Below the pieces are notes generated by a model. The model made no database searches. It saw nothing but the letters and a program-made list of their open reading frames with translations, and was not told the DNA's origin. A program made the translations under genes and the position numbers. Below, piece after piece: positions 1 through 64,000 of a DNA stretch of 64,000 nucleotides (positions within the stretch are counted from its first letter, which is position 1; each line of letters begins with the position of its first letter). The DNA comes from Verrucomicrobiaceae bacterium (GTDB taxonomy: Bacteria > Verrucomicrobiota > Verrucomicrobiia > Verrucomicrobiales > Verrucomicrobiaceae), in the NCBI GenBank assembly GCA_947458455.1, contig CANGYJ010000011.1, positions 62,001 to 126,000 of the forward strand. Reading direction: 5' to 3'.

Positions 1-251
1 AGCAGGCTTGCGGGCAGATTTTCAAACTCCGCCGTCACCACATCCACCTGGCTCAAAAAGCGTTTCAGCGCCTCTGCATCGTCATACGAGGCATTGATCT
101 CCTCATCCGCATACTGACCTGCGGGGCAGCCTTTGGGCTCGTCGGTGAAAATGATCACGCGGTAGCCAGCGCGGCGTGCATCAAGCGCAAACATGCGCCC
201 GAGCTGGCCGCCGCCGAGCATGCCAAGGGTGGAAGGAGGGTGAAATGCCAT
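1..251 (-). CDS. purK: 5-(carboxyamino)imidazole ribonucleotide synthase PurK, N-terminal part (cut by window edge)
   Basis: The reverse strand reads 83 residues from an ATG at 251 with no stop before the window edge. The N-terminus carries the ATP-grasp PurK nucleotide-fold signature GMLGGGQLGRM, followed by a Rossmann-like strand and the segment DVVTAEFENLP, typical of PurK proteins. PurK makes N5-carboxyaminoimidazole ribonucleotide from AIR, bicarbonate and ATP in cytosolic purine synthesis. Only about a fifth of the expected roughly 370 residues are present, so the catalytic ATP-grasp domain is outside the window. It is divergent from the oppB gene, leaving a 111-base shared upstream region. 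Confidence 0.9.
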   Translation of the reverse strand, partial: MAFHPPSTLGMLGGGQLGRMFALDARRAGYRVIIFTDEPKGCPAGQYADEEINASYDDAEALKRFLSQVDVVTAEFENLPASL

Positions 252-362
252 GGGAGCCTTCCGCGCTACCCGGACGCCGGGGCTTTTCAAATTGAAAACC
301 GGCTTGTTTCGGTCTTCCTGCTCTCTTTCACTCTTCAGCCGTCTTTTGGTTGTCCTCCTCTC

Positions 363-1280
363 ATGCTCCCCTTTCTCCTCCGCCGCGCTGTCAGTAGCAT
401 CATCGTGATGTTCTGCGTGGTGAGCCTCGCCTTCGTGCTCATCCGCTCGATCAAAGGTGGGCCGTTTGAGCGGGAAAAGACGCCCGCGCACATCGTCGCG
501 GCTATGGAGGCGAAGTATCAGCTCAATGGCTCGCTTTGGCAGCAATACCTCGCCTACCTCGGACGTCTCGCTCACCTCGATCTCGGCCCCTCGGCCAAAT
601 ACCGCGATTGGCAGGTCTCCGAAATCCTCGCGCAAAAGCTGCCCAACTCGATCTCCATCGGCAGCATCGCCTTTGTCCTCGCCAGCACGCTCGGCGTGCT
701 CATCGGCAGCTTCGCCGCCATGCACAAGGATCAAACTGCCGACCGCGTCGCCATGCTCGGTGCTTTGATGGCCATCTCCCTGCCCAGTTTCATCACTGGC
801 CCGGCCTTGATCGCCCTTTTTGCGCTCTGGCTCGGCTGGTTGCCGGTGGGCGGCTGGGGCACCGCGCAGCAGATGGTCCTCCCCGCTCTCTGCCTCTCCG
901 GCCCTTACATTGCTTACATCGCTCGATTGATGCGGAATTCACTGCTCGACGTGCTCAAAAGCGATTTCCTCCGCACCGCTAGGGCCAAAGGCTTGAGCGA
1001 AACCGCCGCCGTGGCGCGTCACGCGGCCAAAATTGCCATCCTGCCCGTCATCACCTACCTCGGCCCGCTCGCGGCGCATCTGCTCACCGGATCGATGATC
1101 ATCGAAAGCGTCTTCAACATCTCTGGCGCGGGCAGCGTCTTCGTGAATTCGATTCAAAACCGCGATGTGTTCCTGCTCGGTGGCGCGGTGATCGTGCTCT
1201 GCGCCATGCTCGTGCTCTTCAACCTCATCGTGGACCTGCTTTATACGGTTCTCGATAAACGCATCAAACTGCATGGCTAG
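363..1280 (+). CDS. oppB: Peptide ABC transporter inner-membrane permease, OppB/DppB family
   Basis: This 305-residue protein closely follows enterobacterial OppB in length and order. It has an N-terminal helix after MLPFLLRR, a periplasmic segment containing the GPS-KYRDW region, then five more membrane helices. The cytoplasmic EAA coupling loop is visible as FLRTARAKGLSETAAVARHAAK, which contacts the ATPase subunits. An in-frame ATG lies at 240, but the ATG at 363 gives the family-length protein and directly begins the first helix. It is preceded by a pyrimidine-rich leader instead of a Shine-Dalgarno. It overlaps the next gene by 8 bases, indicating translational coupling. No substrate-binding or ATPase gene is in view, so peptide as substrate is inferred from family only. 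Confidence 0.9.
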   Translation: MLPFLLRRAVSSIIVMFCVVSLAFVLIRSIKGGPFEREKTPAHIVAAMEAKYQLNGSLWQQYLAYLGRLAHLDLGPSAKYRDWQVSEILAQKLPNSISIGSIAFVLASTLGVLIGSFAAMHKDQTADRVAMLGALMAISLPSFITGPALIALFALWLGWLPVGGWGTAQQMVLPALCLSGPYIAYIARLMRNSLLDVLKSDFLRTARAKGLSETAAVARHAAKIAILPVITYLGPLAAHLLTGSMIIESVFNISGAGSVFVNSIQNRDVFLLGGAVIVLCAMLVLFNLIVDLLYTVLDKRIKLHG

Positions 1281-2235
1281 CACCCCAGCCCAAATCTCCC
1301 GCCCCGATGGCTGGGCTTTGCTGCGGCGAAATCGTGCGGCGATGCTCTCGCTCTACACGCTTGGCTTTCTTGCTCTCGCCGCTCTCGTGGGGCCGATGCT
1401 CATGCCGGAGGCACTCAAATCGACGAGTGATGCGCAGTTCCTCCCACCGCAAAGCGCCGGGCATGTGCTCGGCACCGATTTGAACGGCCAAGACCTCTTT
1501 TACCGCCTGCTCAGTGGAGCCCGTGTCTCTCTTGGCATCGGCGTGGCCGGGGCCTTCCTCAGCCTCGTCATCGGCACGCTCTACGGCATGGTCAGTGGCT
1601 ATGCTGGAGGGAAAGTGGACGCCTTCATGATGCGAGCTACCGAGGTACTTCAATCCGTCCCGCGCATCCTTTTCATCATGATCCTCATCGCCGCGCTGGA
1701 TGATCGTGTGAAGGATGCGCTCGATGCCGCTCGGCTGTGGGCGCAGGATGCGAAATGGCCCGCCATGGAAGGTTTTTTCCGCGATGCCATCCCTTACAGC
1801 CGCATCCTCGTCATGATTCTTTCGCTGGGCATCGTGGAGTGGCTCACCATGGCCCGCATCGTGCGTGGCCAGGTGCTCGTGCTTCGGGAAATGACCTTCG
1901 TCACCGCCTCCCGTGCCATGGGCCAGAGCCCTTGGGGCGTGCTCAAAAAGCATCTGCTGCCGAATTTGAGCACCATCATCCTCACCTACCTCACACTGAC
2001 CATTCCCGCCGTCATCCTCGATGAATCCTTCCTCAGCTTCCTCGGCCTCGGCATCGAAGATCCCGCCGCGAGCTGGGGTAGCCTCTTGAAGGACGGTGCT
2101 CAGGTCATCAACCCTCTCGACAGCAAATGGTGGCTCCTCCTTTTCCCTGCGATTTGCATGTCCGTGAGCCTTCTCGCTCTCAATTTCCTCGGCGATGGCC
2201 TCCGCGATGCCTTTGATCCAAAGAGCGGGGATTGA
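1273..2235 (+). CDS. oppC: Peptide ABC transporter inner-membrane permease, OppC/DppC family
   Basis: This 320-residue protein is the expected partner of OppB. It begins with a short cytoplasmic tail and one membrane helix (LYTLGFLALAALVGPML). A periplasmic loop follows with the family motif HVLGTDLNGQDLFYRLLSGARVSL, then five helices. The EAA loop appears as TASRAMGQSPWGVLKKHLLPN, and the C-terminus has the conserved segment PAASWGSLLKDG. It starts inside the end of oppB (8-base overlap). There is an unusual insertion of about 30 residues around DDRVKDALDAARLWAQDAKW in the membrane domain. The ATPase subunits (OppD/F) and the binding protein are absent here, because downstream DNA contains only decayed genes on the other strand. 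Confidence 0.9.
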   Translation: MASTPAQISRPDGWALLRRNRAAMLSLYTLGFLALAALVGPMLMPEALKSTSDAQFLPPQSAGHVLGTDLNGQDLFYRLLSGARVSLGIGVAGAFLSLVIGTLYGMVSGYAGGKVDAFMMRATEVLQSVPRILFIMILIAALDDRVKDALDAARLWAQDAKWPAMEGFFRDAIPYSRILVMILSLGIVEWLTMARIVRGQVLVLREMTFVTASRAMGQSPWGVLKKHLLPNLSTIILTYLTLTIPAVILDESFLSFLGLGIEDPAASWGSLLKDGAQVINPLDSKWWLLLFPAICMSVSLLALNFLGDGLRDAFDPKSGD

Positions 2236-2237
2236 CA

Positions 2238-2421
2238 GGCGGGCAAATCGAGGGCACGATTCGGTAAGGGGGAGTAGCACAAAACTCATATCCTTCGCCG
2301 AGTCCGCCCACGCGAGAGTGACGGTGGAGCCGCTGTGGCCGAAGGTGTGTATGGAGCAGCCTTTGCCGAGTTCCGCAGCACCACTCTTGCGGCACCGCGC
2401 ACCTAGAACGAAACCAATCCC
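2238..2421 (-). pseudogene. Remnant of a beta-lactamase/serine hydrolase C-terminus
   Basis: The reverse strand encodes about 61 residues that match the C-terminal end of class C beta-lactamase-like serine hydrolases. These include a GIGFVLG strand, the FGHSGSTVTLAWAD motif (family pattern FGHxGxxGTxxWxDP) and a final SFVLLPLTES strand. A TGA stop lies directly upstream in the same frame, and no start codon or catalytic SxxK/YxN region is present. It is therefore a broken C-terminal piece, apparently a deletion relic. It lies tail-to-tail with oppC and next to a decayed TIR gene. Confidence 0.7.
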
Positions 2422-2469
2422 GCTTCAGACACGACTGCTATCGCTTAATTTATCGCAATCCTGGCCAAC

Positions 2470-2722
2470 GCTCGGGTTCACCTCAACAATGAGTTGAACG
2501 CTTACCTCCAGCGCGGCGCGGATGCCGTTGGTGAGTTCGGCGTTGGCGGGGAGTTCGTCTTCGCTGCGGAAGATGGGGTAGAGGGCAGGGGAAAGAATGA
2601 AGGATGAATTATGAAGTATGAACTCCAGCCCCGCGATGCATTCACTCGGTCCAGCGGCGGCCTTCCTGGGCGTTGCCCGCGTGACGGTAGCTGATGAAGG
2701 CGCTGTAGCGGCGGGAGTGCAT
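2470..2722 (-). pseudogene. Decayed TIR-domain protein gene (N-terminal fragments)
   Basis: From the ATG at 2722 the reverse strand reads MHSRRYSAFISYRHAGNAQE and then GRRWTE before a TGA. YxAFISYRHxDN is the first strand of prokaryotic TIR domains, which typically continue WLHRALE. Here the Trp codon has become TGA and a base appears to have been inserted, since HR-LE is recoverable by shifting frame. After an inserted GAATGA-type repeat, homology resumes in another frame at about 2586 with ALYPIFRSEDELPANAELTN and GIRAALE, typical for TIR box 2, then fades near 2470. So at least one nonsense change, one frameshift and one insertion inactivate it. Intact relatives act in NAD+ cleavage or signalling; nothing functional is expected here. 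Confidence 0.75.
2591..2623. repeat. GAATGA-type interspersed repeat inserted in the TIR remnant
   Basis: A 33-base run of GAATGA/GATGAATT/ATGAAGTATGAA units interrupts the decayed TIR coding sequence between its two homologous blocks. It resembles the runs at 18361-18397 and 61107-61219. These look like members of one family of short interspersed non-coding repeats built on (G)AATGA/TCATT(C). Confidence 0.55.
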
Positions 2723-2787
2723 GGCGGATGGTAGCTGGGGTGGGGCGGACGCAAGGGGACTGTGAAAGGCGGCGCTAAAAGTGAAAT

Positions 2788-2850
2788 GAACCGCTGATAA
2801 GACGCTAATCCTGAGTTATCAGCGTCTCGTTAGCGTCCCATCAGCGGTTC
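2788..2850. repeat. 63-base imperfect palindrome (GAACCGCTGAT element)
   Basis: The arms GAACCGCTGATaaGACGCTAA and TTAGCGTCccATCAGCGGTTC are reverse complements apart from two central positions, with a 21-base loop that repeats GAGTTATCAGCGTCTCG-like units. It can fold into a long hairpin. It lies in non-coding DNA 21 bases upstream of the 42-residue Cys-rich ORF, so it could be an interspersed repeat or act on that transcript. No T-tract follows, which argues against a simple terminator. Confidence 0.8.
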
Positions 2851-2871
2851 AAACACTCACCTTCACCCTCC

Positions 2872-3000
2872 ATGAATGAAAATTGGCAATCTCTAGCCGC
2901 GCTGGCGGTGGTTTTGATCACGGTGGCGCTCTTCACGGTGCGGGCGGCACGGAAACGGAAGAAGCCGGGCTGTGCAGGCGGTTGTGGCTGCGGGAAGTGA
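2872..3000 (+). CDS. Tiny single-helix membrane protein with Cys-rich tail (FeoB-associated-like)
   Basis: This 42-residue ORF starts with ATG after a pyrimidine-rich leader. It has one hydrophobic helix (SLAALAVVLITVALFTV), a basic stop-transfer stretch RAARKRKKP, and the tail CAGGCGCGK with three cysteines. Length, helix-then-CxGxCxC-like layout and basic linker resemble the FeoB-associated Cys-rich membrane protein family, whose role in iron handling is not established. No feo genes are next to it, so the functional link is speculative. The coding case rests on the clean start, the membrane topology and the family resemblance. Confidence 0.6.
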   Translation: MNENWQSLAALAVVLITVALFTVRAARKRKKPGCAGGCGCGK

Positions 3001-3004
3001 TGGT

Positions 3005-3604
3005 TCAGCGTTCGGCGATGGTCTTGAGGGACTCTTCGAGGTGCTGGAGGCCGTCGTCGTAAGGTTTGCCGGTGATGGCTTCGATGCGAGTGCGGTTCTC
3101 CTCGTCGCTGAGGGCCGGGGTGTAGGTGCCATCACCACGTGAGCGGCCGTGGTAAGTGACGTGCCAGTCGAGTCGCTTCCATCCGCCATCGACGCGTTTG
3201 AAGGTGTCGTGGAGCTTGGGCATGCGGAAGCCAAAACCATCGTGAATGGGGCCGATGGCGGCTTCGATGAGGGCGGGGTCGGATTCGGCCTTCTGCGTGA
3301 TTTCGACCTCGCATTGCGAGCGGTCTCCTTTGAGTAAAAAACGCGTTTCATCCTCCTCGGTGAGGCCATCTCGGTGGAAGGCATTGATGGACCAGTCGTA
3401 GGCGGGAAGGGTCTGCGCGATGTTCCACATGGTGAGCTTCTCATCCTCCGGCAGCGGCACCACATCGAGCACGATGGGCTGTGCCATGGCGGGACGTTTC
3501 AGCGTGAGTAGGCGCTCGTCTTGCGCTGAGAGAGCGGATTTCTTCACGGGTAACTGGCAACTGCTCAGGGCGAGAAGGCAGGGAAGAAGGGCGAGGCGTA
3601 TCAT
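3005..3604 (-). CDS. Putative lipoprotein of unknown function
   Basis: The chosen start (ATG at 3604) gives a 199-residue protein beginning MIRLALLPCLLALSSCQLP, a lipoprotein signal peptide with lipobox LSSC and acylated Cys near residue 16. A longer in-frame start at 3679 would bury the signal. The mature part is mixed alpha/beta with a conserved-looking block around LTMWNIAQTLPAYDWSINAF and a C-terminal helix. I do not recognise a domain. It ends 4 bases from the convergent Cys-rich ORF. Probably a periplasm-facing membrane lipoprotein. Confidence 0.7.
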   Translation of the reverse strand: MIRLALLPCLLALSSCQLPVKKSALSAQDERLLTLKRPAMAQPIVLDVVPLPEDEKLTMWNIAQTLPAYDWSINAFHRDGLTEEDETRFLLKGDRSQCEVEITQKAESDPALIEAAIGPIHDGFGFRMPKLHDTFKRVDGGWKRLDWHVTYHGRSRGDGTYTPALSDEENRTRIEAITGKPYDDGLQHLEESLKTIAER

Positions 3605-3739
3605 GTTGAATGGGATGCCGATAATGCAGAATCTTCCGGGCCAAGTCGTCGCCAAAAAATATGCCACGAGGGTATTCAAAGGCTGGCCATGAAGGTTTGA
3701 TGGTTGAACAGAAGGGCAGGCGGCGTATCACGGGGGCGC

Positions 3740-4516
3740 ATGTTTTCCCTTCAAAGTAAGAACGTCATCATCACCGGAGCTGGCTCCGGCATCGGTCAGG
3801 CCATCGCCGTGCTTTTCGCGAAGCAAGGTGCCCACGTCGAGGTGCTCGATCTCGATGAAAAGACCGCCCAGGTCACGGTGGATATGATCACCGCCGCCGG
3901 TGGCAGTGCCAAAGCCTCCGCTTGCGATGTGAGCGGCGTGGTCGGTGTGAAAACGCTCTTCGACGACATCGCCGCACGTCATGGCGGAAAGATCGACATC
4001 CTAGTGAACAACGCCGGTATCGCCCACATCGGCACCGCACTCACCACCGCTGAGGCGGACCTAGACCGCCTTTATCAGGTGAACATCAAAGGCGTGTATG
4101 CCTGTGCCAATGCTGCCCTCGCCCATATGACCGCCCGCCAGAGCGGCGTGATCCTCAATATGTGCTCCATCGCGGCTCAAATGGGCCTGCCGGACCGCTT
4201 TGCCTATTCGATGACAAAAGGGGCGGTGCTCATGATGACCTACTCCATCGCGAAGGACTTCCTGAAGCAGGGCATCCGCTGCAATTGCATCGCTCCGGCT
4301 CGTGTTCACACGCCGTTTGTGGATGGTTATCTGGCCAAAACTTACCCTGGCCGTGAAGCGGAGATGTTTCAAAAGCTCAGCGAGGCTCAGCCCATCGGCC
4401 GCATGGCGAATCCAGAGGAGATCGCCGCGCTGGCTCTCTACCTTTGCAGCGACGAGGCGGGCTTTGTCACGGGCAGTTCCTATCCCATCGATGGCGGCGC
4501 GGTGAATCTACGCTGA
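3740..4516 (+). CDS. Short-chain dehydrogenase/reductase (SDR family)
   Basis: This 258-residue classical SDR has the NAD(P)-binding TGxxxGxG motif TGAGSGIG at residues 12-19, the structural NNAG motif, catalytic Ser143 and the Y156-x3-K160 pair (YSMTK). The acidic residues after the second strand (LDLDE) suggest NAD rather than NADP preference. C-terminal features include the SDR segment YLCSDEAGFVTGSSYPIDGG. The ATG at 3740 starts right at the first strand; an upstream in-frame ATG adds 12 poorly supported residues. Substrate cannot be told; many such proteins oxidise sugar or alcohol hydroxyls. The stop nearly abuts the NfeD-like gene. Confidence 0.9.
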   Translation: MFSLQSKNVIITGAGSGIGQAIAVLFAKQGAHVEVLDLDEKTAQVTVDMITAAGGSAKASACDVSGVVGVKTLFDDIAARHGGKIDILVNNAGIAHIGTALTTAEADLDRLYQVNIKGVYACANAALAHMTARQSGVILNMCSIAAQMGLPDRFAYSMTKGAVLMMTYSIAKDFLKQGIRCNCIAPARVHTPFVDGYLAKTYPGREAEMFQKLSEAQPIGRMANPEEIAALALYLCSDEAGFVTGSSYPIDGGAVNLR

Positions 4517-4563
4517 TGCGGGATGCCTTGACGGCGGCCTGCTCCTGCCGGAGCATCCGCTTC

Positions 4564-5040
4564 ATGCTCACCAGCATCCTCACCCTCGCGCTGTTCGGCA
4601 TCCTGCTGCTCATGCTGGAGACGTTTCTGCCCGGCATGATCGCCGGGACGATCGGCACGCTCAGCCTGCTCGCGGCGCTTTGGCTCACCATGACCGCAGA
4701 GGATCTGAATCACTGGAGTGGCAGCCAGAGAGCGGCGCTCGCCATCGGCATCCTTGTGGGAACCTGCGTTATTGTGCTGGCGTGGCTCAAATGGTTCGCG
4801 GTGAAGTTCTTCCGCCGAGGTTTCATGCTCGAAGCGGCCATTCAGGGAAGCGCGGAGGCTCCGCTGGCTGCCTCGCCGGGCACGCAAGGCATCGCCATTA
4901 CCGAATTGCGCCCGCTCGGCCATGCCGAGATCGGTGGGAAGCGCTTTGAAGTGCGCTGCCAGACCGGTCATGCGCCTGCCGGAGCCAAGGTCGAGGTCAT
5001 CGCGGCCGAGTTTGGCTCGCTGCTCGTCCGTGCGATTTGA
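4564..5040 (+). CDS. NfeD-like membrane protein, partner of FloA
   Basis: A 158-residue protein with three or so hydrophobic segments (LALFGILLLMLETFLPGMIAG, then helices around residues 45-80), followed by a C-terminal NfeD OB-fold domain with pattern G-x-A-x-T-x-LRPLGHAEIGGKRFEV and ending ELLVRAI-like. This is the short NfeD1b form that pairs with SPFH/flotillin proteins, and floA follows 69 bases downstream. A start at 4516 in the same frame overlaps the SDR stop and adds 16 Cys-rich residues. I prefer 4564 because it begins the first helix and has GGAG about 10 bases upstream. Confidence 0.8.
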   Translation: MLTSILTLALFGILLLMLETFLPGMIAGTIGTLSLLAALWLTMTAEDLNHWSGSQRAALAIGILVGTCVIVLAWLKWFAVKFFRRGFMLEAAIQGSAEAPLAASPGTQGIAITELRPLGHAEIGGKRFEVRCQTGHAPAGAKVEVIAAEFGSLLVRAI

Positions 5041-5109
5041 GTCCAAATTTTCACTCTACTCGTTCTCAACACGCCTCCATCACTCCGCACCCCATCACTC
5101 CCACCCACC

Positions 5110-6120
5110 ATGACCACCATTGAAATCTTCGGCGTCGGCATCGCCATCATCCTCGCTCTCGTTCTCTTCCTCCTCGTCGCGAAATTTTTCAATCTCTGGC
5201 TCCGCGCTCGCATTGCGAATGCGCCGGTGAGTTTCACCACGCTGCTCGCCATGTGGCTGCGAGGCGTGCCGAACGCCCTCATCGTCGATACCCGCATCAC
5301 CGCCGCCAAAGCCGGTATCCCCATCAATACCGACCAGCTCGAAGCGCACTTCCTCGCCGGTGGTGAGGTGACGCACGTCGTGCTCGCCCTCATCGCGGCC
5401 GATAAAGCGGGCATCCCGCTCGACTACAACCGCGCCTGCGCCATCGACCTCGCTTGCAAAGGCACCGGCAAGACCGTCCTCGAAGCCGTGCGCACCAGCA
5501 TCAATCCGAAAGTCATCGACTGTCCGCACCCGGACATGGGCCGTGGTGGCAAGATCGACGCCGTCGCCAAAGATGGCATCTCCCTTCGTGTGCGTGCCCG
5601 TGTGACCGTCCGCACGAATCTCGACCGCTTCGTCGGTGGTGCCACGGAAGAAACTGTCGTCGCCCGTGTGGGTGAAGGCATCGTCACCTGCATCGGCTCC
5701 TCGGATTCCTACAAAGCCGTGCTCGAAAACCCGGACAGCATCTCCAAGCTCGTTCTTCACAAAGGCGTGGATGCAGGCACCGCCTTTGAAATCCTCTCCA
5801 TCGACATCGCCGACATCGACGTGGGTGAAAATGTGGGTGCCAAGCTGCAAACCGAGCAGGCCGAAGCGGACAAAAAAATCGCTCAAGCCATGGCCGAAAT
5901 GCGCCGAGCCGCTGCCGTGGCTCTAGAGCAAGAAATGTCCGCCCGCACGCAGGAGATGCGTGCAAAGGTCGTCGAGGCCGAGGCGCTGGTGCCGCTCGCC
6001 ATTGCCGAAGCCTTCCGCAATGGCCAGCTCGGCGTGATGGACTACACCAAGTATAAAAACGTCCTCGCTGATACCGATATGCGCACCAAGATCGCTGGTG
6101 ATTCGCCCGCCGCGAAGTAA
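5110..6120 (+). CDS. floA: Flotillin-like protein FloA (membrane microdomain scaffold)
   Basis: This 336-residue protein matches FloA/YqfA throughout. It has a short periplasmic N-terminus, one membrane-inserted hydrophobic segment ([20 protein letters not shown]-like), then the SPFH domain with the characteristic blocks [25 protein letters not shown] and AAKAGIPI. An Ala/Glu-rich coiled coil follows at about residues 235-290, with an end ([20 protein letters not shown]) like family members. FloA oligomerises in the inner membrane and organises lipid domains. Start ATG follows a CACCCACC leader. The NfeD gene upstream is its usual neighbour, supporting the assignment. Confidence 0.95.
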
Positions 6121-6144
6121 GCGAAGCCTCCGCCTTTACGCCTC

Positions 6145-6711
6145 ATGACGCCAAACGTTCTGCATGCCGAAGTGGACACCGTTCAGGTGGCCATCGTCGT
6201 GCTCGCGGTGATCTTCAGCTTCCTCAAATGGCTGTGGGAGCAGTGGACAGGGAACAAATCTCAAACGCCCGATTACGGCGAGGAGGTCGATCCCAACGAA
6301 GAGCGCCTCCGTGAGCTCCAAGAGCAGGCTCGCCGTCGTGCCGCCGCACCATCGCAGCCACCGCCCATCCCATCCACGCCACCGCCGGTGCCCGCCGCCC
6401 CTTGGGAGGAGATTCGCCAAGCGTGGAAGGATGTTCGTGAGGCGACCCAGGCTCAAAAGCAAAAGCCGACGCCGCCTGTTTCTGCGGCGCAAAAGCGCCA
6501 ATTGGAGAGCCGCAAGCCGGTGGTGCCTTCCCCACCTCCCGTGCTAGCACCAGCACCTGTGGTGGCCGCTCCGACATCTCCCGCCTTCCTCCAAAAAGGC
6601 ATCGAATCTCCGATGATGGCCTCGCTGCGTTCCTTGCGTCATGATCCCGCCGCCATGCGCCGTGCCATCGTGCTCGGTGAAGTGCTTGGGCCGCCCAAGG
6701 CGCTCAGTTAA
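6145..6711 (+). CDS. Small membrane-anchored proline-rich protein downstream of floA
   Basis: A 188-residue protein with an N-terminal hydrophobic segment (VQVAIVVLAVIFSFLKWLWEQW), an acidic patch, then a Pro/Ala/Gln-rich disordered region from about residue 60 to 140 containing several PPP runs. A short C-terminal block SLRHDPAAMRRAIVLGEVLGPPKAL is likely the only folded or binding element. It lies 24 bases after floA and is presumably cotranscribed. Its tail overlaps the convergent psd gene by 8 bases. No family recognised beyond its position; a role with the flotillin complex is inference. Confidence 0.75.
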   Translation: MTPNVLHAEVDTVQVAIVVLAVIFSFLKWLWEQWTGNKSQTPDYGEEVDPNEERLRELQEQARRRAAAPSQPPPIPSTPPPVPAAPWEEIRQAWKDVREATQAQKQKPTPPVSAAQKRQLESRKPVVPSPPPVLAPAPVVAAPTSPAFLQKGIESPMMASLRSLRHDPAAMRRAIVLGEVLGPPKALS

Positions 6712-7606
6712 TCATCGTCGCGGCCACATCGCCCATTTTCGCATAGACTTCCCGGCCAGCGGCACTGTGCTCCACGAGATCATCGGTAAAACGCACGCGG
6801 TTCGGCTCAAAGATCGTGATGCAGCAGGAGCCGCCGAAGCGGAAATAGCCTTTCTCACCGCCCTTCGCCGCGCTTTGACCGGGCGTGAAGCTTTGCACGA
6901 TGGAGCCCACGCAGGTGGCGCCGATCTCAAGCAGAAGCACATCACCCAGCGTCTCTGTGCGCAGCACGGTGATCTCCCGCTGATTCTCCCACAGGATGGA
7001 TGGCCGCCGACGCAGCGCGATGGGGCTCACCGAGTAAAACGGCCCTGTGACCACCTTTGAGGCCGCAGGCGTGCCGCCGAAGGGAAAATGGAAGCGATGG
7101 TAGTCCACCGGGCACAACCGGGAGATGAGCATGCTGCCATGCGCGAAGCGTTCGGCTAGGCTGGCATCGCGTAGCAGCGCGGCGAGATCGAAACGCACGC
7201 CTTTGACGAAGAAGGACTCACAGGCCGCGATGTCCGGCAGCACGAGATGCCGACCATCCGCAGGCAGCGCGATCTCATTTGCCCCGGCTGCAATGGGACG
7301 GGCGCAAGGCTTCAGCTTGCGGTAGAAGAACTCGTTGAAGGTGCGGTAGCTCTCCGGGGCATCGGCCAGTTCGCTCACGTCGATGTCATACTGCTCGATG
7401 AAGGGCTGGACCTTCTTACGGCTTGCTGCCGCATCCATCCGGTTGCCATACCACGAGGAAAACAGGCGGCGCTTCACCAGCGCATGCAGGGGCAGGGAAC
7501 CGAGTGGATGCTCATACACGAAGCGCAGGAAGCCCTCACCATAGACTTGCTCGGTTTCGAGGTGGCTGGTGAGGCGATTGTAAAATTCGATGGGCTGGGC
7601 GGGCAT
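6704..7606 (-). CDS. psd: Phosphatidylserine decarboxylase proenzyme
   Basis: This 300-residue protein belongs to the PSD-B (type II, about 300 residue) group. Visible motifs are FNEFFYRKLKPCARPI, the catalytic Asp in LPADGR, the metal/catalytic His pair in CPVDYHRFHFPFGG, and the self-cleavage site FGGS near residue 260, where the Ser becomes the pyruvoyl group. The site reads GGSCC, a variation after the essential Ser. It converts phosphatidylserine to phosphatidylethanolamine at the inner membrane. The gene converges on the floA cassette with an 8-base tail overlap. Confidence 0.95.
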   Translation of the reverse strand: MPAQPIEFYNRLTSHLETEQVYGEGFLRFVYEHPLGSLPLHALVKRRLFSSWYGNRMDAAASRKKVQPFIEQYDIDVSELADAPESYRTFNEFFYRKLKPCARPIAAGANEIALPADGRHLVLPDIAACESFFVKGVRFDLAALLRDASLAERFAHGSMLISRLCPVDYHRFHFPFGGTPAASKVVTGPFYSVSPIALRRRPSILWENQREITVLRTETLGDVLLLEIGATCVGSIVQSFTPGQSAAKGGEKGYFRFGGSCCITIFEPNRVRFTDDLVEHSAAGREVYAKMGDVAATMIN

Positions 7607-7666
7607 GCAGTGGTGCTGAACTATCGCCGATTCTCAAAAACAGCAAAGGCTTGGGTTTCATCGTTT

Positions 7667-7707
7667 GAGGTCTTCGAGACCTCCCATTGGAGCGTCTTGG
7701 ACGCTCC
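7667..7707. repeat. Two tandem perfect hairpins upstream of psd
   Basis: GAGGTCT-TCG-AGACCTC (7667-7683) and GGAGCGTC-TTG-GACGCTCC (7689-7707) are perfect inverted repeats with 3-base loops, separated by five bases. They lie between the 3' end of tRNA-Glu and the psd start on the same strand. No T-run follows, so they may be an interspersed repeat unit, or may process or terminate the tRNA transcript. Confidence 0.75.
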
Positions 7708-7731
7708 GCCGCATTGCACACTTCGTTGAAG

Positions 7732-7806
7732 TGGCGACCCCTACGAGAATCGAACTCGTGTCGCATCCGTGAAAGGGATGTGTCCTAACCGCTAGACGAA
7801 GGGGTC
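7732..7806 (-). tRNA. tRNA-Glu (anticodon TTC)
   Basis: The reverse strand folds as a complete cloverleaf. The acceptor arm is GACCCCT pairing with AGGGGTC, the D-loop has AGCGGTTAGGA, the anticodon loop CTTTCAC gives anticodon TTC, and the T-arm is CGAGTTCGATTCTCG. The discriminator is G, and a CCA end is encoded at 7734-7732. Decodes GAA/GAG. The first base pair is G-C as usual for tRNA-Glu. Confidence 0.97.
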
Positions 7807-7880
7807 GTATTTTGCGGGGCGCGGATCATCGGGGCAAAGCTCGATTTGGCAAGGGAAAATCCTGGATAAAAGATTTTGGC

Positions 7881-9581
7881 TCAGGCTCGGAACATCGCGC
7901 CGAGTTTTTTCCCCAGAATCACCCCGGCAGCGAGGATGGTGACGCCGAGGAAGAGCATCGCCCAGACGCCAAGGGCGCTGGCGATGCTGGGGCCGTTGCC
8001 GAGGCCCATCATGAGGGAATAAATGGCCTTGGTGATCGGGAAATGAGTCGTCTGTTGGGCGAGCACCATCGAGTCACTCACCTCCAGCATGGCAAAGGAG
8101 AAGGCCAGCAGGCCACCGGCGATGAGATTCGGCGTGACGAGCGGCAGCGTGATGCGCCAGAGAGCACGCTCCGGTGTCGCCCCGAGGTTTTGCGCCGCTT
8201 CTTCGAGCTGCGCGCTGACCTGCTGAAAACCTGCTGCGGCGCTGCGCACCACATACGGCAGCCTCCTCACGGCGTAAGCGATCACCAGAAGCAAAACCGG
8301 ATCTTCGCCAAGCATCAGCCAGGAGAAAGGCTGGCCGGGACGGGTCATGGCGAGGTAGCCAAAGGCCATCACGATGCCTGGGACGGCCAGCGGCAGCATG
8401 GCCATGGTGTCGAGGGCCCGGCGTCCCCAAAGGCGAGTTCGCACCGAAACATAGGCTACACCGATGCCGAGCACGAGAGCCACAATGACCGCGATGCAGG
8501 AGTACTTGAGGCTGTTGGAGATCGACGAGAGCGTGAGTTCATGCCCGAGGGCCTCGTGATAGTGGGAAAAGGTCAGCGAGTGCGGGATGACCGTCTGATA
8601 CCAGTCATTCGAAAGAGAGAGCAAAACGACGCCGAGGTGCGGGACGATGGCTAGGAAGGTCACGAGGGCAAAAAGTGCCGTGACGCCCCAAGCTTGTTTT
8701 GGCGGCAGCACCTTCAATTCGCGCCCGGTGGAAGCTCGACCTCCCCCCGTAGCGGTGCCTCCACTGAAAAAGAACTTCCCTGCGGCATAGAAAAGCGTGC
8801 TGAAGCCCAGCATGACGGCCACGAGGGCATACGGGAAAGGATTCCCGCTGAGGTCATTGATGCCGCGGAAAACCTGCACGGCGGTGACACGCTCGAAATC
8901 GAAGACGAGAGGCACGCCCATCTCCGTGAAGGCCCACACGAAGACAATCGTGCCTCCGGCAAACACGCCCGGCATGATCAGCGGCAGCGTGATGCGCTGA
9001 AAGCGACGCCAGCCGGTGCAGCCGAGGTTTGATGCAGCCTCCTCCAGTGCCGGATCGAGATTGGCGAGGGCGGCAGCGGTATTGAGGTAGATGATCGGGT
9101 ATAGGTGCAGGGCCTCCATGAGCACGACGCCGAGCATGCGCCCCTCGCCGAGCCAGTTCACCGGGTCAGCGGGATCCATCAGGCCGAAGGAGATGAGGAA
9201 GGCATTGAGTGCGCCTGCCTGACCGAGCATGGCCTTGACCCCGATGGCACCCACGAATGGCGGCAGGATCATTGGCAGCAGAACCATGGAATTCAGCAGC
9301 CCGCGGCCTGGAAAGGCGCAGCGCACTTGCAGCGCTGCCAGCGGCAGGGCGATGACGAGGCTCAGCAGCGTGCTCCAGATGGCAATTTGGAAGGAATTGA
9401 ACAGCCCCTCACGGTAGAGCGCATTCATGAAGACCTCCGCCACATAGGCGAAGGTGAATCCGCCGCCCGTGCCTGGCTCGATGAAGGCCTCTCGCAGGGC
9501 CGCCCAGATCGGATACACAAAGAAGCACCCGAAAAAGACGGTCATCACCACATAGACGACGAGGGAAAGCGGGCGGGACAT
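7881..9581 (-). CDS. Fused two-domain ABC transporter permease, FbpB/iron(III)-type
   Basis: A 566-residue inner-membrane protein made of two BPD_transp_1 permease domains in one chain, about twelve helices. Both EAA loops are visible: EEAASNLGCTGWRRFQRITL in the first half and EEAAQNLGATPERALWRITL in the second. This architecture is that of FbpB/AfuB-type permeases for Fe(III), thiamine or phosphonates. The binding protein and ATPase are not adjacent, so substrate is undetermined. The leader before the ATG is pyrimidine-rich (CTTTCCTCCTCC). The gene sits alone between tRNA-Glu and a DUF1361 gene. Confidence 0.9.
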   Translation of the reverse strand: MSRPLSLVVYVVMTVFFGCFFVYPIWAALREAFIEPGTGGGFTFAYVAEVFMNALYREGLFNSFQIAIWSTLLSLVIALPLAALQVRCAFPGRGLLNSMVLLPMILPPFVGAIGVKAMLGQAGALNAFLISFGLMDPADPVNWLGEGRMLGVVLMEALHLYPIIYLNTAAALANLDPALEEAASNLGCTGWRRFQRITLPLIMPGVFAGGTIVFVWAFTEMGVPLVFDFERVTAVQVFRGINDLSGNPFPYALVAVMLGFSTLFYAAGKFFFSGGTATGGGRASTGRELKVLPPKQAWGVTALFALVTFLAIVPHLGVVLLSLSNDWYQTVIPHSLTFSHYHEALGHELTLSSISNSLKYSCIAVIVALVLGIGVAYVSVRTRLWGRRALDTMAMLPLAVPGIVMAFGYLAMTRPGQPFSWLMLGEDPVLLLVIAYAVRRLPYVVRSAAAGFQQVSAQLEEAAQNLGATPERALWRITLPLVTPNLIAGGLLAFSFAMLEVSDSMVLAQQTTHFPITKAIYSLMMGLGNGPSIASALGVWAMLFLGVTILAAGVILGKKLGAMFRA

Positions 9582-9653
9582 TTTTGGAGGAGGAAAGCGG
9601 TGGGCCGGTTTAGCGCAACGGACCTGTTTCGACCAGCATTTCCTTCCATTGCC

Positions 9654-10289
9654 TCACTCCTGCCGCATCAGCGCATGCTCGCGATCCCACACATAGTAGG
9701 CCAGCAGCAGAAAGAAGCCGAAACCGAAGGTGAAGAGCCACACTTCGTGATGGGCTAGCGGATGCATCACGAGGCCGCCGATGTCGCGGAGCAGGGAAAA
9801 AGGCCGCGTGAGGATGTCCCAACTGTTCCAGCGAAGAATGCGGCCGAGGTAGATGCCGAAACCGGTCAGCGGCATCACCGCGAGCACCATCGCCCAGCCG
9901 AGACGAGGGCCCCAATGGCTGGCGATCCAGCGCTGCACCAGCCGCAGGGAGTGAAAGCCGATCCAAAGCGAGGTAAAGGCAAAGGCCAGGATCATCACGA
10001 GATCATACCACAACGGCACGCCCACCCTTTGACGCAGGTGAATGAGATCGGTGAGCACATACGGGGCATTGGGGAAGAAGAGCAGCCACACCGCGAGCAC
10101 GGGGATGGCTCGGCTAAAGTGCCGCTGGCGTGGCAGCAGCATGGCAAAGACGAGCGGCAAAGCGCCGAGGAAGAGGTTCCAAAGCAGGAAGCCGAAGTAG
10201 TAATTCCCACTCAAGCGCACGCGAATGAGGAAAAGAGCTAGGCAAGAAAGGCAGGCGGCGGCTTTGAGAAGCAGGATGCAAGGAGGCAT
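9654..10289 (-). CDS. DUF1361 membrane protein
   Basis: A 211-residue protein with six or seven hydrophobic helices. Sequence landmarks of DUF1361 are present: LLWNLFLGALPL near residue 35, WLLFFPNAPYVLTDLIHL near 70, the helix with WYDLVM, and GIYLGRILRWNSWDIL near 150. The function of DUF1361 is unknown. It is an integral inner-membrane protein. It is co-directional with the permease gene 72 bases downstream, but nothing ties the two functionally. Confidence 0.85.
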   Translation of the reverse strand: MPPCILLLKAAACLSCLALFLIRVRLSGNYYFGFLLWNLFLGALPLVFAMLLPRQRHFSRAIPVLAVWLLFFPNAPYVLTDLIHLRQRVGVPLWYDLVMILAFAFTSLWIGFHSLRLVQRWIASHWGPRLGWAMVLAVMPLTGFGIYLGRILRWNSWDILTRPFSLLRDIGGLVMHPLAHHEVWLFTFGFGFFLLLAYYVWDREHALMRQE

Positions 10290-10434
10290 GCGCAGAGTGT
10301 CCGGCCCATGCCATGACTGCGCAAGCCTGCGAGCCGTGCTTCACGAACATTTCACGCAGCTCGTTTCGACGTTGCGAAATTGGCGGCAAATTGCACTCGC
10401 ATCACAAAGGCAGCAAGACGAGACACGCGCCGCC

Positions 10435-10848
10435 ATGCAAAACGCTCCCTCTTCCACGCACAACCAGCTCATCGGTTACATCCTCTGGCTCTTTGGCTTC
10501 ACCGGCTCGCATCGTTTCTATTTTGGCAAGCCCAAGACCGGCATCCTTTGGTTCCTCACCGGTGGCTTTTTCCTCATTGGTTGGATCGTGGACCTCTTTT
10601 TGATCCCGAGCATGGATCGCGAGGCCGACCGCCGCTTTGTGGCAGGCAGCATCGAGTACTCGGTGGCCTGGCTGCTACTCACCTTCCTCGGCATTTTTGG
10701 CATCCACCGCTTCTACATGGGCAAATGGGGCACCGGCATTCTTTATCTGCTCACCGGTGGCCTGTTCCTCATCGGCGTGCTCTATGACTTCTGCACGCTC
10801 AACACACAGATCAGCGAGCAAAACTCCCGCCGCGAAGGATCCGCCTGA
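10435..10848 (+). CDS. Protein with two TM2 domains
   Basis: The 137-residue protein carries two tandem TM2 units. Each has the pattern G-x-x-G-x-HRFY-x-GK-x-x-TGIL followed by a second helix: GFTGSHRFYFGKPKTGIL near residue 20 and GIFGIHRFYMGKWGTGIL near residue 83. TM2 domains are two-helix membrane units of unknown biochemical role. Single-copy proteins of about 80-130 residues are common; the duplication here gives four helices. Start chosen at the ATG just before NQLIGYILW; the upstream in-frame extension is unlike protein. Confidence 0.85.
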   Translation: MQNAPSSTHNQLIGYILWLFGFTGSHRFYFGKPKTGILWFLTGGFFLIGWIVDLFLIPSMDREADRRFVAGSIEYSVAWLLLTFLGIFGIHRFYMGKWGTGILYLLTGGLFLIGVLYDFCTLNTQISEQNSRREGSA

Positions 10849-10894
10849 TCGAATCAACGCACCGCTCTTCGCTCGAAAGCACCTGAATCACCCA

Positions 10895-11251
10895 TCACAG
10901 CACGCAGCAGTCGGCGGAGCCATCGCCATCGAAATCGAGGGCTTTTTTCATCTGCTCCAAAGTCTTCGGGCCGATGCCTTTGACTCGTTTTTCCATGTCG
11001 GCAGCATCGGTGAAGGGACGTAGCTTCAGGATGCGGTCGGCGATCTCGGGGCCGACCTCGGGCAAGGTCATCAATTGCTCCCGAGTGGCCGTGTTGGGAT
11101 TCACCGGGCGGCTTTGACCACGCCAGAGGAGGAACAAAACCACCAGGACCACGGCGATGCCGCCGGCCAACAGCAGCAGCTTTTGCTGGCGTGCCTCTGC
11201 GGCGGAGCGCTGCTGGCGTTGTTCGAGGAGTTTTTGAAAGGCTTCACTCAT
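10895..11251 (-). CDS. Membrane-anchored helix-hairpin-helix (ComEA-like) protein
   Basis: 118 residues: a charged Gln/Arg/Ala-rich N-terminus, one membrane helix (LLLLAGGIAVVLVVLFLLW), then a ComEA-type HhH domain. The domain has NPNTATREQLMTLPEVGPEI (first hairpin GPEIA) and a second hairpin KGIGPKTLEQM. Such HhH domains bind DNA non-specifically; ComEA-like proteins act in DNA uptake, but the orientation and competence context are unproven. The tail is GDGSADCCVL, with two Cys. Start at 11251 was chosen over an upstream in-frame ATG whose extension lacks protein character and overlaps the divergent beta-helix gene. Confidence 0.8.
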   Translation of the reverse strand: MSEAFQKLLEQRQQRSAAEARQQKLLLLAGGIAVVLVVLFLLWRGQSRPVNPNTATREQLMTLPEVGPEIADRILKLRPFTDAADMEKRVKGIGPKTLEQMKKALDFDGDGSADCCVL

Positions 11252-11345
11252 GCGGTGGAGCACAACGAAGCCTCGGAGCCTTCGCAAAGGCTTTTTTGCG
11301 CTTCGGGCTTCACAAAGCGCCTTCGGCTTCGTATTCACAGCCTTC

Positions 11346-12716
11346 ATGAAACACGCCGCCCTGCTCCTTTTCGCCTTCACCAGCCTTCTTCACGCCCAGC
11401 AACCCGTCGGCGATGGCAAGGCGGATGATACCGCCGCGCTGCAAAAGCTCTTCGATACCCAGGGCAGCGTGCGTCTGGCCAAGGGCACCTATCGCCTCAC
11501 GTGCACACTGAAGGTTGATTTGAGCAAAACGGGCTTCGCCGCGCTTTCCGGTGATGGCACGCCGCGCCTCGTCATGGAAGCCGCAGGACCGGCGATCCAT
11601 TTCATCGGCACCCACGAGGGCAGCGCTGCGCCGAGCACCTTCAAGCCGCAGGTCTGGGAAAACGAGCGCACGCCGATGGTCGAGGGCGTGGAAATCATCG
11701 GCAAGCACCCGGAGGCCGATGGCATCGAGGCCACCGGCACGATGCAGATCACGCTGAGCCGCGTCGTCATCCGCGAGGTCCGCCACGCCACCCATTTCAC
11801 CACGCGGAACCGCAATGTGCTCATCAGCGCCTGCCATTTCTACCACAACACTGGCATCGGCGTCTTCTACGACAACGTGAACATCCACCAGACGAACGTC
11901 ATCGGCAGCCACATCAGCTACAATGGCGGTGGCGGCATCGTCTCCATCGGTGGCAACGTGCGAAACCTCCACATCGGCACCTGCGACATCGAAGGAAACC
12001 ATGCCACCGAGGGCAAACCGGCCGCGAACATCCTGCTCGACTCCACCGGCGGCTCCATCGGCGAGGTCGCCATCACCGGCTGCACTATCCAGCACACAAA
12101 CAAAGCACCCGATTCTGCCAACATCCGCATCCTCGGCGCTGGCACCGATACCTCCCTCGAACGCCGCCAGGGCCGCCCGAGCACCCGTGAGGGTAACGTG
12201 ACCATCAGCGCCAACGTCTTCTCCGATGTACAGGTCAATATCGAGATCCGCGACTCCCGCGGCGTCGTCATCACCGGCAACACTTTCTGGGAGGGCTTCC
12301 AGCACGATTTGATCGTCACCGACAGCTCGAACGTCATCGTCAGCGCCAACAACTTCGACCGCAACCCGCGTTACCTAGTCAACGGCTTCGACAATGCCGA
12401 GAAGAACGGCCTCGTCTTCCTTCGCTGCGAAAACTCCAGCGTCAGCGACAACACGATCTCCGGCGTCTGGAAAAAGCGGGCCGCCCTCGACATCCAGAGC
12501 TGCGACCGCTTCCGCGTCTCCAACAACAGCGTGCTCGACAGCGATGGCACCGGCATCCGCCTCGAAAAAGTGACCAACAGCTCCGTCATCGGCAATCTCG
12601 TCCGTGACGACCGCCCGGCCGAAAAGCGCAGCAAGGAACCCTCCATTGCCGTCATCGGCGGCAAGGCGAACATGATCGAGCTCAACAACCTGCAAAACAA
12701 GCTGGTGGCCCGTTGA
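11346..12716 (+). CDS. Secreted right-handed beta-helix (pectate-lyase-like) protein
   Basis: 456 residues with a cleavable signal peptide (MKHAALLLFAFTSLLHAQQ), then a pectate-lyase-superfamily start (VGDGKADDTAALQKLFDTQG). About twelve beta-helix coils follow, recognisable by recurring V-x-I-x-x-N-x-F and ISGN/VSNN turns (for example VISACHFYHNTGIG, VVITGNTFWEG, VIVSANNFD). Proteins of this type bind or degrade polysaccharides in the periplasm or outside the cell. No catalytic residues can be assigned by eye. The upstream in-frame extension to 11250 is rejected because the signal peptide begins at 11346. An L,D-transpeptidase gene follows after 30 bases. Confidence 0.85.
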   Translation: MKHAALLLFAFTSLLHAQQPVGDGKADDTAALQKLFDTQGSVRLAKGTYRLTCTLKVDLSKTGFAALSGDGTPRLVMEAAGPAIHFIGTHEGSAAPSTFKPQVWENERTPMVEGVEIIGKHPEADGIEATGTMQITLSRVVIREVRHATHFTTRNRNVLISACHFYHNTGIGVFYDNVNIHQTNVIGSHISYNGGGGIVSIGGNVRNLHIGTCDIEGNHATEGKPAANILLDSTGGSIGEVAITGCTIQHTNKAPDSANIRILGAGTDTSLERRQGRPSTREGNVTISANVFSDVQVNIEIRDSRGVVITGNTFWEGFQHDLIVTDSSNVIVSANNFDRNPRYLVNGFDNAEKNGLVFLRCENSSVSDNTISGVWKKRAALDIQSCDRFRVSNNSVLDSDGTGIRLEKVTNSSVIGNLVRDDRPAEKRSKEPSIAVIGGKANMIELNNLQNKLVAR

Positions 12717-12746
12717 ATCCAGCGTGGCGGATGATAGCCTGCCCAC

Positions 12747-13211
12747 ATGAGCCTCCAGCAGCCCCGCATCGAAGTCAGCATCGGAACGCAGACCTTGCGC
12801 CTCTTTGACGGCATTCGCCTCGTTCGTGAATGGTCGTGCAGCACCTCGAAATTCGGCCTCGGCAGCTTGGAGGGCAGCAACAAGACGCCGCTGGGCAGCT
12901 TCATCGTCCAAGAGAAGCACGGCGAAGGCGCCGAGAGCGGCACCATCTTCAAAAGCCGCCAGCCCGTGGGCCTGTGGACGCCCGGCATGAACACGAAATC
13001 CGATTTTGTCCTCACCCGCATCCTCTGGCTGCACGGCACCCAGCCGCACAACGCGAACACCTACTCGCGCTACATCTATATCCACGGTACCAATGATGAA
13101 AAAGCCATCGGACGCCCTGCCAGCCACGGCTGTGTGAGGCTTCACAATCGCTCGGTGATCGAACTCTACGACCTTGTGCCCATCGGCACGCCCGTGTGGA
13201 TCGGCGAGTGA
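12747..13211 (+). CDS. L,D-transpeptidase (YkuD-fold) protein
   Basis: 154 residues covering a single YkuD domain. The family signature is complete: H113-G-T, then S126-H127-G-C129-V-R-L with the catalytic Cys129 and His127. It also has a strand pattern TPLGSFIV typical of the fold's first half. YkuD enzymes cross-link peptidoglycan or attach proteins to it. No signal peptide or membrane helix is present, unusual for a wall enzyme; a missed upstream start is unlikely because the 30-base gap is short. It probably shares a transcript with the beta-helix gene. Confidence 0.85.
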
Positions 13212-13226
13212 GCCGTTCCCTCTCCC

Positions 13227-13325
13227 CGTAGCAGAAAACGTGAGTTTTCCTCCGCCCCACGGCAGGCTGACGCCAGCCGCTACGATCTCGTGTTTCTACC
13301 CGTAGCGGAAAACGTCAGTTTTCCG
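13227..13325. repeat. Composite CGTAGC-hairpin repeat at the cca 3' end
   Basis: Two similar units are spaced about 75 bases apart: CGTAGCAGAAAACGTGAGTTTTCC (13227-13250) and CGTAGCGGAAAACGTCAGTTTTCC (13301-13324). The second contains the perfect stem GGAAAAC-GTCA-GTTTTCC. Between them lies GGCTG-ACGC-CAGCC followed by CGCTACG, the reverse complement of the flank. So the whole block is built from hairpins flanked by CGTAGC/GCTACG. The cca stop codon (13315-13317) lies in the second hairpin, which codes for the last residues S-E-N. It may also serve as a bidirectional terminator. Confidence 0.75.
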
Positions 13326-14664
13326 ATGTCTCGGCCTCCTCAAACTCATCCGCCACCGGCGCTTTCTCCTTCACCCAGGCCAACGCCTCGTCCTTGCTCG
13401 TCAGCGCTCCTTCAAGCTGAAGTGTCTGGATCGCATTCAAAAGGCGTCCCAGCGCCGGTCCGGCATGCCAGCCGAGTTTGATGAGATCACCTCCATTAAT
13501 GAGCCTCGGCGGCACGAGCGGTGCCTTCGAGAACTCCTCCCGCTTCGCCAGCACAAACTCATAGTTGTCGAGCTTCCCGTTGCTGCCCAGGCAGTCCACG
13601 CGATGCAGCGCCAGCTCGTCATCAAAGCTGGGACGGCTCATGAAGCGCTTCAGCGTGGCGGTGCGCATGCGTTGCACCTCCATGAAGGTCATGTGATGCT
13701 CCACGGCCACCACCGCCGGTTCGATCACATCGTTCGGAAACTTCATCCGCCGCATGATCTCGCCCGTCATCTCCGCGCCGAGCTTGTCGTGTCCATTGAA
13801 ACGAATGCGGCCGGTGTCCGTATCGCGAGTCTGCGTGGCCGGTTTGGCAATGTCGTGAAGCAGCACGCTCATCACCAGCGGCAGGCTCGCTTCGGTTGGC
13901 AGTAGGCTCAGCATCAGTCGGGTGTGAATGAAGACATCGCCCTCCGGGTGAAACTGCGGCGGCTGCTCGCAGCCTTGCAGCGCCAGGATCTCCGGCAGGA
14001 TGTGCTGCATCAGGCCGGAGTTCACCAGCAGGTCAAATCCGCGCACACGATTCTCGTGCAGCATGATTTTGACGAACTCATCGCGGATGCGCTCGATGCT
14101 CACGCTGCTGATTTTATCCGCTAGGCCGCACACCGATTCCCAGGTGGCATGTTCGATGTCAAAACCGAGCACGGTGGCAAAACGCACCGCTCGCATCAGC
14201 CGCAGCCGGTCCTCCTCGAAACGCTGTGCCGCCACACCAATCGCCCGCAGCAGGCCCATTTGGAGGTCTTTTTCACCGCCCACATGGTCGATGACCTTCT
14301 TTGCCAGCGGATCGTAAAACAGGCCATTCACCGTGAAATCACGTCGCTCCGCATCCATCTCCGGCGTGGAGAAGGTTACGCTGTCCGGCCGGCGACCATC
14401 CGAGTAGCTACCATCGCTGCGAAACGTGGCCACCTCCACAAAACCATGGTCTCCGGCGCGCACCACCACCACGCCGAAATGCGCTCCCACCGTCTTCGAG
14501 CCGGGAAAAAGCCGCACCACCTGCTCTGGCGTCGCACTCGTGGCCACATCGAAGTCCTTCGCCTCGCGGCCTAGCAGCATGTCCCGCACGCAGCCACCCG
14601 CCAGCAGGGCGGTGTAGCCTGCGGCGGTGAGTTTCTCGATGATTTGGATCGCTTTCTCTCGCAT
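13315..14664 (-). CDS. cca: CCA tRNA nucleotidyltransferase / poly(A) polymerase family
   Basis: 449 residues. The N-terminal class II nucleotidyltransferase head has GGCVRDMLLGREAKDFDVAT, with GG and DxD catalytic motifs near residues 20-35. The neck has RRDFTVNGLFYDP and the RLMRAVRFA segment. A C-terminal HD domain follows, with SVLLHDIAKP and HD/HH residues near 255-335. It adds or repairs the CCA end of tRNAs, though poly(A) polymerase cannot be excluded from sequence alone. Start ATG at 14664 was chosen over 14703 because the extra residues are not conserved. Its last codons lie in a hairpin repeat. Confidence 0.9.
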   Translation of the reverse strand: MREKAIQIIEKLTAAGYTALLAGGCVRDMLLGREAKDFDVATSATPEQVVRLFPGSKTVGAHFGVVVVRAGDHGFVEVATFRSDGSYSDGRRPDSVTFSTPEMDAERRDFTVNGLFYDPLAKKVIDHVGGEKDLQMGLLRAIGVAAQRFEEDRLRLMRAVRFATVLGFDIEHATWESVCGLADKISSVSIERIRDEFVKIMLHENRVRGFDLLVNSGLMQHILPEILALQGCEQPPQFHPEGDVFIHTRLMLSLLPTEASLPLVMSVLLHDIAKPATQTRDTDTGRIRFNGHDKLGAEMTGEIMRRMKFPNDVIEPAVVAVEHHMTFMEVQRMRTATLKRFMSRPSFDDELALHRVDCLGSNGKLDNYEFVLAKREEFSKAPLVPPRLINGGDLIKLGWHAGPALGRLLNAIQTLQLEGALTSKDEALAWVKEKAPVADEFEEAETSEN

Positions 14665-14801
14665 CCCCGCACCTTGGCAGGGCCGCCCGCCTTTGCCAAG
14701 CATTGGCCCACAGCTTCCTCGCGATCCCAGTCAAAGTCCCTCCGCCAGGCAGTCTGCCGCTTGCATGGGCCGCCGCTCTTCGTAAAGGCTGGCCCTTCCC
14801 C

Positions 14802-16322
14802 ATGACCGCCCAAGAAGTCGCCGTCCTCGATTACGGCTCCCAGTATTCCCAGCTCATCGTTCGCCGCGTGCGCGAGCTGGGCTTCGTCTCGCACCTCTAT
14901 CCGCCTGCGGAGCTGGCCAAACTCACCAACCCCGGAGCCATCATCCTTTCCGGCGGCCCACGCAGCACCTCGGATAAAGACGCACCGGATGTCGATTACG
15001 ACAAATTGATGTCCTTTGGCGTTCCCGTGCTCGGCGTCTGCTACGGCATGCAGCTCCTCAACATCAAGCACGGCGGCACCGTGAAGCCCGGCGTCACCCG
15101 CGAGTATGGCCCCGCCAAACTCGTCGTGACTGACCACGCGGATCTCTTTGACGGCATCTCCCACGAATCCCAGGTCTGGATGAGCCACAGCGACACCTGC
15201 GCGAACCTCGCCGACACCACCAAAGTCATCGCCACGAACGAAGACGCCGTCCCCGTCGCTCTGAAGTGGTCCGACCGCTGCTGGGGCATCCAGTTTCACC
15301 CTGAGGTCACGCATTCGCATGAAGGCACGGCCATCCTGAAGAACTTCCTCATCAAAAGCGGTGCCAAGCTCGCCAAGTTCGATATCCAGGAATTCAAAGC
15401 GCAGATGATCGAGCGCATCAAAACCGAAGTCGGTAATCGCGAAGTCATCTGCGGCGTCTCCGGCGGCGTGGACAGCACCGTGCTCGCTGTGTTGCTCGCT
15501 CGTGCGGGTGTGAAGGTGCGCTGCATCTACATCGATACCGGCCTCATGCGCCTGAATGAAACCGCCGAGGTGAAAGCCCTGTTTGGCGAAGTCGGCGTCC
15601 CCATCGAGCAGATCGACGCCAGCGCCATCTTCCTCGGTGCCCTCAAAGGCGTCACCGATCCCGAGCAGAAGCGCCGCATCATCGGCACGCTCTTCGTGGA
15701 AGAATTCTGGAAGGTCGCCGACAACGTCGAACTCCTCGCCCAGGGCACGCTTTATCCCGATGTCATCGAAAGCGCCACCAGCGGCAGCATCGCCAGCAAG
15801 ATCAAGACGCACCACAACCGCGTCGATCGCATCATGGAGCTCAAAGAGCAGGGTAAAGTGCTCGAACCGCTCGCCGAACTCTTCAAAGACGAAGTCCGCG
15901 CCCTCGGAGCCAGCCTCGGCATCCCGCACCGCGCCTTGTGGCGTCATCCATTCCCCGGCCCCGGCCTCGCCGTGCGCATTCCGGGCGAAATCACGCCGGA
16001 ACGCGTCGCCATCACTCAGCAGGCCGATGCCATCTTCATCGGCGAACTCCGCCGCAGCGGCTGGTATGAGCAAACCTGGCAAGCCTACGCCGCGCTGCTT
16101 CCCGTGAAAACGGTGGGCGTCAAAGGCGACGAACGCAGCTACGAGCAGGCCATCTCTCTCCGCGCCGTCATCAGCGAAGACGCCATGACCGCCGAATGGG
16201 TCCGGCTGCCCTATGAAGTGCTCAGCAACGCCTCCAACAAGATCCTCAACAGCGTCAAAGGCGTGAACCGCGTGCTCTACGACATCAGCACCAAGCCGCC
16301 GGCGAGCATCGAGTGGGAATAA
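14802..16322 (+). CDS. guaA: GMP synthase (glutamine-hydrolysing)
   Basis: 506 residues with the full two-domain layout. The class I glutamine amidotransferase domain has nucleophile Cys80 in GVCYGMQLL and the HPE motif near residue 166. The ATP-pyrophosphatase domain has the P-loop SGGVDSTV near residue 220, followed by the GMP-synthetase dimerisation domain with the C-terminal PPASIEWE ending. It aminates XMP to GMP in the cytosol. The upstream extension to 14703 overlaps the cca leader and is not protein-like, so the ATG at 14802 after a pyrimidine-rich leader was chosen. It is divergent from cca. Confidence 0.97.
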   Translation: MTAQEVAVLDYGSQYSQLIVRRVRELGFVSHLYPPAELAKLTNPGAIILSGGPRSTSDKDAPDVDYDKLMSFGVPVLGVCYGMQLLNIKHGGTVKPGVTREYGPAKLVVTDHADLFDGISHESQVWMSHSDTCANLADTTKVIATNEDAVPVALKWSDRCWGIQFHPEVTHSHEGTAILKNFLIKSGAKLAKFDIQEFKAQMIERIKTEVGNREVICGVSGGVDSTVLAVLLARAGVKVRCIYIDTGLMRLNETAEVKALFGEVGVPIEQIDASAIFLGALKGVTDPEQKRRIIGTLFVEEFWKVADNVELLAQGTLYPDVIESATSGSIASKIKTHHNRVDRIMELKEQGKVLEPLAELFKDEVRALGASLGIPHRALWRHPFPGPGLAVRIPGEITPERVAITQQADAIFIGELRRSGWYEQTWQAYAALLPVKTVGVKGDERSYEQAISLRAVISEDAMTAEWVRLPYEVLSNASNKILNSVKGVNRVLYDISTKPPASIEWE

Positions 16323-16330
16323 AGTCGTCC

Positions 16331-16366
16331 CCCGCCCGCAACGCTTTGCGTAGCGATGCGGGCGGG
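16331..16366 (+). terminator. Strong GC hairpin after guaA
   Basis: CCCGCCCGCA at 16331-16340 pairs perfectly with TGCGGGCGGG at 16357-16366, 8 bases after the guaA stop. The following bases (TCGTCTTCC) are pyrimidine-rich but have no clean T-run, so it is either an atypical terminator or a repeat. The remaining 230 bases up to argS hold no gene; at 16538-16555 is a half-copy of the CTCTGTG repeat seen after leuS. Confidence 0.5.
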
Positions 16367-16595
16367 TCGTCTTCCTACTCGAACTCGTCCTCGATCCTAC
16401 CGCACCGCCGAAGTCACACAGGTCAGAGCCATAGAGATCAGCCTCGCAGCATCTTCACCTCAACAATCCGCTGTTCATCAATCGTCAATCCCGCAGGCCC
16501 GCAGGCATTTTGCGGGGCGACGGCTTCCCAGAATAGCTCTCTGTGCTCTGTGGTGAAAATAACGCTGAGAGTGAACCCCAGAGGCCAAGCCTGGG

Positions 16596-18347
16596 CTACA
16601 TCCGCTCCGTCGTCTGGATGCCCAGCAGGCCGAGGCCGGTCTTGAGGACGCGGCTGGTGGCTTCGCAGAGGGTGAGGCGGGTGTTGCGGGCGGTGCCTTC
16701 GGCGCGGAGCACGTGGCAGGCTTCGTAAAAGCTGTGGTAGGTATCCGCCAGCTCGTAGAGGTAGTTCGCGAGCAGGTTCGGGCGATGGTCGTCGAGGATG
16801 TCGTGGGCGTTTTCGGCGAACTGGGCCAGTTTCATCGCCAAGGCACGCTCGGCAGGCTCAGTGAGCACCAAATCGGGCGTGAGGGTGACTTCGCCGTCGA
16901 GCTTGCGGAAGATGCTGCGGGTGCGGACATAGGCATTGAGCAGGTAAGGCGCGGTGTTGCCTTGCAGGCTCAACATCTTGTCCCAACTGAATTTGTAGTC
17001 GGTGAGGCGGTTCTGACTGAGTTCAGCGTATTTCACGGCGCCTGATCCGATGATGCGGGCGATCTGGTCTTTTTCTTCTGCGGTGAAACCTTGCTCTTTT
17101 TCATCGGCAGCGGCGCGGGAACGCTCGATGGCCTCGTCGATGACCTCCAGCAGGCCGACGGTCTCACCGCTGCGGGTTTTGAACATCTTGCCGTCCGGCC
17201 CCAATATGCTGCCAAAGGCGATGTGCGTCATTTTCGTGGTCACACCGCGACGCTGCGCAGCGGCGAAGACCTGGCGGAAGTGGAGCTGCTGCGGCGCACC
17301 GACGACATACCAGATCTCGTCCGCTTTCCATTCCTTCACGCGGTAGTCGATCGTGGCGAGGTCCGTGGTGGCATAAAGGAAGCCGCCATCGCCTTTGCGG
17401 ATGATGCACGGCGCGGCTTTCCACTCGTCCTTGTCTTTGATGAGGAAAGGATCGGCCTCCGGCTTCACGCTGCCATCGCTGAAAACGACCGTCGCGCCGT
17501 CGCTGATCGTCGCGAAGCCCTTTTCGAGCATCTCAGCCACCAGCGGGGCCAAAGCGTCGTTGTAGAAGCTCTCGCCGAGATAGTGGTCGAAGGTGATGTC
17601 GAGCGTGGAATACACCTTTTCGAGCTGTTCCAGCGTGAGACGCACGCACTCCTTCCAGATACCGAGATTTTCGGCGTCGCCTTGCTGGAGCTTCACGAGT
17701 TCGCCTTTGCAGGTCTCCAAGACGCTTTCATCGGCCTTCGTGGCGGCGTTGACGGCTTTATAGACGCTGACGAGTTCGTGAATCGGGTCCGCTTTGAGCT
17801 TCGCCTGATCGAGCTGTGTCTTCCAGCCGTGGATGATCATGCCGAACTGCGTGCCCCAGTCGCCGACGTGGTTGTCGGTGATGACTTTGTGGCCAATGAA
17901 GCGGGCCACGCGGGCCAGCGAGTCGCCGATGAAGGTGCTGCGGATGTGGCCGACGTGCATTGGCTTGGCGATGTTCGGCGCGGAGAAATCGACGACGATG
18001 GTCTTCGGTTGCACCACGGCTGGCACGCCCACTTTTTCATCCGAAACGATCACCGCGAGCCTTTGCGCCAAAGCGGGGGCGCTGAGCGTGAAATTGAGAA
18101 AGCCCGGGCCATCGACCGTGATTTTTTCGCAGAGGTCATCCACTTGCAGCGCCGCTTTGATCTGCTCCGCGAGCGCACGCGGATTGGCCTTCACCTGCTT
18201 CGCCAAAACCATGGCCGCATTGCTCTGGTAGTCGCCGTAGCGAGTATCGGAGGCGATGACGACATTCGGGGTGAAACCTGTGGGCAATTCGATGCCTGCC
18301 GCGGTGAAAGCAGCTTGGAGACGGGACGTGAGAATGGCGCGAAACAT
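16596..18347 (-). CDS. argS: Arginyl-tRNA synthetase
   Basis: 583 residues, class I synthetase of the ArgRS family. The N-terminal additional domain is present, then the HIGH motif as HVGHIRS (about residue 125). The KMSKS-equivalent region reads MFKTRSGETVGLLEVIDE, the usual degenerate form in ArgRS. The C-terminal DALR anticodon-binding domain ends in GLGLLGIQTTERM, where the terminal Met is typical for this family. Charges tRNA-Arg in the cytosol. The gene converges on guaA and is divergent from pckG. Confidence 0.97.
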   Translation of the reverse strand: MFRAILTSRLQAAFTAAGIELPTGFTPNVVIASDTRYGDYQSNAAMVLAKQVKANPRALAEQIKAALQVDDLCEKITVDGPGFLNFTLSAPALAQRLAVIVSDEKVGVPAVVQPKTIVVDFSAPNIAKPMHVGHIRSTFIGDSLARVARFIGHKVITDNHVGDWGTQFGMIIHGWKTQLDQAKLKADPIHELVSVYKAVNAATKADESVLETCKGELVKLQQGDAENLGIWKECVRLTLEQLEKVYSTLDITFDHYLGESFYNDALAPLVAEMLEKGFATISDGATVVFSDGSVKPEADPFLIKDKDEWKAAPCIIRKGDGGFLYATTDLATIDYRVKEWKADEIWYVVGAPQQLHFRQVFAAAQRRGVTTKMTHIAFGSILGPDGKMFKTRSGETVGLLEVIDEAIERSRAAADEKEQGFTAEEKDQIARIIGSGAVKYAELSQNRLTDYKFSWDKMLSLQGNTAPYLLNAYVRTRSIFRKLDGEVTLTPDLVLTEPAERALAMKLAQFAENAHDILDDHRPNLLANYLYELADTYHSFYEACHVLRAEGTARNTRLTLCEATSRVLKTGLGLLGIQTTERM

Positions 18348-18360
18348 GGGGCGCGAAGTT

Positions 18361-18397
18361 TGAATGACGAATGGCGATTGTCGAATGCGGAATGAGG
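18361..18397. repeat. GAATGA-type repeat between argS and pckG
   Basis: A run of TGAATGACGAATGGCGATTG and further GAATGCGGAATGA units lies just upstream of argS within the 153-base divergent argS/pckG spacer. It belongs with the GAATGACGAAT repeats at 2591-2623 and 61107-61219. Confidence 0.6.
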
Positions 18398-18500
18398 GGG
18401 CATTTCTCGCATGCAGGTCCCCAATTCACGCGAGGCTTGTTTGCTTGCTGTGCTGCGTGAACGGCACGAATCCTGCACAGGAGAAAACCCCTCCACCTAC

Positions 18501-20285
18501 ATGACACGACACGACACCCTCCTCGCCTGGATCGAAGAAATCCGCGCTCTTTGCCAACCCGACTCCGTCCACATGTGCGATGGCTCCCAGGCTGAGTACA
18601 ATGAAATGTGCGAACTGCTGGTGCAGAAAGGCACCTTTCGCCGCCTGAATCCCGAAAAGCGTCCCAATAGCTACCTCGCCTGGTCTGATCCGAACGATGT
18701 GGCCCGCGTGGAGGATCGCACCTACATCTGCAGCCGCCGCAAAGAAGACGCCGGACCCACGAACAACTGGATGGAACCGCGTGAGATGAAGACCACGCTC
18801 AAAAGCCTCTTCGCTGGCTGCATGAAGGGCCGCGTGATGTATGTGGTGCCTTTTTGCATGGGGCCGCTCGGCTCGCCTTTCTCCGTGATCGGCATCGAGA
18901 TCACCGATTCACCCTACGTCGTCGCCAGCATGCGCATCATGACCCGCATGGGCAAAGCCGTTCTCGATCAGCTCGGCGAGGGCGGCGATTTCGTGCCCTG
19001 CGTGCATTCCGTCGGCAAACCACTCGCCCCCGGCGAGGCGGATGTCACCTGGCCATGCAGCAGCACGAAGTACATCGTGCATTTCCCCGAGGAGCGCAGC
19101 ATCTGGAGCTATGGCAGCGGCTACGGTGGCAATGCCTTGCTCGGTAAAAAATGTCTCGCACTGCGCATCGCCAGCGTCATTGGTCGTGATGATGGTTGGC
19201 TGGCTGAGCACATGCTCATCTGCGGCGTGCAATCACCCGATGGCCGCAAAAACTACGTCGCCGCTGCCTTTCCCAGCGCCTGTGGCAAGACGAACTTCGC
19301 CATGCTCGTGCCGCCAAAAAGCTACACCGAGCAGGGCTGGAAGGTCACCATTGTCGGCGATGACATCGCGTGGCTGCGCCCCGGCAAAGACGGCAAGCTT
19401 TGGGCCACCAATCCCGAGGCAGGCTACTTCGGCGTGGCTCCCGGCACCTCCTACGACTCGAACCCGAACGCGATGGAGACCATCAAGTCGAACACCATCT
19501 TCACCAACGTAGCCCTCACCGATGACGGTGATGTGTGGTGGGAAGGCATGACGAAGCAGCCGCCCGCGCATCTCATTGACTGGCGTGGCCAAGACTGGAC
19601 GCCCGACTGCGGACGCCCCAGTTCGCACGCGAATTCACGCTTCACCGTGCCCGCCCGGCAGACGCCCACCATTGATCCCGACTGGGAAAAGCCCGAGGGC
19701 GTGCCGATCGATGCCCTCATCTTTGGCGGACGCCGCGCCACCACCTTCCCGCTTGTATTCCAGGCCTTCAACTGGACGCACGGCGTCTTCCTCGCTGCCA
19801 ATATGGGCAGTGAGATGACCGCCGCAGCGGCTGGCACCATTGGCAAGGTGCGGCGTGACCCGCTGGCGATGCTACCCTTCTGCGGTTACAACATGGGCCA
19901 CTACTTCGCCCACTGGCTGCGCATGCGTCGCTTCGTCAAAGAAGTGCCGCGTGTCTTCCATGTGAATTGGTTTCGCAAGAACGCCGATGGCAAATTCCTC
20001 TGGCCAGGCTTTGGCGAAAACATGCGAGTGCTCGAATGGATCGTGAAACGCTGCCGTGGCGAGGGCAGGGGACACGAAACCGAACTCGGCTGGATGCCCC
20101 GCTACTCCGAAGTGAACTGGAACGGCCTCAACTTCAGCCGCGAGCAGTGGAACGAACTCATGCACGTCGATCCCCGCGAATTCCGCCAGGAAATCATGTC
20201 CACCGAGGAACTCTACCTCGACCTCTACGACGACATGCCGAAGGAGCTGTACTATCAGCGAGAGCTGCTCGCTGGTCGCTTCTGA
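18501..20285 (+). CDS. pckG: Phosphoenolpyruvate carboxykinase (GTP)
   Basis: 594 residues, the GTP-dependent PEPCK type. The segments [10 protein letters not shown], the PEPCK-specific P-loop [14 protein letters not shown], the metal-binding GDDIAWL and the guanine-binding region [15 protein letters not shown] are visible in order. It catalyses oxaloacetate plus GTP to PEP, CO2 and GDP, the first step of gluconeogenesis. The start ATG at 18501 begins the family-like N-terminus; an upstream in-frame extension runs through non-coding repeat DNA and is rejected. A clear terminator follows. Confidence 0.97.
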
Positions 20286-20304
20286 TGCTTCAACCAACCA
20301 AGAA

Positions 20305-20335
20305 GGGCGGGATTCCATTCCCGCCCTTTTTGTTT
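20305..20335 (+). terminator. Rho-independent terminator of pckG
   Basis: GGGCGGG (20305-20311) pairs with CCCGCCC (20320-20326) around an 8-base loop and is followed by TTTTTGTTTT. It lies 19 bases after the pckG stop. Confidence 0.93.
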
Positions 20336-20524
20336 TGGGCATTCTTCAACTGGGATTTGCCCTTCCAGACCTGTGCTGGCCGAAAGAGGACCATTTTCCG
20401 GCTCGTTTTGCCCAGCCCCACCTTTCGCCCTTTGCGCCGGAGAGATTTCCTCCCACGCGAACGGGACAAAAAACGCGTTGCCGCGCCTTCATACCTCCCG
20501 AATTTCATCCTCCTCGACTTTCCT

Positions 20525-22804
20525 ATGCAACCACGCTCCATCCTCTTCGCCCTCAGCCCACTGCTATTCGCTGCCTCGCTCTCCGCCAACGACTGGACCA
20601 ACTGGCGTGGTCCGTTGCAAAACGGTGTCTCGCTGGAGCACTACACCGGCGCTGGAAAGCTGGCCGATGCGCCCGCTTGGACCTACGCGGCCCGCAGCCG
20701 TGGCACGCCGGTCATTTGCGACGGCAAGGTCATCCTCTGGGGCTACAAAGGCGAAACGAGCGACCTCATCGAGTTGCTCACTTGCCTCGACGCGAAAACG
20801 GGTGCCAAACTCTGGGAGCACGAGCTTCCCGACTACCTCAGCGACTCGATCTACAACCGCTACTCCATCGGTGCCCCAACCATCGACCCCGAGACGAAGC
20901 GCATCTACCTCGTCAGCAACGCAGGCACCTTCTACTGCTTCGAGTCCGATGGCAAAAAGGTCTTTGAATTGCCTCTCATGGAAGATTTGGGCCGCATGAC
21001 CTTCCCGAACAGCCGCGTCGGCAGCCCCGTCATCGAGGGTGACAAAGTGCTGGTACATTTCATCTTCTCCAACTGGGGCGCTGACGGCCCTGCGGCGGAC
21101 CGCATCTACGGTTTCGACAAAAAAACCGGCGAACTCGTCTGGTGGACGCTTCCTGGCGTCTCGCCGCCCGTCGATAGCTCCTTCTCCACGCCCGTGCTGG
21201 AGACTCGCGATGGCAAACGCGTCGCTTACTTCACCACCGGCTGCGGCCACATCGTCTGCGTGAACACCCGCAACGGCAAACCCTACTGGAAGCTGCCCAT
21301 TTGCAAAAACGGCACCAATCCCAGTGTCATCCTTCACGGCGGCAATAAGCTCATCGCCGTCCATGGTGATGAAAACATCGATACCTCCGAAAAAGGCCGC
21401 ATGATCGCCATCAAGCTGCCGGAGAAGCTCACCGCTCCCGTGCCGCCCGTGCTCGAAGCGACCACGCTGGAGCCTAGCGTCGAGCTTTGGCGTCATCCGC
21501 TCGGTGCGACGAGTTCCTCGCCTGTTTTGGTCGGCGACACCATTTATCAGCTCACCGACGGTGCCGAGCTCTATGCGATCAATGCCAACACCGGCGCTGA
21601 AATTTGGAAAAAGAAGCTCTCCAACGCCAACCTGCACTCCTCGCCGCTCTACGTCGACGGTTTGCTCTATGTCCCGATCCTCGAAGGCAAACTCGTCATC
21701 GTGAAACCCGGCGAAAAAGACGCGGAAATCGTCCAGGAGATCAAACTCGAAGGCGAATGCCTCGGCGCTCCTTCCGTGTGCGATGGCGTGCTTTACGTCA
21801 CCACCACCGAAAAGCTCTACAGCTTCCCCATCCCGAATAGCGGCATCAAAGTGGACGCCGCACCCGTCGTTGAAATCCCGAAAGCAGGCAAAGCCGTCGC
21901 GTTGCAGATCATTCCGGCTGAAACCGTCATCATGGCTGGCGACAAGCAGGCCTTCCGCGTGCGCAGCGTCGATGCGAATGGCTTCGTCGTTAGCGACGAC
22001 GTCAAAGGTGTGAAATGGGAGTCCTTCATCCCGCCCACCGCCAAGGTGAAAGCCACCATGGATGCCAAATTCAACGACGCAGGCGAACTCGTTGTCGCCC
22101 CGGATGCGAAGATCAGCGCTGGAGCCTTCAAAGGCACTGCGCCGGATGGTCTCTTCGGCACCGTGCGTGGTCGTGCGCTGAAAAATCTGCCCATCACCGA
22201 GGACTTCGAAGGCTACACGCTCACCGAGGAGTTCCCCGTCGATCCGCAGAACAACCCCGCCTATAAATTCGCCTATCCACCGCTCCCTTGGATCGGTGCC
22301 CGCTTCAAATTCCAGGTCATGGAAAAAGACGGCAACAAGGTCTTCGGCAAGAGCTTTGACCGCCTGCTCTTCCAGCGTGCCAGCGTCTTCCTCGCCCCAT
22401 CGCACCTGAAAAACTACACCATGCAGGCGGATGTGCTCACCGAGGGCAACGCCCGCTCGAAGTCCGACATCGGCTTCATCCATCAGCGCTACCTTATCTG
22501 CCTCCGTGGCAACGCCGGCAAACTCGAAGTCAGTTCCAACCTCGAACGCCTCAAGCAAGAAGTGCCCTTCAAGCTCACTGCCAACAAATGGTACACCTTC
22601 AAAACCAGCGTCAATGCCACCGCCGACGGTTCCGGCGTCGTTCAGGCCAAAGTGTGGGAAAAAGGCACCGCCGAACCCGCCACCTGGACCATCGAAACCA
22701 AACTCCCCCGCGTCCACGCCAGCGGCAGCCCAGGCCTCTTCGGCTTCACACCGCTCAACCAGCGCCGCATGTACATCGACAATCTCAGCGTGACGCCGAA
22801 TTGA
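20525..22804 (+). CDS. Secreted PQQ-like beta-propeller protein with C-terminal lectin-like domain
   Basis: 759 residues. Signal peptide MQPRSILFALSPLLFAASLSA, then WTNWRGPLQNG, a start typical for planctomycete/verrucomicrobial PQQ-repeat proteins. Repeating blade motifs follow (LTCLDAKTGAKLWEHEL, YGFDKKTGELVWW, YAINANTGAEIWKKKL) to about residue 430. The middle carries a beta-sandwich-like linker. Residues 560-759 look like a concanavalin-type domain (DFEGYTL, IGFIHQRYLICL, RMYIDNLSV). No PQQ-dependent dehydrogenase active-site set was recognised, so it is probably a binding or scaffold protein in the periplasm. The nearest ATG upstream in frame is far 5' and inside pckG, so 20525 is firm. 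Confidence 0.85.
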   Translation: MQPRSILFALSPLLFAASLSANDWTNWRGPLQNGVSLEHYTGAGKLADAPAWTYAARSRGTPVICDGKVILWGYKGETSDLIELLTCLDAKTGAKLWEHELPDYLSDSIYNRYSIGAPTIDPETKRIYLVSNAGTFYCFESDGKKVFELPLMEDLGRMTFPNSRVGSPVIEGDKVLVHFIFSNWGADGPAADRIYGFDKKTGELVWWTLPGVSPPVDSSFSTPVLETRDGKRVAYFTTGCGHIVCVNTRNGKPYWKLPICKNGTNPSVILHGGNKLIAVHGDENIDTSEKGRMIAIKLPEKLTAPVPPVLEATTLEPSVELWRHPLGATSSSPVLVGDTIYQLTDGAELYAINANTGAEIWKKKLSNANLHSSPLYVDGLLYVPILEGKLVIVKPGEKDAEIVQEIKLEGECLGAPSVCDGVLYVTTTEKLYSFPIPNSGIKVDAAPVVEIPKAGKAVALQIIPAETVIMAGDKQAFRVRSVDANGFVVSDDVKGVKWESFIPPTAKVKATMDAKFNDAGELVVAPDAKISAGAFKGTAPDGLFGTVRGRALKNLPITEDFEGYTLTEEFPVDPQNNPAYKFAYPPLPWIGARFKFQVMEKDGNKVFGKSFDRLLFQRASVFLAPSHLKNYTMQADVLTEGNARSKSDIGFIHQRYLICLRGNAGKLEVSSNLERLKQEVPFKLTANKWYTFKTSVNATADGSGVVQAKVWEKGTAEPATWTIETKLPRVHASGSPGLFGFTPLNQRRMYIDNLSVTPN

Positions 22805-22996
22805 TCGATTTGCAGCGTTCGCGTGTCGCGACAGCGTCGTCGGAGTGCGGTGGTAGAGATGCAAGAGCGTAGCCTCGCATCGGCGACACCGCTGTCGAGC
22901 ATGCGGAAGACAATCTCCAGGCGGATGATTCCCATGATGCCAACCCTGAATCACCCCAGACTCGACTTTTGCCGGAATGCGGGCACACTTCGCCCC

Positions 22997-23311
22997 ATGT
23001 CAGCCGCCATCACTGCCGCCGAGCTTGCCGAACTCCCACGCCTCACGCGTGAGCAGATCGCCGCGCCCACGGTGGAGCGAGGGCAGCGCATTCGTGAGCT
23101 CTACCTCGCCCGCCCGGCGAATTACGACTACCACAAGGCCTTCGTCGTCGCCCGCATCCTTAGCAGCGAGCGTCTCCGCACCCGGGCCAAATGGACACGC
23201 TTTGCCCAGGAACTCATTCAGGACCCTGGCGTGAGCAGTCGCCTCATCGACCAAGCCATGAACCTTATTCGCTTGGAAAAGAAAGCAGGAATTCGGCTCC
23301 GCTGGCAGTAG
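22997..23311 (+). CDS. Small helical protein of unknown function, partner of the next gene
   Basis: 104 residues, predicted mostly alpha-helical, with no signal peptide. The sequence runs from a Pro/Glu-rich start (ELAELPRLTREQIA) to helices with many Arg (RILSSERLRTRAKWTRFAQELIQ) and a basic tail. It is not a recognised family. The 19-base gap to the downstream putative nucleotidyltransferase suggests a two-gene unit. The start at 22997 is preferred over upstream ATGs because the upstream part is repeat-like DNA containing CGACAGCGTCGTCGG elements. Confidence 0.6.
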   Translation: MSAAITAAELAELPRLTREQIAAPTVERGQRIRELYLARPANYDYHKAFVVARILSSERLRTRAKWTRFAQELIQDPGVSSRLIDQAMNLIRLEKKAGIRLRWQ

Positions 23312-23330
23312 AAAACAGGCATCTCGCATC

Positions 23331-24056
23331 ATGAGCTGGAGCGACTCACCACCCAATTGGAACACGCCCATCGGCGAAAAAATCGACCGCTTTTTCCAGG
23401 CTGTGGCGGAGCGCTTTCCCGGCTACAGAGACACCATCGTCGTCTTTGGCTCCGCCACCATTCATCTGCGGCTCGATCCTGCCTTCAACAGCGCCGATGC
23501 GGACCTGCGAGTAGTGTCTGATGACATCCTACCTTTCAAAGCTCTCACTGAAGAGATTGGTATGGGCAAAAGCGGCAAACATGAAGGGCATTTCTACCTC
23601 GACATCACACCGCCCAGTGCCTTCCGCTCCACCGAGGTCTGGTATAGCCGTGCGCATACAGAGACACGTCATGGACTCAAAATCATGATGCCGCAGGTGA
23701 GGGATGCGCTGGTAGGAAAACTGCATCGTCGTCGCAAGCCAGAAATCGACGTTTTGGAGCCCAAAGACTTGCGTGCCTTTCTCCGTGTGCAGGAGCTTTC
23801 TGCCGGACACCCGACCGAGACCGAGTTGCTCAAAGACATCCTCCTCTGCCCGCATGCCTGGCATCTCCAGATGAGCGGTGCCGTCACCGACTTCCGCCGG
23901 AATCTCGAAGACCTCTGGCCCATCCTTTACCACAAGCCGCTGGACGTTCAGCAGCAGATCATCCGCCCGCTGCTGCATGAGTTGGAACTCTCCGGCTACA
24001 CCGAAAGCCGTGATTGGCATGAACTCGTCCGCGCTCTCGCTCCCACCCGCCCCTGA
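23331..24056 (+). CDS. Putative nucleotidyltransferase-fold protein
   Basis: 241 residues. Near residue 37 the sequence VVFGSATIHLRLDPAFNSAD-ADLRV resembles the GS...DxD core of the nucleotidyltransferase superfamily (MNT/AbiEii-like), with D-A-D as candidate metal ligands. A KLHRRRKPEIDVLEPKDLRAFL segment at about 125-150 is like the helical region of DUF6036/AbiEii-type enzymes. The C-terminal half is helical and lacks a recognised domain. Together with the helical upstream gene this could be a toxin-antitoxin-like pair or a housekeeping enzyme. Family assignment is by eye and moderate. Confidence 0.5.
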   Translation: MSWSDSPPNWNTPIGEKIDRFFQAVAERFPGYRDTIVVFGSATIHLRLDPAFNSADADLRVVSDDILPFKALTEEIGMGKSGKHEGHFYLDITPPSAFRSTEVWYSRAHTETRHGLKIMMPQVRDALVGKLHRRRKPEIDVLEPKDLRAFLRVQELSAGHPTETELLKDILLCPHAWHLQMSGAVTDFRRNLEDLWPILYHKPLDVQQQIIRPLLHELELSGYTESRDWHELVRALAPTRP

Positions 24057-24181
24057 TTGGCGAACTCAGGAAGCGGAATCTCGCTTGTGCTTGCAAGCAG
24101 GAAGCAAAAGAGACGCGGCGCAATTTCTTCCCACTTTACGCCGTTCGTATTCAACGCTCTAAAACACCTCTTTCAGCTTCC

Positions 24182-25810
24182 ATGACCACCAAACCCACCC
24201 TCCTCCTCGCGTTGGCCCTCGCGGCCACGCTCCACGCTGCCGATTACTCCCAGTGGGGCGGCAGCAACACCCGCAACATGGTGTCCGACGAAAAAGGACT
24301 GCCCATCGACTTTGACCCCGGCAAGAAATACGGCCCCAAAGCCGCTCCGAAAGAAGCCGGTCGCCTGCGTCCGAATGCTGAAAAGGCCAACAAGGCCCCC
24401 GGTGCTGAAGACATCGACATGAGCACGACCAAGAACTGCCTCTGGGTCGCCAAGCTCGGCTCCCAGACCTACGGTACGCCCGTCATCGCCAATGGTCAGG
24501 TCTATGTCGGTACCAACAACGAAACGCCTCGTGATGAAAAGCACACTGGCGACCGCGGCATCGTCATGGTCTTCGACGAATACACCGGCGAGTTTAAGTG
24601 GCAGCTCGTCTCCCCCAAGATGGGCACCGGCAAGGTCAACGACTGGGAATACCTCGGCATCTGCGCCAGCCCCACCATCGTCGGCGACAAAGCCTACGTC
24701 CCCGGCAACCGCTGCCAGATCATCTGCTTCGATGTGAAGGGCCTCTCCGACGGCAACCAGGGCATGCAGGAAGAAAACACCTTCATGGCCCCGCTCGACA
24801 AAGACGGCAAAAACACCGCCCCCATCGCCCCTGGCAAGACCGATGCCGACATCCTCTGGGTGTATGACATGTACAAAGAGCTCGGCGTCTTCCAGCACAA
24901 CGCCACCGCCGGCTTCCCCCTCGTCGTCGATGGCAAAGTCTTCGTCCCCACCTGCAACGGCGTCGATTGGACCCACACCAACATCCCTTCGCCAAACAGC
25001 CCCAGCTTCATCATGCTGAACGCCGAAACCGGCGAACTCATGGGCGAGCAGGACAGCATCGCCTCCCAGCGCGTGCTTCACTGCTCCTGGTCCTCCCCGA
25101 ACTACCTCGAGCTCGGCGGCAAAAAGCAGGTCATCTTTGCCGCCGGTGACGGCTGGGTCTATTCCATGGCCCCCGAGACCAAAAAGAACGACGAAGACCT
25201 CGACATCCTCCTCGAACACTGGCGCTACGACGCCAATCCGCCCGAGTATCGCAAGAACTCCGCCGGTGAGCCCATCAAATACGTCGAATACGACGGCCCT
25301 AGCGAAATCATCGCCACCCCCACCGTTGCCGACGGCCTCATCTACGTCCCCATCGGCCAGGACCCCGAGCACGGCGAAGGCCTCGGCTGCCTGAGCTGCA
25401 TCGACCCCAAAGGCACCGGCGATATCACCGGCAAAGCCGTTTGGACCTTCAAAGGCATCGAGCGCTCCATCTCCACCCCTGCCGTCAAAGACGGCCTCGT
25501 CTATGCCGCCGACTACACCGGCCGCCTCTTCTGCCTTGATGCCAAAACCGGCAAGGAATACTGGAAATTCGACACCAAAGGTCACATCTGGGCCAGCCCC
25601 CTCGTCGCCGACGGCAAAGTCTGGATCGGCAACGAAGAAGGCGAACTCTTCATCCTCGCCGAAGGCAAGGAGCTGAAGGAACTCAAGACCATCGAATTCC
25701 CCTCCCCGCTCCTCAGCAGCGTCGTCGCCGCCAACGGAGCCGTGTACATCACCACCCACACGCACCTCTACTGCTTCAAAGAAGGCGCCAAGACGACAGC
25801 GGCGCAGTAA
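24182..25810 (+). CDS. Secreted PQQ-like beta-propeller protein
   Basis: 542 residues with signal peptide MTTKPTLLLALALAATLHAA and the mature start DYSQWGGSNTRNMVSDEKGL, the usual opening of PQQ-repeat proteins in Planctomycetes and Verrucomicrobia. Blades show the pattern VYVGTNN, VMVFDEYTGEFKWQL, FIMLNAETGELMG and LFCLDAKTGKEYWKFDT. No quinone-dehydrogenase catalytic residues were identified. It is likely periplasmic, with a cofactor-free or scaffold role. A hairpin terminator follows. Confidence 0.85.
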   Translation: MTTKPTLLLALALAATLHAADYSQWGGSNTRNMVSDEKGLPIDFDPGKKYGPKAAPKEAGRLRPNAEKANKAPGAEDIDMSTTKNCLWVAKLGSQTYGTPVIANGQVYVGTNNETPRDEKHTGDRGIVMVFDEYTGEFKWQLVSPKMGTGKVNDWEYLGICASPTIVGDKAYVPGNRCQIICFDVKGLSDGNQGMQEENTFMAPLDKDGKNTAPIAPGKTDADILWVYDMYKELGVFQHNATAGFPLVVDGKVFVPTCNGVDWTHTNIPSPNSPSFIMLNAETGELMGEQDSIASQRVLHCSWSSPNYLELGGKKQVIFAAGDGWVYSMAPETKKNDEDLDILLEHWRYDANPPEYRKNSAGEPIKYVEYDGPSEIIATPTVADGLIYVPIGQDPEHGEGLGCLSCIDPKGTGDITGKAVWTFKGIERSISTPAVKDGLVYAADYTGRLFCLDAKTGKEYWKFDTKGHIWASPLVADGKVWIGNEEGELFILAEGKELKELKTIEFPSPLLSSVVAANGAVYITTHTHLYCFKEGAKTTAAQ

Positions 25811-25837
25811 GAATTCAATCGTGAGAGGTTTATCTCC

Positions 25838-25875
25838 ATCCGCCGGATCAGAGCGATCCGGCGGATTTTTTATTT
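25838..25875 (+). terminator. Rho-independent terminator
   Basis: ATCCGCCGGATC and GATCCGGCGGAT form a 12-bp stem with a 5-base loop, followed by a T6 run. It lies about 27 bases after the propeller stop and 5 bases before the next ATG (25880), so the amidohydrolase either needs its own promoter further upstream or is expressed by read-through. Confidence 0.93.
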
Positions 25876-25879
25876 TCCC

Positions 25880-26803
25880 ATGAACCGTCGCCAATTTCTT
25901 CACGCTGCCGCCGCCACTGCGGCGTTGCCATTCACCGCTTCGGCAACGGCTGCGGCCACTCGGATCGTCGATACGCACACGCACTTTTACGATCCCTCGC
26001 GGCCTCAGGGAGTGCCATGGCCGGGGAAGGGCACGAAACTTCACCGCACAGTGCTTCCAGAGGATTGGTTGGCGTTGGCGGCACCCCATGGCTGCCGCGA
26101 AACGGTGGTCGTGGAGGCCAGTCCATGGGTGGAGGACAATCAGTGGATCCTCGACCTCGCCGAGAAGGAAAAGTCCATCATCGGCTTCGTGGGGCATCTC
26201 GATCTAGGGCCTGAGTTTGCGGCGAATTTGAGGCGGTTTGCCAAAAATCTCATCTTTCGGGGCATTCGCTGGAGCAGCAGCTTACTGCTTGATACGGCGA
26301 AGCACGCCGAAGTGCTCGCGGGTGCCAAATTACTCGCCGAACACGGCCTGGAGCTTGATTTGAATGGTCCAGCAGCGGCACTTCCTGCGGCTGCCCAGCT
26401 TGCCAGCGAGGTGCCCGAACTCCGAATCGTGATCAACCACCTCGGCGCACCCGGCGATCCGAAGTCTTTGCGGCCGGAGTGGCGGCCCGCGATCACGGCG
26501 GCAGCTCAAAAGCCCAATGTTTACATGAAGGTCTCCGCTCTCGTGGAGCAGGTGAAAGGTGTGGAAGGCACCTCCCCTCGCGATACGGCCTACTACCTGC
26601 CAATTCTCGATCATCTGTGGGAACAGTTCGGCCCGGACCGCCTCATTTATGGCAGCAATTGGCCCGTCTCAGACAAAGGTGGCCCTTACGATGTGGTTTT
26701 CGGCCTTGTGCGAGAGTTCTTCACCTCGAAGGGCACCGAGGCCTGCGAGAAGTACTTCTGGAAAAACGCCCAAGCGGCTTATCGCTGGAGTGAGCGGTCT
26801 TGA
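25880..26803 (+). CDS. Tat-exported amidohydrolase-family protein
   Basis: 307 residues. N-terminus MNRRQFLHAAAATAALPFTA is a twin-arginine-like signal (RRQFL). The metal-binding start of the amidohydrolase_2 fold follows: VDTHTHFYDP with His-x-His. Further blocks are GIRWSSSLLLDT, a likely metal-ligand HLG in INHLGAPGD, and GSNWPVSD near the C-terminus with an Asp expected to complete the site. The family includes lactonases such as 2-pyrone-4,6-dicarboxylate hydrolases. The substrate is unknown. Because the start is only 5 bases after a terminator hairpin, expression control is unclear. Confidence 0.85.
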   Translation: MNRRQFLHAAAATAALPFTASATAAATRIVDTHTHFYDPSRPQGVPWPGKGTKLHRTVLPEDWLALAAPHGCRETVVVEASPWVEDNQWILDLAEKEKSIIGFVGHLDLGPEFAANLRRFAKNLIFRGIRWSSSLLLDTAKHAEVLAGAKLLAEHGLELDLNGPAAALPAAAQLASEVPELRIVINHLGAPGDPKSLRPEWRPAITAAAQKPNVYMKVSALVEQVKGVEGTSPRDTAYYLPILDHLWEQFGPDRLIYGSNWPVSDKGGPYDVVFGLVREFFTSKGTEACEKYFWKNAQAAYRWSERS

Positions 26804-27010
26804 GGGGCGGATTTCACTCATCTTGAACAAAATCTCCACGAGGCTGCCAAAGCAGATCAGCCGTGTGACTTGGTGACGATGTTGTTGTTGGTCATGCGAC
26901 GACAAGACTCGTAAAGGTTACTCATGAGATTTTCCTTCGTATTCAAAGATAATGATTGCCCAAAAGTGGCTGAACCCGCTACAAAATAATAATTTCCAGC
27001 CCAACCCTCC

Positions 27011-27253
27011 ATGTCCGTGCGCTCTCTTCTTTACTGGTTCATCTGCTTCACTTTCGCCGTTTATGTGGCGCAGGCTGCTGAACCGCTGAACCTCGATTCC
27101 GCGGCGGTCTGGAGCGCAGGCAGTGCGCTTGAGTCCAAGCTGCTGCCCGTGCCAGAACCCGGTCGCGCTTTGTTACTTTTCGCAGGCGTTATAGCCATGG
27201 CCTTCACGTATCGCCGGGCCTGGCTGAACTGGAAGATGGAGCCGAAAGCCTAA
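27011..27253 (+). CDS. PEP-CTERM-sorted mini-protein
   Basis: An 80-residue protein. N-terminal signal peptide MSVRSLLYWFICFTFAVYVAQA, a mature region of only about 25 residues (EPLNLDSAAVW onward), then the PEP-CTERM sorting signal. This signal has VPEPGRALLLFAGVIAMAF, that is the PEP motif, a transmembrane helix and the basic tail YRRAW, followed by a short tail. PEP-CTERM proteins are processed by exosortase and anchored or exported with exopolysaccharide. No exosortase is in the window. The 207-base upstream region (26804-27010) has no gene; AT-rich stretches such as ACAAAATAATAA could hold a promoter but none is certain. Confidence 0.75.
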   Translation: MSVRSLLYWFICFTFAVYVAQAAEPLNLDSAAVWSAGSALESKLLPVPEPGRALLLFAGVIAMAFTYRRAWLNWKMEPKA

Positions 27254-27259
27254 CCAGCC

Positions 27260-27934
27260 TTATTTCAGCTCCTGGATGCGGATGTTCCGCCACATGACTT
27301 CCTTGCCCATGGCTTCGGTCTTCTTGCCGATGCCGTGAACCTGGAGGGCGATGACGCCTTCCTTGGTCATTTCGTCCGTGAAATCAGCGGCGGGCACACC
27401 ATTGATGAAGGTCTTGATGCTGCTGCCACGGCATTCGATGCGGGCTTGGTTCCATTCGCCCTGCTTGAAGGCTTTTCGGGCGGCCTCGTTGTTCTTCAGG
27501 TCGAAAAGCCAGCCGCGACGGCCCTCGTCATAGACGCCGCCGGTGTAGGCACGGGCGCTGGGGTCGATCTCAAACTGGTAGCCATGCACGCGGTCCGCCG
27601 GGAATTTCTTCTTTTTGCCCGCGATCTCCACCTCCGTCTCCTGCGTGTAGTAATTGCTGCGGAACTGGATGCCGGAGTTCATGGATGGATCGACCTTGAA
27701 CTCGACTTCGAGGATGAAATTGGAGTATTTCTTGGCCGTGCAGAGGAAGGAGTTACCCGTATTCGGCACCGTTTTGCCAATGACGGTCCCGTCCCGCACG
27801 CGATACTCGGCGGTGCCGCTGTGTTGCTCCCAGCCGGTGAGCGTTTTTCCGTCAAAAAGGGGCGTCCAGGCTTCGTCAGCGAGGACGGGGGAGGTGACGG
27901 CGATGACAGCGAGAAGGGAGAGGAGTCGTTTCAT
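27260..27934 (-). CDS. Secreted DUF1080 (3-keto-disaccharide hydrolase-like) protein
   Basis: 224 residues with signal peptide MKRLLSLLAVIAVTSPVLA, then the typical DUF1080 opening WTPLFDGKTLTGWEQ. Further family blocks are FILEVEFKVDPSMNSGIQFRS and GYQFEIDPSARAYTGGVYDEG, and an ending IALQVHGIG...MWRNIRIQEL. The fold is a concanavalin-like beta-sandwich; some members hydrolyse 3-keto-glycosides. It is secreted or periplasmic. It lies downstream and co-directional with the FtsK locus (27-base gap to the small membrane gene), so it could be cotranscribed, though it may well be unrelated. Confidence 0.92.
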   Translation of the reverse strand: MKRLLSLLAVIAVTSPVLADEAWTPLFDGKTLTGWEQHSGTAEYRVRDGTVIGKTVPNTGNSFLCTAKKYSNFILEVEFKVDPSMNSGIQFRSNYYTQETEVEIAGKKKKFPADRVHGYQFEIDPSARAYTGGVYDEGRRGWLFDLKNNEAARKAFKQGEWNQARIECRGSSIKTFINGVPAADFTDEMTKEGVIALQVHGIGKKTEAMGKEVMWRNIRIQELK

Positions 27935-27961
27935 GGTGGGCAGCCATAAACAGGCGGCTCC

Positions 27962-28216
27962 TCACGGTTCTTTCCCCTGAACGCGAATCGTGGCGGAGGG
28001 CGGTTCGTGATCGACGGGCACCTGCTCGGCTTGGGCGGCATGCAGCACCTCCAGCGCCATCGAGCCGAACATATAGATCAAACCTCCGCCGAGCCCCGCC
28101 GCGATGGCGATGAGCCGCCGCTGCCACACGTTCTCCCGGTTGATCACCCACCAGAAGCGCATGCAAAACGCGATCCACATCAGGCTGACGCCGAAGAGAA
28201 TGATTTGGTCTTTCAT
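27962..28216 (-). CDS. Small two-helix membrane protein downstream of the FtsK-like gene
   Basis: 84 residues from ATG 28216 (an in-frame ATG at 28234 is less likely). Two hydrophobic helices, QIILFGVSLMWIAFCMRFWW and LIAIAAGLGGGLIYMFGSMAL, are separated by a basic RENVWQRR loop, with a Pro/Glu-rich polar tail. No known family. It is 36 bases downstream of the FtsK-like gene on the same strand, with a palindrome in the gap. It could be the membrane anchor that the FtsK-like protein lacks, or an unrelated protein. Confidence 0.7.
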   Translation of the reverse strand: MKDQIILFGVSLMWIAFCMRFWWVINRENVWQRRLIAIAAGLGGGLIYMFGSMALEVLHAAQAEQVPVDHEPPSATIRVQGKEP

Positions 28217-28246
28217 GCTTCCATCCTCCCGCAAAGCGTGCCGTCC

Positions 28247-28263
28247 GACAAGTCAGACTTGTC
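28247..28263. repeat. 17-base perfect palindrome overlapping the FtsK-like stop codon
   Basis: GACAAGTC-A-GACTTGTC is a perfect inverted repeat spanning 28247-28263. The TGA stop of the 1205-residue gene is at 28253-28255, inside it. It can form a hairpin in the mRNA at the gene end. It lies between the FtsK-like gene and the small membrane protein gene. Confidence 0.8.
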
Positions 28264-31200
28264 CTACCCAGTCCGAGCCCGGCAGCGCAAACGGTCGGAA
28301 GGTTTCCATCCGTGACTCGTGTTCGGAGTAGAACAATGCACGGTTGAGGCCCAGCGAGCCGGCTTTGGGCGAATCGATCAGGCTGGCGCTGTCATTGGCG
28401 CTCATTTGGAAGAGGACGCGCATGCCGAGTTCGCTCAAGGCTTTGCGGCTGAGGCAGCGCTGGATGTTGTTCAGCGTGTCGAGGCTGGTGATGAGGTGGA
28501 TGCCAAGCGGTGGGCCTTCGTTGATGATTTCGTTGAGCTGGTTGCCGGGCTTCGGCGAGTCATCGCCGCCGAAGGAGAAATCCTCATCATAGCGCAACTT
28601 GCGGAACTTTTGCAGGCCGTGAATGAGCAGGAAGATGGGTGGATCGCCTGCGCTGCCTTCATCGCTGCGGCGTTTCAGCTCGGTGTGGACTTCGGTGATG
28701 AAGTCGGGCGCTTCATGACCCTGCGTGACCTTGGCGTGGCCGATGGCGGCGGCCTTCTCGAAGAAGTCAAAGTCCGGCGTGTCGGCCAAAGCGCCGTGGA
28801 TGAGATAAAACGCAGGCGCTTTCTCCTTCGGATGCTGCGCCGCGAGGCCGATGATGGCGAGGCCCATGATGGCGGCGATGGCTTCGTCGTTTTGGCCGAC
28901 GAGGAGCAAATGGCGACCGCTCTGACGAGGGAACATGGCATCCGTGGGGCCTTTGATGGCATTGGGCAGGCCCAGCCACATGCGGGGATCGGCGGGAGCC
29001 TTCGTGGGCGGATTTTCGAGCGCAGCGGCCAAAAGCGCGTTGTCGCGGACATCGGCGGGCATGTTGCCTTCGAAGACGATGGGACGTTTTTTGCCGAAAC
29101 CGCGTGTTTGAGCGAGTGATGCTACCTTCGCGAGGTTTTCATCGCGTTCTTCGTCGGTGAGCCAGACGACCTGAAAGGGTGAATTGCCCTCCAAAGCACC
29201 CGCGGCGTCGTTGTAGATGCCTTCACCAGGCCGCGAGAGCATGCGAGCCGCCGTGTTGCCTTCGTCCATGATGAGGGCGGCATCGGCTTCATTGCATTGA
29301 AGGGCGATGCGGATGACCATCTGGCCTAAAGTCGTGCGGGCGAGGGTGTAGGCACCGCCGAGCGTTTGCGAGCCGAGGAAGACGTGAATGCCGAACGCAC
29401 GGCCCTGACGCACAATGCGGTCGAGCAGCAAAGCGGCGCCTTGCGCCACCGAATCGTCCTCGACGAAGAACTCCTGGAATTCGTCGATGATGAGCATGCT
29501 GCGCGGCATCGGCTCGGTGCCACCGGCTTTTTTATAACCGGCCAAATCTTGAGCGCCGAGTTTGCGATACAGCTCGCCACGACGTTTCAATTCCTCGTCG
29601 ATGCGTTGCAACACGCTGAGGGCAAATTCGCGATCACTCTCGATAGCGATGACCTTGGCGTGCGGCAGTTTGGCATCGGCGTAGCACTTGAACTCGACGC
29701 CTTTTTTGAAGTCGATGAGGTAAAACTCGATTTCGTCTGGACTGCATGTGAGCGCCAGATTCGTGATGATGATGTGCAGCAGCGTCGATTTGCCGGAACC
29801 GGTCTTCCCGGCGAGCAGCGCATGCTGTTTGGTGCCTTTGCCGATGGCGAGCATTTGCAGCTTCGTGGCTCCGGTGCGGCCGATGGCGATGCGCAGCTCG
29901 CTGGTGGTGCTTTCACTCCACATTTCTTTCGGTGCGACGACCGAAAACGGCACCTGCACGCGGTTGGAGTCGATGCTGGCCTTGCCGATCTGGTGAGCGA
30001 GGTCGGCGGCGATGTCGTCGCTGACAAAAGGATCGAGCGTGAGCGTGGAAATGCCGCCAAAGCTCACCACGCCCTTTTCACGAACGAGTCGCACGCAGTG
30101 CTTGCGCAAATCCTCCGCCGTGAGGCCATCCGGCAGCGCTTGGCGACGATCCCAATGGACGAGCACGAAGACGCCGCAGCGTGGCCCGCTGGCGAGGATG
30201 CTCTTCAGCCGCGACATGGCGCTTTCGCTGAATCCAGCGGGCAATCCGGCGATGACGAGGAAGTGGTATTTCTCCGCCACGCTGCCAGCTTGTTCATTGT
30301 ACTCGGTGATCGTCGCGTATTCGTTGCGCAGGTACATCTGGATGACCTTCTCGACGTGCTCGTTGAGCTCCTGAAGGCGTTCTTCGATGTGATCGCGCTG
30401 TGTCCAGATGCGGCGATTGATCAAAGCAGGCTCGTAATCGGCCAGATGCATCAGACCGGCGAAGTTTTGGCCGAGTCCGACGGCATCGATGATAGTGAAG
30501 TGCGCTTTGCCGGGAGGTGCGGCTTTGAGCGTGCGGAAAATGAGGCTGTTCATCACCTCCGGCACCCAGTTGCCGCCGTCGTCATCCGTCTCGATGAGCA
30601 GCGAGGCTTCTTGAGGAAAGGTAAGCGCCAACGGCAGCGTTAGGTGCTCGTGCCCCGCGAGGCTCAGCGGCGTGTCTTTGGCCAAGACGGCGGCTTCTTG
30701 GCTCAAATCGAGCGTCAATTCGCCAAAGCGGCTGTGTGGCGGGAAGGTCGTGGGAGCGGTGTAATCGCGACTCCAAGGCGTGGGGCCCATGGGGGCTATC
30801 TCGTCGATTTGAGCGAGCAAATCGGGGATTTTCGCCTGCCATTCGGTTTCGAGGTCAGACCATCGTTTTTGAGCCTTCGCATCCAAGGCCGTCATTTCGA
30901 GCTGATGGCGTGATTCGAGCTGACGGCGGCGGTCGATGAAGGGGGATTCCGCTTGGGCGAGGTGAGAGATTTTTTGTTCGTCGAGATACTTCAAATTGCG
31001 CTGAAGGAGGCGGTCGTTGCGTTGCAGGCAGGCGGGGATCTGCGTGGCGAGGCGCTTCTGCATCGCGGCTTTGAACTTTTGCGCCATTTCATCGGCACGA
31101 TTCCACTCGGTGGTGATTTGAGCATCGAGGGCATCGTGCGCAGCCTGCGCCTCAGCGTTGGCCGCATCGATGGACGCGTTCAGTTCGGCGACGGCGGTTT

Positions 31201-31870
31201 CGTAATCGTGAACGGAGGCGCTGAGCTGCTGGAGATCGACGGCAGGCTTGCTGAACATCTTCAAGAGGCCACCACCCTTCGCCGCGAGCTGTTCTTCGTA
31301 GCTGGCAGCTTGGGATTCGAGGCTCTCGACTCGTGCGGGCATCTCGGCGAGCGATTGCACCTTCGGCGTAGGCTCACCCTGGCGTGTGAGGCGGCCTCCG
31401 ATGGCTTTTAAAACAGCCAGCAGCCGGTCTTTGGCTGCTGTGAGGCGCTCGGTGAGCGGCGCGGCGGTGGCATCGATCTCGGCGAGGTTCTTTTTGAGCT
31501 GTGCCTGCGCCTGGATGCGGCGAAGCTGCTGCTTACCGAGCCATGACTCACGCTCTTTTTGCATCATGGAGGGGAGGTCACGCTCGATGCGGTGCTGGTA
31601 GCGGCCAAAGAAATCCGCACGCGCTTGGTGGCGGGCACGGAACTGGTCCTTGTGCTCCTCCCACTGCGCGGATACGGCGGCGGTTGCTGCGGCGGTTTCG
31701 GCGGTGAGGGCTTCGAGCTTTTGAAGATGGTCCTGCTCGGCGGTGTAGCGCTTCGCTCGCGTATCCCGAGCGATTAGTTCCGCCCGCTTGGCAAAGTCGA
31801 TAGCACCCTCGTGGAGGGAGGTGTGGAGCTGGAGGATGCGCGAGGCGCGGAGGTCAGTAGGTCTGCTCAC
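28253..31870 (-). CDS. FtsK/SpoIIIE-type ATPase with N-terminal coiled coil (EccC/EssC-like)
   Basis: 1205 residues. Residues 1-350 are a Gln/Glu/Ala/Arg-rich coiled coil. At about 390-640 lies a first, degenerate FtsK-like domain (LPLALTFPQEASLLIETDDD). The main FtsK/SpoIIIE domain follows, with Walker A GKTGSGKST near residue 690, Walker B SMLIIDEFQEFF near 795 and the downstream IRIALQCNEADAALIMDEGN. At about 980-1190 is a third, degenerate domain (SGRHLLLVGQNDEAIA). Three ATPase modules in tandem are the layout of type VII secretion ATPases EccC/EssC, not of chromosomal FtsK, which has one motor and a gamma domain. No transmembrane helix or FHA domain is seen. Start is a GTG overlapping the upstream gene by 17 bases. 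Confidence 0.85.
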   Translation of the reverse strand: MSRPTDLRASRILQLHTSLHEGAIDFAKRAELIARDTRAKRYTAEQDHLQKLEALTAETAAATAAVSAQWEEHKDQFRARHQARADFFGRYQHRIERDLPSMMQKERESWLGKQQLRRIQAQAQLKKNLAEIDATAAPLTERLTAAKDRLLAVLKAIGGRLTRQGEPTPKVQSLAEMPARVESLESQAASYEEQLAAKGGGLLKMFSKPAVDLQQLSASVHDYETAVAELNASIDAANAEAQAAHDALDAQITTEWNRADEMAQKFKAAMQKRLATQIPACLQRNDRLLQRNLKYLDEQKISHLAQAESPFIDRRRQLESRHQLEMTALDAKAQKRWSDLETEWQAKIPDLLAQIDEIAPMGPTPWSRDYTAPTTFPPHSRFGELTLDLSQEAAVLAKDTPLSLAGHEHLTLPLALTFPQEASLLIETDDDGGNWVPEVMNSLIFRTLKAAPPGKAHFTIIDAVGLGQNFAGLMHLADYEPALINRRIWTQRDHIEERLQELNEHVEKVIQMYLRNEYATITEYNEQAGSVAEKYHFLVIAGLPAGFSESAMSRLKSILASGPRCGVFVLVHWDRRQALPDGLTAEDLRKHCVRLVREKGVVSFGGISTLTLDPFVSDDIAADLAHQIGKASIDSNRVQVPFSVVAPKEMWSESTTSELRIAIGRTGATKLQMLAIGKGTKQHALLAGKTGSGKSTLLHIIITNLALTCSPDEIEFYLIDFKKGVEFKCYADAKLPHAKVIAIESDREFALSVLQRIDEELKRRGELYRKLGAQDLAGYKKAGGTEPMPRSMLIIDEFQEFFVEDDSVAQGAALLLDRIVRQGRAFGIHVFLGSQTLGGAYTLARTTLGQMVIRIALQCNEADAALIMDEGNTAARMLSRPGEGIYNDAAGALEGNSPFQVVWLTDEERDENLAKVASLAQTRGFGKKRPIVFEGNMPADVRDNALLAAALENPPTKAPADPRMWLGLPNAIKGPTDAMFPRQSGRHLLLVGQNDEAIAAIMGLAIIGLAAQHPKEKAPAFYLIHGALADTPDFDFFEKAAAIGHAKVTQGHEAPDFITEVHTELKRRSDEGSAGDPPIFLLIHGLQKFRKLRYDEDFSFGGDDSPKPGNQLNEIINEGPPLGIHLITSLDTLNNIQRCLSRKALSELGMRVLFQMSANDSASLIDSPKAGSLGLNRALFYSEHESRMETFRPFALPGSDWVGQV

Positions 31871-32054
31871 AGTCTTTGCGGATCTTTTTCATGAGGGTTT
31901 CGAGTTCGCTGAGCATCACACTGGTCTTGGACACCATGCCGGGCAAGGCCTCCAGATACTGCTTTTCGAATTCCTGCGCTTTGGCATCTCGCCAGTGGAC
32001 CTTGGTGGCGTGCCAGCGCTCGGCGAGCTCGCGGGTGTTTTGGGTGAGATTCAT
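31854..32054 (-). CDS. Short WXG100-like protein
   Basis: 66 residues, all helical, with the turn motif W21-R22-D23-A and F29 (WRDAKAQEF). It matches the WQDAEHEKF of the gene at 32587-32859 in spacing. A second helix follows (MLSELETLMKKIRKDCE). WXG100 proteins are about 100-residue helical hairpins with W-x-G in the turn. Here Asp replaces Gly and the N-terminal helix is short. It overlaps the upstream coiled-coil gene by ATGA (4 bases) and the FtsK-like gene by 17, so translation is coupled through all three. Confidence 0.75.
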   Translation of the reverse strand: MNLTQNTRELAERWHATKVHWRDAKAQEFEKQYLEALPGMVSKTSVMLSELETLMKKIRKDCEQTY

Positions 32055-32551
32055 GATTCAGCAGGGGCGGGGGCTGGCGTGGAGGCCTCGGCATAGGCGG
32101 CGAGGATCTTTTGGACTTCGGTGAGGTAGGCCACGGCGCGGGTGAGGTCGTTTTCGAGGTAGTCGCGGAGGCTTTCCACTTTTTTGGCGAGGGGCGAGAT
32201 GAGGCGGTCGTAATCGCGTGCCCAGGTTTTGGTGCGTTCGAGTCGTTGCTGGGCTTCTTCGAGAGCGTAGCGGGCCTTGCGCACCGCCATCTGCTGCACC
32301 GTGGGGCTATCCACGAACTCGGAAAGCCGGGCGCTCATCAGTTCGGCGTTGGCTTGATCGAGCTTTTTCTGGCGTTGCTTGATCTGCGCCATCCAATACT
32401 GCGGCTGCTCGGTTTGCAGCCAGCCACGGGTCTTTTTGACCGCATCCTGCGCCTGATCGAGCGACTGCTGCGTCTTCGAGATGAAGACGATCAAGGCCGA
32501 GCGGAAGGCGTCGATGGCGTCGAGGTTGGAGATGCGTGCTTGGTCAGCCAT
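32051..32551 (-). CDS. Coiled-coil protein of the FtsK/WXG100 locus
   Basis: 166 residues, helical almost throughout with strong heptad-like Gln/Glu/Lys/Ala patterns (RYALEEAQQRLERTKTWARDYDRL). A Pro/Ala-rich tail ends the protein. No signal peptide and no membrane helix. Its size and helix content resemble long WXG100/LXG-like substrates or chaperones, but I recognise no family. It is 35 bases downstream of the WXG100-like gene and overlaps the next gene by 4 bases, so it belongs to the unit. Confidence 0.75.
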   Translation of the reverse strand: MADQARISNLDAIDAFRSALIVFISKTQQSLDQAQDAVKKTRGWLQTEQPQYWMAQIKQRQKKLDQANAELMSARLSEFVDSPTVQQMAVRKARYALEEAQQRLERTKTWARDYDRLISPLAKKVESLRDYLENDLTRAVAYLTEVQKILAAYAEASTPAPAPAES

Positions 32552-32586
32552 GCAGAGGTCGGTCGGAACGGTCGGATGGGACCGAT

Positions 32587-32859
32587 CTATTTCTGATTGA
32601 GATAATCCTCGATGCGCTGCGCTTTGCGCAGGAGGAAGGGGGTGTGCTGCTCGCTCATCTCCATGAATTTCTTGATGGCTTTCATGGTGGTGAGGAATTC
32701 AGCGCCGAACTTCTCATGCTCAGCGTCCTGCCAGGTCTCGCCGAGGGCGGAGAAGCGGCTTTGCAGGGAGGAAGCTCGCTGCTGCATGTCGGTGTTGAAG
32801 CGTTTGAGCTCCGCCGCGAAACGACGGACCTCCTCGGGATTCATGATTGCCTGGGCCAT
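32587..32859 (-). CDS. WXG100-like (ESAT-6 family) protein
   Basis: 90 residues forming a helical hairpin: helix 1 from PEEVRRFAAELKRFNTDMQQ to about residue 40, turn T42-W43-Q44-D45-A46, helix 2 from HEKFGAEFL to the end. Size, the central Trp in the turn and the Phe/Leu spacing fit the WXG100 family, where small proteins are exported by FtsK-type ATPases. The Gly of W-x-G is Asp here. There is no C-terminal YxxxD/E signal. ATG at 32859 was chosen over an upstream start because the extension is a Pro-rich, non-conserved leader. It is the first gene of the locus and is divergent from leuS. Confidence 0.8.
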   Translation of the reverse strand: MAQAIMNPEEVRRFAAELKRFNTDMQQRASSLQSRFSALGETWQDAEHEKFGAEFLTTMKAIKKFMEMSEQHTPFLLRKAQRIEDYLNQK

Positions 32860-32979
32860 GCGTGGAGAATAGGGCAGGGGAGGCGGCGGCGGCAATGAGT
32901 TTCCCAGGGGCAGGCCACTTCTGAATCCCGAACCTTGCACCTTGAACCTTTAGCGCTCCTCGCCTTCTTCCGCGCCCCT

Positions 32980-35583
<2,604 letters not shown>

Positions 35584-35590
35584 TGATTCA

Positions 35591-35643
35591 CCACAGAGAA
35601 GCACAGAGGATTTGATCTCTGTGTTCCTCTGTGAACTCTGTGG
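35591..35643. repeat. CCACAGAG palindromic repeat after leuS
   Basis: CCACAGAG at 35591-35598 and CTCTGTGG at 35636-35643 are reverse complements. Inner arms CACAGAGGA and TCCTCTGTG also pair, giving an imperfect hairpin of more than 50 bases. It starts 7 bases after the leuS stop and ends 22 bases before the next ATG. A partial copy (CTCTCTGTGCTCTGTGGTGA) lies at 16538-16557, so it is likely an interspersed repeat. Confidence 0.75.
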
Positions 35644-35665
35644 TTGTCTTCATTGAAGGTTTACC

Positions 35666-36679
35666 ATGCGCATCGCCATCCTGCACTACTCTAAGCCGCC
35701 GACCATCGGTGGCGTGGAGCGTGTCCTCGGAGAGCAAGCGTCTGCCTTGGTCTCGCTTGGGCATGAAGTGGAGGTTTTCACCCGTCATGAATGGAAGGCG
35801 ACGCAGTGGGATGTCGTCATCGTCCACAATGTCTTCACCATGCCTTTCGACCTCGCGTGGACGCAGGAACTCATCAAGCTCACGGAAACCCGCCCGGACA
35901 TCCGCTGGGTCAACTGGGTGCATGACGTGCGCTGGGCTGCAAAAGTGCCGCAAGCTGTCCATGTCGCTGTTTCGGAACATCGGAGGTCGGAATACGCGAA
36001 ACACACCTCTGAGCCGATTCATGTCATTCCGAACGGCTGTGATGCGAAAGCCGTTTTGGGCCTCGAAGACCGAATTGCGGCACTCAAGCTCGAAAAGGCA
36101 GGCTTGGTGCTGCTTCAGCCCACTCGCTTCGTGCGGCGCAAAAACATCGAGATGGGCCTGCGAGTTCTGGCGGAGCTTCCGGAGGCCATTTACCTCGTCA
36201 CGGCGGCTCCTGATCCGCATCAAAAGGATGGCGTGAAGTATTTTCGCGAGTTGAAGCGGCTCGCCAAAGAACTCGGCGTGTCGAAGCGGGTGCTCTTCCT
36301 CGGCGAGAAGGCCGTCTTGAGTGATGACGAGGTGCGCAGCCAGTATCAGATGGCGGACGCGTTGTTCTTTCCCAGCACGCAGGAAGGCTACGGCCTGCCG
36401 CTGATCGAGGCGGCGCTGCATCAAGTGCCGGTTTTCTGCTCGGACATCCCCGCGCATCGCGAGGTGGCTTCGGCTGAGGCCGTATTGTTTAAGCTCGTCG
36501 CCTCGCCGAAAGGACTCGCTCGGAAAATTCGGGCGCATGCTGGGGTGAAGGCTAGGCAGGCCAGGCGGGCGCTGATGGCGCGGATGGATTGGGAAACGCT
36601 GCTGCGGGAGAAACTGCTGCCGCTGCTTGGGGAAATGCGTTTGCGGTCTGGACGCAGGCATTCTAAAACCGCGTCATGA
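35666..36679 (+). CDS. Family 4-type glycosyltransferase
   Basis: 337 residues of GT-B fold. The N-terminal acceptor domain begins MRIAILHYSKPPTIGGVERV, a glycine-rich motif typical of GT4. The C-terminal donor domain has PTRFVRRKNIEMGLRVL and the E-x7-E motif in STQEGYGLPLIEAAL with its paired Glu. Donor and acceptor sugar are unknown. The start has GAAGG about 8 bases upstream. It overlaps the next gene by 4 bases (ATGA), so both are coupled. Confidence 0.88.
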   Translation: MRIAILHYSKPPTIGGVERVLGEQASALVSLGHEVEVFTRHEWKATQWDVVIVHNVFTMPFDLAWTQELIKLTETRPDIRWVNWVHDVRWAAKVPQAVHVAVSEHRRSEYAKHTSEPIHVIPNGCDAKAVLGLEDRIAALKLEKAGLVLLQPTRFVRRKNIEMGLRVLAELPEAIYLVTAAPDPHQKDGVKYFRELKRLAKELGVSKRVLFLGEKAVLSDDEVRSQYQMADALFFPSTQEGYGLPLIEAALHQVPVFCSDIPAHREVASAEAVLFKLVASPKGLARKIRAHAGVKARQARRALMARMDWETLLREKLLPLLGEMRLRSGRRHSKTAS

Positions 36680-38394
36680 CCGTCGCCGCCACCACCGCCC
36701 TGCTTGCCCGTGCGCATGGCTGGATGCTCATGAATAAGGCGGCACATGGCCTGAGCCAAAACCGGCTGCTGGTGAGCACGGTGGGCGGCTTTTTGATCTT
36801 TTACAGCTTCGCCGCTTACAAGCTGGTGGCGCACGGGCTGGATTATGTGACGAAGATTCCCATGCTCGGGCCGCTGCTGGCGGAGCGACTGATCTACCTG
36901 CTGTTCTTTTTCTTCTTCATGATGCTGGTGATCTCGAATGCCACGATCACCGGCATGGGCCTCTTCCGGCGGAAGGACATGGAATGGCAGGTGGCGCTGC
37001 CGCTGCCACCGCGCAGCCTCGTGATGTGGAAGACGCTGGAAGGCATGCTGCTGGCGAGCTGGGGTCTGGTGGTCCTGAGTGCTCCCATCCTGCTGGCGCT
37101 TGGCCGCGTCTATGAGGCCGGGCCGTGGTTCTTTCTCACGACGGCTCCCGCCTTGCTCTGCCTCGTCACAATCTCGGCGAACCTCTCGACGTGGCTTTTG
37201 CTCTTTCTCGTGCGTTTTGCCCGCCGCTCATGGTGGAAGCCCGTGGCGCTGCTGGGTCTCGTGCTGCTCGGATTCGCGGCGAAGCGCTTCCTGACCATCG
37301 ACTTCGATGCGGTGCGCAGCGGGGATATGGCATTGGGGGTGAGCGAAATCCTCCGCCACACGGAGATTTGCATGCATCCGCTGCTACCAAGCTCATGGGT
37401 GGCGGAGGCGATCCATGCCAGCGGGCGAGGCATCGTCGAGCAAGCGTGGTTTTATCATCTGGTGCTGCTCTCGCATGCGCTGGTCTCGCTGGTGGTGACG
37501 GCTCGGCTGGCGGGATCGCTGTTTCTCCCTGCTTGGAATCGGCTCATGCAGGCGGTGCCGGGCGGATCGTCAGGGCAGGTGAGCATGCCGGTGGTGCCAA
37601 GCTTGCCGTCGGAGCTGCTGCGGCGTGCGTTGGCGCTCGACCGGGCGTCGTTTGCCATCCTAGTGAAGGATGTGCGGGTGTTTTTGCGGGAGCCAATGCA
37701 GTGGGGGCAGTGTGCGGTGATCTTTGGCCTGCTGCTGATCTACTCCGCCAACCTCCGTAGCATGGGCGATGATTTGCAGAGTCCCTTCTGGCTCGCCGTC
37801 ATCAGTCATCTGAACCTCCTCGTCTGCTGCCTCGCGCTTTCGACGCTCACGACGCGCTTCATTTACCCGCAGCTCAGCCTGGAAGGGCAGCGCATGTGGA
37901 TCCTCGGCCTCTCGCCCGTGCCGCTGCACCGAGTGCTGGCGCTCAAACTTCGTCTCAGCGCCGGGGTGCTGGCGCTGCTGATGACCACGCTGGTGTGCCT
38001 CTCGGGCATTTCCCTCGGGATACCGTTGCGGCGGATGCTCTTCTTCAGCCTCGCCATGATGATGATGAGCTATGGCCTCACGGCGCTGTCCCTTTCCCTC
38101 GGGGCGCTGCTGCCGAATTTTCGCGAGGCGAATCCCGCCCGCATCGTCTCCGGCTTTGGCGGCACCGTCTGCCTCATCGGCAGCTTCATCTATATTTTGC
38201 TCGGCATGGCGGCGGTGCTGATCCCTTCGTGGAGCAGCCTCAGTCCGCTTGCCACATCTTCGCCGCCCGCCGATGGGCGCATGGAAACGCTCAGTCTGGG
38301 AATTTTGCTCTGCCTGACGGCTCTGGCAGGTGGTGTGCCTTATCTTTTTGCCAAACGGCGCACAAAAAATCTGGATTATCTAAGATATCTGTAA
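36676..38394 (+). CDS. Large membrane protein resembling ABC-2 type exporter permease
   Basis: 572 residues with about 12-14 hydrophobic helices in two halves, each with a cytoplasmic loop. Segments such as ALPLPPRSLVMWKTLEGMLL and LSPVPLHRVLALKLRLSAGV resemble the transporter-interaction loops of putative ABC exporter membrane proteins (PF16949-like). No ATPase gene follows. It overlaps the glycosyltransferase gene by 4 bases. The first palindrome of the downstream pair includes its stop codon (TAA at 38392-38394). Confidence 0.75.
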   Translation: MTVAATTALLARAHGWMLMNKAAHGLSQNRLLVSTVGGFLIFYSFAAYKLVAHGLDYVTKIPMLGPLLAERLIYLLFFFFFMMLVISNATITGMGLFRRKDMEWQVALPLPPRSLVMWKTLEGMLLASWGLVVLSAPILLALGRVYEAGPWFFLTTAPALLCLVTISANLSTWLLLFLVRFARRSWWKPVALLGLVLLGFAAKRFLTIDFDAVRSGDMALGVSEILRHTEICMHPLLPSSWVAEAIHASGRGIVEQAWFYHLVLLSHALVSLVVTARLAGSLFLPAWNRLMQAVPGGSSGQVSMPVVPSLPSELLRRALALDRASFAILVKDVRVFLREPMQWGQCAVIFGLLLIYSANLRSMGDDLQSPFWLAVISHLNLLVCCLALSTLTTRFIYPQLSLEGQRMWILGLSPVPLHRVLALKLRLSAGVLALLMTTLVCLSGISLGIPLRRMLFFSLAMMMMSYGLTALSLSLGALLPNFREANPARIVSGFGGTVCLIGSFIYILLGMAAVLIPSWSSLSPLATSSPPADGRMETLSLGILLCLTALAGGVPYLFAKRRTKNLDYLRYL

Positions 38395-38422
38395 TATTTA
38401 CAGTGGTAAATAGAATTTACCA
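38389..38422. promoter_or_regulatory. Twin adjacent palindromes before the coiled-coil gene
   Basis: CTGTAA-TAT-TTACAG (38389-38403) and TGGTAAAT-AGA-ATTTACCA (38404-38422) are both perfect inverted repeats and directly adjoin. They share the half-site core GTAAaT/ATTTAC. The second ends two bases before the ATG at 38425, in place of a ribosome binding site. Unlike most intergenic repeats here it is AT-rich. It could be an operator pair or an mRNA hairpin blocking initiation. Confidence 0.6.
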
Positions 38423-38424
38423 TT

Positions 38425-39123
38425 ATGACCCGCAAGTCTCCCGCTCTCGCTGTCGCCCCCTCGTCTCCTGGTCATCTCGAAGAGGATGTGCTCCGCTTTG
38501 ATGACGCCCCAGAATTCATGGATTCCTCATCGCTCAACGATGTCGATCACAAGGTCAAAGCGGCTCAGGAGCAGCTCCTTCAGCTCCGCATGCAGCAGGA
38601 AGAGATCGAGCGCCAGAAGCTGCATCTCGAAACCCTCCGCGTGAAGCAGGAGCGTTTTGTTTCCGGTAAGCGTGACCTCCTGGAAAAAATCACCCGCTCG
38701 GCTGGCAGCGTGGAGCGTGATCTCTACGATGCGCAGAAGCGAGTCGAGGAGCTCAGCGTCACTTATGACGACTTCCGCCGCCATTTAGACATCCTCAAAA
38801 GCCTTCAGCCGGAGAAATGGCATCGCAGCCAGGTGGATGAGGAACTCGATCAAGCCCTGGGTGCGATCGAAGACGCTGAGGCGGACTACTCCAAAGGCCT
38901 GCGCCGTCTGGAAAGCTTCCGTGTCGTCGAATCCAATCCCATTGCCGCCAGCGTCACGCATGCCGTGAGTCATGCGGAATCGGAGCGCCGCAGCGAAGCC
39001 AGCAGCTCCAATCTTTCGCCCTCCGAAGAGATCATCATTTGGCTTCGCCGTGGCTTTGCCTTCACGCTGCCGCTCATCGGAGCGATGCTCCTGGGCCTCA
39101 TGCTCGCGAAGCTGATGTTCTAA
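38425..39123 (+). CDS. Coiled-coil protein with C-terminal membrane anchor
   Basis: 232 residues. A disordered N-terminus (to about residue 35) precedes a long coiled coil of Gln/Glu/Leu-rich heptads at about residues 40-165 (VKAAQEQLLQLRMQQEEIER). A Ser/Ala-rich linker and a C-terminal hydrophobic helix (FTLPLIGAMLLGLMLAKLMF) anchor it with the coiled coil in the cytosol. No known family. It is followed 33 bases later by another small C-anchored protein, so both may act at the membrane together. Confidence 0.8.
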   Translation: MTRKSPALAVAPSSPGHLEEDVLRFDDAPEFMDSSSLNDVDHKVKAAQEQLLQLRMQQEEIERQKLHLETLRVKQERFVSGKRDLLEKITRSAGSVERDLYDAQKRVEELSVTYDDFRRHLDILKSLQPEKWHRSQVDEELDQALGAIEDAEADYSKGLRRLESFRVVESNPIAASVTHAVSHAESERRSEASSSNLSPSEEIIIWLRRGFAFTLPLIGAMLLGLMLAKLMF

Positions 39124-39156
39124 TCTTTTCTCCTCAACCTCTCACTCCTCCCGACC

Positions 39157-39546
39157 ATGGCCCTCTTCTCCTCTGGCAATCGCAAGGTGCGCTCACGTCG
39201 TCCCAAAACGGCGCAGGAACTCGGCAAGACGCCGTCACCTGATGCGGTGAATCCGCGTCACCTGCGCCGCCGCTCCGAGGAGCTCGGAAAGCAGATTCAT
39301 CGGCTCGAATGTCTCATCGTCGATGCGCCGCGCCTGCAAAAGGTGCAGCGCCTCGCCACACTCGACACCTTGCCTCCGCTTACCGCGAAGGCTGCTCCAC
39401 GCGGTCGTCAAAAGATGACGCTGGCCCAGCGCCAGCAGGTGAGTAGCAGCCGGATGAAGCTAGCCTTTGAATGGCTGCTCGTCGGAGCGGGCATTGCTGC
39501 CATTGTGGGCTGGCTGAACCAGTGGTTCCATCTTTGGTCGGTTTAA
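39157..39546 (+). CDS. Small basic protein with C-terminal membrane helix
   Basis: 129 residues, Arg/Lys-rich N-terminal two thirds (FSSGNRKVRSRRPKTAQELG, RHLRRRSEELGKQIHRLECL) and a C-terminal hydrophobic segment (LLVGAGIAAIVGWLNQWFHLWSV). No family recognised. The ATG follows a strongly pyrimidine-rich leader (CCTCTCACTCCTCCCGACC). Its tail-anchored design resembles that of the preceding gene. Confidence 0.75.
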   Translation: MALFSSGNRKVRSRRPKTAQELGKTPSPDAVNPRHLRRRSEELGKQIHRLECLIVDAPRLQKVQRLATLDTLPPLTAKAAPRGRQKMTLAQRQQVSSSRMKLAFEWLLVGAGIAAIVGWLNQWFHLWSV

Positions 39547-39600
39547 AGCTGGCAGTCGAGTTCTTGCCAGGAATCAAAGCCGCATTACCCTCGCGGCCCC

Positions 39601-40428
39601 ATGCTCCTTTACCGCACCACTTCCGGCATTTTTCTCCAAAACGGCTCCTCCTGGCATCTCGTGCCGGAAACCTCCTGGGATGAACTTTTCAATCGCAGCG
39701 GCCTCGCGGCCCATCTGGCTCAAATCGCGGCCTCCACGCCCGCAGTGGCAGCCCCAGCAGCGGAGTCGATTTTGGCTCCCATTGGCCATCAGGAGGTCTG
39801 GGCGGCAGGTGTGACTTACTTTCGCAGCCGCACGGCCCGCATGGAAGAATCGAAGGATGCGGGCGGTGGCAGCTTTTACGACCGCGTGTATGCGGCGGAG
39901 CGGCCGGAGATCTTTTTCAAGGCCACGCCGCAGCGAGTGGCGCATCCGGGGCAGGCGATGCATCTACGTGGCGACTCCAAATGGATGGTGCCGGAGCCGG
40001 AGCTGACGCTCGCGATCAATTCCAGCGGCGAAATCATCGGCTGCACCGTGGGCAACGACCTCTCCTGCCGCGACATTGAGGGCGAAAATCCGCTCTACCT
40101 GCCGCAGGCAAAGTGCTTCAAGCTTTGCGCCGCTCTCGGCCCGGCCCTTTTGATCCAAGGCGAGCCTCTCGCGCCCACCACACGCATCCATCTGCAAATC
40201 GACCGTGCGGGAGCGGCGGCTTTTGAAGGTGAGACGACGCTGGCCCAGCTCAAGCGCACGCCGTCTGAGCTCGCCGAGTTCCTGTTTCGCGACAACACCT
40301 TCCCAACCGGCACTTTCCTCATGACTGGCACCGGCATCGTCCCCGGCGATGAATTCACGCTGAAGAGCGGCGATGTGGTGAAGATCACCATCGACGGCAT
40401 CGGCACGCTGGTGAATCCGATGGCGTGA
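39601..40428 (+). CDS. Fumarylacetoacetate hydrolase (FAH) family protein
   Basis: 275 residues. The C-terminal two thirds have the FAH fold: [20 protein letters not shown], the metal-ligand region [20 protein letters not shown] and [21 protein letters not shown]. The end [17 protein letters not shown] is the family's last strand. The two Glu of PEPE and the Asp of GND fit the divalent metal site. Members hydrolyse or decarboxylate diketo acids, or isomerise them. The substrate here is unknown. It is convergent with glgX (5-base gap). Confidence 0.88.
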
Positions 40429-40433
40429 GTCCT

Positions 40434-42539
40434 TCAACAATGCTCCGGTGCCGCGGCAGGGCCGGAGGCGAGTTCGAGGCACACGAGGCAGGCTGCTTCG
40501 ACGTGCATGTTTGCAGCGCCGACGAAGGTTTCAGCGCTCGAATGCACGGCGGAGGTATCAAAGAGGAGCTTCCACTGGCTTTCTGCGGTGCCAGGAAGGG
40601 TGAGATCCGTGCCGGTGCTGCCGCGATTGAAGAGGAGGACGAGGGGGGGCTCGCCCTGCATGCCATCGAGGAGGGCTCCGAAGTGGCAGCGGCGTGGATC
40701 ATGCCATTCTTCATGGCAGAGCAGGGAGCCATTGCCCTCCAGCCAAGTGACATCACGAAGGCCGGTGACGGGGTTCACCTTGCCATCGAAGTATTCGAGC
40801 CGACGCAGCGTGTGGCGGGTGCGGCGGAGATGCAGCACCAGCTTGGTGAAGGCGAGCATGGCCTCGTCGCACTCGGTCCAATCGAGCCAGCTCAACTCGT
40901 TGTCCTGGCAGTAGGCATTGTTATTGCCCTGCTGGGTGCGGCCGCGTTCATCGCCGGCATTGATGAAAGGCACACCGGTGGAAAAAAGCAGTGTGGCGAT
41001 GAGGCTGCGGCGCAGGCGGGCGCGGGTATCGAGGATTACGGGATCTTCGCTGGGGCCTTCGACGCCGCAGTTCACGCTGTGATGGTGATCATCGCCATCG
41101 CGGTTTTCCTCACCGTTCGCCAGATTGTGCTTCCGCGAGTAGCTCACGAGATCGAGCAGCGTGAACCCATCGTGTGAGGTGATGAAATTGATGCTCACCA
41201 GAGGTGGACGCAATCCGGGGCCGTAGATGTCCTGGCTGCCGCAGAAGCGTTTCGCAAATTCCGCCGTCGTATCGACCTCACCACGCCAGAACTTCCGCAC
41301 GGTGTCGCGAAACTTGCCATTCAACTCACGCCAAGGGGCGGGAAAAGCGCCGACTTGGTAGCTATCCATCTTCATGATGTCCCACGGCTCGGCGATGAGC
41401 TTCACACGAGATAAAACGGGGTCCTGCGCCACGGCGGCGAGGAACGGCGCATGCTGGCTGAAGTGATCGCTCTCATCGCGAGCCACGGTGACGGCCAGAT
41501 CGAAGCGGAAGCCATCCACATGCATCTCCGTGACCCAGTAGCGCAGGCTGTCGAGCACGAGCCGGAGGCCCGCAGGCCGGGCGGAATCCACCGAATTACC
41601 GCAGCCGGTGACATTGAGGTAATGGTGATCCGCATCCTGCCGGTAGTAAGTGGCATCATCGAGGCCGCGGAAGAGCATCGTGGGCCCACGTGGATCACCC
41701 TCGGCGGTGTGATTGTAAACGACATCGAGGATCACCTCGATCCCGGCAGCGTGCAGGGCTTTCACCATGCCTTTGAACTCGCGAATCTGCTCCTGAGGAT
41801 CGTGCGCCGAGGCATACTCGCCATGCGGAGCGAAGAAGCCGAGCGTGTTGTAGCCCCAGAAGTTCGTCAGGCCGCGTTCGAGCAGGAAGGCATCATCGAG
41901 ATGCGCATGCACCGGCAGCAATTGCACAGCGGTGATGCCCAGCTCACGCAGGTAGCTCGTCACCAGCGGATTCGCGAGACCCGCGTAAGTGCCGCGAAGG
42001 TGTGTATGCAGGCCCGGATGCGTCTGCGTGAAGCCTTTCACATGAAGTTCGTAGATCACCGTGTCCTGCCACGGCGTGTGCAAAGGCTGGTCGCCCTGCC
42101 AGTCGAAGCTCTCATCCACCACCATGCTTTTCAGCGCCTTCGGGCCGTTGTCTAGGCCGCCCGGTGGATGCATCGGATCGGGCGTGGTGAGCATGTGCTC
42201 CGCCGCATCGGGCAGGCCAACGATGCTTCGTGCATAAGGATCGAGCAGCAGCTTCTTCGCATTGAAGCGCAGACCTTTCTCGGGATGCCAGGCTCCCTGC
42301 GCCCGGTAGCCGTAAAGCGTCCCCGGAGCCGCCGCACGCACGGTGACGTGCCACAGGTCATTCTCCCCTTTCTGCATGCGGGCGCGACCGATCTCCCGCT
42401 TCGCATCCGCCGGATCGTAAAGGCACAAATCCATCGCCTCGGCATGTCGCGAGAAAACCACGAAACGCGTCCCCTCGGACGTGAAGGTCACGCCGGGCGT
42501 CAAAGGCTCGGTGGAGGTAAAAGAGACGGGTGGAAGCAT
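40434..42539 (-). CDS. glgX: Glycogen debranching enzyme (isoamylase-type)
   Basis: 701 residues. The N-terminal CBM48 domain spans about 1-150 (TSEGTRFVVFSRHAEAMDLC, LYGYRAQGAWHPEKGLRFN), then the GH13 barrel. The GH13 motifs are in order: DVVYNHTAEG (region I), DGFRFDLAV with the nucleophile Asp (region II), LIAEPWD with the acid Glu (region III) and ITSHDGFTLLDL with the stabilising Asp (region IV). A short C-terminal beta domain ends the protein. It cleaves alpha-1,6 branches of glycogen limit dextrins in the cytosol. Confidence 0.96.
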   Translation of the reverse strand: MLPPVSFTSTEPLTPGVTFTSEGTRFVVFSRHAEAMDLCLYDPADAKREIGRARMQKGENDLWHVTVRAAAPGTLYGYRAQGAWHPEKGLRFNAKKLLLDPYARSIVGLPDAAEHMLTTPDPMHPPGGLDNGPKALKSMVVDESFDWQGDQPLHTPWQDTVIYELHVKGFTQTHPGLHTHLRGTYAGLANPLVTSYLRELGITAVQLLPVHAHLDDAFLLERGLTNFWGYNTLGFFAPHGEYASAHDPQEQIREFKGMVKALHAAGIEVILDVVYNHTAEGDPRGPTMLFRGLDDATYYRQDADHHYLNVTGCGNSVDSARPAGLRLVLDSLRYWVTEMHVDGFRFDLAVTVARDESDHFSQHAPFLAAVAQDPVLSRVKLIAEPWDIMKMDSYQVGAFPAPWRELNGKFRDTVRKFWRGEVDTTAEFAKRFCGSQDIYGPGLRPPLVSINFITSHDGFTLLDLVSYSRKHNLANGEENRDGDDHHHSVNCGVEGPSEDPVILDTRARLRRSLIATLLFSTGVPFINAGDERGRTQQGNNNAYCQDNELSWLDWTECDEAMLAFTKLVLHLRRTRHTLRRLEYFDGKVNPVTGLRDVTWLEGNGSLLCHEEWHDPRRCHFGALLDGMQGEPPLVLLFNRGSTGTDLTLPGTAESQWKLLFDTSAVHSSAETFVGAANMHVEAACLVCLELASGPAAAPEHC

Positions 42540-42547
42540 GGGGGAGA

Positions 42548-42624
42548 GGTCAAAAGGTCAAGGCGTCAAAGGGTCAAGGAATCTAGAAAGCAGGCTTTTG
42601 ACCATCTTGACCCTTTCTTGACGC
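42548..42624. repeat. GGTCAA/TTGACC repeat between the NTP transferase and glgX
   Basis: Direct copies of GGTCAA (three on the left arm) face inverted copies on the right. Perfect matches are AAAGGGTCAA (42568-42577) to TTGACCCTTT (42607-42616) and GCGTCAA (42564-42570) to TTGACGC (42618-42624). It fills almost the whole 86-base gap and ends 1 base before the stop codon of the preceding minus-strand gene. Resembles an interspersed hairpin repeat. Confidence 0.7.
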
Positions 42625-42625
42625 A

Positions 42626-43537
42626 TCAACCCCACAGCGACTCCGGATACACGCCCTTGTCCACCAGCTCGCGGATGGAGCGGACCACGTCCGGTTTGTC
42701 ATCCGGGTAGGTCACGCCGAACCACGAGTCGTTCGATTCCAGCACACGCACATCGGCGATGCTGTTCTTGATCAGCGTGTCCACTTCCTTCGGCACATAG
42801 CACTCGGCCTTCAGATCGCTGCCGCGTTCCTTCATAAACTCGGCAAAGGCGGCCCGCAGGCGGCCAAAGATGTCCGGCATGAAACCGAAGAAGTTCATCG
42901 AGACCACTTCGTTGCCGGTAAGCGGCACAAAAGCGTCCTCCACCTCGCGGTTCTCAGCTCCGGTGGCCGTTTTGAAGATCTTTGTCATCTCCGTCACATC
43001 CGCCAGCATGCCATCCGCGCCGCGTGTGCAGACGCCACGAGCCACGCTGCCGTGTTCGGAGAGGGTGTTCCGCAGGTAGTAGCCCACCATCGAGTAGTGG
43101 CTCTTGCCATCCGCTGAGCGCGGCATGGTGAGATCGGCGGCGATCTTCGCGTAGGCATCCTGGCCGTAAAAATCGTCCGCGTTGATCATGAGGAAGGGTT
43201 CGTTCACCACCTTTTCGGCCGCGAGCAGCGCGTGCGTGGTGCCCCAGGGCTTCGTGCGGCCTTCCGGCAAGGTGAAACCCTCGGGCAGATCGTTCAGATC
43301 CTGAAAGGCATAGTCCACGGCGATGCGGCTGGCGAAGCGGGAGCCGATCTGATCTTTGAAAAGCTGTTCAAAGTCCCGCCGGATCACAAACACCACCTTG
43401 CCGAAACCGGCGCGGATCGCGTCAAACACCGAATAATCGAGCATCACCTCCCCGCTCGGCCCCATGGCATCGAGCTGTTTCAGGCCGCCGTAACGGCTGC
43501 CCATGCCGGCAGCGAGGATCAAGAGAGTGGGTTTCAT
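42626..43537 (-). CDS. NTP-transferase-domain nucleotidyltransferase
   Basis: 303 residues with the nucleotide-sugar pyrophosphorylase N-terminal signature LAAGMGSRYGGLKQLDAMGP. A central Mg-binding DDFYGQDAY-like loop (MINADDFYG) and C-terminal STVTY-like region (DSWFGVTYPDDKPDVV) follow. It probably activates a sugar-phosphate or related alcohol phosphate with NTP; which one is not visible. The ATG at 43537 starts directly at the fold; the upstream in-frame extension is Pro-rich and non-conserved. Confidence 0.85.
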   Translation of the reverse strand: MKPTLLILAAGMGSRYGGLKQLDAMGPSGEVMLDYSVFDAIRAGFGKVVFVIRRDFEQLFKDQIGSRFASRIAVDYAFQDLNDLPEGFTLPEGRTKPWGTTHALLAAEKVVNEPFLMINADDFYGQDAYAKIAADLTMPRSADGKSHYSMVGYYLRNTLSEHGSVARGVCTRGADGMLADVTEMTKIFKTATGAENREVEDAFVPLTGNEVVSMNFFGFMPDIFGRLRAAFAEFMKERGSDLKAECYVPKEVDTLIKNSIADVRVLESNDSWFGVTYPDDKPDVVRSIRELVDKGVYPESLWG

Positions 43538-43659
43538 GCGTGGTGGTTGGGGAAGGAGAGCGCAAACTGTCCGCTCGGGCGGAAGGGGTTTCAAGTTTCA
43601 AGAAGGTTAGCCAGGAAACTTGAAACGACCGGCCCCGGCGGTATGGCGATGGGAAAACC

Positions 43660-44790
43660 ATGCTGACCTCCTTCATTCCTGTGCTCGACGCCCTTCCGCA
43701 GCGGAAATCGCCGCTCATGGAGCGTTTTGCCGCGATGCTGGAGCCGAAAGCCCCAGCGCAAATCGAGGCGATGGCCCACGAAAGCCGCCAGATCACCCGG
43801 CGGAATTTCGGACGCACCATGCGGCTGTTTGCCCCGCTCTACGTCTCGAATGAGTGCGTGAACAACTGCTCCTACTGCGGCTTCTCGCGGGACAACAACG
43901 CCATCCTCCGAGTCACGCTCACCATGGATCAGGTCATCCGTGAGGCGCGGCACCTGCTTGATCAGGGCTTTCGCAATATCCTCCTCGTGGCTGGCGAGCA
44001 TCCGCGCTTCGTGAGCGATGGTTACCTGGAGGAGTGCATCCGGGCGCTGCGTGATGTGGTGCCCACCATCGGCATCGAAGTGGGACCGATGGAAGCGCCC
44101 GAGTATGAGCAGATGGTCAAAGCGGGGGCGGAAGGCCTTGTCGTTTATCAAGAGACCTACGACCGCGTCGTTTACGAGCAGATGCATACTGCCGGGCCGA
44201 AGAAGGATTTCGACTGGCGGCTCGCCTGCCCGGAGCGCGGTTACGCGGGCGGTTTTCGACGCATCGGCATTGGAGCCTTGTTTGGACTGAGTGACTGGCG
44301 TCTGGAGGCGCTGCGGCTTGCTGCGCATCTGGAGCATCTTTATAAGCACTGCTGGAAGTCGAGCTTCACCGTGGCTTTTCCGCGTCTGCGGCCTGCGGCG
44401 GGAGGTTTCAAGCCGATGACCGACTTTCCTGATTGGGCGCTGGTGCAGACGATCTGTGCTTTCCGCCTCACTTTTCCTGAGGTCGGCATTGTTTTGAGCA
44501 CGCGTGAACCGGCTCCGCTCCGCGATGCACTGGCTCCGCTCGGCATCACCATGATGAGTGCTGGCAGCCATACCGAGCCGGGTGGCTACACCGGGGCGGG
44601 AAGCGATGATTTGCATCTCACCGTTCGTGGTCGCCGCGTCGAACTGGAAGCCACCACCGGCCGCACGCGGGCGGAGGGCCAGTTCGGCATCGCCGATGAA
44701 CGCAGCCCGCAAGGCGTGGCCGAGATGCTGCGTGCTCGTGGCCTCGATCCCGTCTGGAAGGACTGGGACCCGGCGATTCTTTCGGCTTGA
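43660..44790 (+). CDS. thiH: 2-iminoacetate synthase ThiH (radical SAM)
   Basis: 376 residues. The radical SAM cluster motif is Cys66-x3-Cys70-x2-Cys73 (ECVNNCSYCGFSRDN). ThiH-specific blocks follow: RNILLVAGEHP, QETYDRVVYEQMHTAGPKKDF and RIGIGALFGLSDWR. The C-terminal part has MMSAGSHTEPGGY. It cleaves tyrosine to 2-iminoacetate (dehydroglycine) and p-cresol for thiazole synthesis in thiamine biosynthesis. No thiG, thiS or other thi genes are adjacent, so the pathway must be assembled from elsewhere. Confidence 0.95.
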   Translation: MLTSFIPVLDALPQRKSPLMERFAAMLEPKAPAQIEAMAHESRQITRRNFGRTMRLFAPLYVSNECVNNCSYCGFSRDNNAILRVTLTMDQVIREARHLLDQGFRNILLVAGEHPRFVSDGYLEECIRALRDVVPTIGIEVGPMEAPEYEQMVKAGAEGLVVYQETYDRVVYEQMHTAGPKKDFDWRLACPERGYAGGFRRIGIGALFGLSDWRLEALRLAAHLEHLYKHCWKSSFTVAFPRLRPAAGGFKPMTDFPDWALVQTICAFRLTFPEVGIVLSTREPAPLRDALAPLGITMMSAGSHTEPGGYTGAGSDDLHLTVRGRRVELEATTGRTRAEGQFGIADERSPQGVAEMLRARGLDPVWKDWDPAILSA

Positions 44791-44846
44791 GGTGGCATTG
44801 AATCATCCGCTTGCGATGCAGCGAGCCTCTGAATACAATCAGACGC

Positions 44847-45053
44847 ATGAGTTACACAGACATCCAAGCCCAGGTATCGCTGCTGCCACTTGAGGACAGG
44901 AACCAACTTTCTCGCTATCTGACGGCGCTTGAGACGGAAGATGAGCTGCGAGTGCTCCTCTCTCAGCGGATGCGGGCGATGGATGCGGGGCGCTCGGTTT
45001 CTTTGGATGCGTTCAAAGAAAAGCATGAGCAGCTTGAAGCAGAAGGAAGCTGA
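44847..45053 (+). CDS. Putative antitoxin of a ParE/RelE-type pair
   Basis: 68 residues, small and helical (SYTDIQAQVSLLPLEDRNQL, SRYLTALETEDELRVLLSQR). The size and the directly following ParE/RelE-like ORF match the usual antitoxin-first order. It has no clear ribbon-helix-helix or HTH motif by eye, so the assignment is by context. ATG at 44847 starts the conserved-looking region; an upstream in-frame ATG adds 12 residues. Confidence 0.6.
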   Translation: MSYTDIQAQVSLLPLEDRNQLSRYLTALETEDELRVLLSQRMRAMDAGRSVSLDAFKEKHEQLEAEGS

Positions 45054-45308
45054 GTGATGCACCTCAAGGTCATCATCGACGCAAATCTCGCCGAGTCTCT
45101 CTGGCAGCTTCCAGCCCGCTCCAGACGGGAGATTATCGACATCTTTGAAAAGCTGGCTTTCCACCCTTTGTCGGCAGTTGAGGATCAAATCCGTGCCACG
45201 GACGGGCGCATGATTTATCGCACCAAGTTTAACCGCTGGCGGGTTTGTTTCTGGATCGATGGACCGGTGGATGAACTCAGGATTGTCGAAGTGTCTCGTG
45301 CTAGGTGA
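45054..45308 (+). CDS. ParE/RelE-family toxin-like protein
   Basis: 84 residues from GTG at 45054, or 83 from the ATG at 45057, immediately after the antitoxin stop. The fold pattern fits RelE/ParE: two helices (RSRREIIDIFEKLAFHPL), then beta strands ending in a typical Arg-containing core (MIYRTKFNRWRVCFWID, ELRIVEVSRAR). RelE toxins cleave mRNA on the ribosome and ParE inhibits gyrase; which applies is not visible. Spacing is 0-3 bases, so translation is coupled. Confidence 0.75.
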   Translation: MMHLKVIIDANLAESLWQLPARSRREIIDIFEKLAFHPLSAVEDQIRATDGRMIYRTKFNRWRVCFWIDGPVDELRIVEVSRAR

Positions 45309-45420
45309 GGATTGCAGAAGTGAATGCGGCACAGGCTTTGCTGAATCAGTCATCAGTTCGGCGCACGATTCGACATAAATCCGCCATGATTTCGCACAGA
45401 GGAGGTTCGTATCTAGGCGT

Positions 45421-46842
45421 ATGAAAGACATGATTTCTGGATTCTCCCGTCGTGAGATGTTCGCCCGTGCGGGCGGCGGTTTTGGCATGCTGGCTTTCGC
45501 TTCGATGTTGGAGGCGGCGGAGAATCCTTTTGCGCCGAAGGTGCCGATGCAGGTGGGAGGGAAGGCGAAGTCCATCATTTGGATTTTCACCAATGGCGGG
45601 CCGTCGCAGGTGGATACTTGGGACTACAAACCGGAGCTGGCGAAGCGGGATGGGCAGACGTTGGAGGGTTTTGATCCGAAGACGGGCTTCTTTCCGGGGG
45701 CGGTGGGCGGGCTGATGAAGTCGCCGTTTGAGTTCAAGCAGCACGGGCAGAGCGGAACGTGGTGCAGCGATCTGTTTCCGAAGACGGCGATGCATGTGGA
45801 TAAGATGTGCTTCATCCACAGTTGCTGGACGGGATCGAACAATCACTCGCCAGCGCTCTTCATGATGAACACGGGGACGACTCGCATGGGCTACCCATGC
45901 GTGGGGTCATGGGTGAATTACGGCCTCGGCAGTGAGAGTGATTCACTGCCGAGCTTTGTGGTGATGAGTGATCCGCTGAATCGCGGTTTGCCAAAAGGCA
46001 GCGCGGCGAACTGGGGCGCGGGCTTTTTGCCGAGTGTGTATCAAGGAACGTGGCTGAAGCCTTCGGGAGCGCCCATCGACAATCTCGCGGTGCCTGCGTC
46101 GCTCACGCCGCAGCGTCAGCGGGCACAGTTGGACCTCATGGCGAAGCTGAACCGGCAATCGCTCGGTGAATCGGCCATCGAGAGCGAATTGAATGCCCGC
46201 ATGGAGAGCTTTGAGCTGGCTTATCGCATGCAAACCTCGGCGCCGGAGGCTTTTGCGATCAAGGACGAGCCGGAGCACATCCAAAAACTCTACGGGGTGA
46301 ATGAGAAGCATTGCGGTCACTTTGCCACGCAGTGCCTCACGGCGCGGCGCATGGTGGAGCGTGGCGTGCGCTTCATCCAGATCTACAGCGGCGGCATGGA
46401 GAATCAGCAGAGCTGGGATGGTCACAAGGACATCCTCGGCAATCATCGCGGCTTCGCCAATGAGAGCGATCAGCCGGTGGCGGCGTTGATCAGCGATCTG
46501 GAGCAGCGTGGGCTGCTGGATCAGACTTTGATCATGTGGGGCGGTGAGTTTGGGCGACTGCCCATCGCGCAAAAAGGCGCGCAGCCGGGCCGCGATCACA
46601 ATCCGCACGCTTTCACCGTCTGGATGTGCGGCGGCGGTGTGAAGGGGGGCTATCACCACGGTGAATCCGATGAGATCGGCTTCAAGGCGGCCATCGACAA
46701 AGTCAGCGTGCATGATTTGCACGCCACCATCCTCGCCGCGGCGGGACTCGATCACGAGCGGCTCACCTTCAAGTTCCAGGGCCTCGATCAAAAGCTCACC
46801 GGTGTGGAGAATCCGAAGGTGGTGAAAGCGGTGTTTGCCTGA
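45421..46842 (+). CDS. Tat-exported DUF1501 protein
   Basis: 473 residues. Twin-arginine signal FSRREMFARAGGGFGMLAFA, then the DUF1501 domain with IIWIFTNGGPSQVDTWDYKP, CFIHSCWTGSNNHSPALFMM, GVRFIQIYSGGMENQQSW and MWGGEFGRLP. DUF1501 belongs to the sulfatase/alkaline phosphatase-like fold and its function is unknown. It is abundant in Planctomycetes and Verrucomicrobia. There it usually follows a DUF1549/DUF1553 cytochrome-like gene, which is missing here. It is convergent with the giant-adhesin operon (7-base gap). Confidence 0.92.
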   Translation: MKDMISGFSRREMFARAGGGFGMLAFASMLEAAENPFAPKVPMQVGGKAKSIIWIFTNGGPSQVDTWDYKPELAKRDGQTLEGFDPKTGFFPGAVGGLMKSPFEFKQHGQSGTWCSDLFPKTAMHVDKMCFIHSCWTGSNNHSPALFMMNTGTTRMGYPCVGSWVNYGLGSESDSLPSFVVMSDPLNRGLPKGSAANWGAGFLPSVYQGTWLKPSGAPIDNLAVPASLTPQRQRAQLDLMAKLNRQSLGESAIESELNARMESFELAYRMQTSAPEAFAIKDEPEHIQKLYGVNEKHCGHFATQCLTARRMVERGVRFIQIYSGGMENQQSWDGHKDILGNHRGFANESDQPVAALISDLEQRGLLDQTLIMWGGEFGRLPIAQKGAQPGRDHNPHAFTVWMCGGGVKGGYHHGESDEIGFKAAIDKVSVHDLHATILAAAGLDHERLTFKFQGLDQKLTGVENPKVVKAVFA

Positions 46843-46849
46843 GAAAGGC

Positions 46850-48613
46850 TCAGCGTGCGAGCTTGAGGAAAGCCAGCTCTTCATTGAGGAGCAGGCCTTC
46901 CGGCACCTTTTCGGCGATCTGGAATGCTTCGGCAGGTTTGCCACTGGTGGCAAGCAGGCCGCTGAGGACGGCACGTTGACCAGCGGTCATGCCTCCAGCG
47001 GCGGGAATGCGGGCGACGTGGCGGGTGATGGCGTCCTTGTCTTTAAAACGAAAGGCGGCAAGAGCTTCGAGGAGGCTGACAGGGATGCGTCCTTCGGCGG
47101 AAGCTTCGGTCGAGAGAATATCCGGCTGGCGTTTGAGGGCGGAGATATCCACCGTCTCCATATCCTGGCCGAGGAGGAGGCGGAAGTAGGTGTGTTCATC
47201 TGCATAGGCGGGATTGGAGGGATTGAGCTCCTCCAGCTGGCGAGTGGCATCAAGGAGCGCTTTTGAGTTCGCTGTGAGGGTGGCAAGACCACGAATCTTC
47301 TGTAGGAAGGTGCTTTTACGATTGGGCACTGTTTTGACGAGGCCCTGGTAGGCCTCCAGGGATAGATCCGGCATTTCGAGACGAGAGGCAAGGGCGGCCG
47401 CGAGTTCGAGTTCCTCGTTTTCGCCGTTGTTGATGGCGGAGCTGACAGCGAAGGAGATGAGGTGGCGGGCTTCGAGGAGGTCAGGCTGGAGGTGGCTCTC
47501 AGCATCCGCCAGCCAGAGAGTGGCGAGGGTGTTGGAGACCGGCGGGCGGCGCTCTTTGAGCAATTTTTTGAGATCCTGCCAGCGTCCCTGGCCCACGAGA
47601 GCTTTCACGATGGCGGTGTAAAGGGGGCGGGAGCTAGCGGCTAGGTTCGGAGGGATAAGAGCGAGGAGGCGGGCATGCTCGCGGTGTGTGGAGAGCCAGG
47701 CGGCCATTTCGATGAGGGTGCCGTTTTTTTCTGTTTCGAAGCGGTTGATCTCGTGGAGGATCAGCCCCTCACGCTGCTCGGGAAAGAAGCGGATGAGAGC
47801 GCTGACGGCGTCGAGGCGGATGGCGAGGTTTGCATGTGGATGTGCCTCGATGATGGGGAGGAGGCGTTTTGCCTCCTCAGCGGTGAGGCGAACATCACGG
47901 AGGATGGCCTGTGAGGCGGCGATGCCGACGGGAGGTGGGAGCTGGCAGAGATCCCACAGCTCTCTCCAGGCCTGCTGACGCAGCTCGGGGAAGGCGTTGC
48001 GGCTGTTTTCAATGGCGAGCTGGAGACGGGCATCGGGGGAATCCTTATCGAGCAGGCGGGATTGGCGGGAAGTGGCCGCCGCCGCGGTGTTTTTGCCTTC
48101 GGCGGTCTGGAGCCTAGCGAGCATGGCAAGGCCTTCCGAGGTCTCCGAGGTACCTGGCGGCAGCGCGCCATACACACGCCGTGCTTCATCCACGCGGCCG
48201 AGATCGAGCAGGCAGAAACCATGAAGCAATTGCTGCTCTGCACTGAGCGTCTGCTTCGTGGCGAGCAAGCGGAGGTGGTAAGCTAGCTCGCGGCGGTCTC
48301 CTTTGACCAGCTTGAGGTAAGTGATGATGGCCCGCAGCACCTCGGGCTCCTCGGGGGAAAGGTTTCGTGCTTCGATGAGTTCGGCGATGGCATGGCCCAT
48401 GTTGTCCTCTTCCATGGAGGCGATGGCTTCACGGGCATGCGAGCGTGCCCAGGCATCCCGAATGGCATTCTTCGCCGGAGTCCAAGCGAGAACTCCTCCA
48501 ATGACGGCCACGACGGCGAAGATCAAGATGACGCTGAAATTTCCGAGCAGAGGAATTTTCGGCCGCTGAAACTCGACGGGCGTCTCGTTTTGGGGTTTGA
48601 ATTCGAAGGACAT
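46850..48613 (-). CDS. Membrane-anchored TPR-like repeat protein (last gene of the adhesin operon)
   Basis: 587 residues. A cytoplasmic N-terminal 25 residues, one membrane helix (FSVILIFAVVAVIGGVLAW), then a helical repeat domain resembling TPR or SEL1-type hairpins (AIAELIEARNLSPEEPEVLR near residue 80, and similar pairs of helices throughout). The repeats would lie in the periplasm. ATG 48613 was chosen over 48631 because FEFKPQ and the helix begin there. It is 24 bases after the giant exoprotein gene, so it is cotranscribed and probably handles assembly or stability of that product. No known family was recognised. Confidence 0.8.
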   Translation of the reverse strand: MSFEFKPQNETPVEFQRPKIPLLGNFSVILIFAVVAVIGGVLAWTPAKNAIRDAWARSHAREAIASMEEDNMGHAIAELIEARNLSPEEPEVLRAIITYLKLVKGDRRELAYHLRLLATKQTLSAEQQLLHGFCLLDLGRVDEARRVYGALPPGTSETSEGLAMLARLQTAEGKNTAAAATSRQSRLLDKDSPDARLQLAIENSRNAFPELRQQAWRELWDLCQLPPPVGIAASQAILRDVRLTAEEAKRLLPIIEAHPHANLAIRLDAVSALIRFFPEQREGLILHEINRFETEKNGTLIEMAAWLSTHREHARLLALIPPNLAASSRPLYTAIVKALVGQGRWQDLKKLLKERRPPVSNTLATLWLADAESHLQPDLLEARHLISFAVSSAINNGENEELELAAALASRLEMPDLSLEAYQGLVKTVPNRKSTFLQKIRGLATLTANSKALLDATRQLEELNPSNPAYADEHTYFRLLLGQDMETVDISALKRQPDILSTEASAEGRIPVSLLEALAAFRFKDKDAITRHVARIPAAGGMTAGQRAVLSGLLATSGKPAEAFQIAEKVPEGLLLNEELAFLKLAR

Positions 48614-48637
48614 GGCGGGAGAGAATGACAAAAGGGG

Positions 48638-51600
48638 TTACTCAGCACCGCCACGACGTTTTTTTTCGTCGTCACCTTCACCGCCACCGTAGCCGAGGAC
48701 TTCGACGGTGATGATGGAGGGGGGTTGAGAATCTTGTTTGGTCTCCTGATCCTGCTTGGAGGCCTGCTGGGCGGCGGGAGAGTTGCTCGTGGCCGCTCCG
48801 GCCGCTGCCGCGCTGGCGAGGCCGCCGAGTGCCGGGGTGGAAACGGCGGGCGCGGAGGGTGCTCCGGCACTCGCTCCGCCTACAGCGATGTTGCCAGCAT
48901 TCAGCACGACGGAGGCCGCGATGTTCAGGTTTCCCGTGGCGCGGATACCGGCGTCACCGGCATCCACCGCGCCGATGGGGGCGATGAGATCGACATTGCC
49001 CGGACGCACACCGGCGACGGTGGCGAGCACGCCGATGCCGCCACCCGTGGCGAGGCCGGCGAGGTCCGTGGCGACGGCGGCGCTCTGCGGATCAATGATG
49101 ACGCGGGTGGGCGGGGCGGACTGGATGGTCTTGGAGGAAGAGCCAGCGGCGATATTGCCCACGGTGGACCAGATGCTGATGTCACCACCGCGGAGGGTGA
49201 AGATACGGGAGATGCCGATGCTCACATCGGAATCGGCAAAGACGGAGATATTGCCGCCGGACTCCGTGATGATGCCGGGAGGGGCGAGCGGGGAGCCGAT
49301 GACGGTGGAGGCGAGCTGGAGACCGCCTGCGGGGGCGAGGATGGAGATATTGCCGCCGCTCTTGGTGCGGACGAAGCGTGCTTGGGTCTGGATGCTGCCG
49401 TCGAAGGCATAGCCAGGGATGGGGCGGTCTTCGGCCTTGATGAGGTCAATGCCGGGCGTCTCGATGGGGCGGGGGCCGACGAACATTCCTTCTTTCAGCT
49501 TATCATCAGCGCGGAAGAGCGTTTGGATGGCCTCGTAGCCAGCTCGGTAGGTGTTCACATCCGGGCTGTCGGGATTGTTGCGGTCTCGGCCTGCATCGCG
49601 GAGGGCGAGGAAGTAGAGAGCCATGGCGATCTGGTCACGCTGGGCAGGGGTGAGGGCGGGATCGTCGAGGTTGATGGAGTTGGAAAGGATGGTGCCTGTT
49701 GCATCAGGCGTTCCGATCTTGATCTCTGCGGGTGTCTCTCCTGGTGGAGTATAAGGTCTCCAGACAACGGGCGCGGATGGATCTGCGTCTTCAAACAACA
49801 TGCTCGCAGGAAGCCCACGCAGGCCATCACTCTGCAGCATGGTGGCGAGTTCGGCGAGGTAGCGGCGGCCAGCGAGTTCGTACTTGGGGGCAGGCGGCTT
49901 CACAGGAGTGGTCGAGCCAGGTAGAAAGCTGTAAGGCAGGACATCCTGGTCATACTGGATGGCATAAATGAAATCTGCGACCTTCGCGTTCGAACTGCCG
50001 AAGCCAGAGGAGACACCTCCCATGCCTGCCGCGAGGATGATGTCTGCACCGGAGAAGGGCAGGGCGGGATTGCGCCCGTTGCCGATGCTGTTGATACCGG
50101 TGCCAGTGCCGTCCGTATTGTCTGGGCCGGTGCCGAGGTTGAGGTCACGACCTGCGAGGACCTGGAGGGTGCCGGGACCGCTGATCTGGATATCGCCGTT
50201 TTTGGGGATTTGACTCGTCGCAGGGCTGTTGCCGGGCAAGGAGGCGGCGGTGCGCAGGGCGGAGTTGGCGTTGTAGGCCACGAGGTCACGACCGGAGGAG
50301 ACGGTGGAGAGATCGCTCTCACGGAGGTTTTGGATGTAAAAGGCGATGTCCGTGATGTCACGCCCGGCGAGGATGCTGGCTTTTTTGGGGGAGAAGAGCT
50401 GCAGGCCGGAGATGTCTCCGCCAAGGGCGCTGAGGCGCACAGGCTGGGTGTCCGCCGCGTGGAGGCCTTTGAAATGCAGGGACTGCTTCACCTGGAGAGA
50501 GGCGTAGATGCCGGTGGTGGAGCCGGACTCCGTCAGCAAACTGTCGAGGGCGGCCAGGAAGGGTGTATCACTGGTGACTTGGGCGGCATTGTTGTTTAAG
50601 TTTAACGGGACACTCGGATTGAAGTAAGTCTCGTAGTAGGCGAGGGGGGTGAGCGGACCGTAGATGGAGGCGGGATCGGCATCAGAGACATTGATGGAGG
50701 AGGAGGCCCAGGCGGTGGTCTGCTGGCCGGTGATGAGCGTTTCAGAAACACCGGTGGGGGCCAGGCCGAGGACAGAGCCTGCGGCGAGCAGTTCGAGTGT
50801 GCCGGTCGGAGAGGGGGAAAGGGTGACGTTCCCGATCATGGTGATATCCCCGGCAAAGGCAGTCGCTTGGAGGGTGCCAGGCATAAGCGTGCTGAGCGTG
50901 GTGCTGAAGGGGGAGACCGAAGTCTCCACCAAGCGAAGCCAGGGCTGGAAGTAGGCGGCGTTATTGAGTGTCGGCGTGAGCACGTTGAGCATCCAGATGC
51001 CCAGCATACTGTCTGTAGCCGGAGAGTTCGGGGTGGTGGCGGCCTGGCGGAAGGTGACATCGCCACCAAGGGAGGTCACACGCACGGCGGAATCGGTGCC
51101 GTAAGTACTGAAGTAGGTTTTGTACCAGTGCTTGTTGTTCAGGCCCTGCGGGAGCAGCATGGTATTGGCCACGGGGCCGATGAGAGCATCTCCTCCAGCG
51201 CGGATATCCAGGCTACCACGGCCGAGGAAGAAGGTGGTGGGCAGCCAGCTCTGCACCGGGTGGATGACAGGCACGTTGGAGAGATGCCCGAGCGATGGAG
51301 AGCGGGTGGCATTGGTGGTCACCTCGTTGCCGGCGATGAGGGTGGCGTCTCCGCGCTCGACGTAATAAACGCCGCCATCGATATTGTTCCCGGCAATGAT
51401 GGTGACATCCCCACCGCCCATTTCGAGGAGGGTAGCGGCGCTCGGCGTGCCACTGGCGGCGCGAGCATTGGTGGGCGCATGAGCACTGACGTTTTGCACA
51501 TCACGGCCTGCTTCGAGGGTCACATGGCCCCCGCCGAGGGTGGCCACGCCATCGAAGAAATTGCTGAAATCAACCCACCAACTGGTGCTTGTGGAGGAGT

Positions 51601-54600
51601 CAGTGATGGTTCGTCCTGACGCGGCCACACGGGTCACGCCATAGACGCCTGCCGGATTGACATAACCACGGCGCTGGAGCCAGTTGTTTGGAAGCTGGCG
51701 GGAGGAGTCCGCAATTAGATTGCCCCCGGAGTCACGGGTGTAATGGACGATATCGCGGTCGCTCGAGATGCGTACATTGCCACCAGCCAGGCTGTAGTGT
51801 GCATCATAGGGCTGTTGGAAGACTCCGACCTGGGAACTCTGTGCAGGGCTATTGGTGCTGGTTCGATTGACCAAAGGGCGCACAAAATCGTTCGTGGCAA
51901 AGACGGTGGTGATGTTGGGGACGGAGACACCGGCCGTGTAGATGGTGGCGAATTGGTTGAGGAGCTGGACATCCTGACCGGCGCTGATTTCGATGTCACC
52001 GGTGCCGGTGCGGATGACCTGGAAGCGGTTCGAGACGGTGGGAGAGCCTGTTGTCGCCGCGTTGTTGCTTGGGTTGATCGCCAGACGAGTAAGTGCCGAA
52101 AGGCCAGGGGAAGGATTCGATCCTGCGCTGGTGGGGATGGCTTGCGCAGCGTCTTTGCCGAGCAAGAGCGAGCCTGGGTTCGTCGTTTCACGGAAATTGG
52201 TGGCGCTCACGTCAGCACCCGCACTGAGGCGGTAGTTCCAGGATTGGGAATTGACTGGCAGCGTGGTATTCGGCGTGCTGAGCGTGCCCATCCACATGCG
52301 TTCGACGAGCGGTCCTGAGGTGGCGAGGGTGAAGCCGTCACTGAGGGTGTTGTAGAATTCAAGATTGCCACTGGCTCGCAGGGTGAGGGTGCCTGGGGCA
52401 TTCTTGGGACCGTAGCGGAAGGTGGCGAGGTTCCAATCTGCCAGCGCAGCGGAGGTGGGGGTGCCGAGGGAGATATTGCCGCCGCTATTGATGATCTCCA
52501 CGCCGGGTTGGAGGACAGAGACGGATTGGATGGAGGTGTTTCCACCGAGCAAGCGAGTGAACATGGCGTTGTGGTTTGCCATGAAGCTGGTGTTGTTGTT
52601 GTGGATCGTGGTCGTGTTGAGCGTCTCACCCGAGATGGCGGCGGCACCGGCGCGGAGGAGCGCATTGCTCTGATTGTAAGTGTAGGTGCGGAAGCCTTCG
52701 ATCTCGATGCTGGAGGCATCGATGAAGGTGCCAGCGATGGGATCAATATTCAGGTCGTCGAAGGTGGTCTTCTGCTGGGCGCGGAGGTGGACTTTGCCAC
52801 TGAACTGGCCGCGGAAGGCGCTGGAGGTCGTGAGGCTTTGATCACCTGCGATTTTGGAGGTGACGCCAAGGTCAAGTGTAGAACCAGAGGCGAGGGAAAT
52901 GCTTCCTGTGCCGGTGGATTCGATCCAAATGGCACCGCCCTTGCCTGCGCTGTCAAAGTTTTGACCTCGGACGGTTAGCGTGGAGCCGCTGGCAAGTGTG
53001 ACGCCGTCCCTGGCGATGAGGTCGATCCGGCCGCCCGTGCTGCCGGCGGCATTGATGGTGCCGTTGACGGTGATGCTGCCCTGATCCGTGCCAAGCAGGA
53101 AACGGCGGGCGTTCACAGTGTCATCGACGCTGACACTGCCGGAGCGCACACGAAATTCCCGGCTTTGATTGAAGGAGCCTGTGTTCAACCTGTCATTCAG
53201 TGAGGCGAAATCCGCTAGGCTGCCAAAGTCCATTTCAACCGAGCCTGAGCTGCCGCCAACTCCCGCCTGACCGAGCAGGGAGGGGTTGAAAGTCTGCGTT
53301 CCATCCGCTTGCGTTTGGAAGATGAGATTGCCCGCGGTTTTGATCTGGAGAGTGCCCGCGTCTCCGGCCTGTGCAGGGGCGGCGAGGTTCACGACGGCGC
53401 GGGAACCTAGCACCACGTTTCCGGCGACGGCGGTGAGGGAGATTTCTCCGGCATCCGTGTAGCGTGTGGCGTCAAAGAACTGCTGTGCGGCGCCGCCAGC
53501 GTCCACGCGGGAGCCGAGAATCGATCCATCGGTCATGGTTTGATCGGCGAGCTCGAGATCACCGTTGCGGGCACGGAGGGTGATGAGGCCGCTGGGGAGC
53601 AAAAGCTGCGTGCTGGTGGTGAGGGATGCTCCTTCGAGGGTGAGTTTGGCTCCGAGGCCGAGGTTGGTGGCCGTGGCGGTGGTCTGCGGACGTTGCAGCA
53701 CGAGGTCACCGCCTGCCTGGATGCCGTGCGAGGCATTTCCCAGCGCAGCGATGAAGGGCGTGACTACCTGCACATTCGCCTGAGCACGGAATGAGCCACT
53801 GTCCTGTGTACGCATGCCCAACGCAGAGACGAGGCTGACGCTGCCGAACTGGTTCACTGCCAGGGTGCCTTTCCCAAGGGTGATGGTATCCGCTGTAAAG
53901 CTGAGGCTGCCCGTGGTCGGAGTAATCGCGCCGGTGCCAGTTCCATTCGCACTGTTATCGAGGAGTAGCGTTTTCGCGTTCACTGTCACCGAAGCGGCTC
54001 CCTGATTGAAGCCGCGAATTTCACCTGCATGGAGTTCCAGGGCGCCGGTGGAGGCAAATGAGCCGGTACCGTAAAAATCGATCGAGGAGTAGCTGAGCAG
54101 TGAAAGTGAGCTGGAGGCCTGCAAAGCCGTCAAGAGAGTTCCACCCAGCACGAGGCCAGCATTTGGCTGCAAGGCACCTGGATTGGCGAGCTGGAGGCTG
54201 ATGCGTCCACTGCTGAGCTGATTGGCCGTGGCGGTGATTTGGGTGGTGATGTCGAGCGTGGTGGCATTCGTCGAGTCGAGTGTGACGGTGCGGCCGGAGA
54301 TCGCCGCATTGGCACCGATGGTGAGCGAAGGTAGTGCGGAGGTGGTGACGCCACTGCGGGAGGTTTGTGCACCGGGGACTCCGCTCACACGGACCAGTGC
54401 TCCATTGCCGCTAAGCACAAAGGTGTCAGCGGAGATTTGGGGGCCGGTTTGCGGATCGATCTGTTGCAAAACGGAGCCGCTGGTGATGGTGAGATTTTGT
54501 GTGGCAGCCAGCAGGATGTCAGAGCCGGTGAGGGGCGAGCCAGGATTGTCGAGCGTCAGATTGGTGGTGCGTACGTTCACGGCCGGGCTGCTGGTGTTGC

Positions 54601-57600
54601 CGGAGCGTTCCCCGCCGATGAGGAGGCTCTCGGCATTCCAACCGCTGAGCAGCGCGGCATTCAAAACGAGTTTCCCAGGCTGTGCAGGTGTTCCGGGAGC
54701 GGCGATGACGATGTCCAGCGGGCTGCTGATGTCCACACGACCGCCGCGTCCGCCAAGAGAGCCGGTGGCGGTGAGGTTACCTGCCAGTTGCATGGCCTGG
54801 ACGGCTCCCAGTAGAGTGTAGCCACCATCCACGGGCGTGCGGGTAATGGGGAGTTCCAGACGCTGCTGAGCCGCCGGGATGAAGGTGCTGGCCTGATAGT
54901 CCGCATACTCGGCCCTTACTTTGACGACTCTCTGGGGAGCGATCTCAAAGGACGAATAAACGCGGTTCGTTACGGCAGGGTTCAGGCTGTTGAAGAGGAA
55001 GCCACTGGTCTGCACCGCGCCGCCGGGCTTCACAAAGGAATCGACCGGCGTGCCGTCCACTGGAGTGATAAGCAAAGCGCCGGGCAGTAGGGCATAGCGG
55101 GCGGGGAGCAGGGTGTAAATACCTTCCGCGAGTAGCCCGCTGCCTTTGAGGAAGATGCGGTCACCGATGTTCAGAGAGTCGTTCACATAGCCTGCATCCC
55201 CGCCCAGGTTGTTGGCGAAGAGTCCGGCGGAGGCAAAGGGTGCATAGGGGGCGATGGAGGAACCGTAGGATGGCATCACGGCAAAGCGGCCCTCAGAGGC
55301 TAGGATGTCAGCCGTGCCGCCATTTCCTTGCACCCAGCGGTAACCGTAAAGCTCGCCACCGCCGCGGATGTCGATGGTGGAGCCTGCTTCGGTGATCACT
55401 TCGCGAGCGGTGGTGCGGATGGAGCTCTGCGGGGCACCGGTGCTGGTGATGTCAAAGCCGGTGGGATCGATCCAGTTCGTGCCGTCTTTGATGAGGCCAT
55501 AGGGAATGGACACACCCGTGCCAGTTCGCGGATCGATGGCCGAGACGGAAGTGTTGGAAGCGGCGGCCAGCGTGACCTGCTGCGTGACGGGCACATTCGT
55601 GTTCGTCACGAGACCCCGCGGCGCGGTACCAGTGCCGTCCCAGCCGAGGCGGATGCTGCCAAAGGGGGCGCGGAGTGTGCCGCCCTGAGTGATGGAGGAG
55701 GCAAAGAGGTTCAGGCGGCCGCCTGCGGAGAGCGGCAGGGCCGGAGTGGCACTGGAGGGGAGGATGGTAATGGAGCCGGTCCGGGCGGAACCGCCATCCA
55801 CATAATCATAGGCGGTCAAAGTGAAGGTGGAGGCCGTCACCGGATAGATCTGGCCCGCCGTGAGGGTGAGGTGGCCGGCGATATCGAGGTAACCACTGCC
55901 GCGAAGTTCCTGCCGGGCCGTGATCGACGCATTGCCGATGCCCTGGAGAGAGAGGAAACCGGTATCGATGAGGTCCGCCTCCACCTCCAGCCTGCCGGTG
56001 CCAAACAGCGGGCTGAAGTAGCTGGGCCGTTCGCCCGTGCCGGGTTCATCCACGACGAAAGGATTGATTAACTCCTCATCACGCGTGGGTTTTCCGAGCG
56101 AGGTGCCCAGGGACACATAGCTGGAGGTTAGTTTCACCAAATTCGAGGCTGAGAGGACGCCGCCGGTGGCGATTTGGAGGTAGCCGGCGGATTGCAGGCT
56201 CACGGGGCCGTTGAACTGTACATTGCCTTTCAGGCTCAGGCCCTCAAAGCCGCCCGTCTGGAAAGCATCCACGCCAAAATAACCGCGTCCTGTGAGGGTG
56301 CCGAGCGTTTGGCCCACCAAAGACTGGCCGGGCAAGAAGATCGGATTGGCGAAGGCAGACATGCTGGCCGCCACGAGGAGAGAGATTTCCTTGTCGTCGA
56401 TTTCCGCGCCGGGCGGCACAAAGCGGCCGGATTCGACCTTTAGACTACCGCCGCGAGCATCGGCAGCTCCAGCACGGCCGAGAAGGGTGGCCTGGGTGTG
56501 GAGAAAATCTCCGCCTTTCAGGCTGACCGCCCCACCATGGCTGGCGACGAGCGTCGGCACGCTGATGGTCGGCCGGATGAGCTGGCCGCTACTGGACAAA
56601 TTGGCGATCTGCTGCCCCACTTCCTCGGGCAGCAGGTCGAGCACCGCGCTCGTACCAGATACGTCCAGCAGTGCTCCGGCCTCGGCGATGATGTTTCCCT
56701 CCACCTGGATCGTTCCGCCGTCATGCACGGTGCCCACCCGGCGGCCAAAAGCATCAAATTGATACAGCGTCCTGCCCGTGGCGAGGAGCCGGCTGCCAGA
56801 ACCGAGGTGCACGGTGGCACGACCCGCCACCGGATCGGCATTCTCATTAAAGCGAGCAGAGCCGTGGATCGTGATGGTGCCCGCAGGAGCGGAGATTTCC
56901 CCGAGTGCGGCGACTGTCTGCGCATGGAGGGTGACGCTGCCCAGCGCATCCGTGACGATGCGGGTACCCGCGTCCATGACGACATCGCCTCGCACCTTGA
57001 GGACCGTGTTGTTGATGAAATTCTGTACACCTGGTGCTTCGAAGCGGAGAGAGCTGGTGTCACGGTAACCCTCCGGGTTGAGCACGCGGGCGATCTCGAT
57101 CTGGCTGAGGCCGCTGTCGAGGGCCACACTGGCCTGCAAGGTGGTCACCACGGGATTGATGACAGCGCCGCCCGTGATCCACACGGCGGGGGCGAATTGC
57201 GAGGCATCTCCTCCAGGACTGATGTCCGTGCCGATGCCGTGCATCACAAACTTCGAGAAGCCGCCGGTGCTGAAAAACTCCGGTGCCAGCAGCAAGGTGC
57301 CGGGATGCACCGCCGCTCCGCCTACCTGGATCGTGGGGGCCTGCAAGGTCATGCTGCCGCCATGCCCGCCAGAGAAGCCTTGCAGCGTCCCTGCCAGTAA
57401 CAGTGATCCGCCACCTAGGGAAGTGATGAGAGGATCATTTCCCGCCAGGATGGTCAGGCTTCCAGCGTCGTCATAATGCATCGTCCGGTCGGCAATCAGG
57501 CCGCCGGAGACATCCAACAAGCTCCCCGCTAGGATTTCGACGGTGTGACCTTGAAGGCGGATCACGCCGCCATCCGTGGTGCTACCACTGCCGTTGATCG

Positions 57601-60337
57601 CGTGTGGCACGGTGAGCGGGCTTGGAGCATCAGCGCGGTCATTGATGACGAGACCGGCGGTGTTCAGCACAGCTCTAGTTCCGATCCGCACATGGCCGCG
57701 GGTGGCGTTCAACGGCGGGACGGGCATGTTAGGCCTCAAGGAGGCAATCAGCTCCGTCGTAAATGGGGAGATTTCCCAGGATTTGAGGTCGATGTTGCCG
57801 GACGGGGCAAGGATGGATCCTTCGATGGTCACATTGGCACCGTGCAGCTTCACCGAGCCGGCAGCGGTGGTTCGCAAGGTGGTTCCAAATGGCACGGTGA
57901 TATCACCATCCACATTGACCACGCTCAACGAGCTGAAGCCCTGCGTGGAAGTCAGCGCTGGGGTGAGGATGACGGAGTCTTTGCGGTCTTGGCGTAGTGC
58001 CAGCGGAATGCCGGCTCCATCAAGCTCAAAAGGCGCTGCCGCAGTCAGGCCCGCCGCACCGTCCCGGATGGTGACCGCGGGTGGAGTCGGGGAGAAAAAC
58101 GGCAGGACCAAGGGGGAGCGCACTGCCTGCTGAGCTTGCCAGGAGAGAGAGAGGGAGCTGGTCTGTGGGGCTAGACCGAGCTGCTGGGGGCCGATGACCG
58201 TGCCGCCACTCAGCGTGCCATCCAGCGCCATGGAAGGTGCCATGATGGAAATACTACCTCCATTCCCGCCCATGACGTGAGCGGCCTCTGAGCGCGTGTT
58301 ACCGCTAAAAACACCGGAATTGGTCGTGGTGGTTCCCCAACGCGGATCGGTGCTACTGTTGCTGCCCGTGTAGATACCGTCATATACGACCGAAGGATCG
58401 GCTCGGGCGATGTCCACTGGCTTGCCATTGGCTCCCAGGAGTGTCGTGCTGACTTCGGCCGCAGCAAACTCTTGGTAGCCGCCGCTCACATTGACGCCCG
58501 CGCCCTCCTGCATCACCACGGACTCGCCCGCTTGAATGGAGACTTGGCCACCCGATACGGTGAGCTGACCCACGTTACGCTCGATCACGCCGAGGTAGCC
58601 GCTCAAATTTGCCAGCGGCGTGCCATACCAAGTGGAACCATCGGCGCGGGTGCCACTTTCCCGCATGTCCACGCGCACCGTCTGTCCCCGGAGATTGCTG
58701 TTGCGCTGCAAAGGCGTATCTGCCAGCTCCGCCGCACGGAGTCCCACATCAAGAATGTATTGCTCCACGCTCGCGGCGATACCCGCCGAGCCAGCCACGT
58801 TCACTACCGCGCCTCGGTCCAGATACACCTGGCCGCCTGCCAGCACGAAATCCTGAAGGGTCTCGATAGACGGCACCACATCCCAGATACCCGCGCTCAA
58901 GGCCACTTTGCCACCGGGTGCATAGACGACGGAACCGGCACCGAGATGCACCGCGAGTCCGCGCATGTTCACCTGCGATTTGAGGGCCAGCTCCGTGCCG
59001 ACGACCTTGAGGCTGCTGTTATACTCCGGCAGTACCTGGATCACGGAATCTGCGGCCGTTCGCACGACGCCCGTTGAAACGCCCGTGCCGCTTTGATAGA
59101 CGAACGGTCCTCCAGACCGCGGCTCCGCCGGATTGTAGAACGTGTTGGAAACCGCGTTGTAATCGGCCAGCAGATCCACCCGGCCGTTCAGCGCGGCCGA
59201 GGTGGTGCTGTGAATGAATCCGTTTTGGTTTACATTTTTGCCCGCGACGACCACGCTGCCTCGCTCGGAGGCGATGAAACCGTTGTTCGTGGCCGTGCCG
59301 CCATAGGCACCCACCTTGCCGACATAGACATCCAGGCCGCGCAGGCTCGGATCATCGCTGCTGTGGGCATCGTAACCGACCTCCATGCCTGCGGCCAGGA
59401 TCGTCTGGCCGTCTGGCGTGGAGATGCTGCCGTTGTTGGTGACGTTTGGGCCGATGAGTGCCACGCGACCGCCCACATTGGCGGAACTGGTAGGCGCGGT
59501 GATCTGCGCTCCGCGCTGCACCGTGACGTTGCCGATCTTGCCGTACGCCGTCGCAGTGACGGGAACGTCCGGTGAGGAAAAGAGGAACTCGGAGTCTGGG
59601 TTGTTGAGCAGGCCGTTGGTGACGAGCGTCTGGTTGATGGGCAAAGCGGAGGCAGTGAGGGAGCCGGTGTTCACCTCGCTGGCACCGCCGAAGATGATGC
59701 CGTTTTGATTGATCAAATACACCTGGCCCTGAGCTTCGATACTGCCGAGGATCTGCGAGGGATTGCCACTGGGATCGGTGATGCGGTTGAAGGCGATCCA
59801 GCTTGCGGCATTGGAGCCGCCCGCACTTTGATCGAATTTAACGGTGGTCTGGCGACCGACGTTGAAGGTGTTCCACTCCAGCATGGCCTGCTGCTGCGTC
59901 TGCTGGATGTTCACGATGGCACGGGCGTTTTCCATCGACTGCGTGGGATTGTTTGCACCACTGGAGCTGTTGAAATCCAGGCCGCCGACTCCGAGGCCAT
60001 CGGGCACATCGGGTAGCGTCATGCCGGGGAAATTGGGATTCGCTCCCGCATTGTTCATCGTGGCGGCGGCGGCACGGGCGGCATCCTGCATGTTCTGCAC
60101 CGCATCGAGGGCCAAGGTGTTGCGCGTGAGCATGTCCTGCGCGGCGGCTCGTGCATGGGAGGCAGCGGCGGCGGCATTCACGCTGTTGGCATTGGCGGCG
60201 CTGGCATCCGCAGGTACACCCGCAGCACCTCCTGCGCCGCCAAGCGTGTTTCGAGTGAGCATATCCGCCATCACAGCCTGCGGTGGCAGGATGATGAGGA
60301 GGATCATGAAGTGGGCGATGATGCGTTTGGCGATCAT
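48638..60337 (-). CDS. Giant filamentous-haemagglutinin family exoprotein (TpsA-like)
   Basis: 3899 residues. Signal peptide MIAKRIIAHFMILLIILPPQ-AVMA. An Ala/Asn-rich spacer with two copies of DMLTRNTL leads to the TPS secretion domain at about 105-330 (QQAMLEWNTFNVGR, IAFNRI, then LINQNGIIFGGASEVNTGSL, corresponding to the NPNGI motif of TpsA proteins). The rest is a very long right-handed beta-helix of Gly/Ser/Thr/Asn repeats. The C-terminus is charged (DQETKQDSQPPSIITVEVLG, then an acidic/basic tail). Such proteins are adhesins or surface fibres. The TpsB partner that would carry it across the outer membrane is not in the window. Leader before the ATG has an 8-base C tract. Confidence 0.9.
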   Translation of the reverse strand: MIAKRIIAHFMILLIILPPQAVMADMLTRNTLGGAGGAAGVPADASAANANSVNAAAAASHARAAAQDMLTRNTLALDAVQNMQDAARAAAATMNNAGANPNFPGMTLPDVPDGLGVGGLDFNSSSGANNPTQSMENARAIVNIQQTQQQAMLEWNTFNVGRQTTVKFDQSAGGSNAASWIAFNRITDPSGNPSQILGSIEAQGQVYLINQNGIIFGGASEVNTGSLTASALPINQTLVTNGLLNNPDSEFLFSSPDVPVTATAYGKIGNVTVQRGAQITAPTSSANVGGRVALIGPNVTNNGSISTPDGQTILAAGMEVGYDAHSSDDPSLRGLDVYVGKVGAYGGTATNNGFIASERGSVVVAGKNVNQNGFIHSTTSAALNGRVDLLADYNAVSNTFYNPAEPRSGGPFVYQSGTGVSTGVVRTAADSVIQVLPEYNSSLKVVGTELALKSQVNMRGLAVHLGAGSVVYAPGGKVALSAGIWDVVPSIETLQDFVLAGGQVYLDRGAVVNVAGSAGIAASVEQYILDVGLRAAELADTPLQRNSNLRGQTVRVDMRESGTRADGSTWYGTPLANLSGYLGVIERNVGQLTVSGGQVSIQAGESVVMQEGAGVNVSGGYQEFAAAEVSTTLLGANGKPVDIARADPSVVYDGIYTGSNSSTDPRWGTTTTNSGVFSGNTRSEAAHVMGGNGGSISIMAPSMALDGTLSGGTVIGPQQLGLAPQTSSLSLSWQAQQAVRSPLVLPFFSPTPPAVTIRDGAAGLTAAAPFELDGAGIPLALRQDRKDSVILTPALTSTQGFSSLSVVNVDGDITVPFGTTLRTTAAGSVKLHGANVTIEGSILAPSGNIDLKSWEISPFTTELIASLRPNMPVPPLNATRGHVRIGTRAVLNTAGLVINDRADAPSPLTVPHAINGSGSTTDGGVIRLQGHTVEILAGSLLDVSGGLIADRTMHYDDAGSLTILAGNDPLITSLGGGSLLLAGTLQGFSGGHGGSMTLQAPTIQVGGAAVHPGTLLLAPEFFSTGGFSKFVMHGIGTDISPGGDASQFAPAVWITGGAVINPVVTTLQASVALDSGLSQIEIARVLNPEGYRDTSSLRFEAPGVQNFINNTVLKVRGDVVMDAGTRIVTDALGSVTLHAQTVAALGEISAPAGTITIHGSARFNENADPVAGRATVHLGSGSRLLATGRTLYQFDAFGRRVGTVHDGGTIQVEGNIIAEAGALLDVSGTSAVLDLLPEEVGQQIANLSSSGQLIRPTISVPTLVASHGGAVSLKGGDFLHTQATLLGRAGAADARGGSLKVESGRFVPPGAEIDDKEISLLVAASMSAFANPIFLPGQSLVGQTLGTLTGRGYFGVDAFQTGGFEGLSLKGNVQFNGPVSLQSAGYLQIATGGVLSASNLVKLTSSYVSLGTSLGKPTRDEELINPFVVDEPGTGERPSYFSPLFGTGRLEVEADLIDTGFLSLQGIGNASITARQELRGSGYLDIAGHLTLTAGQIYPVTASTFTLTAYDYVDGGSARTGSITILPSSATPALPLSAGGRLNLFASSITQGGTLRAPFGSIRLGWDGTGTAPRGLVTNTNVPVTQQVTLAAASNTSVSAIDPRTGTGVSIPYGLIKDGTNWIDPTGFDITSTGAPQSSIRTTAREVITEAGSTIDIRGGGELYGYRWVQGNGGTADILASEGRFAVMPSYGSSIAPYAPFASAGLFANNLGGDAGYVNDSLNIGDRIFLKGSGLLAEGIYTLLPARYALLPGALLITPVDGTPVDSFVKPGGAVQTSGFLFNSLNPAVTNRVYSSFEIAPQRVVKVRAEYADYQASTFIPAAQQRLELPITRTPVDGGYTLLGAVQAMQLAGNLTATGSLGGRGGRVDISSPLDIVIAAPGTPAQPGKLVLNAALLSGWNAESLLIGGERSGNTSSPAVNVRTTNLTLDNPGSPLTGSDILLAATQNLTITSGSVLQQIDPQTGPQISADTFVLSGNGALVRVSGVPGAQTSRSGVTTSALPSLTIGANAAISGRTVTLDSTNATTLDITTQITATANQLSSGRISLQLANPGALQPNAGLVLGGTLLTALQASSSLSLLSYSSIDFYGTGSFASTGALELHAGEIRGFNQGAASVTVNAKTLLLDNSANGTGTGAITPTTGSLSFTADTITLGKGTLAVNQFGSVSLVSALGMRTQDSGSFRAQANVQVVTPFIAALGNASHGIQAGGDLVLQRPQTTATATNLGLGAKLTLEGASLTTSTQLLLPSGLITLRARNGDLELADQTMTDGSILGSRVDAGGAAQQFFDATRYTDAGEISLTAVAGNVVLGSRAVVNLAAPAQAGDAGTLQIKTAGNLIFQTQADGTQTFNPSLLGQAGVGGSSGSVEMDFGSLADFASLNDRLNTGSFNQSREFRVRSGSVSVDDTVNARRFLLGTDQGSITVNGTINAAGSTGGRIDLIARDGVTLASGSTLTVRGQNFDSAGKGGAIWIESTGTGSISLASGSTLDLGVTSKIAGDQSLTTSSAFRGQFSGKVHLRAQQKTTFDDLNIDPIAGTFIDASSIEIEGFRTYTYNQSNALLRAGAAAISGETLNTTTIHNNNTSFMANHNAMFTRLLGGNTSIQSVSVLQPGVEIINSGGNISLGTPTSAALADWNLATFRYGPKNAPGTLTLRASGNLEFYNTLSDGFTLATSGPLVERMWMGTLSTPNTTLPVNSQSWNYRLSAGADVSATNFRETTNPGSLLLGKDAAQAIPTSAGSNPSPGLSALTRLAINPSNNAATTGSPTVSNRFQVIRTGTGDIEISAGQDVQLLNQFATIYTAGVSVPNITTVFATNDFVRPLVNRTSTNSPAQSSQVGVFQQPYDAHYSLAGGNVRISSDRDIVHYTRDSGGNLIADSSRQLPNNWLQRRGYVNPAGVYGVTRVAASGRTITDSSTSTSWWVDFSNFFDGVATLGGGHVTLEAGRDVQNVSAHAPTNARAASGTPSAATLLEMGGGDVTIIAGNNIDGGVYYVERGDATLIAGNEVTTNATRSPSLGHLSNVPVIHPVQSWLPTTFFLGRGSLDIRAGGDALIGPVANTMLLPQGLNNKHWYKTYFSTYGTDSAVRVTSLGGDVTFRQAATTPNSPATDSMLGIWMLNVLTPTLNNAAYFQPWLRLVETSVSPFSTTLSTLMPGTLQATAFAGDITMIGNVTLSPSPTGTLELLAAGSVLGLAPTGVSETLITGQQTTAWASSSINVSDADPASIYGPLTPLAYYETYFNPSVPLNLNNNAAQVTSDTPFLAALDSLLTESGSTTGIYASLQVKQSLHFKGLHAADTQPVRLSALGGDISGLQLFSPKKASILAGRDITDIAFYIQNLRESDLSTVSSGRDLVAYNANSALRTAASLPGNSPATSQIPKNGDIQISGPGTLQVLAGRDLNLGTGPDNTDGTGTGINSIGNGRNPALPFSGADIILAAGMGGVSSGFGSSNAKVADFIYAIQYDQDVLPYSFLPGSTTPVKPPAPKYELAGRRYLAELATMLQSDGLRGLPASMLFEDADPSAPVVWRPYTPPGETPAEIKIGTPDATGTILSNSINLDDPALTPAQRDQIAMALYFLALRDAGRDRNNPDSPDVNTYRAGYEAIQTLFRADDKLKEGMFVGPRPIETPGIDLIKAEDRPIPGYAFDGSIQTQARFVRTKSGGNISILAPAGGLQLASTVIGSPLAPPGIITESGGNISVFADSDVSIGISRIFTLRGGDISIWSTVGNIAAGSSSKTIQSAPPTRVIIDPQSAAVATDLAGLATGGGIGVLATVAGVRPGNVDLIAPIGAVDAGDAGIRATGNLNIAASVVLNAGNIAVGGASAGAPSAPAVSTPALGGLASAAAAGAATSNSPAAQQASKQDQETKQDSQPPSIITVEVLGYGGGEGDDEKKRRGGAE

Positions 60338-60355
60338 GAAAGGGGGGGGAAAGGG

Positions 60356-61219
60356 TTAGGGGCGGGCTAGCTTTGACAGCGCGACCCCATCCAAAGCGAC
60401 AGGGTGATTGCGCAACATTTCCGTCACATAAGCCTGCATGTTGGCACGCGCCTTTTCAGCACGGAGCCGGAGCGTGAGAGGCTCACGCACCTGCTCCAGG
60501 AAGGGGGTATGTGCTTCGCGAACGTCGAGTACCTTGAGGATATGCCAGCCATCACCCAGCTTTAGCGGCTCGGAAATGACGTTGAGGGCTAGTTTGGGCA
60601 GGCGGGCGAGGATTTCGGGTTGAATCTGGGCTTCGGTGAGCCAACCGATGTCTCCATCCCGTTTGGCGCTGGATTGATGCTCGCTCATTTCACGAGCGAT
60701 TTGAGCAAACGACGCGGGATCAGCCTTCAAACGAGCCTTCACGGCCTCCAGGCGGTCTTCACTGACAAAAATCTGCGCGAGGTGAAATGACTTTGACTGC
60801 GTGAGTGAGGGCTTGGCGGCCTCGTAAGCAGCTTTCAGCTCGTTTTCGCTCGGAAATGACGCGGGCGGCTGGCTGAGCTTTTTGAGGTAACTATCCGCAA
60901 TGGCAGCCTCACGAGTGTTTTGAATCAGTTTTTGTGTTCCGGGCTCTTTATCCCACTTTTTCGCTAGAGCTTCTTTCAGCACGAGACGCTGCAGAAGCAT
61001 GGCTTCGGCTAATTTCCGCAACGAGGCGGCATCGAGCGTGCCGGGGTTCTCGATCTCGGAGGCGTGCAGTTCGATCTCGCCGATGCGGGCGATGACGTCG
61101 CCACAAAATGATGAATGAGGAAGGACGAATGAAGCAACAATGACGAAACCCCAATGGCGAAGCCCTTGGGCATTCGGCATTCGGGCTTCATTCGTCATTC
61201 TGGATTCGTCATTCGTCAT
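60356..61219 (-). CDS. Secreted parvulin-type peptidyl-prolyl isomerase (SurA/PrsA-like)
   Basis: 287 residues. The N-terminal 40 residues derive from a palindromic repeat and end in a hydrophobic segment GFVIVASFVLPHSSF that can serve as a signal peptide. Residues 50-150 are helical (chaperone part). The parvulin domain is at about 160-250, with FHLAQIFVS, FAQIAREMSEHQSSAKRDGD, IGWLTEAQIQPEIL and GWHILKVLD. It isomerises X-Pro bonds during periplasmic folding. The ATG at 61219 overlaps the preceding stop (ATGA), so coupling supports that start; M8 and M14 are alternatives. The giant exoprotein follows after 18 bases, pointing to a folding role for it. Confidence 0.85.
   Translation of the reverse strand: MTNDESRMTNEARMPNAQGLRHWGFVIVASFVLPHSSFCGDVIARIGEIELHASEIENPGTLDAASLRKLAEAMLLQRLVLKEALAKKWDKEPGTQKLIQNTREAAIADSYLKKLSQPPASFPSENELKAAYEAAKPSLTQSKSFHLAQIFVSEDRLEAVKARLKADPASFAQIAREMSEHQSSAKRDGDIGWLTEAQIQPEILARLPKLALNVISEPLKLGDGWHILKVLDVREAHTPFLEQVREPLTLRLRAEKARANMQAYVTEMLRNHPVALDGVALSKLARP
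61107..61219. repeat. GAATGACGAAT palindromic repeat that forms the PPIase start
   Basis: 113 bases built from GAATGACGAAT and its reverse complement ATTCGTCATTC. Perfect arms include GACGAATGAAGC (61124-61135) with GCTTCATTCGTC (61185-61196), and CAATGACGAA with TTCGTCATTG. Related runs are at 2591-2623 and 18361-18397. Read on the minus strand, the outer half codes for a charged MTNDESRMTNEAR and the inner half for a hydrophobic stretch, that is, a signal-peptide-like N-terminus. Confidence 0.8.
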
Positions 61220-61935
61220 TGTTTCTTGGGTGCTTCGACACGGGCGGCTTCCTCTTTGGAGACCGGTTTGCTCGCGGTGACGGCGGTTGCGTCGGGTGTC
61301 TTCGGGGCATCGGCGGGTTGAATCTTGCCGTCCTGGAGCTTGTCACCGAAGTCCTGGAGGTAGTTCTCCAGCTTCACACGCATGCTTTTGGTGAAGGGTT
61401 CACGAGCGGCGATGGCGGTGCCGAGGCCGAAGCCTTCATACTTGGCGAGGATCTCATTTCCGATGTTGTAGAGATCGAGGTTCTTGCGGTTGGCCTCGGC
61501 TACCTTTCGCTCGGCCAGGATGGCACGGGCGGCATGCTCGGCACGCTGCGCATCAATCTTCTTGGCGGCATCGACGATTTGGGCGTGGCCTTTTTTCCAC
61601 GCGGCGAGGGATTCCTGAAGGCGGACGATCTCGGCGGCCTGCTGGGCGGCCTTGTCTTGGAGGTCAGCGATGGCTTTGGAGTCCGTCTCCTTCTGGAGAT
61701 TGCTCTCTTTAACGAGTTTTTTGAGGTTCGAATCGAGGCTGGAGGCTTTTTCCTCCAGCGTGACTTTCTCGGCAGCGAGAGCGGCACGATCCGCCTCCGT
61801 CTTTTGCTGCTGGAGCATGACGGTGCGGAGTTGTTCACGCATGCGTTTGAGCGCTGCCATGGCCGGATCGACTTCTTCGACGGCAAAGACCGGGCTGACG
61901 GCAAGAATGAGGAACAGGGCGAGGGATTTTTTCAT
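61216..61935 (-). CDS. Secreted coiled-coil protein
   Basis: 239 residues. Signal peptide MKKSLALFLILAVSPVFA, then an uninterrupted coiled coil from about residue 25 to 160 (MREQLRTVMLQQQKTEADRA, with heptads of Ala/Leu/Glu/Lys). A short conserved-looking block LYNIGNEILAKYEGFGLGTA and a Lys/Ala/Pro-rich disordered tail follow. No known family. It is 3 bases after the porin and overlaps the PPIase start by 4 bases, so it is part of the operon. In the periplasm it could act as a spacer or chaperone between the membranes. Confidence 0.8.
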   Translation of the reverse strand: MKKSLALFLILAVSPVFAVEEVDPAMAALKRMREQLRTVMLQQQKTEADRAALAAEKVTLEEKASSLDSNLKKLVKESNLQKETDSKAIADLQDKAAQQAAEIVRLQESLAAWKKGHAQIVDAAKKIDAQRAEHAARAILAERKVAEANRKNLDLYNIGNEILAKYEGFGLGTAIAAREPFTKSMRVKLENYLQDFGDKLQDGKIQPADAPKTPDATAVTASKPVSKEEAARVEAPKKQ

Positions 61936-61938
61936 GAT

Positions 61939-63939
61939 TTAGAAGCGGGAAAGGAACTCAATGAGGAAGACATCCGTCTGGAGCGGCGGGCCGGCGATCT
62001 GGTTGGCGCTCATGTAGGCAAGGCGTGTCCAGGTGCGCTTGGAGAGGGCGTAGAGTCCCTGGATGGTGTAGCCTTCCATGTTGCTGCCGCCGTTGCCGAA
62101 GCGGGATTCGGTGAAACCATCGACGACGGCATCAGACTCCACATGGCGGTAGCCGATGTTGAGGGCCCAGTCACCACGTTTGTCGAAGAGGGCCACGGGC
62201 TTGCCGAAGTTCATGCCGATGTACCAAGCGAGATCACCGCCATCCCAGGCACCGGCTCCACCTGCACGATTGTTCACCACGGGATCAAGGCGGGCGAAGT
62301 CATTCATCGCGGCACGGTCGAGACCGAAGTTCTTCACGACGTCGGCCATCAACGAGACCTGCATCGGCTCCCAATGGTTAAAGTCTACGCGGCCGTTCCA
62401 GGCGAGCTGGCGGAACTTGGTGGCGAGGCCGAAGTATTGGAACTGGTTGATGGTGCCGCCGAGGTTACCACCAGGTGCCGCGCCCGGTGTGGCTGTGATG
62501 TTGCGGATGGGGCGGTAAGTGTTGCCCTTCTGTGCGAAGAGTGGACGGCTGTCATCGGTGTCTCCCGCGTCATTGGCGGAGGCGGGCACGAAGGGGCTGG
62601 AGAAGCGCCCTTCGATGCTTTCCCAGTGGTAGTAGGCGATGCCGGATTTCACTTCGATGTCATCCGTGATCTTGAACTGCACGCCAAACTGAGCGGCGAG
62701 GAGATACTTGTCATTGCTGGTGGCTTTTGAGGTGCTGTTGTCCGGTGAGTTGAGTGCGGTGTTGAAGACCGGGAAGGCTCCTGCGGTGAAGAAGGAACTC
62801 AGATCCTGATTCCATGAGTTGGTGACGGAGAAAGCGATGCCATCAAGGTTCACGTCCTCGTCCCACATGATCTGGCTATTGTTGAAGAACGGATTCTGGA
62901 AACGTCCGAGCTCGACCATGAGATGAGAGTGAGTCGTGAGATCGGCCTCATATTTCATGAAGGCGCGGTCGAGCCACATCTCATACTTCGAGAAATTGCC
63001 GCCCTGCGTGTTGCCATTGGTGGAGCCGAGCGTCTGGTTCGTGGAGACAGGCGAGTTGTTCCCGCCGCTGGCAAGGCGAATGCCTGCGGTGAAGCCGTCC
63101 TCCAGATCGACGTCAAAGCCCAGGCGCAGCCGCAGGCGGGTGCGGTCACGGTTGCGATCCACATTGAGCTGCGGTGGCAAGGTGCCAGCAGCGTTGGTGA
63201 GATCAAACGGAGCGCCGGTGTTGATGGCGTTGAAGTTCGGGAACGCGCCGGTGAGGTTGTCATTGCCGGCGGGATACATGAGCATCTCCTGGCGCATGCG
63301 CATATCGCCAAACATCTTGATGCGCTGTGCCCATTCAAGACGTCGGTCGGTGGTGGGGGAGGACCAGCCCTCGGTGCGGGCCTGGGAGAGCACTTCACTG
63401 CGAATCTGCGTGCGGATTTCTTCTTTGACGGCCTCCGGGATGTAGGTGACGCGGACTTCTTCCTGATCGGGGGCGAGTGGTGGTAAGGCCGATTGCGCGG
63501 CCACGGCGGCTTGCGTTTCGGCGAGGGTCTGTGCTTGGGCTTGAGCCATCTGAGCTTCTTGCTCGGCGCTCTTCACGAGGTCAGCGGCATCGGCTTTGGT
63601 CAAGGCACCGCGTTCGACGAGCTTGTTGATGAGGTTGACGACGACGCTTTCCGTCGCGGTGGCCTGTGGGCGGGATTGGATGGCACCGGGCTCGGGCAGC
63701 AGGGAGATCGGTGGTGGGAGATCGGCACCGGTGCTGGCGGGAGGCGGAGCTGGAGCCGGAGTCGGAACAGGAGGCGGAGCAGCCGGGGCACCTTCCTTCA
63801 TCTGAGGGGCGGCCGTTTTCGCGGGCGTGACCTCGGCGAGGAGAGGGAAGGGGAGATCGGGTTCCTTCAATTCAGGCACCTGGGCCACCACGGGCAGTGC
63901 GAGGAGGAAGAGAAGGGAGGAGCGACGGAGGATGAGCAT
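61939..63939 (-). CDS. Porin_5-like outer-membrane porin
   Basis: 666 residues. Signal peptide MLILRRSSLLFLLALPVVAQ, a Pro/Ala-rich linker, then an SLH-like motif (VVVNLINKLVERGALTKADAADLV) that may bind peptidoglycan. From about residue 190 a long beta-barrel follows, with strands such as LEWAQRIKMFGDMRMRQEML and RDRTRLRLRLGFDVDLEDGF. It ends in LIEFLSRF with a terminal Phe, a usual outer-membrane barrel signal. The closest family by pattern is putative porin (PF16930). It is the first complete gene of the operon and 24 bases downstream of a gene cut by the window edge. Confidence 0.85.
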   Translation of the reverse strand: MLILRRSSLLFLLALPVVAQVPELKEPDLPFPLLAEVTPAKTAAPQMKEGAPAAPPPVPTPAPAPPPASTGADLPPPISLLPEPGAIQSRPQATATESVVVNLINKLVERGALTKADAADLVKSAEQEAQMAQAQAQTLAETQAAVAAQSALPPLAPDQEEVRVTYIPEAVKEEIRTQIRSEVLSQARTEGWSSPTTDRRLEWAQRIKMFGDMRMRQEMLMYPAGNDNLTGAFPNFNAINTGAPFDLTNAAGTLPPQLNVDRNRDRTRLRLRLGFDVDLEDGFTAGIRLASGGNNSPVSTNQTLGSTNGNTQGGNFSKYEMWLDRAFMKYEADLTTHSHLMVELGRFQNPFFNNSQIMWDEDVNLDGIAFSVTNSWNQDLSSFFTAGAFPVFNTALNSPDNSTSKATSNDKYLLAAQFGVQFKITDDIEVKSGIAYYHWESIEGRFSSPFVPASANDAGDTDDSRPLFAQKGNTYRPIRNITATPGAAPGGNLGGTINQFQYFGLATKFRQLAWNGRVDFNHWEPMQVSLMADVVKNFGLDRAAMNDFARLDPVVNNRAGGAGAWDGGDLAWYIGMNFGKPVALFDKRGDWALNIGYRHVESDAVVDGFTESRFGNGGSNMEGYTIQGLYALSKRTWTRLAYMSANQIAGPPLQTDVFLIEFLSRF

Positions 63940-63963
63940 GAGAAAAAGGGGGGCGGGCAGTGT

Positions 63964-64000
63964 TTAGCGGCCGTTGAAGCGCATGATGACGGGCATGGGG
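63964..64000 (-). CDS. C-terminal end of an upstream gene (cut by window edge)
   Basis: The reverse strand shows the last codons ...PMPVIMRFNGR followed by TAA at 63966-63964, 24 bases before the porin. A TonB-like energy-transducer C-terminus could end like this, but 11 residues are not enough to name the family. The spacing suggests it belongs to the same operon as the porin and exoprotein. Confidence 0.5.
   Translation of the reverse strand, partial: PMPVIMRFNGR

What the first reader, a model, noticed from the sequence alone, without database searches (positions are those of the whole stretch)
46850..64000. 17-kb operon for a giant FHA-like exoprotein without a visible TpsB
Six minus-strand genes have gaps of 24, 3, -4, 18 and 24 bases. 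They are the end of an unknown gene, a porin with an SLH-like region, a periplasmic coiled-coil protein, a parvulin isomerase, the 3899-residue FHA-family protein, and a membrane-anchored repeat protein. The FHA protein has a recognisable TPS secretion domain, which in classical systems needs a POTRA-barrel TpsB. Here the only barrel is a Porin_5-like protein. Either TpsB is outside the window or a non-classical export and anchoring module is used, with dedicated periplasmic folding factors.
Basis: partly seen in the sequence, partly recalled or inferred. Interest (0 to 1): 0.7.

Follow-up and report, generated by a model that had tools for sequence, protein, structure and literature searches.

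The report
Phosphate-starvation secretion operon with Ton motor
The giant surface protein does have its own export pore, encoded just past the end of the window as the first gene of the same operon, together with genes for a dedicated proton-driven Ton motor, a porin and likely phosphate-starvation control sites; the set resembles the little-understood Pdt system of Pseudomonas and recurs in other bacteria.

Summary
The window genes are as described, but "no visible TpsB" is an effect of the window edge. In the same genome the operon continues upstream as TonB-ExbD-ExbB-TpsB (POTRA + ShlB barrel); TpsB is its first gene, about 3 kb past the window, with gaps of 6-29 bases. The finding's own refuter is met. 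The real unit, TpsB-ExbB-ExbD-TonB-Porin_5-coiled coil-(PPIase)-FHA/DUF3739, has nearly the published gene order of the P. aeruginosa PdtA/PdtB locus, whose Ton genes are called uncharacterised (PMC7035377 passages). Downstream of related TpsBs with room: ExbB 71/71, ExbD 66/67, TonB 63/63, porin 57/57, coiled coil 55/55. Other TpsBs lack the set: 0 of 20 in the phylum, 0 of 8 on plasmids. A de novo motif upstream of tpsB also marks phoU/pst regions (20 sites in 238 kb versus 1 in 300 kb): probably a Pho box. A diverged PstS-like protein often sits beside it. Best reading: a PhoB-regulated, Pdt-type two-partner secretion system with its own Ton complex. What TonB drives is unknown and is the interesting open question.

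The parts
46850..48631 (-). last gene: repeat protein with an N-terminal hydrophobic anchor, 593 aa from TTG (587 aa from the inner ATG at 48613); accessory
   Evidence: (TPR below cut-off)
48638..60337 (-). TpsA: 3899-aa FHA-type exoprotein, TPS domain 127-337, DUF3739 3717-3827, no cysteine, NQNGI motif at 210
60356..61219 (-). parvulin-type peptidyl-prolyl isomerase, 287 aa
60411..60430 (.). Pho-box-like site, 74 bases upstream of the FHA start and inside the end of the isomerase gene; best score of the 64-kb window (14.45); 12 of 49 related FHA starts have such a site
61216..61935 (-). periplasmic coiled-coil protein, 239 aa, conserved C-terminal region with EPF; position matches PA0697
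61939..63939 (-). Porin_5 protein, 666 aa; helical N-terminus, predicted 16 long strands, barrel like OmpM1
63964..64000 (-). C-terminal end of the TonB-like protein (222 aa, whole gene 63964-64632 = L002:1964-2632). Further parts lie beyond the window, in window frame: ExbD 64646-65047, ExbB 65054-66883, TpsB 66913-68580 (first gene), Pho-box-like sites 68620-68639 and 68673-68692; neighbouring unit PstS-like 69798-70985, PEP-CTERM protein 71024-71911, Pho-box-like site 72078-72097

Best explanation
This is a Pdt-type two-partner secretion operon switched on by phosphate starvation. Shown by sequence: TpsA (FHA/DUF3739) and TpsB (POTRA + barrel) lie in one gene row with ExbB, ExbD, TonB, a porin, a coiled-coil protein and a parvulin; the set is conserved as a block; Pho-box-like sites precede tpsB and, at about a quarter of related FHA starts, tpsA. 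Inferred from known families: Sec exports TpsA; the parvulin and perhaps the coiled-coil protein keep it unfolded in the periplasm; TpsB threads it through the outer membrane, where it folds into a long beta-helical surface fibre. Inferred and unproven: the dedicated ExbB-ExbD-TonB complex uses proton-motive force to act on an outer-membrane partner of this same operon (TpsB or the porin), either to power or gate export of the giant chain, or to drive uptake of a phosphorus source caught by the fibre. My estimates: export through the operon's own TpsB 0.95; PhoB control 0.88; Ton complex serves this system rather than only ordinary TonB receptors 0.8; TonB helps export 0.4 versus drives uptake or signalling 0.4.
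For: TpsB upstream in the same gene row. All 6 DUF3739 genomes among 194 of the phylum (own included) carry TpsB, ExbB, ExbD, TonB, porin, coiled coil and FHA in this order (ExbB of G125 and some coiled-coil frames were hidden by the overlap filter and are listed). 80 best of 328 relatives: ExbB 71/71, ExbD 66/67, TonB 63/63, porin 57/57, coiled coil 55/55, PPIase 33/49, FHA 37/45 of those with room. Plasmids: 10 of 11 TpsBs with at least 35% identity have ExbB-ExbD-TonB-porin-coiled coil (in H11 after the FHA gene, in H7 TonB scored only 29 bits). Controls lack the set: 0 of 8, 0 of 20. De novo motif, 16.7 bits against 9.9-10.7 in shuffles; in phoU/pst regions 20 versus 1 site at score 16 or more; at starts of tpsB 52/75 (training), FHA 12/49, PEP-CTERM gene 10/29, but 6/418 at the starts of seven other genes. 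PstS fold of a neighbour. G197 and G202 have no TonB-receptor plug or barrel hit yet keep the operon's Ton genes. P. aeruginosa Pdt: nearly the same order, and pho boxes (passages).
Against: No expression or secretion data. P. aeruginosa proteins themselves were not aligned here; the match rests on published gene order and annotations. One Pdt-type plasmid locus (Methylomagnum, H10) has no ExbB/ExbD/TonB within 20 kb. This genome's TonB has a lipobox-like N-terminus instead of the usual anchor, which would weaken classical coupling. TIGR tonB_Cterm is below its cut-off. TpsB transporters are held to work without external energy (start of the abstract of PMC9355242, seen in listings). No TonB box was identified. 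The genome has 6 plug-domain hits that this TonB could serve. 16 of 49 relatives showed no PPIase and 8 of 45 no FHA start downstream. 6 of 20 phoU/pst stretches have no site of 15 or more.
Confidence: 0.77

Rival explanations
1. Capture-and-uptake system like HxuCBA: the TpsA fibre catches a phosphorus-bearing ligand and the Ton complex drives its uptake through the porin; secretion itself needs no energy.
For: Pho-box-like control and PstS-like neighbours; HxuA/HxuB/HxuC precedent (PMC5422565 passages).
Against: The porin is a Porin_5 barrel of general-porin fold with no plug-domain family hit, unlike a TonB-dependent receptor; ligand unknown.
Confidence: 0.35
2. Ordinary adhesin TPS; the Ton genes and porin merely share the phosphate-regulated transcript and serve other receptors.
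For: Own genome has 6 plug-domain hits; co-regulation can keep genes together.
Against: Block conserved across Verrucomicrobiota and alpha-, beta- and gammaproteobacteria, absent at 28 control TpsBs, kept in two genomes without any receptor hit (completeness of these two unknown).
Confidence: 0.2
3. One reading: the porin replaces TpsB in a non-classical export and anchoring module.
For: None found; it came from the window edge.
Against: TpsB present in the operon and in all six DUF3739 genomes of the phylum sample.
Confidence: 0.01
4. Contact-dependent inhibition (CdiB/CdiA-like) system.
For: TpsB's best solved relative by sequence is a CdiB (6wim, E 1.4e-11).
Against: The C-terminus is DUF3739, found in related FHA proteins, with no toxin family hit; the next gene is a long protein with a hydrophobic anchor, not a small immunity gene.
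Confidence: 0.02

Closest known systems
PdtA/PdtB locus of Pseudomonas aeruginosa (pdtA; phdA-pdtB-exbB2-exbD2-tonB4-PA0696 to PA0701)
   Same: Order TpsB-ExbB-ExbD-TonB-putative porin-PA0697-...-PpiC isomerase; pho boxes at the pdtA and phdA promoters; phosphate-starvation induction (passages of PMC2729926, PMC4971064, PMC7035377, PMC9769906).
   Different: Here TpsA follows in the same gene row; no YbjN-type gene (PA0698) in the row; no phdA-, Hxc-, ECF-sigma- or FecR-type family among the 18 ORFs of L002 scanned, four of which are operon genes. ExbB carries DUF2341 + a laminin-G-like domain (whether PA0693 does was not tested).
Classical TPS (FhaB/FhaC, type Vb)
   Same: TPS domain, POTRA-barrel TpsB, tight linkage.
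   Different: Dedicated Ton complex, porin and coiled-coil protein; NQNGI instead of NPNGI (the latter recalled); a shorter stretch before POTRA1 (median 33 residues after the signal core in 78 relatives, 64 in 21 controls), leaving little room for the H1 plug helix (recalled from FhaC).
HxuCBA haem acquisition
   Same: TPS combined with Ton-driven transport.
   Different: Its three-gene operon has a TonB-dependent transporter as third gene (PMC5422565 passages); here the motor genes are encoded but no receptor gene.
OmpM1 outer-membrane attachment porin (Veillonella parvula, 8bys)
   Same: Best fold match of the Porin_5 barrel, Z 21.2, rmsd 4.0 over 303 residues.
   Different: No SLH domain found by Pfam; function in attachment not shown; many general porins also match (Z 15-19).

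Membership tests
Two-partner secretion (type Vb) | TpsA with N-terminal TPS domain | tested here: met
   PF05860 E 8.9e-20, TIGR01901 E 1e-19
Two-partner secretion (type Vb) | Cognate TpsB with POTRA and ShlB-type barrel | tested here: met
   PF08479 and PF03865 above cut-off, same gene row
Two-partner secretion (type Vb) | NPNG(I) motif in TPS domain (recalled) | tested here: inconclusive
   Conserved variant NQNGI at residue 210
Two-partner secretion (type Vb) | Secretion of TpsA depends on TpsB | not testable with these tools
   needs mutants
Pdt-type TPS locus | TpsB-ExbB-ExbD-TonB-porin-coiled coil-isomerase order | tested here: met
   against the published order
Pdt-type TPS locus | Pho box at tps promoters | tested here: met
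   motif level only; binding not shown
Pdt-type TPS locus | Sequence homology of each protein to PA0690-PA0699 | not tested
   no P. aeruginosa record was reached; proteobacterial relatives with this order were
PUMA3 (VreAIR) regulon | Linked ECF sigma and FecR-like regulator | tested here: not met
   18 ORFs of L002 scanned, no sigma or FecR family; rest of the genome not searched
Ton system | ExbB and ExbD with conserved channel residues | tested here: met
   PF01618 E 8.8e-27, PF02472 E 1.6e-23; membrane segments strongly conserved
Ton system | TonB with N-terminal membrane anchor and TonB C-terminal domain | tested here: inconclusive
   C-terminal domain E 0.0085, below cut-off; N-terminus lipobox-like in this genome, usual anchor in most relatives
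Porin_5 | PF16930 above cut-off | tested here: met
   571 bits
SLH-domain porin | SLH domain | tested here: not met
   no SLH family at E 0.05
CDI (CdiBA) | C-terminal toxin domain and immunity gene | tested here: not met
   Pfam and NCBIfam list only the TPS domain and DUF3739

The most novel reading that the evidence does not exclude
A proton-motive-force-driven two-partner secretion system: a TpsB without room for the usual plug helix, whose export step (or the working stroke of its giant surface fibre) is powered or gated by a dedicated ExbB-ExbD-TonB complex, breaking the rule that TPS needs no energy at the outer membrane.
Probability: 0.3. Interest if true: 0.85.

Novelty: new variant of a known kind. 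Interest (0 to 1): 0.52.

Why it matters
TPS is described as working without external energy, yet one branch of TPS loci carries its own proton-driven Ton genes as a near-fixed part, from Verrucomicrobiota to several proteobacterial groups, with signs of phosphate-starvation control. A P. aeruginosa paper calls these Ton genes uncharacterised (PMC7035377 passages). Cross-phylum conservation turns an odd regulon of one pathogen into a likely general envelope machine and makes the question 'what does TonB push or pull in a TPS?' directly testable in harmless bacteria.

Tried and rejected
Missing TpsB: rejected. Porin as exporter: rejected. SLH domain: no Pfam hit. 'The genome has no TonB receptors, so the Ton complex must serve this operon': rejected for this genome (6 plug hits); it holds for 2 of 16 genomes scanned (G197, G202), both also without barrel hits (4 genomes searched), completeness unknown. 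TonB box in TpsB or porin: the conserved porin segment NVTINLIN lies within the general Porin_5 profile (match starts at residue 98), so no claim is made. Another regulator instead of PhoB: the motif TGTGACGATTTCGTCACA is palindrome-like, but it also reads as an 11-base direct repeat and occurs at phoU/pst genes. Against it: 6 of the 20 phoU/pst stretches have no site of 15 or more (L157, L158, L162, L165, L166, L168), and binding is untested. Of the 20 sites of 16 or more two lie in L176, beside the G013 operon, and one of these is its tpsB promoter; 18 are elsewhere. In one search the 10 of 29 for the PEP-CTERM gene include L043, whose site is the divergent tpsB promoter, and two L045 genes that share one site. 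The first Pho-box tests used shuffles; real-sequence controls: 21 of 75 tpsB regions against 13 of 645 other ORF upstreams. The PstS-like family has no Pfam hit of sense and no NCBIfam hit for the three members scanned; profile and fold searches were needed. Porin and TpsB single-sequence PDB searches gave 0 and 2 hits; the porin profile gave nothing below E 0.05. Literature: the term DUF3739 gave 0 papers; searches gave, in the listings seen and in the passages of five papers, no test of the Ton genes of a TPS locus; Faure 2014 is not held. This is no claim about all print. The comparison with controls for H1 is loose: controls spread from 1 to 96 residues (quartiles 41 and 75; relatives 28 and 36).

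Rows dropped: loci without enough sequence downstream were left out of each count (80 loci in all); upstream counts used the 60 with over 4 kb (PstS-like 23, PEP-CTERM 22). In one search, 4 of 78 regions were dropped as near-duplicates. In one search, 110 of 119 sequences were kept. Of 50 plasmid records with a match, 30 were listed and 19 fetched: the 11 of Pdt type and 8 of the 19 others listed. The 20 phylum controls are loci picked from the rows; several come from one genome (four each from G126 and G078) and some are cut short; one (L230) has ExbB/ExbD genes 2-4 kb away and one (L235) a weak isomerase hit, none TonB, Porin_5 or the coiled coil. Alignments A2-A4 used 25, 42 and 30 sequences, a choice among those found.
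Full report
What was checked. The window ends inside an operon. It is G000:C11:62001-126000; L002 holds C11:124001-143000 and agrees with the window over the shared 2000 bases, so window position = L002 position + 62000.

What lies beyond the edge. Reading upstream: TonB-like protein (63964-64632), ExbD (64646-65047), ExbB with DUF2341 and a laminin-G-like domain (65054-66883) and TpsB (66913-68580), with gaps of 24 (to the porin), 13, 6 and 29 bases. TpsB has POTRA_2 (E 1.5e-14) and ShlB (E 9.8e-16); it is the only ShlB hit in the genome.

How conserved it is. DUF3739 occurs in 6 of 194 genomes of the phylum. In all six the order TpsB-ExbB-ExbD-TonB-Porin_5-coiled coil-FHA is found, with an isomerase of this type in three (own, G178, G125). 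The ExbB frame of G125 and the coiled-coil frames of G140, G085 and G178 were hidden by the overlap filter and are listed. One scan of named genomes gave 328 relatives of TpsB, the best 80 kept. Counting only loci with enough DNA downstream: ExbB 71/71, ExbD 66/67, TonB 63/63, Porin_5 57/57, coiled coil 55/55, isomerase 33/49, FHA start 37/45. Three of the 80 come from records named Rhodospirillales, Reyranella and Zavarzinia, i.e. Alphaproteobacteria; each of these genomes has DUF3739 hits.

Controls. On plasmids, TpsB hits fall into two groups: 11 records at 35-43% identity and, of the other 19 listed, all at 26.4% or less. Of the 11, 10 have ExbB-ExbD-TonB-porin-coiled coil by TpsB (in H11 they follow the FHA gene, in H7 TonB scores only 29 bits); the exception is Methylomagnum, which has a porin, PhoU, a substrate-binding protein and PhoX nearby but no Ton genes within 20 kb. 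Of 8 controls none has them. In the phylum, 20 other TpsB loci were taken from the ShlB search: none has TonB, Porin_5 or the coiled coil; one (L230) has ExbB/ExbD genes 2-4 kb away and one (L235) a weak isomerase hit.

Phosphate control. A Gibbs sampler on 74 regions upstream of tpsB found TGTGACGATTTCGTCACA (16.7 bits; six reruns 12.8-16.4, sixteen runs on four shuffles 9.9-10.7), two GTSAC half-sites 11 bases apart as in a Pho box (the E. coli box is recalled; the P. aeruginosa box is two 7-base direct repeats, PMC4971064 passages). Scanned with the same matrix, 20 phoU/pst stretches of the relatives held 20 sites of score 16 or more in 238 kb (two of them beside the G013 operon, one being its tpsB promoter), and 20 arbitrary stretches of genomes from the same set 1 in 300 kb. 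Sites lie at the start of phoU (L169, L174; C3:434777 in the own genome, score 18.2), and before a PstS-like (score just under 16) and an ABC-ATPase gene, both named by motif only. Six of the 20 stretches have none of 15 or more. Around the operon, sites mark the starts of tpsB (52/75, the training set), FHA (12/49) and the PEP-CTERM gene (10/29, one of them a tpsB site), but 6 of 418 starts of seven other genes. In the own genome the sites are at 68620 and 68673 before tpsB, 72078 before the PEP-CTERM gene and 60411, 74 bases before FHA, the best score in the 64-kb window. P. aeruginosa likewise has separate pho-box promoters for pdtA and for phdA-pdtB.

Neighbours. A protein without Pfam family, found upstream of TpsB in 23 of 60 loci with room (a PEP-CTERM protein in 22), is a diverged PstS: its profile hits PstS 1 at 4e-9 and the AlphaFold model (pLDDT 86.7) matches PstS structures at 8e-13. 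The Porin_5 model (pLDDT 70.8; N-terminus low) matches OmpM1 best, Z 21.2, with general porins at 15-19.

What it is. The published P. aeruginosa order is pdtB-exbB2-exbD2-tonB4-PA0696 (putative outer-membrane porin)-PA0697-PA0698 (YbjN)-PA0699 (PpiC); [quoted passage not shown] PdtA, PA0696 and PA0698 are among the proteins most enriched under phosphate limitation (PMC9769906 passages). PMC2729926 (passages) already noted the TPS-ExbBD-PA0696 linkage in several Proteobacteria. So the kind is known in part; what I add is the verrucomicrobial single-row form, the block across phyla with controls, the Pho-box-like sites there, and the recurrent PstS-like partner.

How it works. Shown: genes, order, conservation, motif. 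Inferred: export of TpsA through TpsB, folding into a Cys-free surface fibre (0 cysteines in 3899 residues), PhoB control. Open: the work of the Ton complex. For its belonging to this system: the block conservation, and two genomes (G197 with L081, G202 with L075) with no receptor plug or barrel hit that keep the Ton genes. Also suggestive: Pdt-type TpsBs have a short stretch before POTRA1 (median 33 residues from the signal core, 78 sequences; 21 controls 64, with wide spread), leaving little room for the plug helix H1. Against: this genome's TonB has a lipobox-like N-terminus, no TonB box is evident, and the genome has six plug-domain hits.

Verdict. Ordinary as a 'TPS without TpsB' (it has one); of real interest as a phosphate-linked TPS with a dedicated Ton motor. 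On checking, the estimate for PhoB control went from 0.90 to 0.88 and the overall confidence from 0.78 to 0.77, because two of the phoU/pst-region sites and some promoter counts are not independent of the training set.

Noticed in passing
63964-64632 in window frame (L002:1964-2632): The TonB-like protein has a short hydrophobic N-terminus ending in LISC, lipobox-like; L033, L038 and L096 also show such a pattern there and L050 a similar ASSC, while the near relatives L020 and L021 have a normal anchor. Unexplained.
   Followed up: partly
L002:4913-6580 and related TpsBs: Pdt-type TpsBs appear to leave little room for the N-terminal H1 plug helix.
   Followed up: partly
L002:3054-4883: ExbB carries a DUF2341 + laminin-G-like domain ahead of its membrane part; the 75-sequence alignment keeps conserved positions there. 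What it binds is unknown.
   Followed up: no
window 48638-60337, first 120 residues of FHA: A conserved Ala-rich segment precedes the TPS domain, unlike classical TpsA, where the TPS domain starts the mature protein (recalled).
   Followed up: no
L176 (G013:C11:53947-54501) and L110: A phoU gene lies beside the operon in G013; phoU and phoX lie near the Methylomagnum locus.
   Followed up: no
L109 and L111: Type II secretion genes lie next to the locus on Cupriavidus and Aquabacterium plasmids, as Hxc does in P. aeruginosa.
   Followed up: no
L034, L050, L054, L096, L111: Two ExbD genes in tandem in some loci.
   Followed up: no
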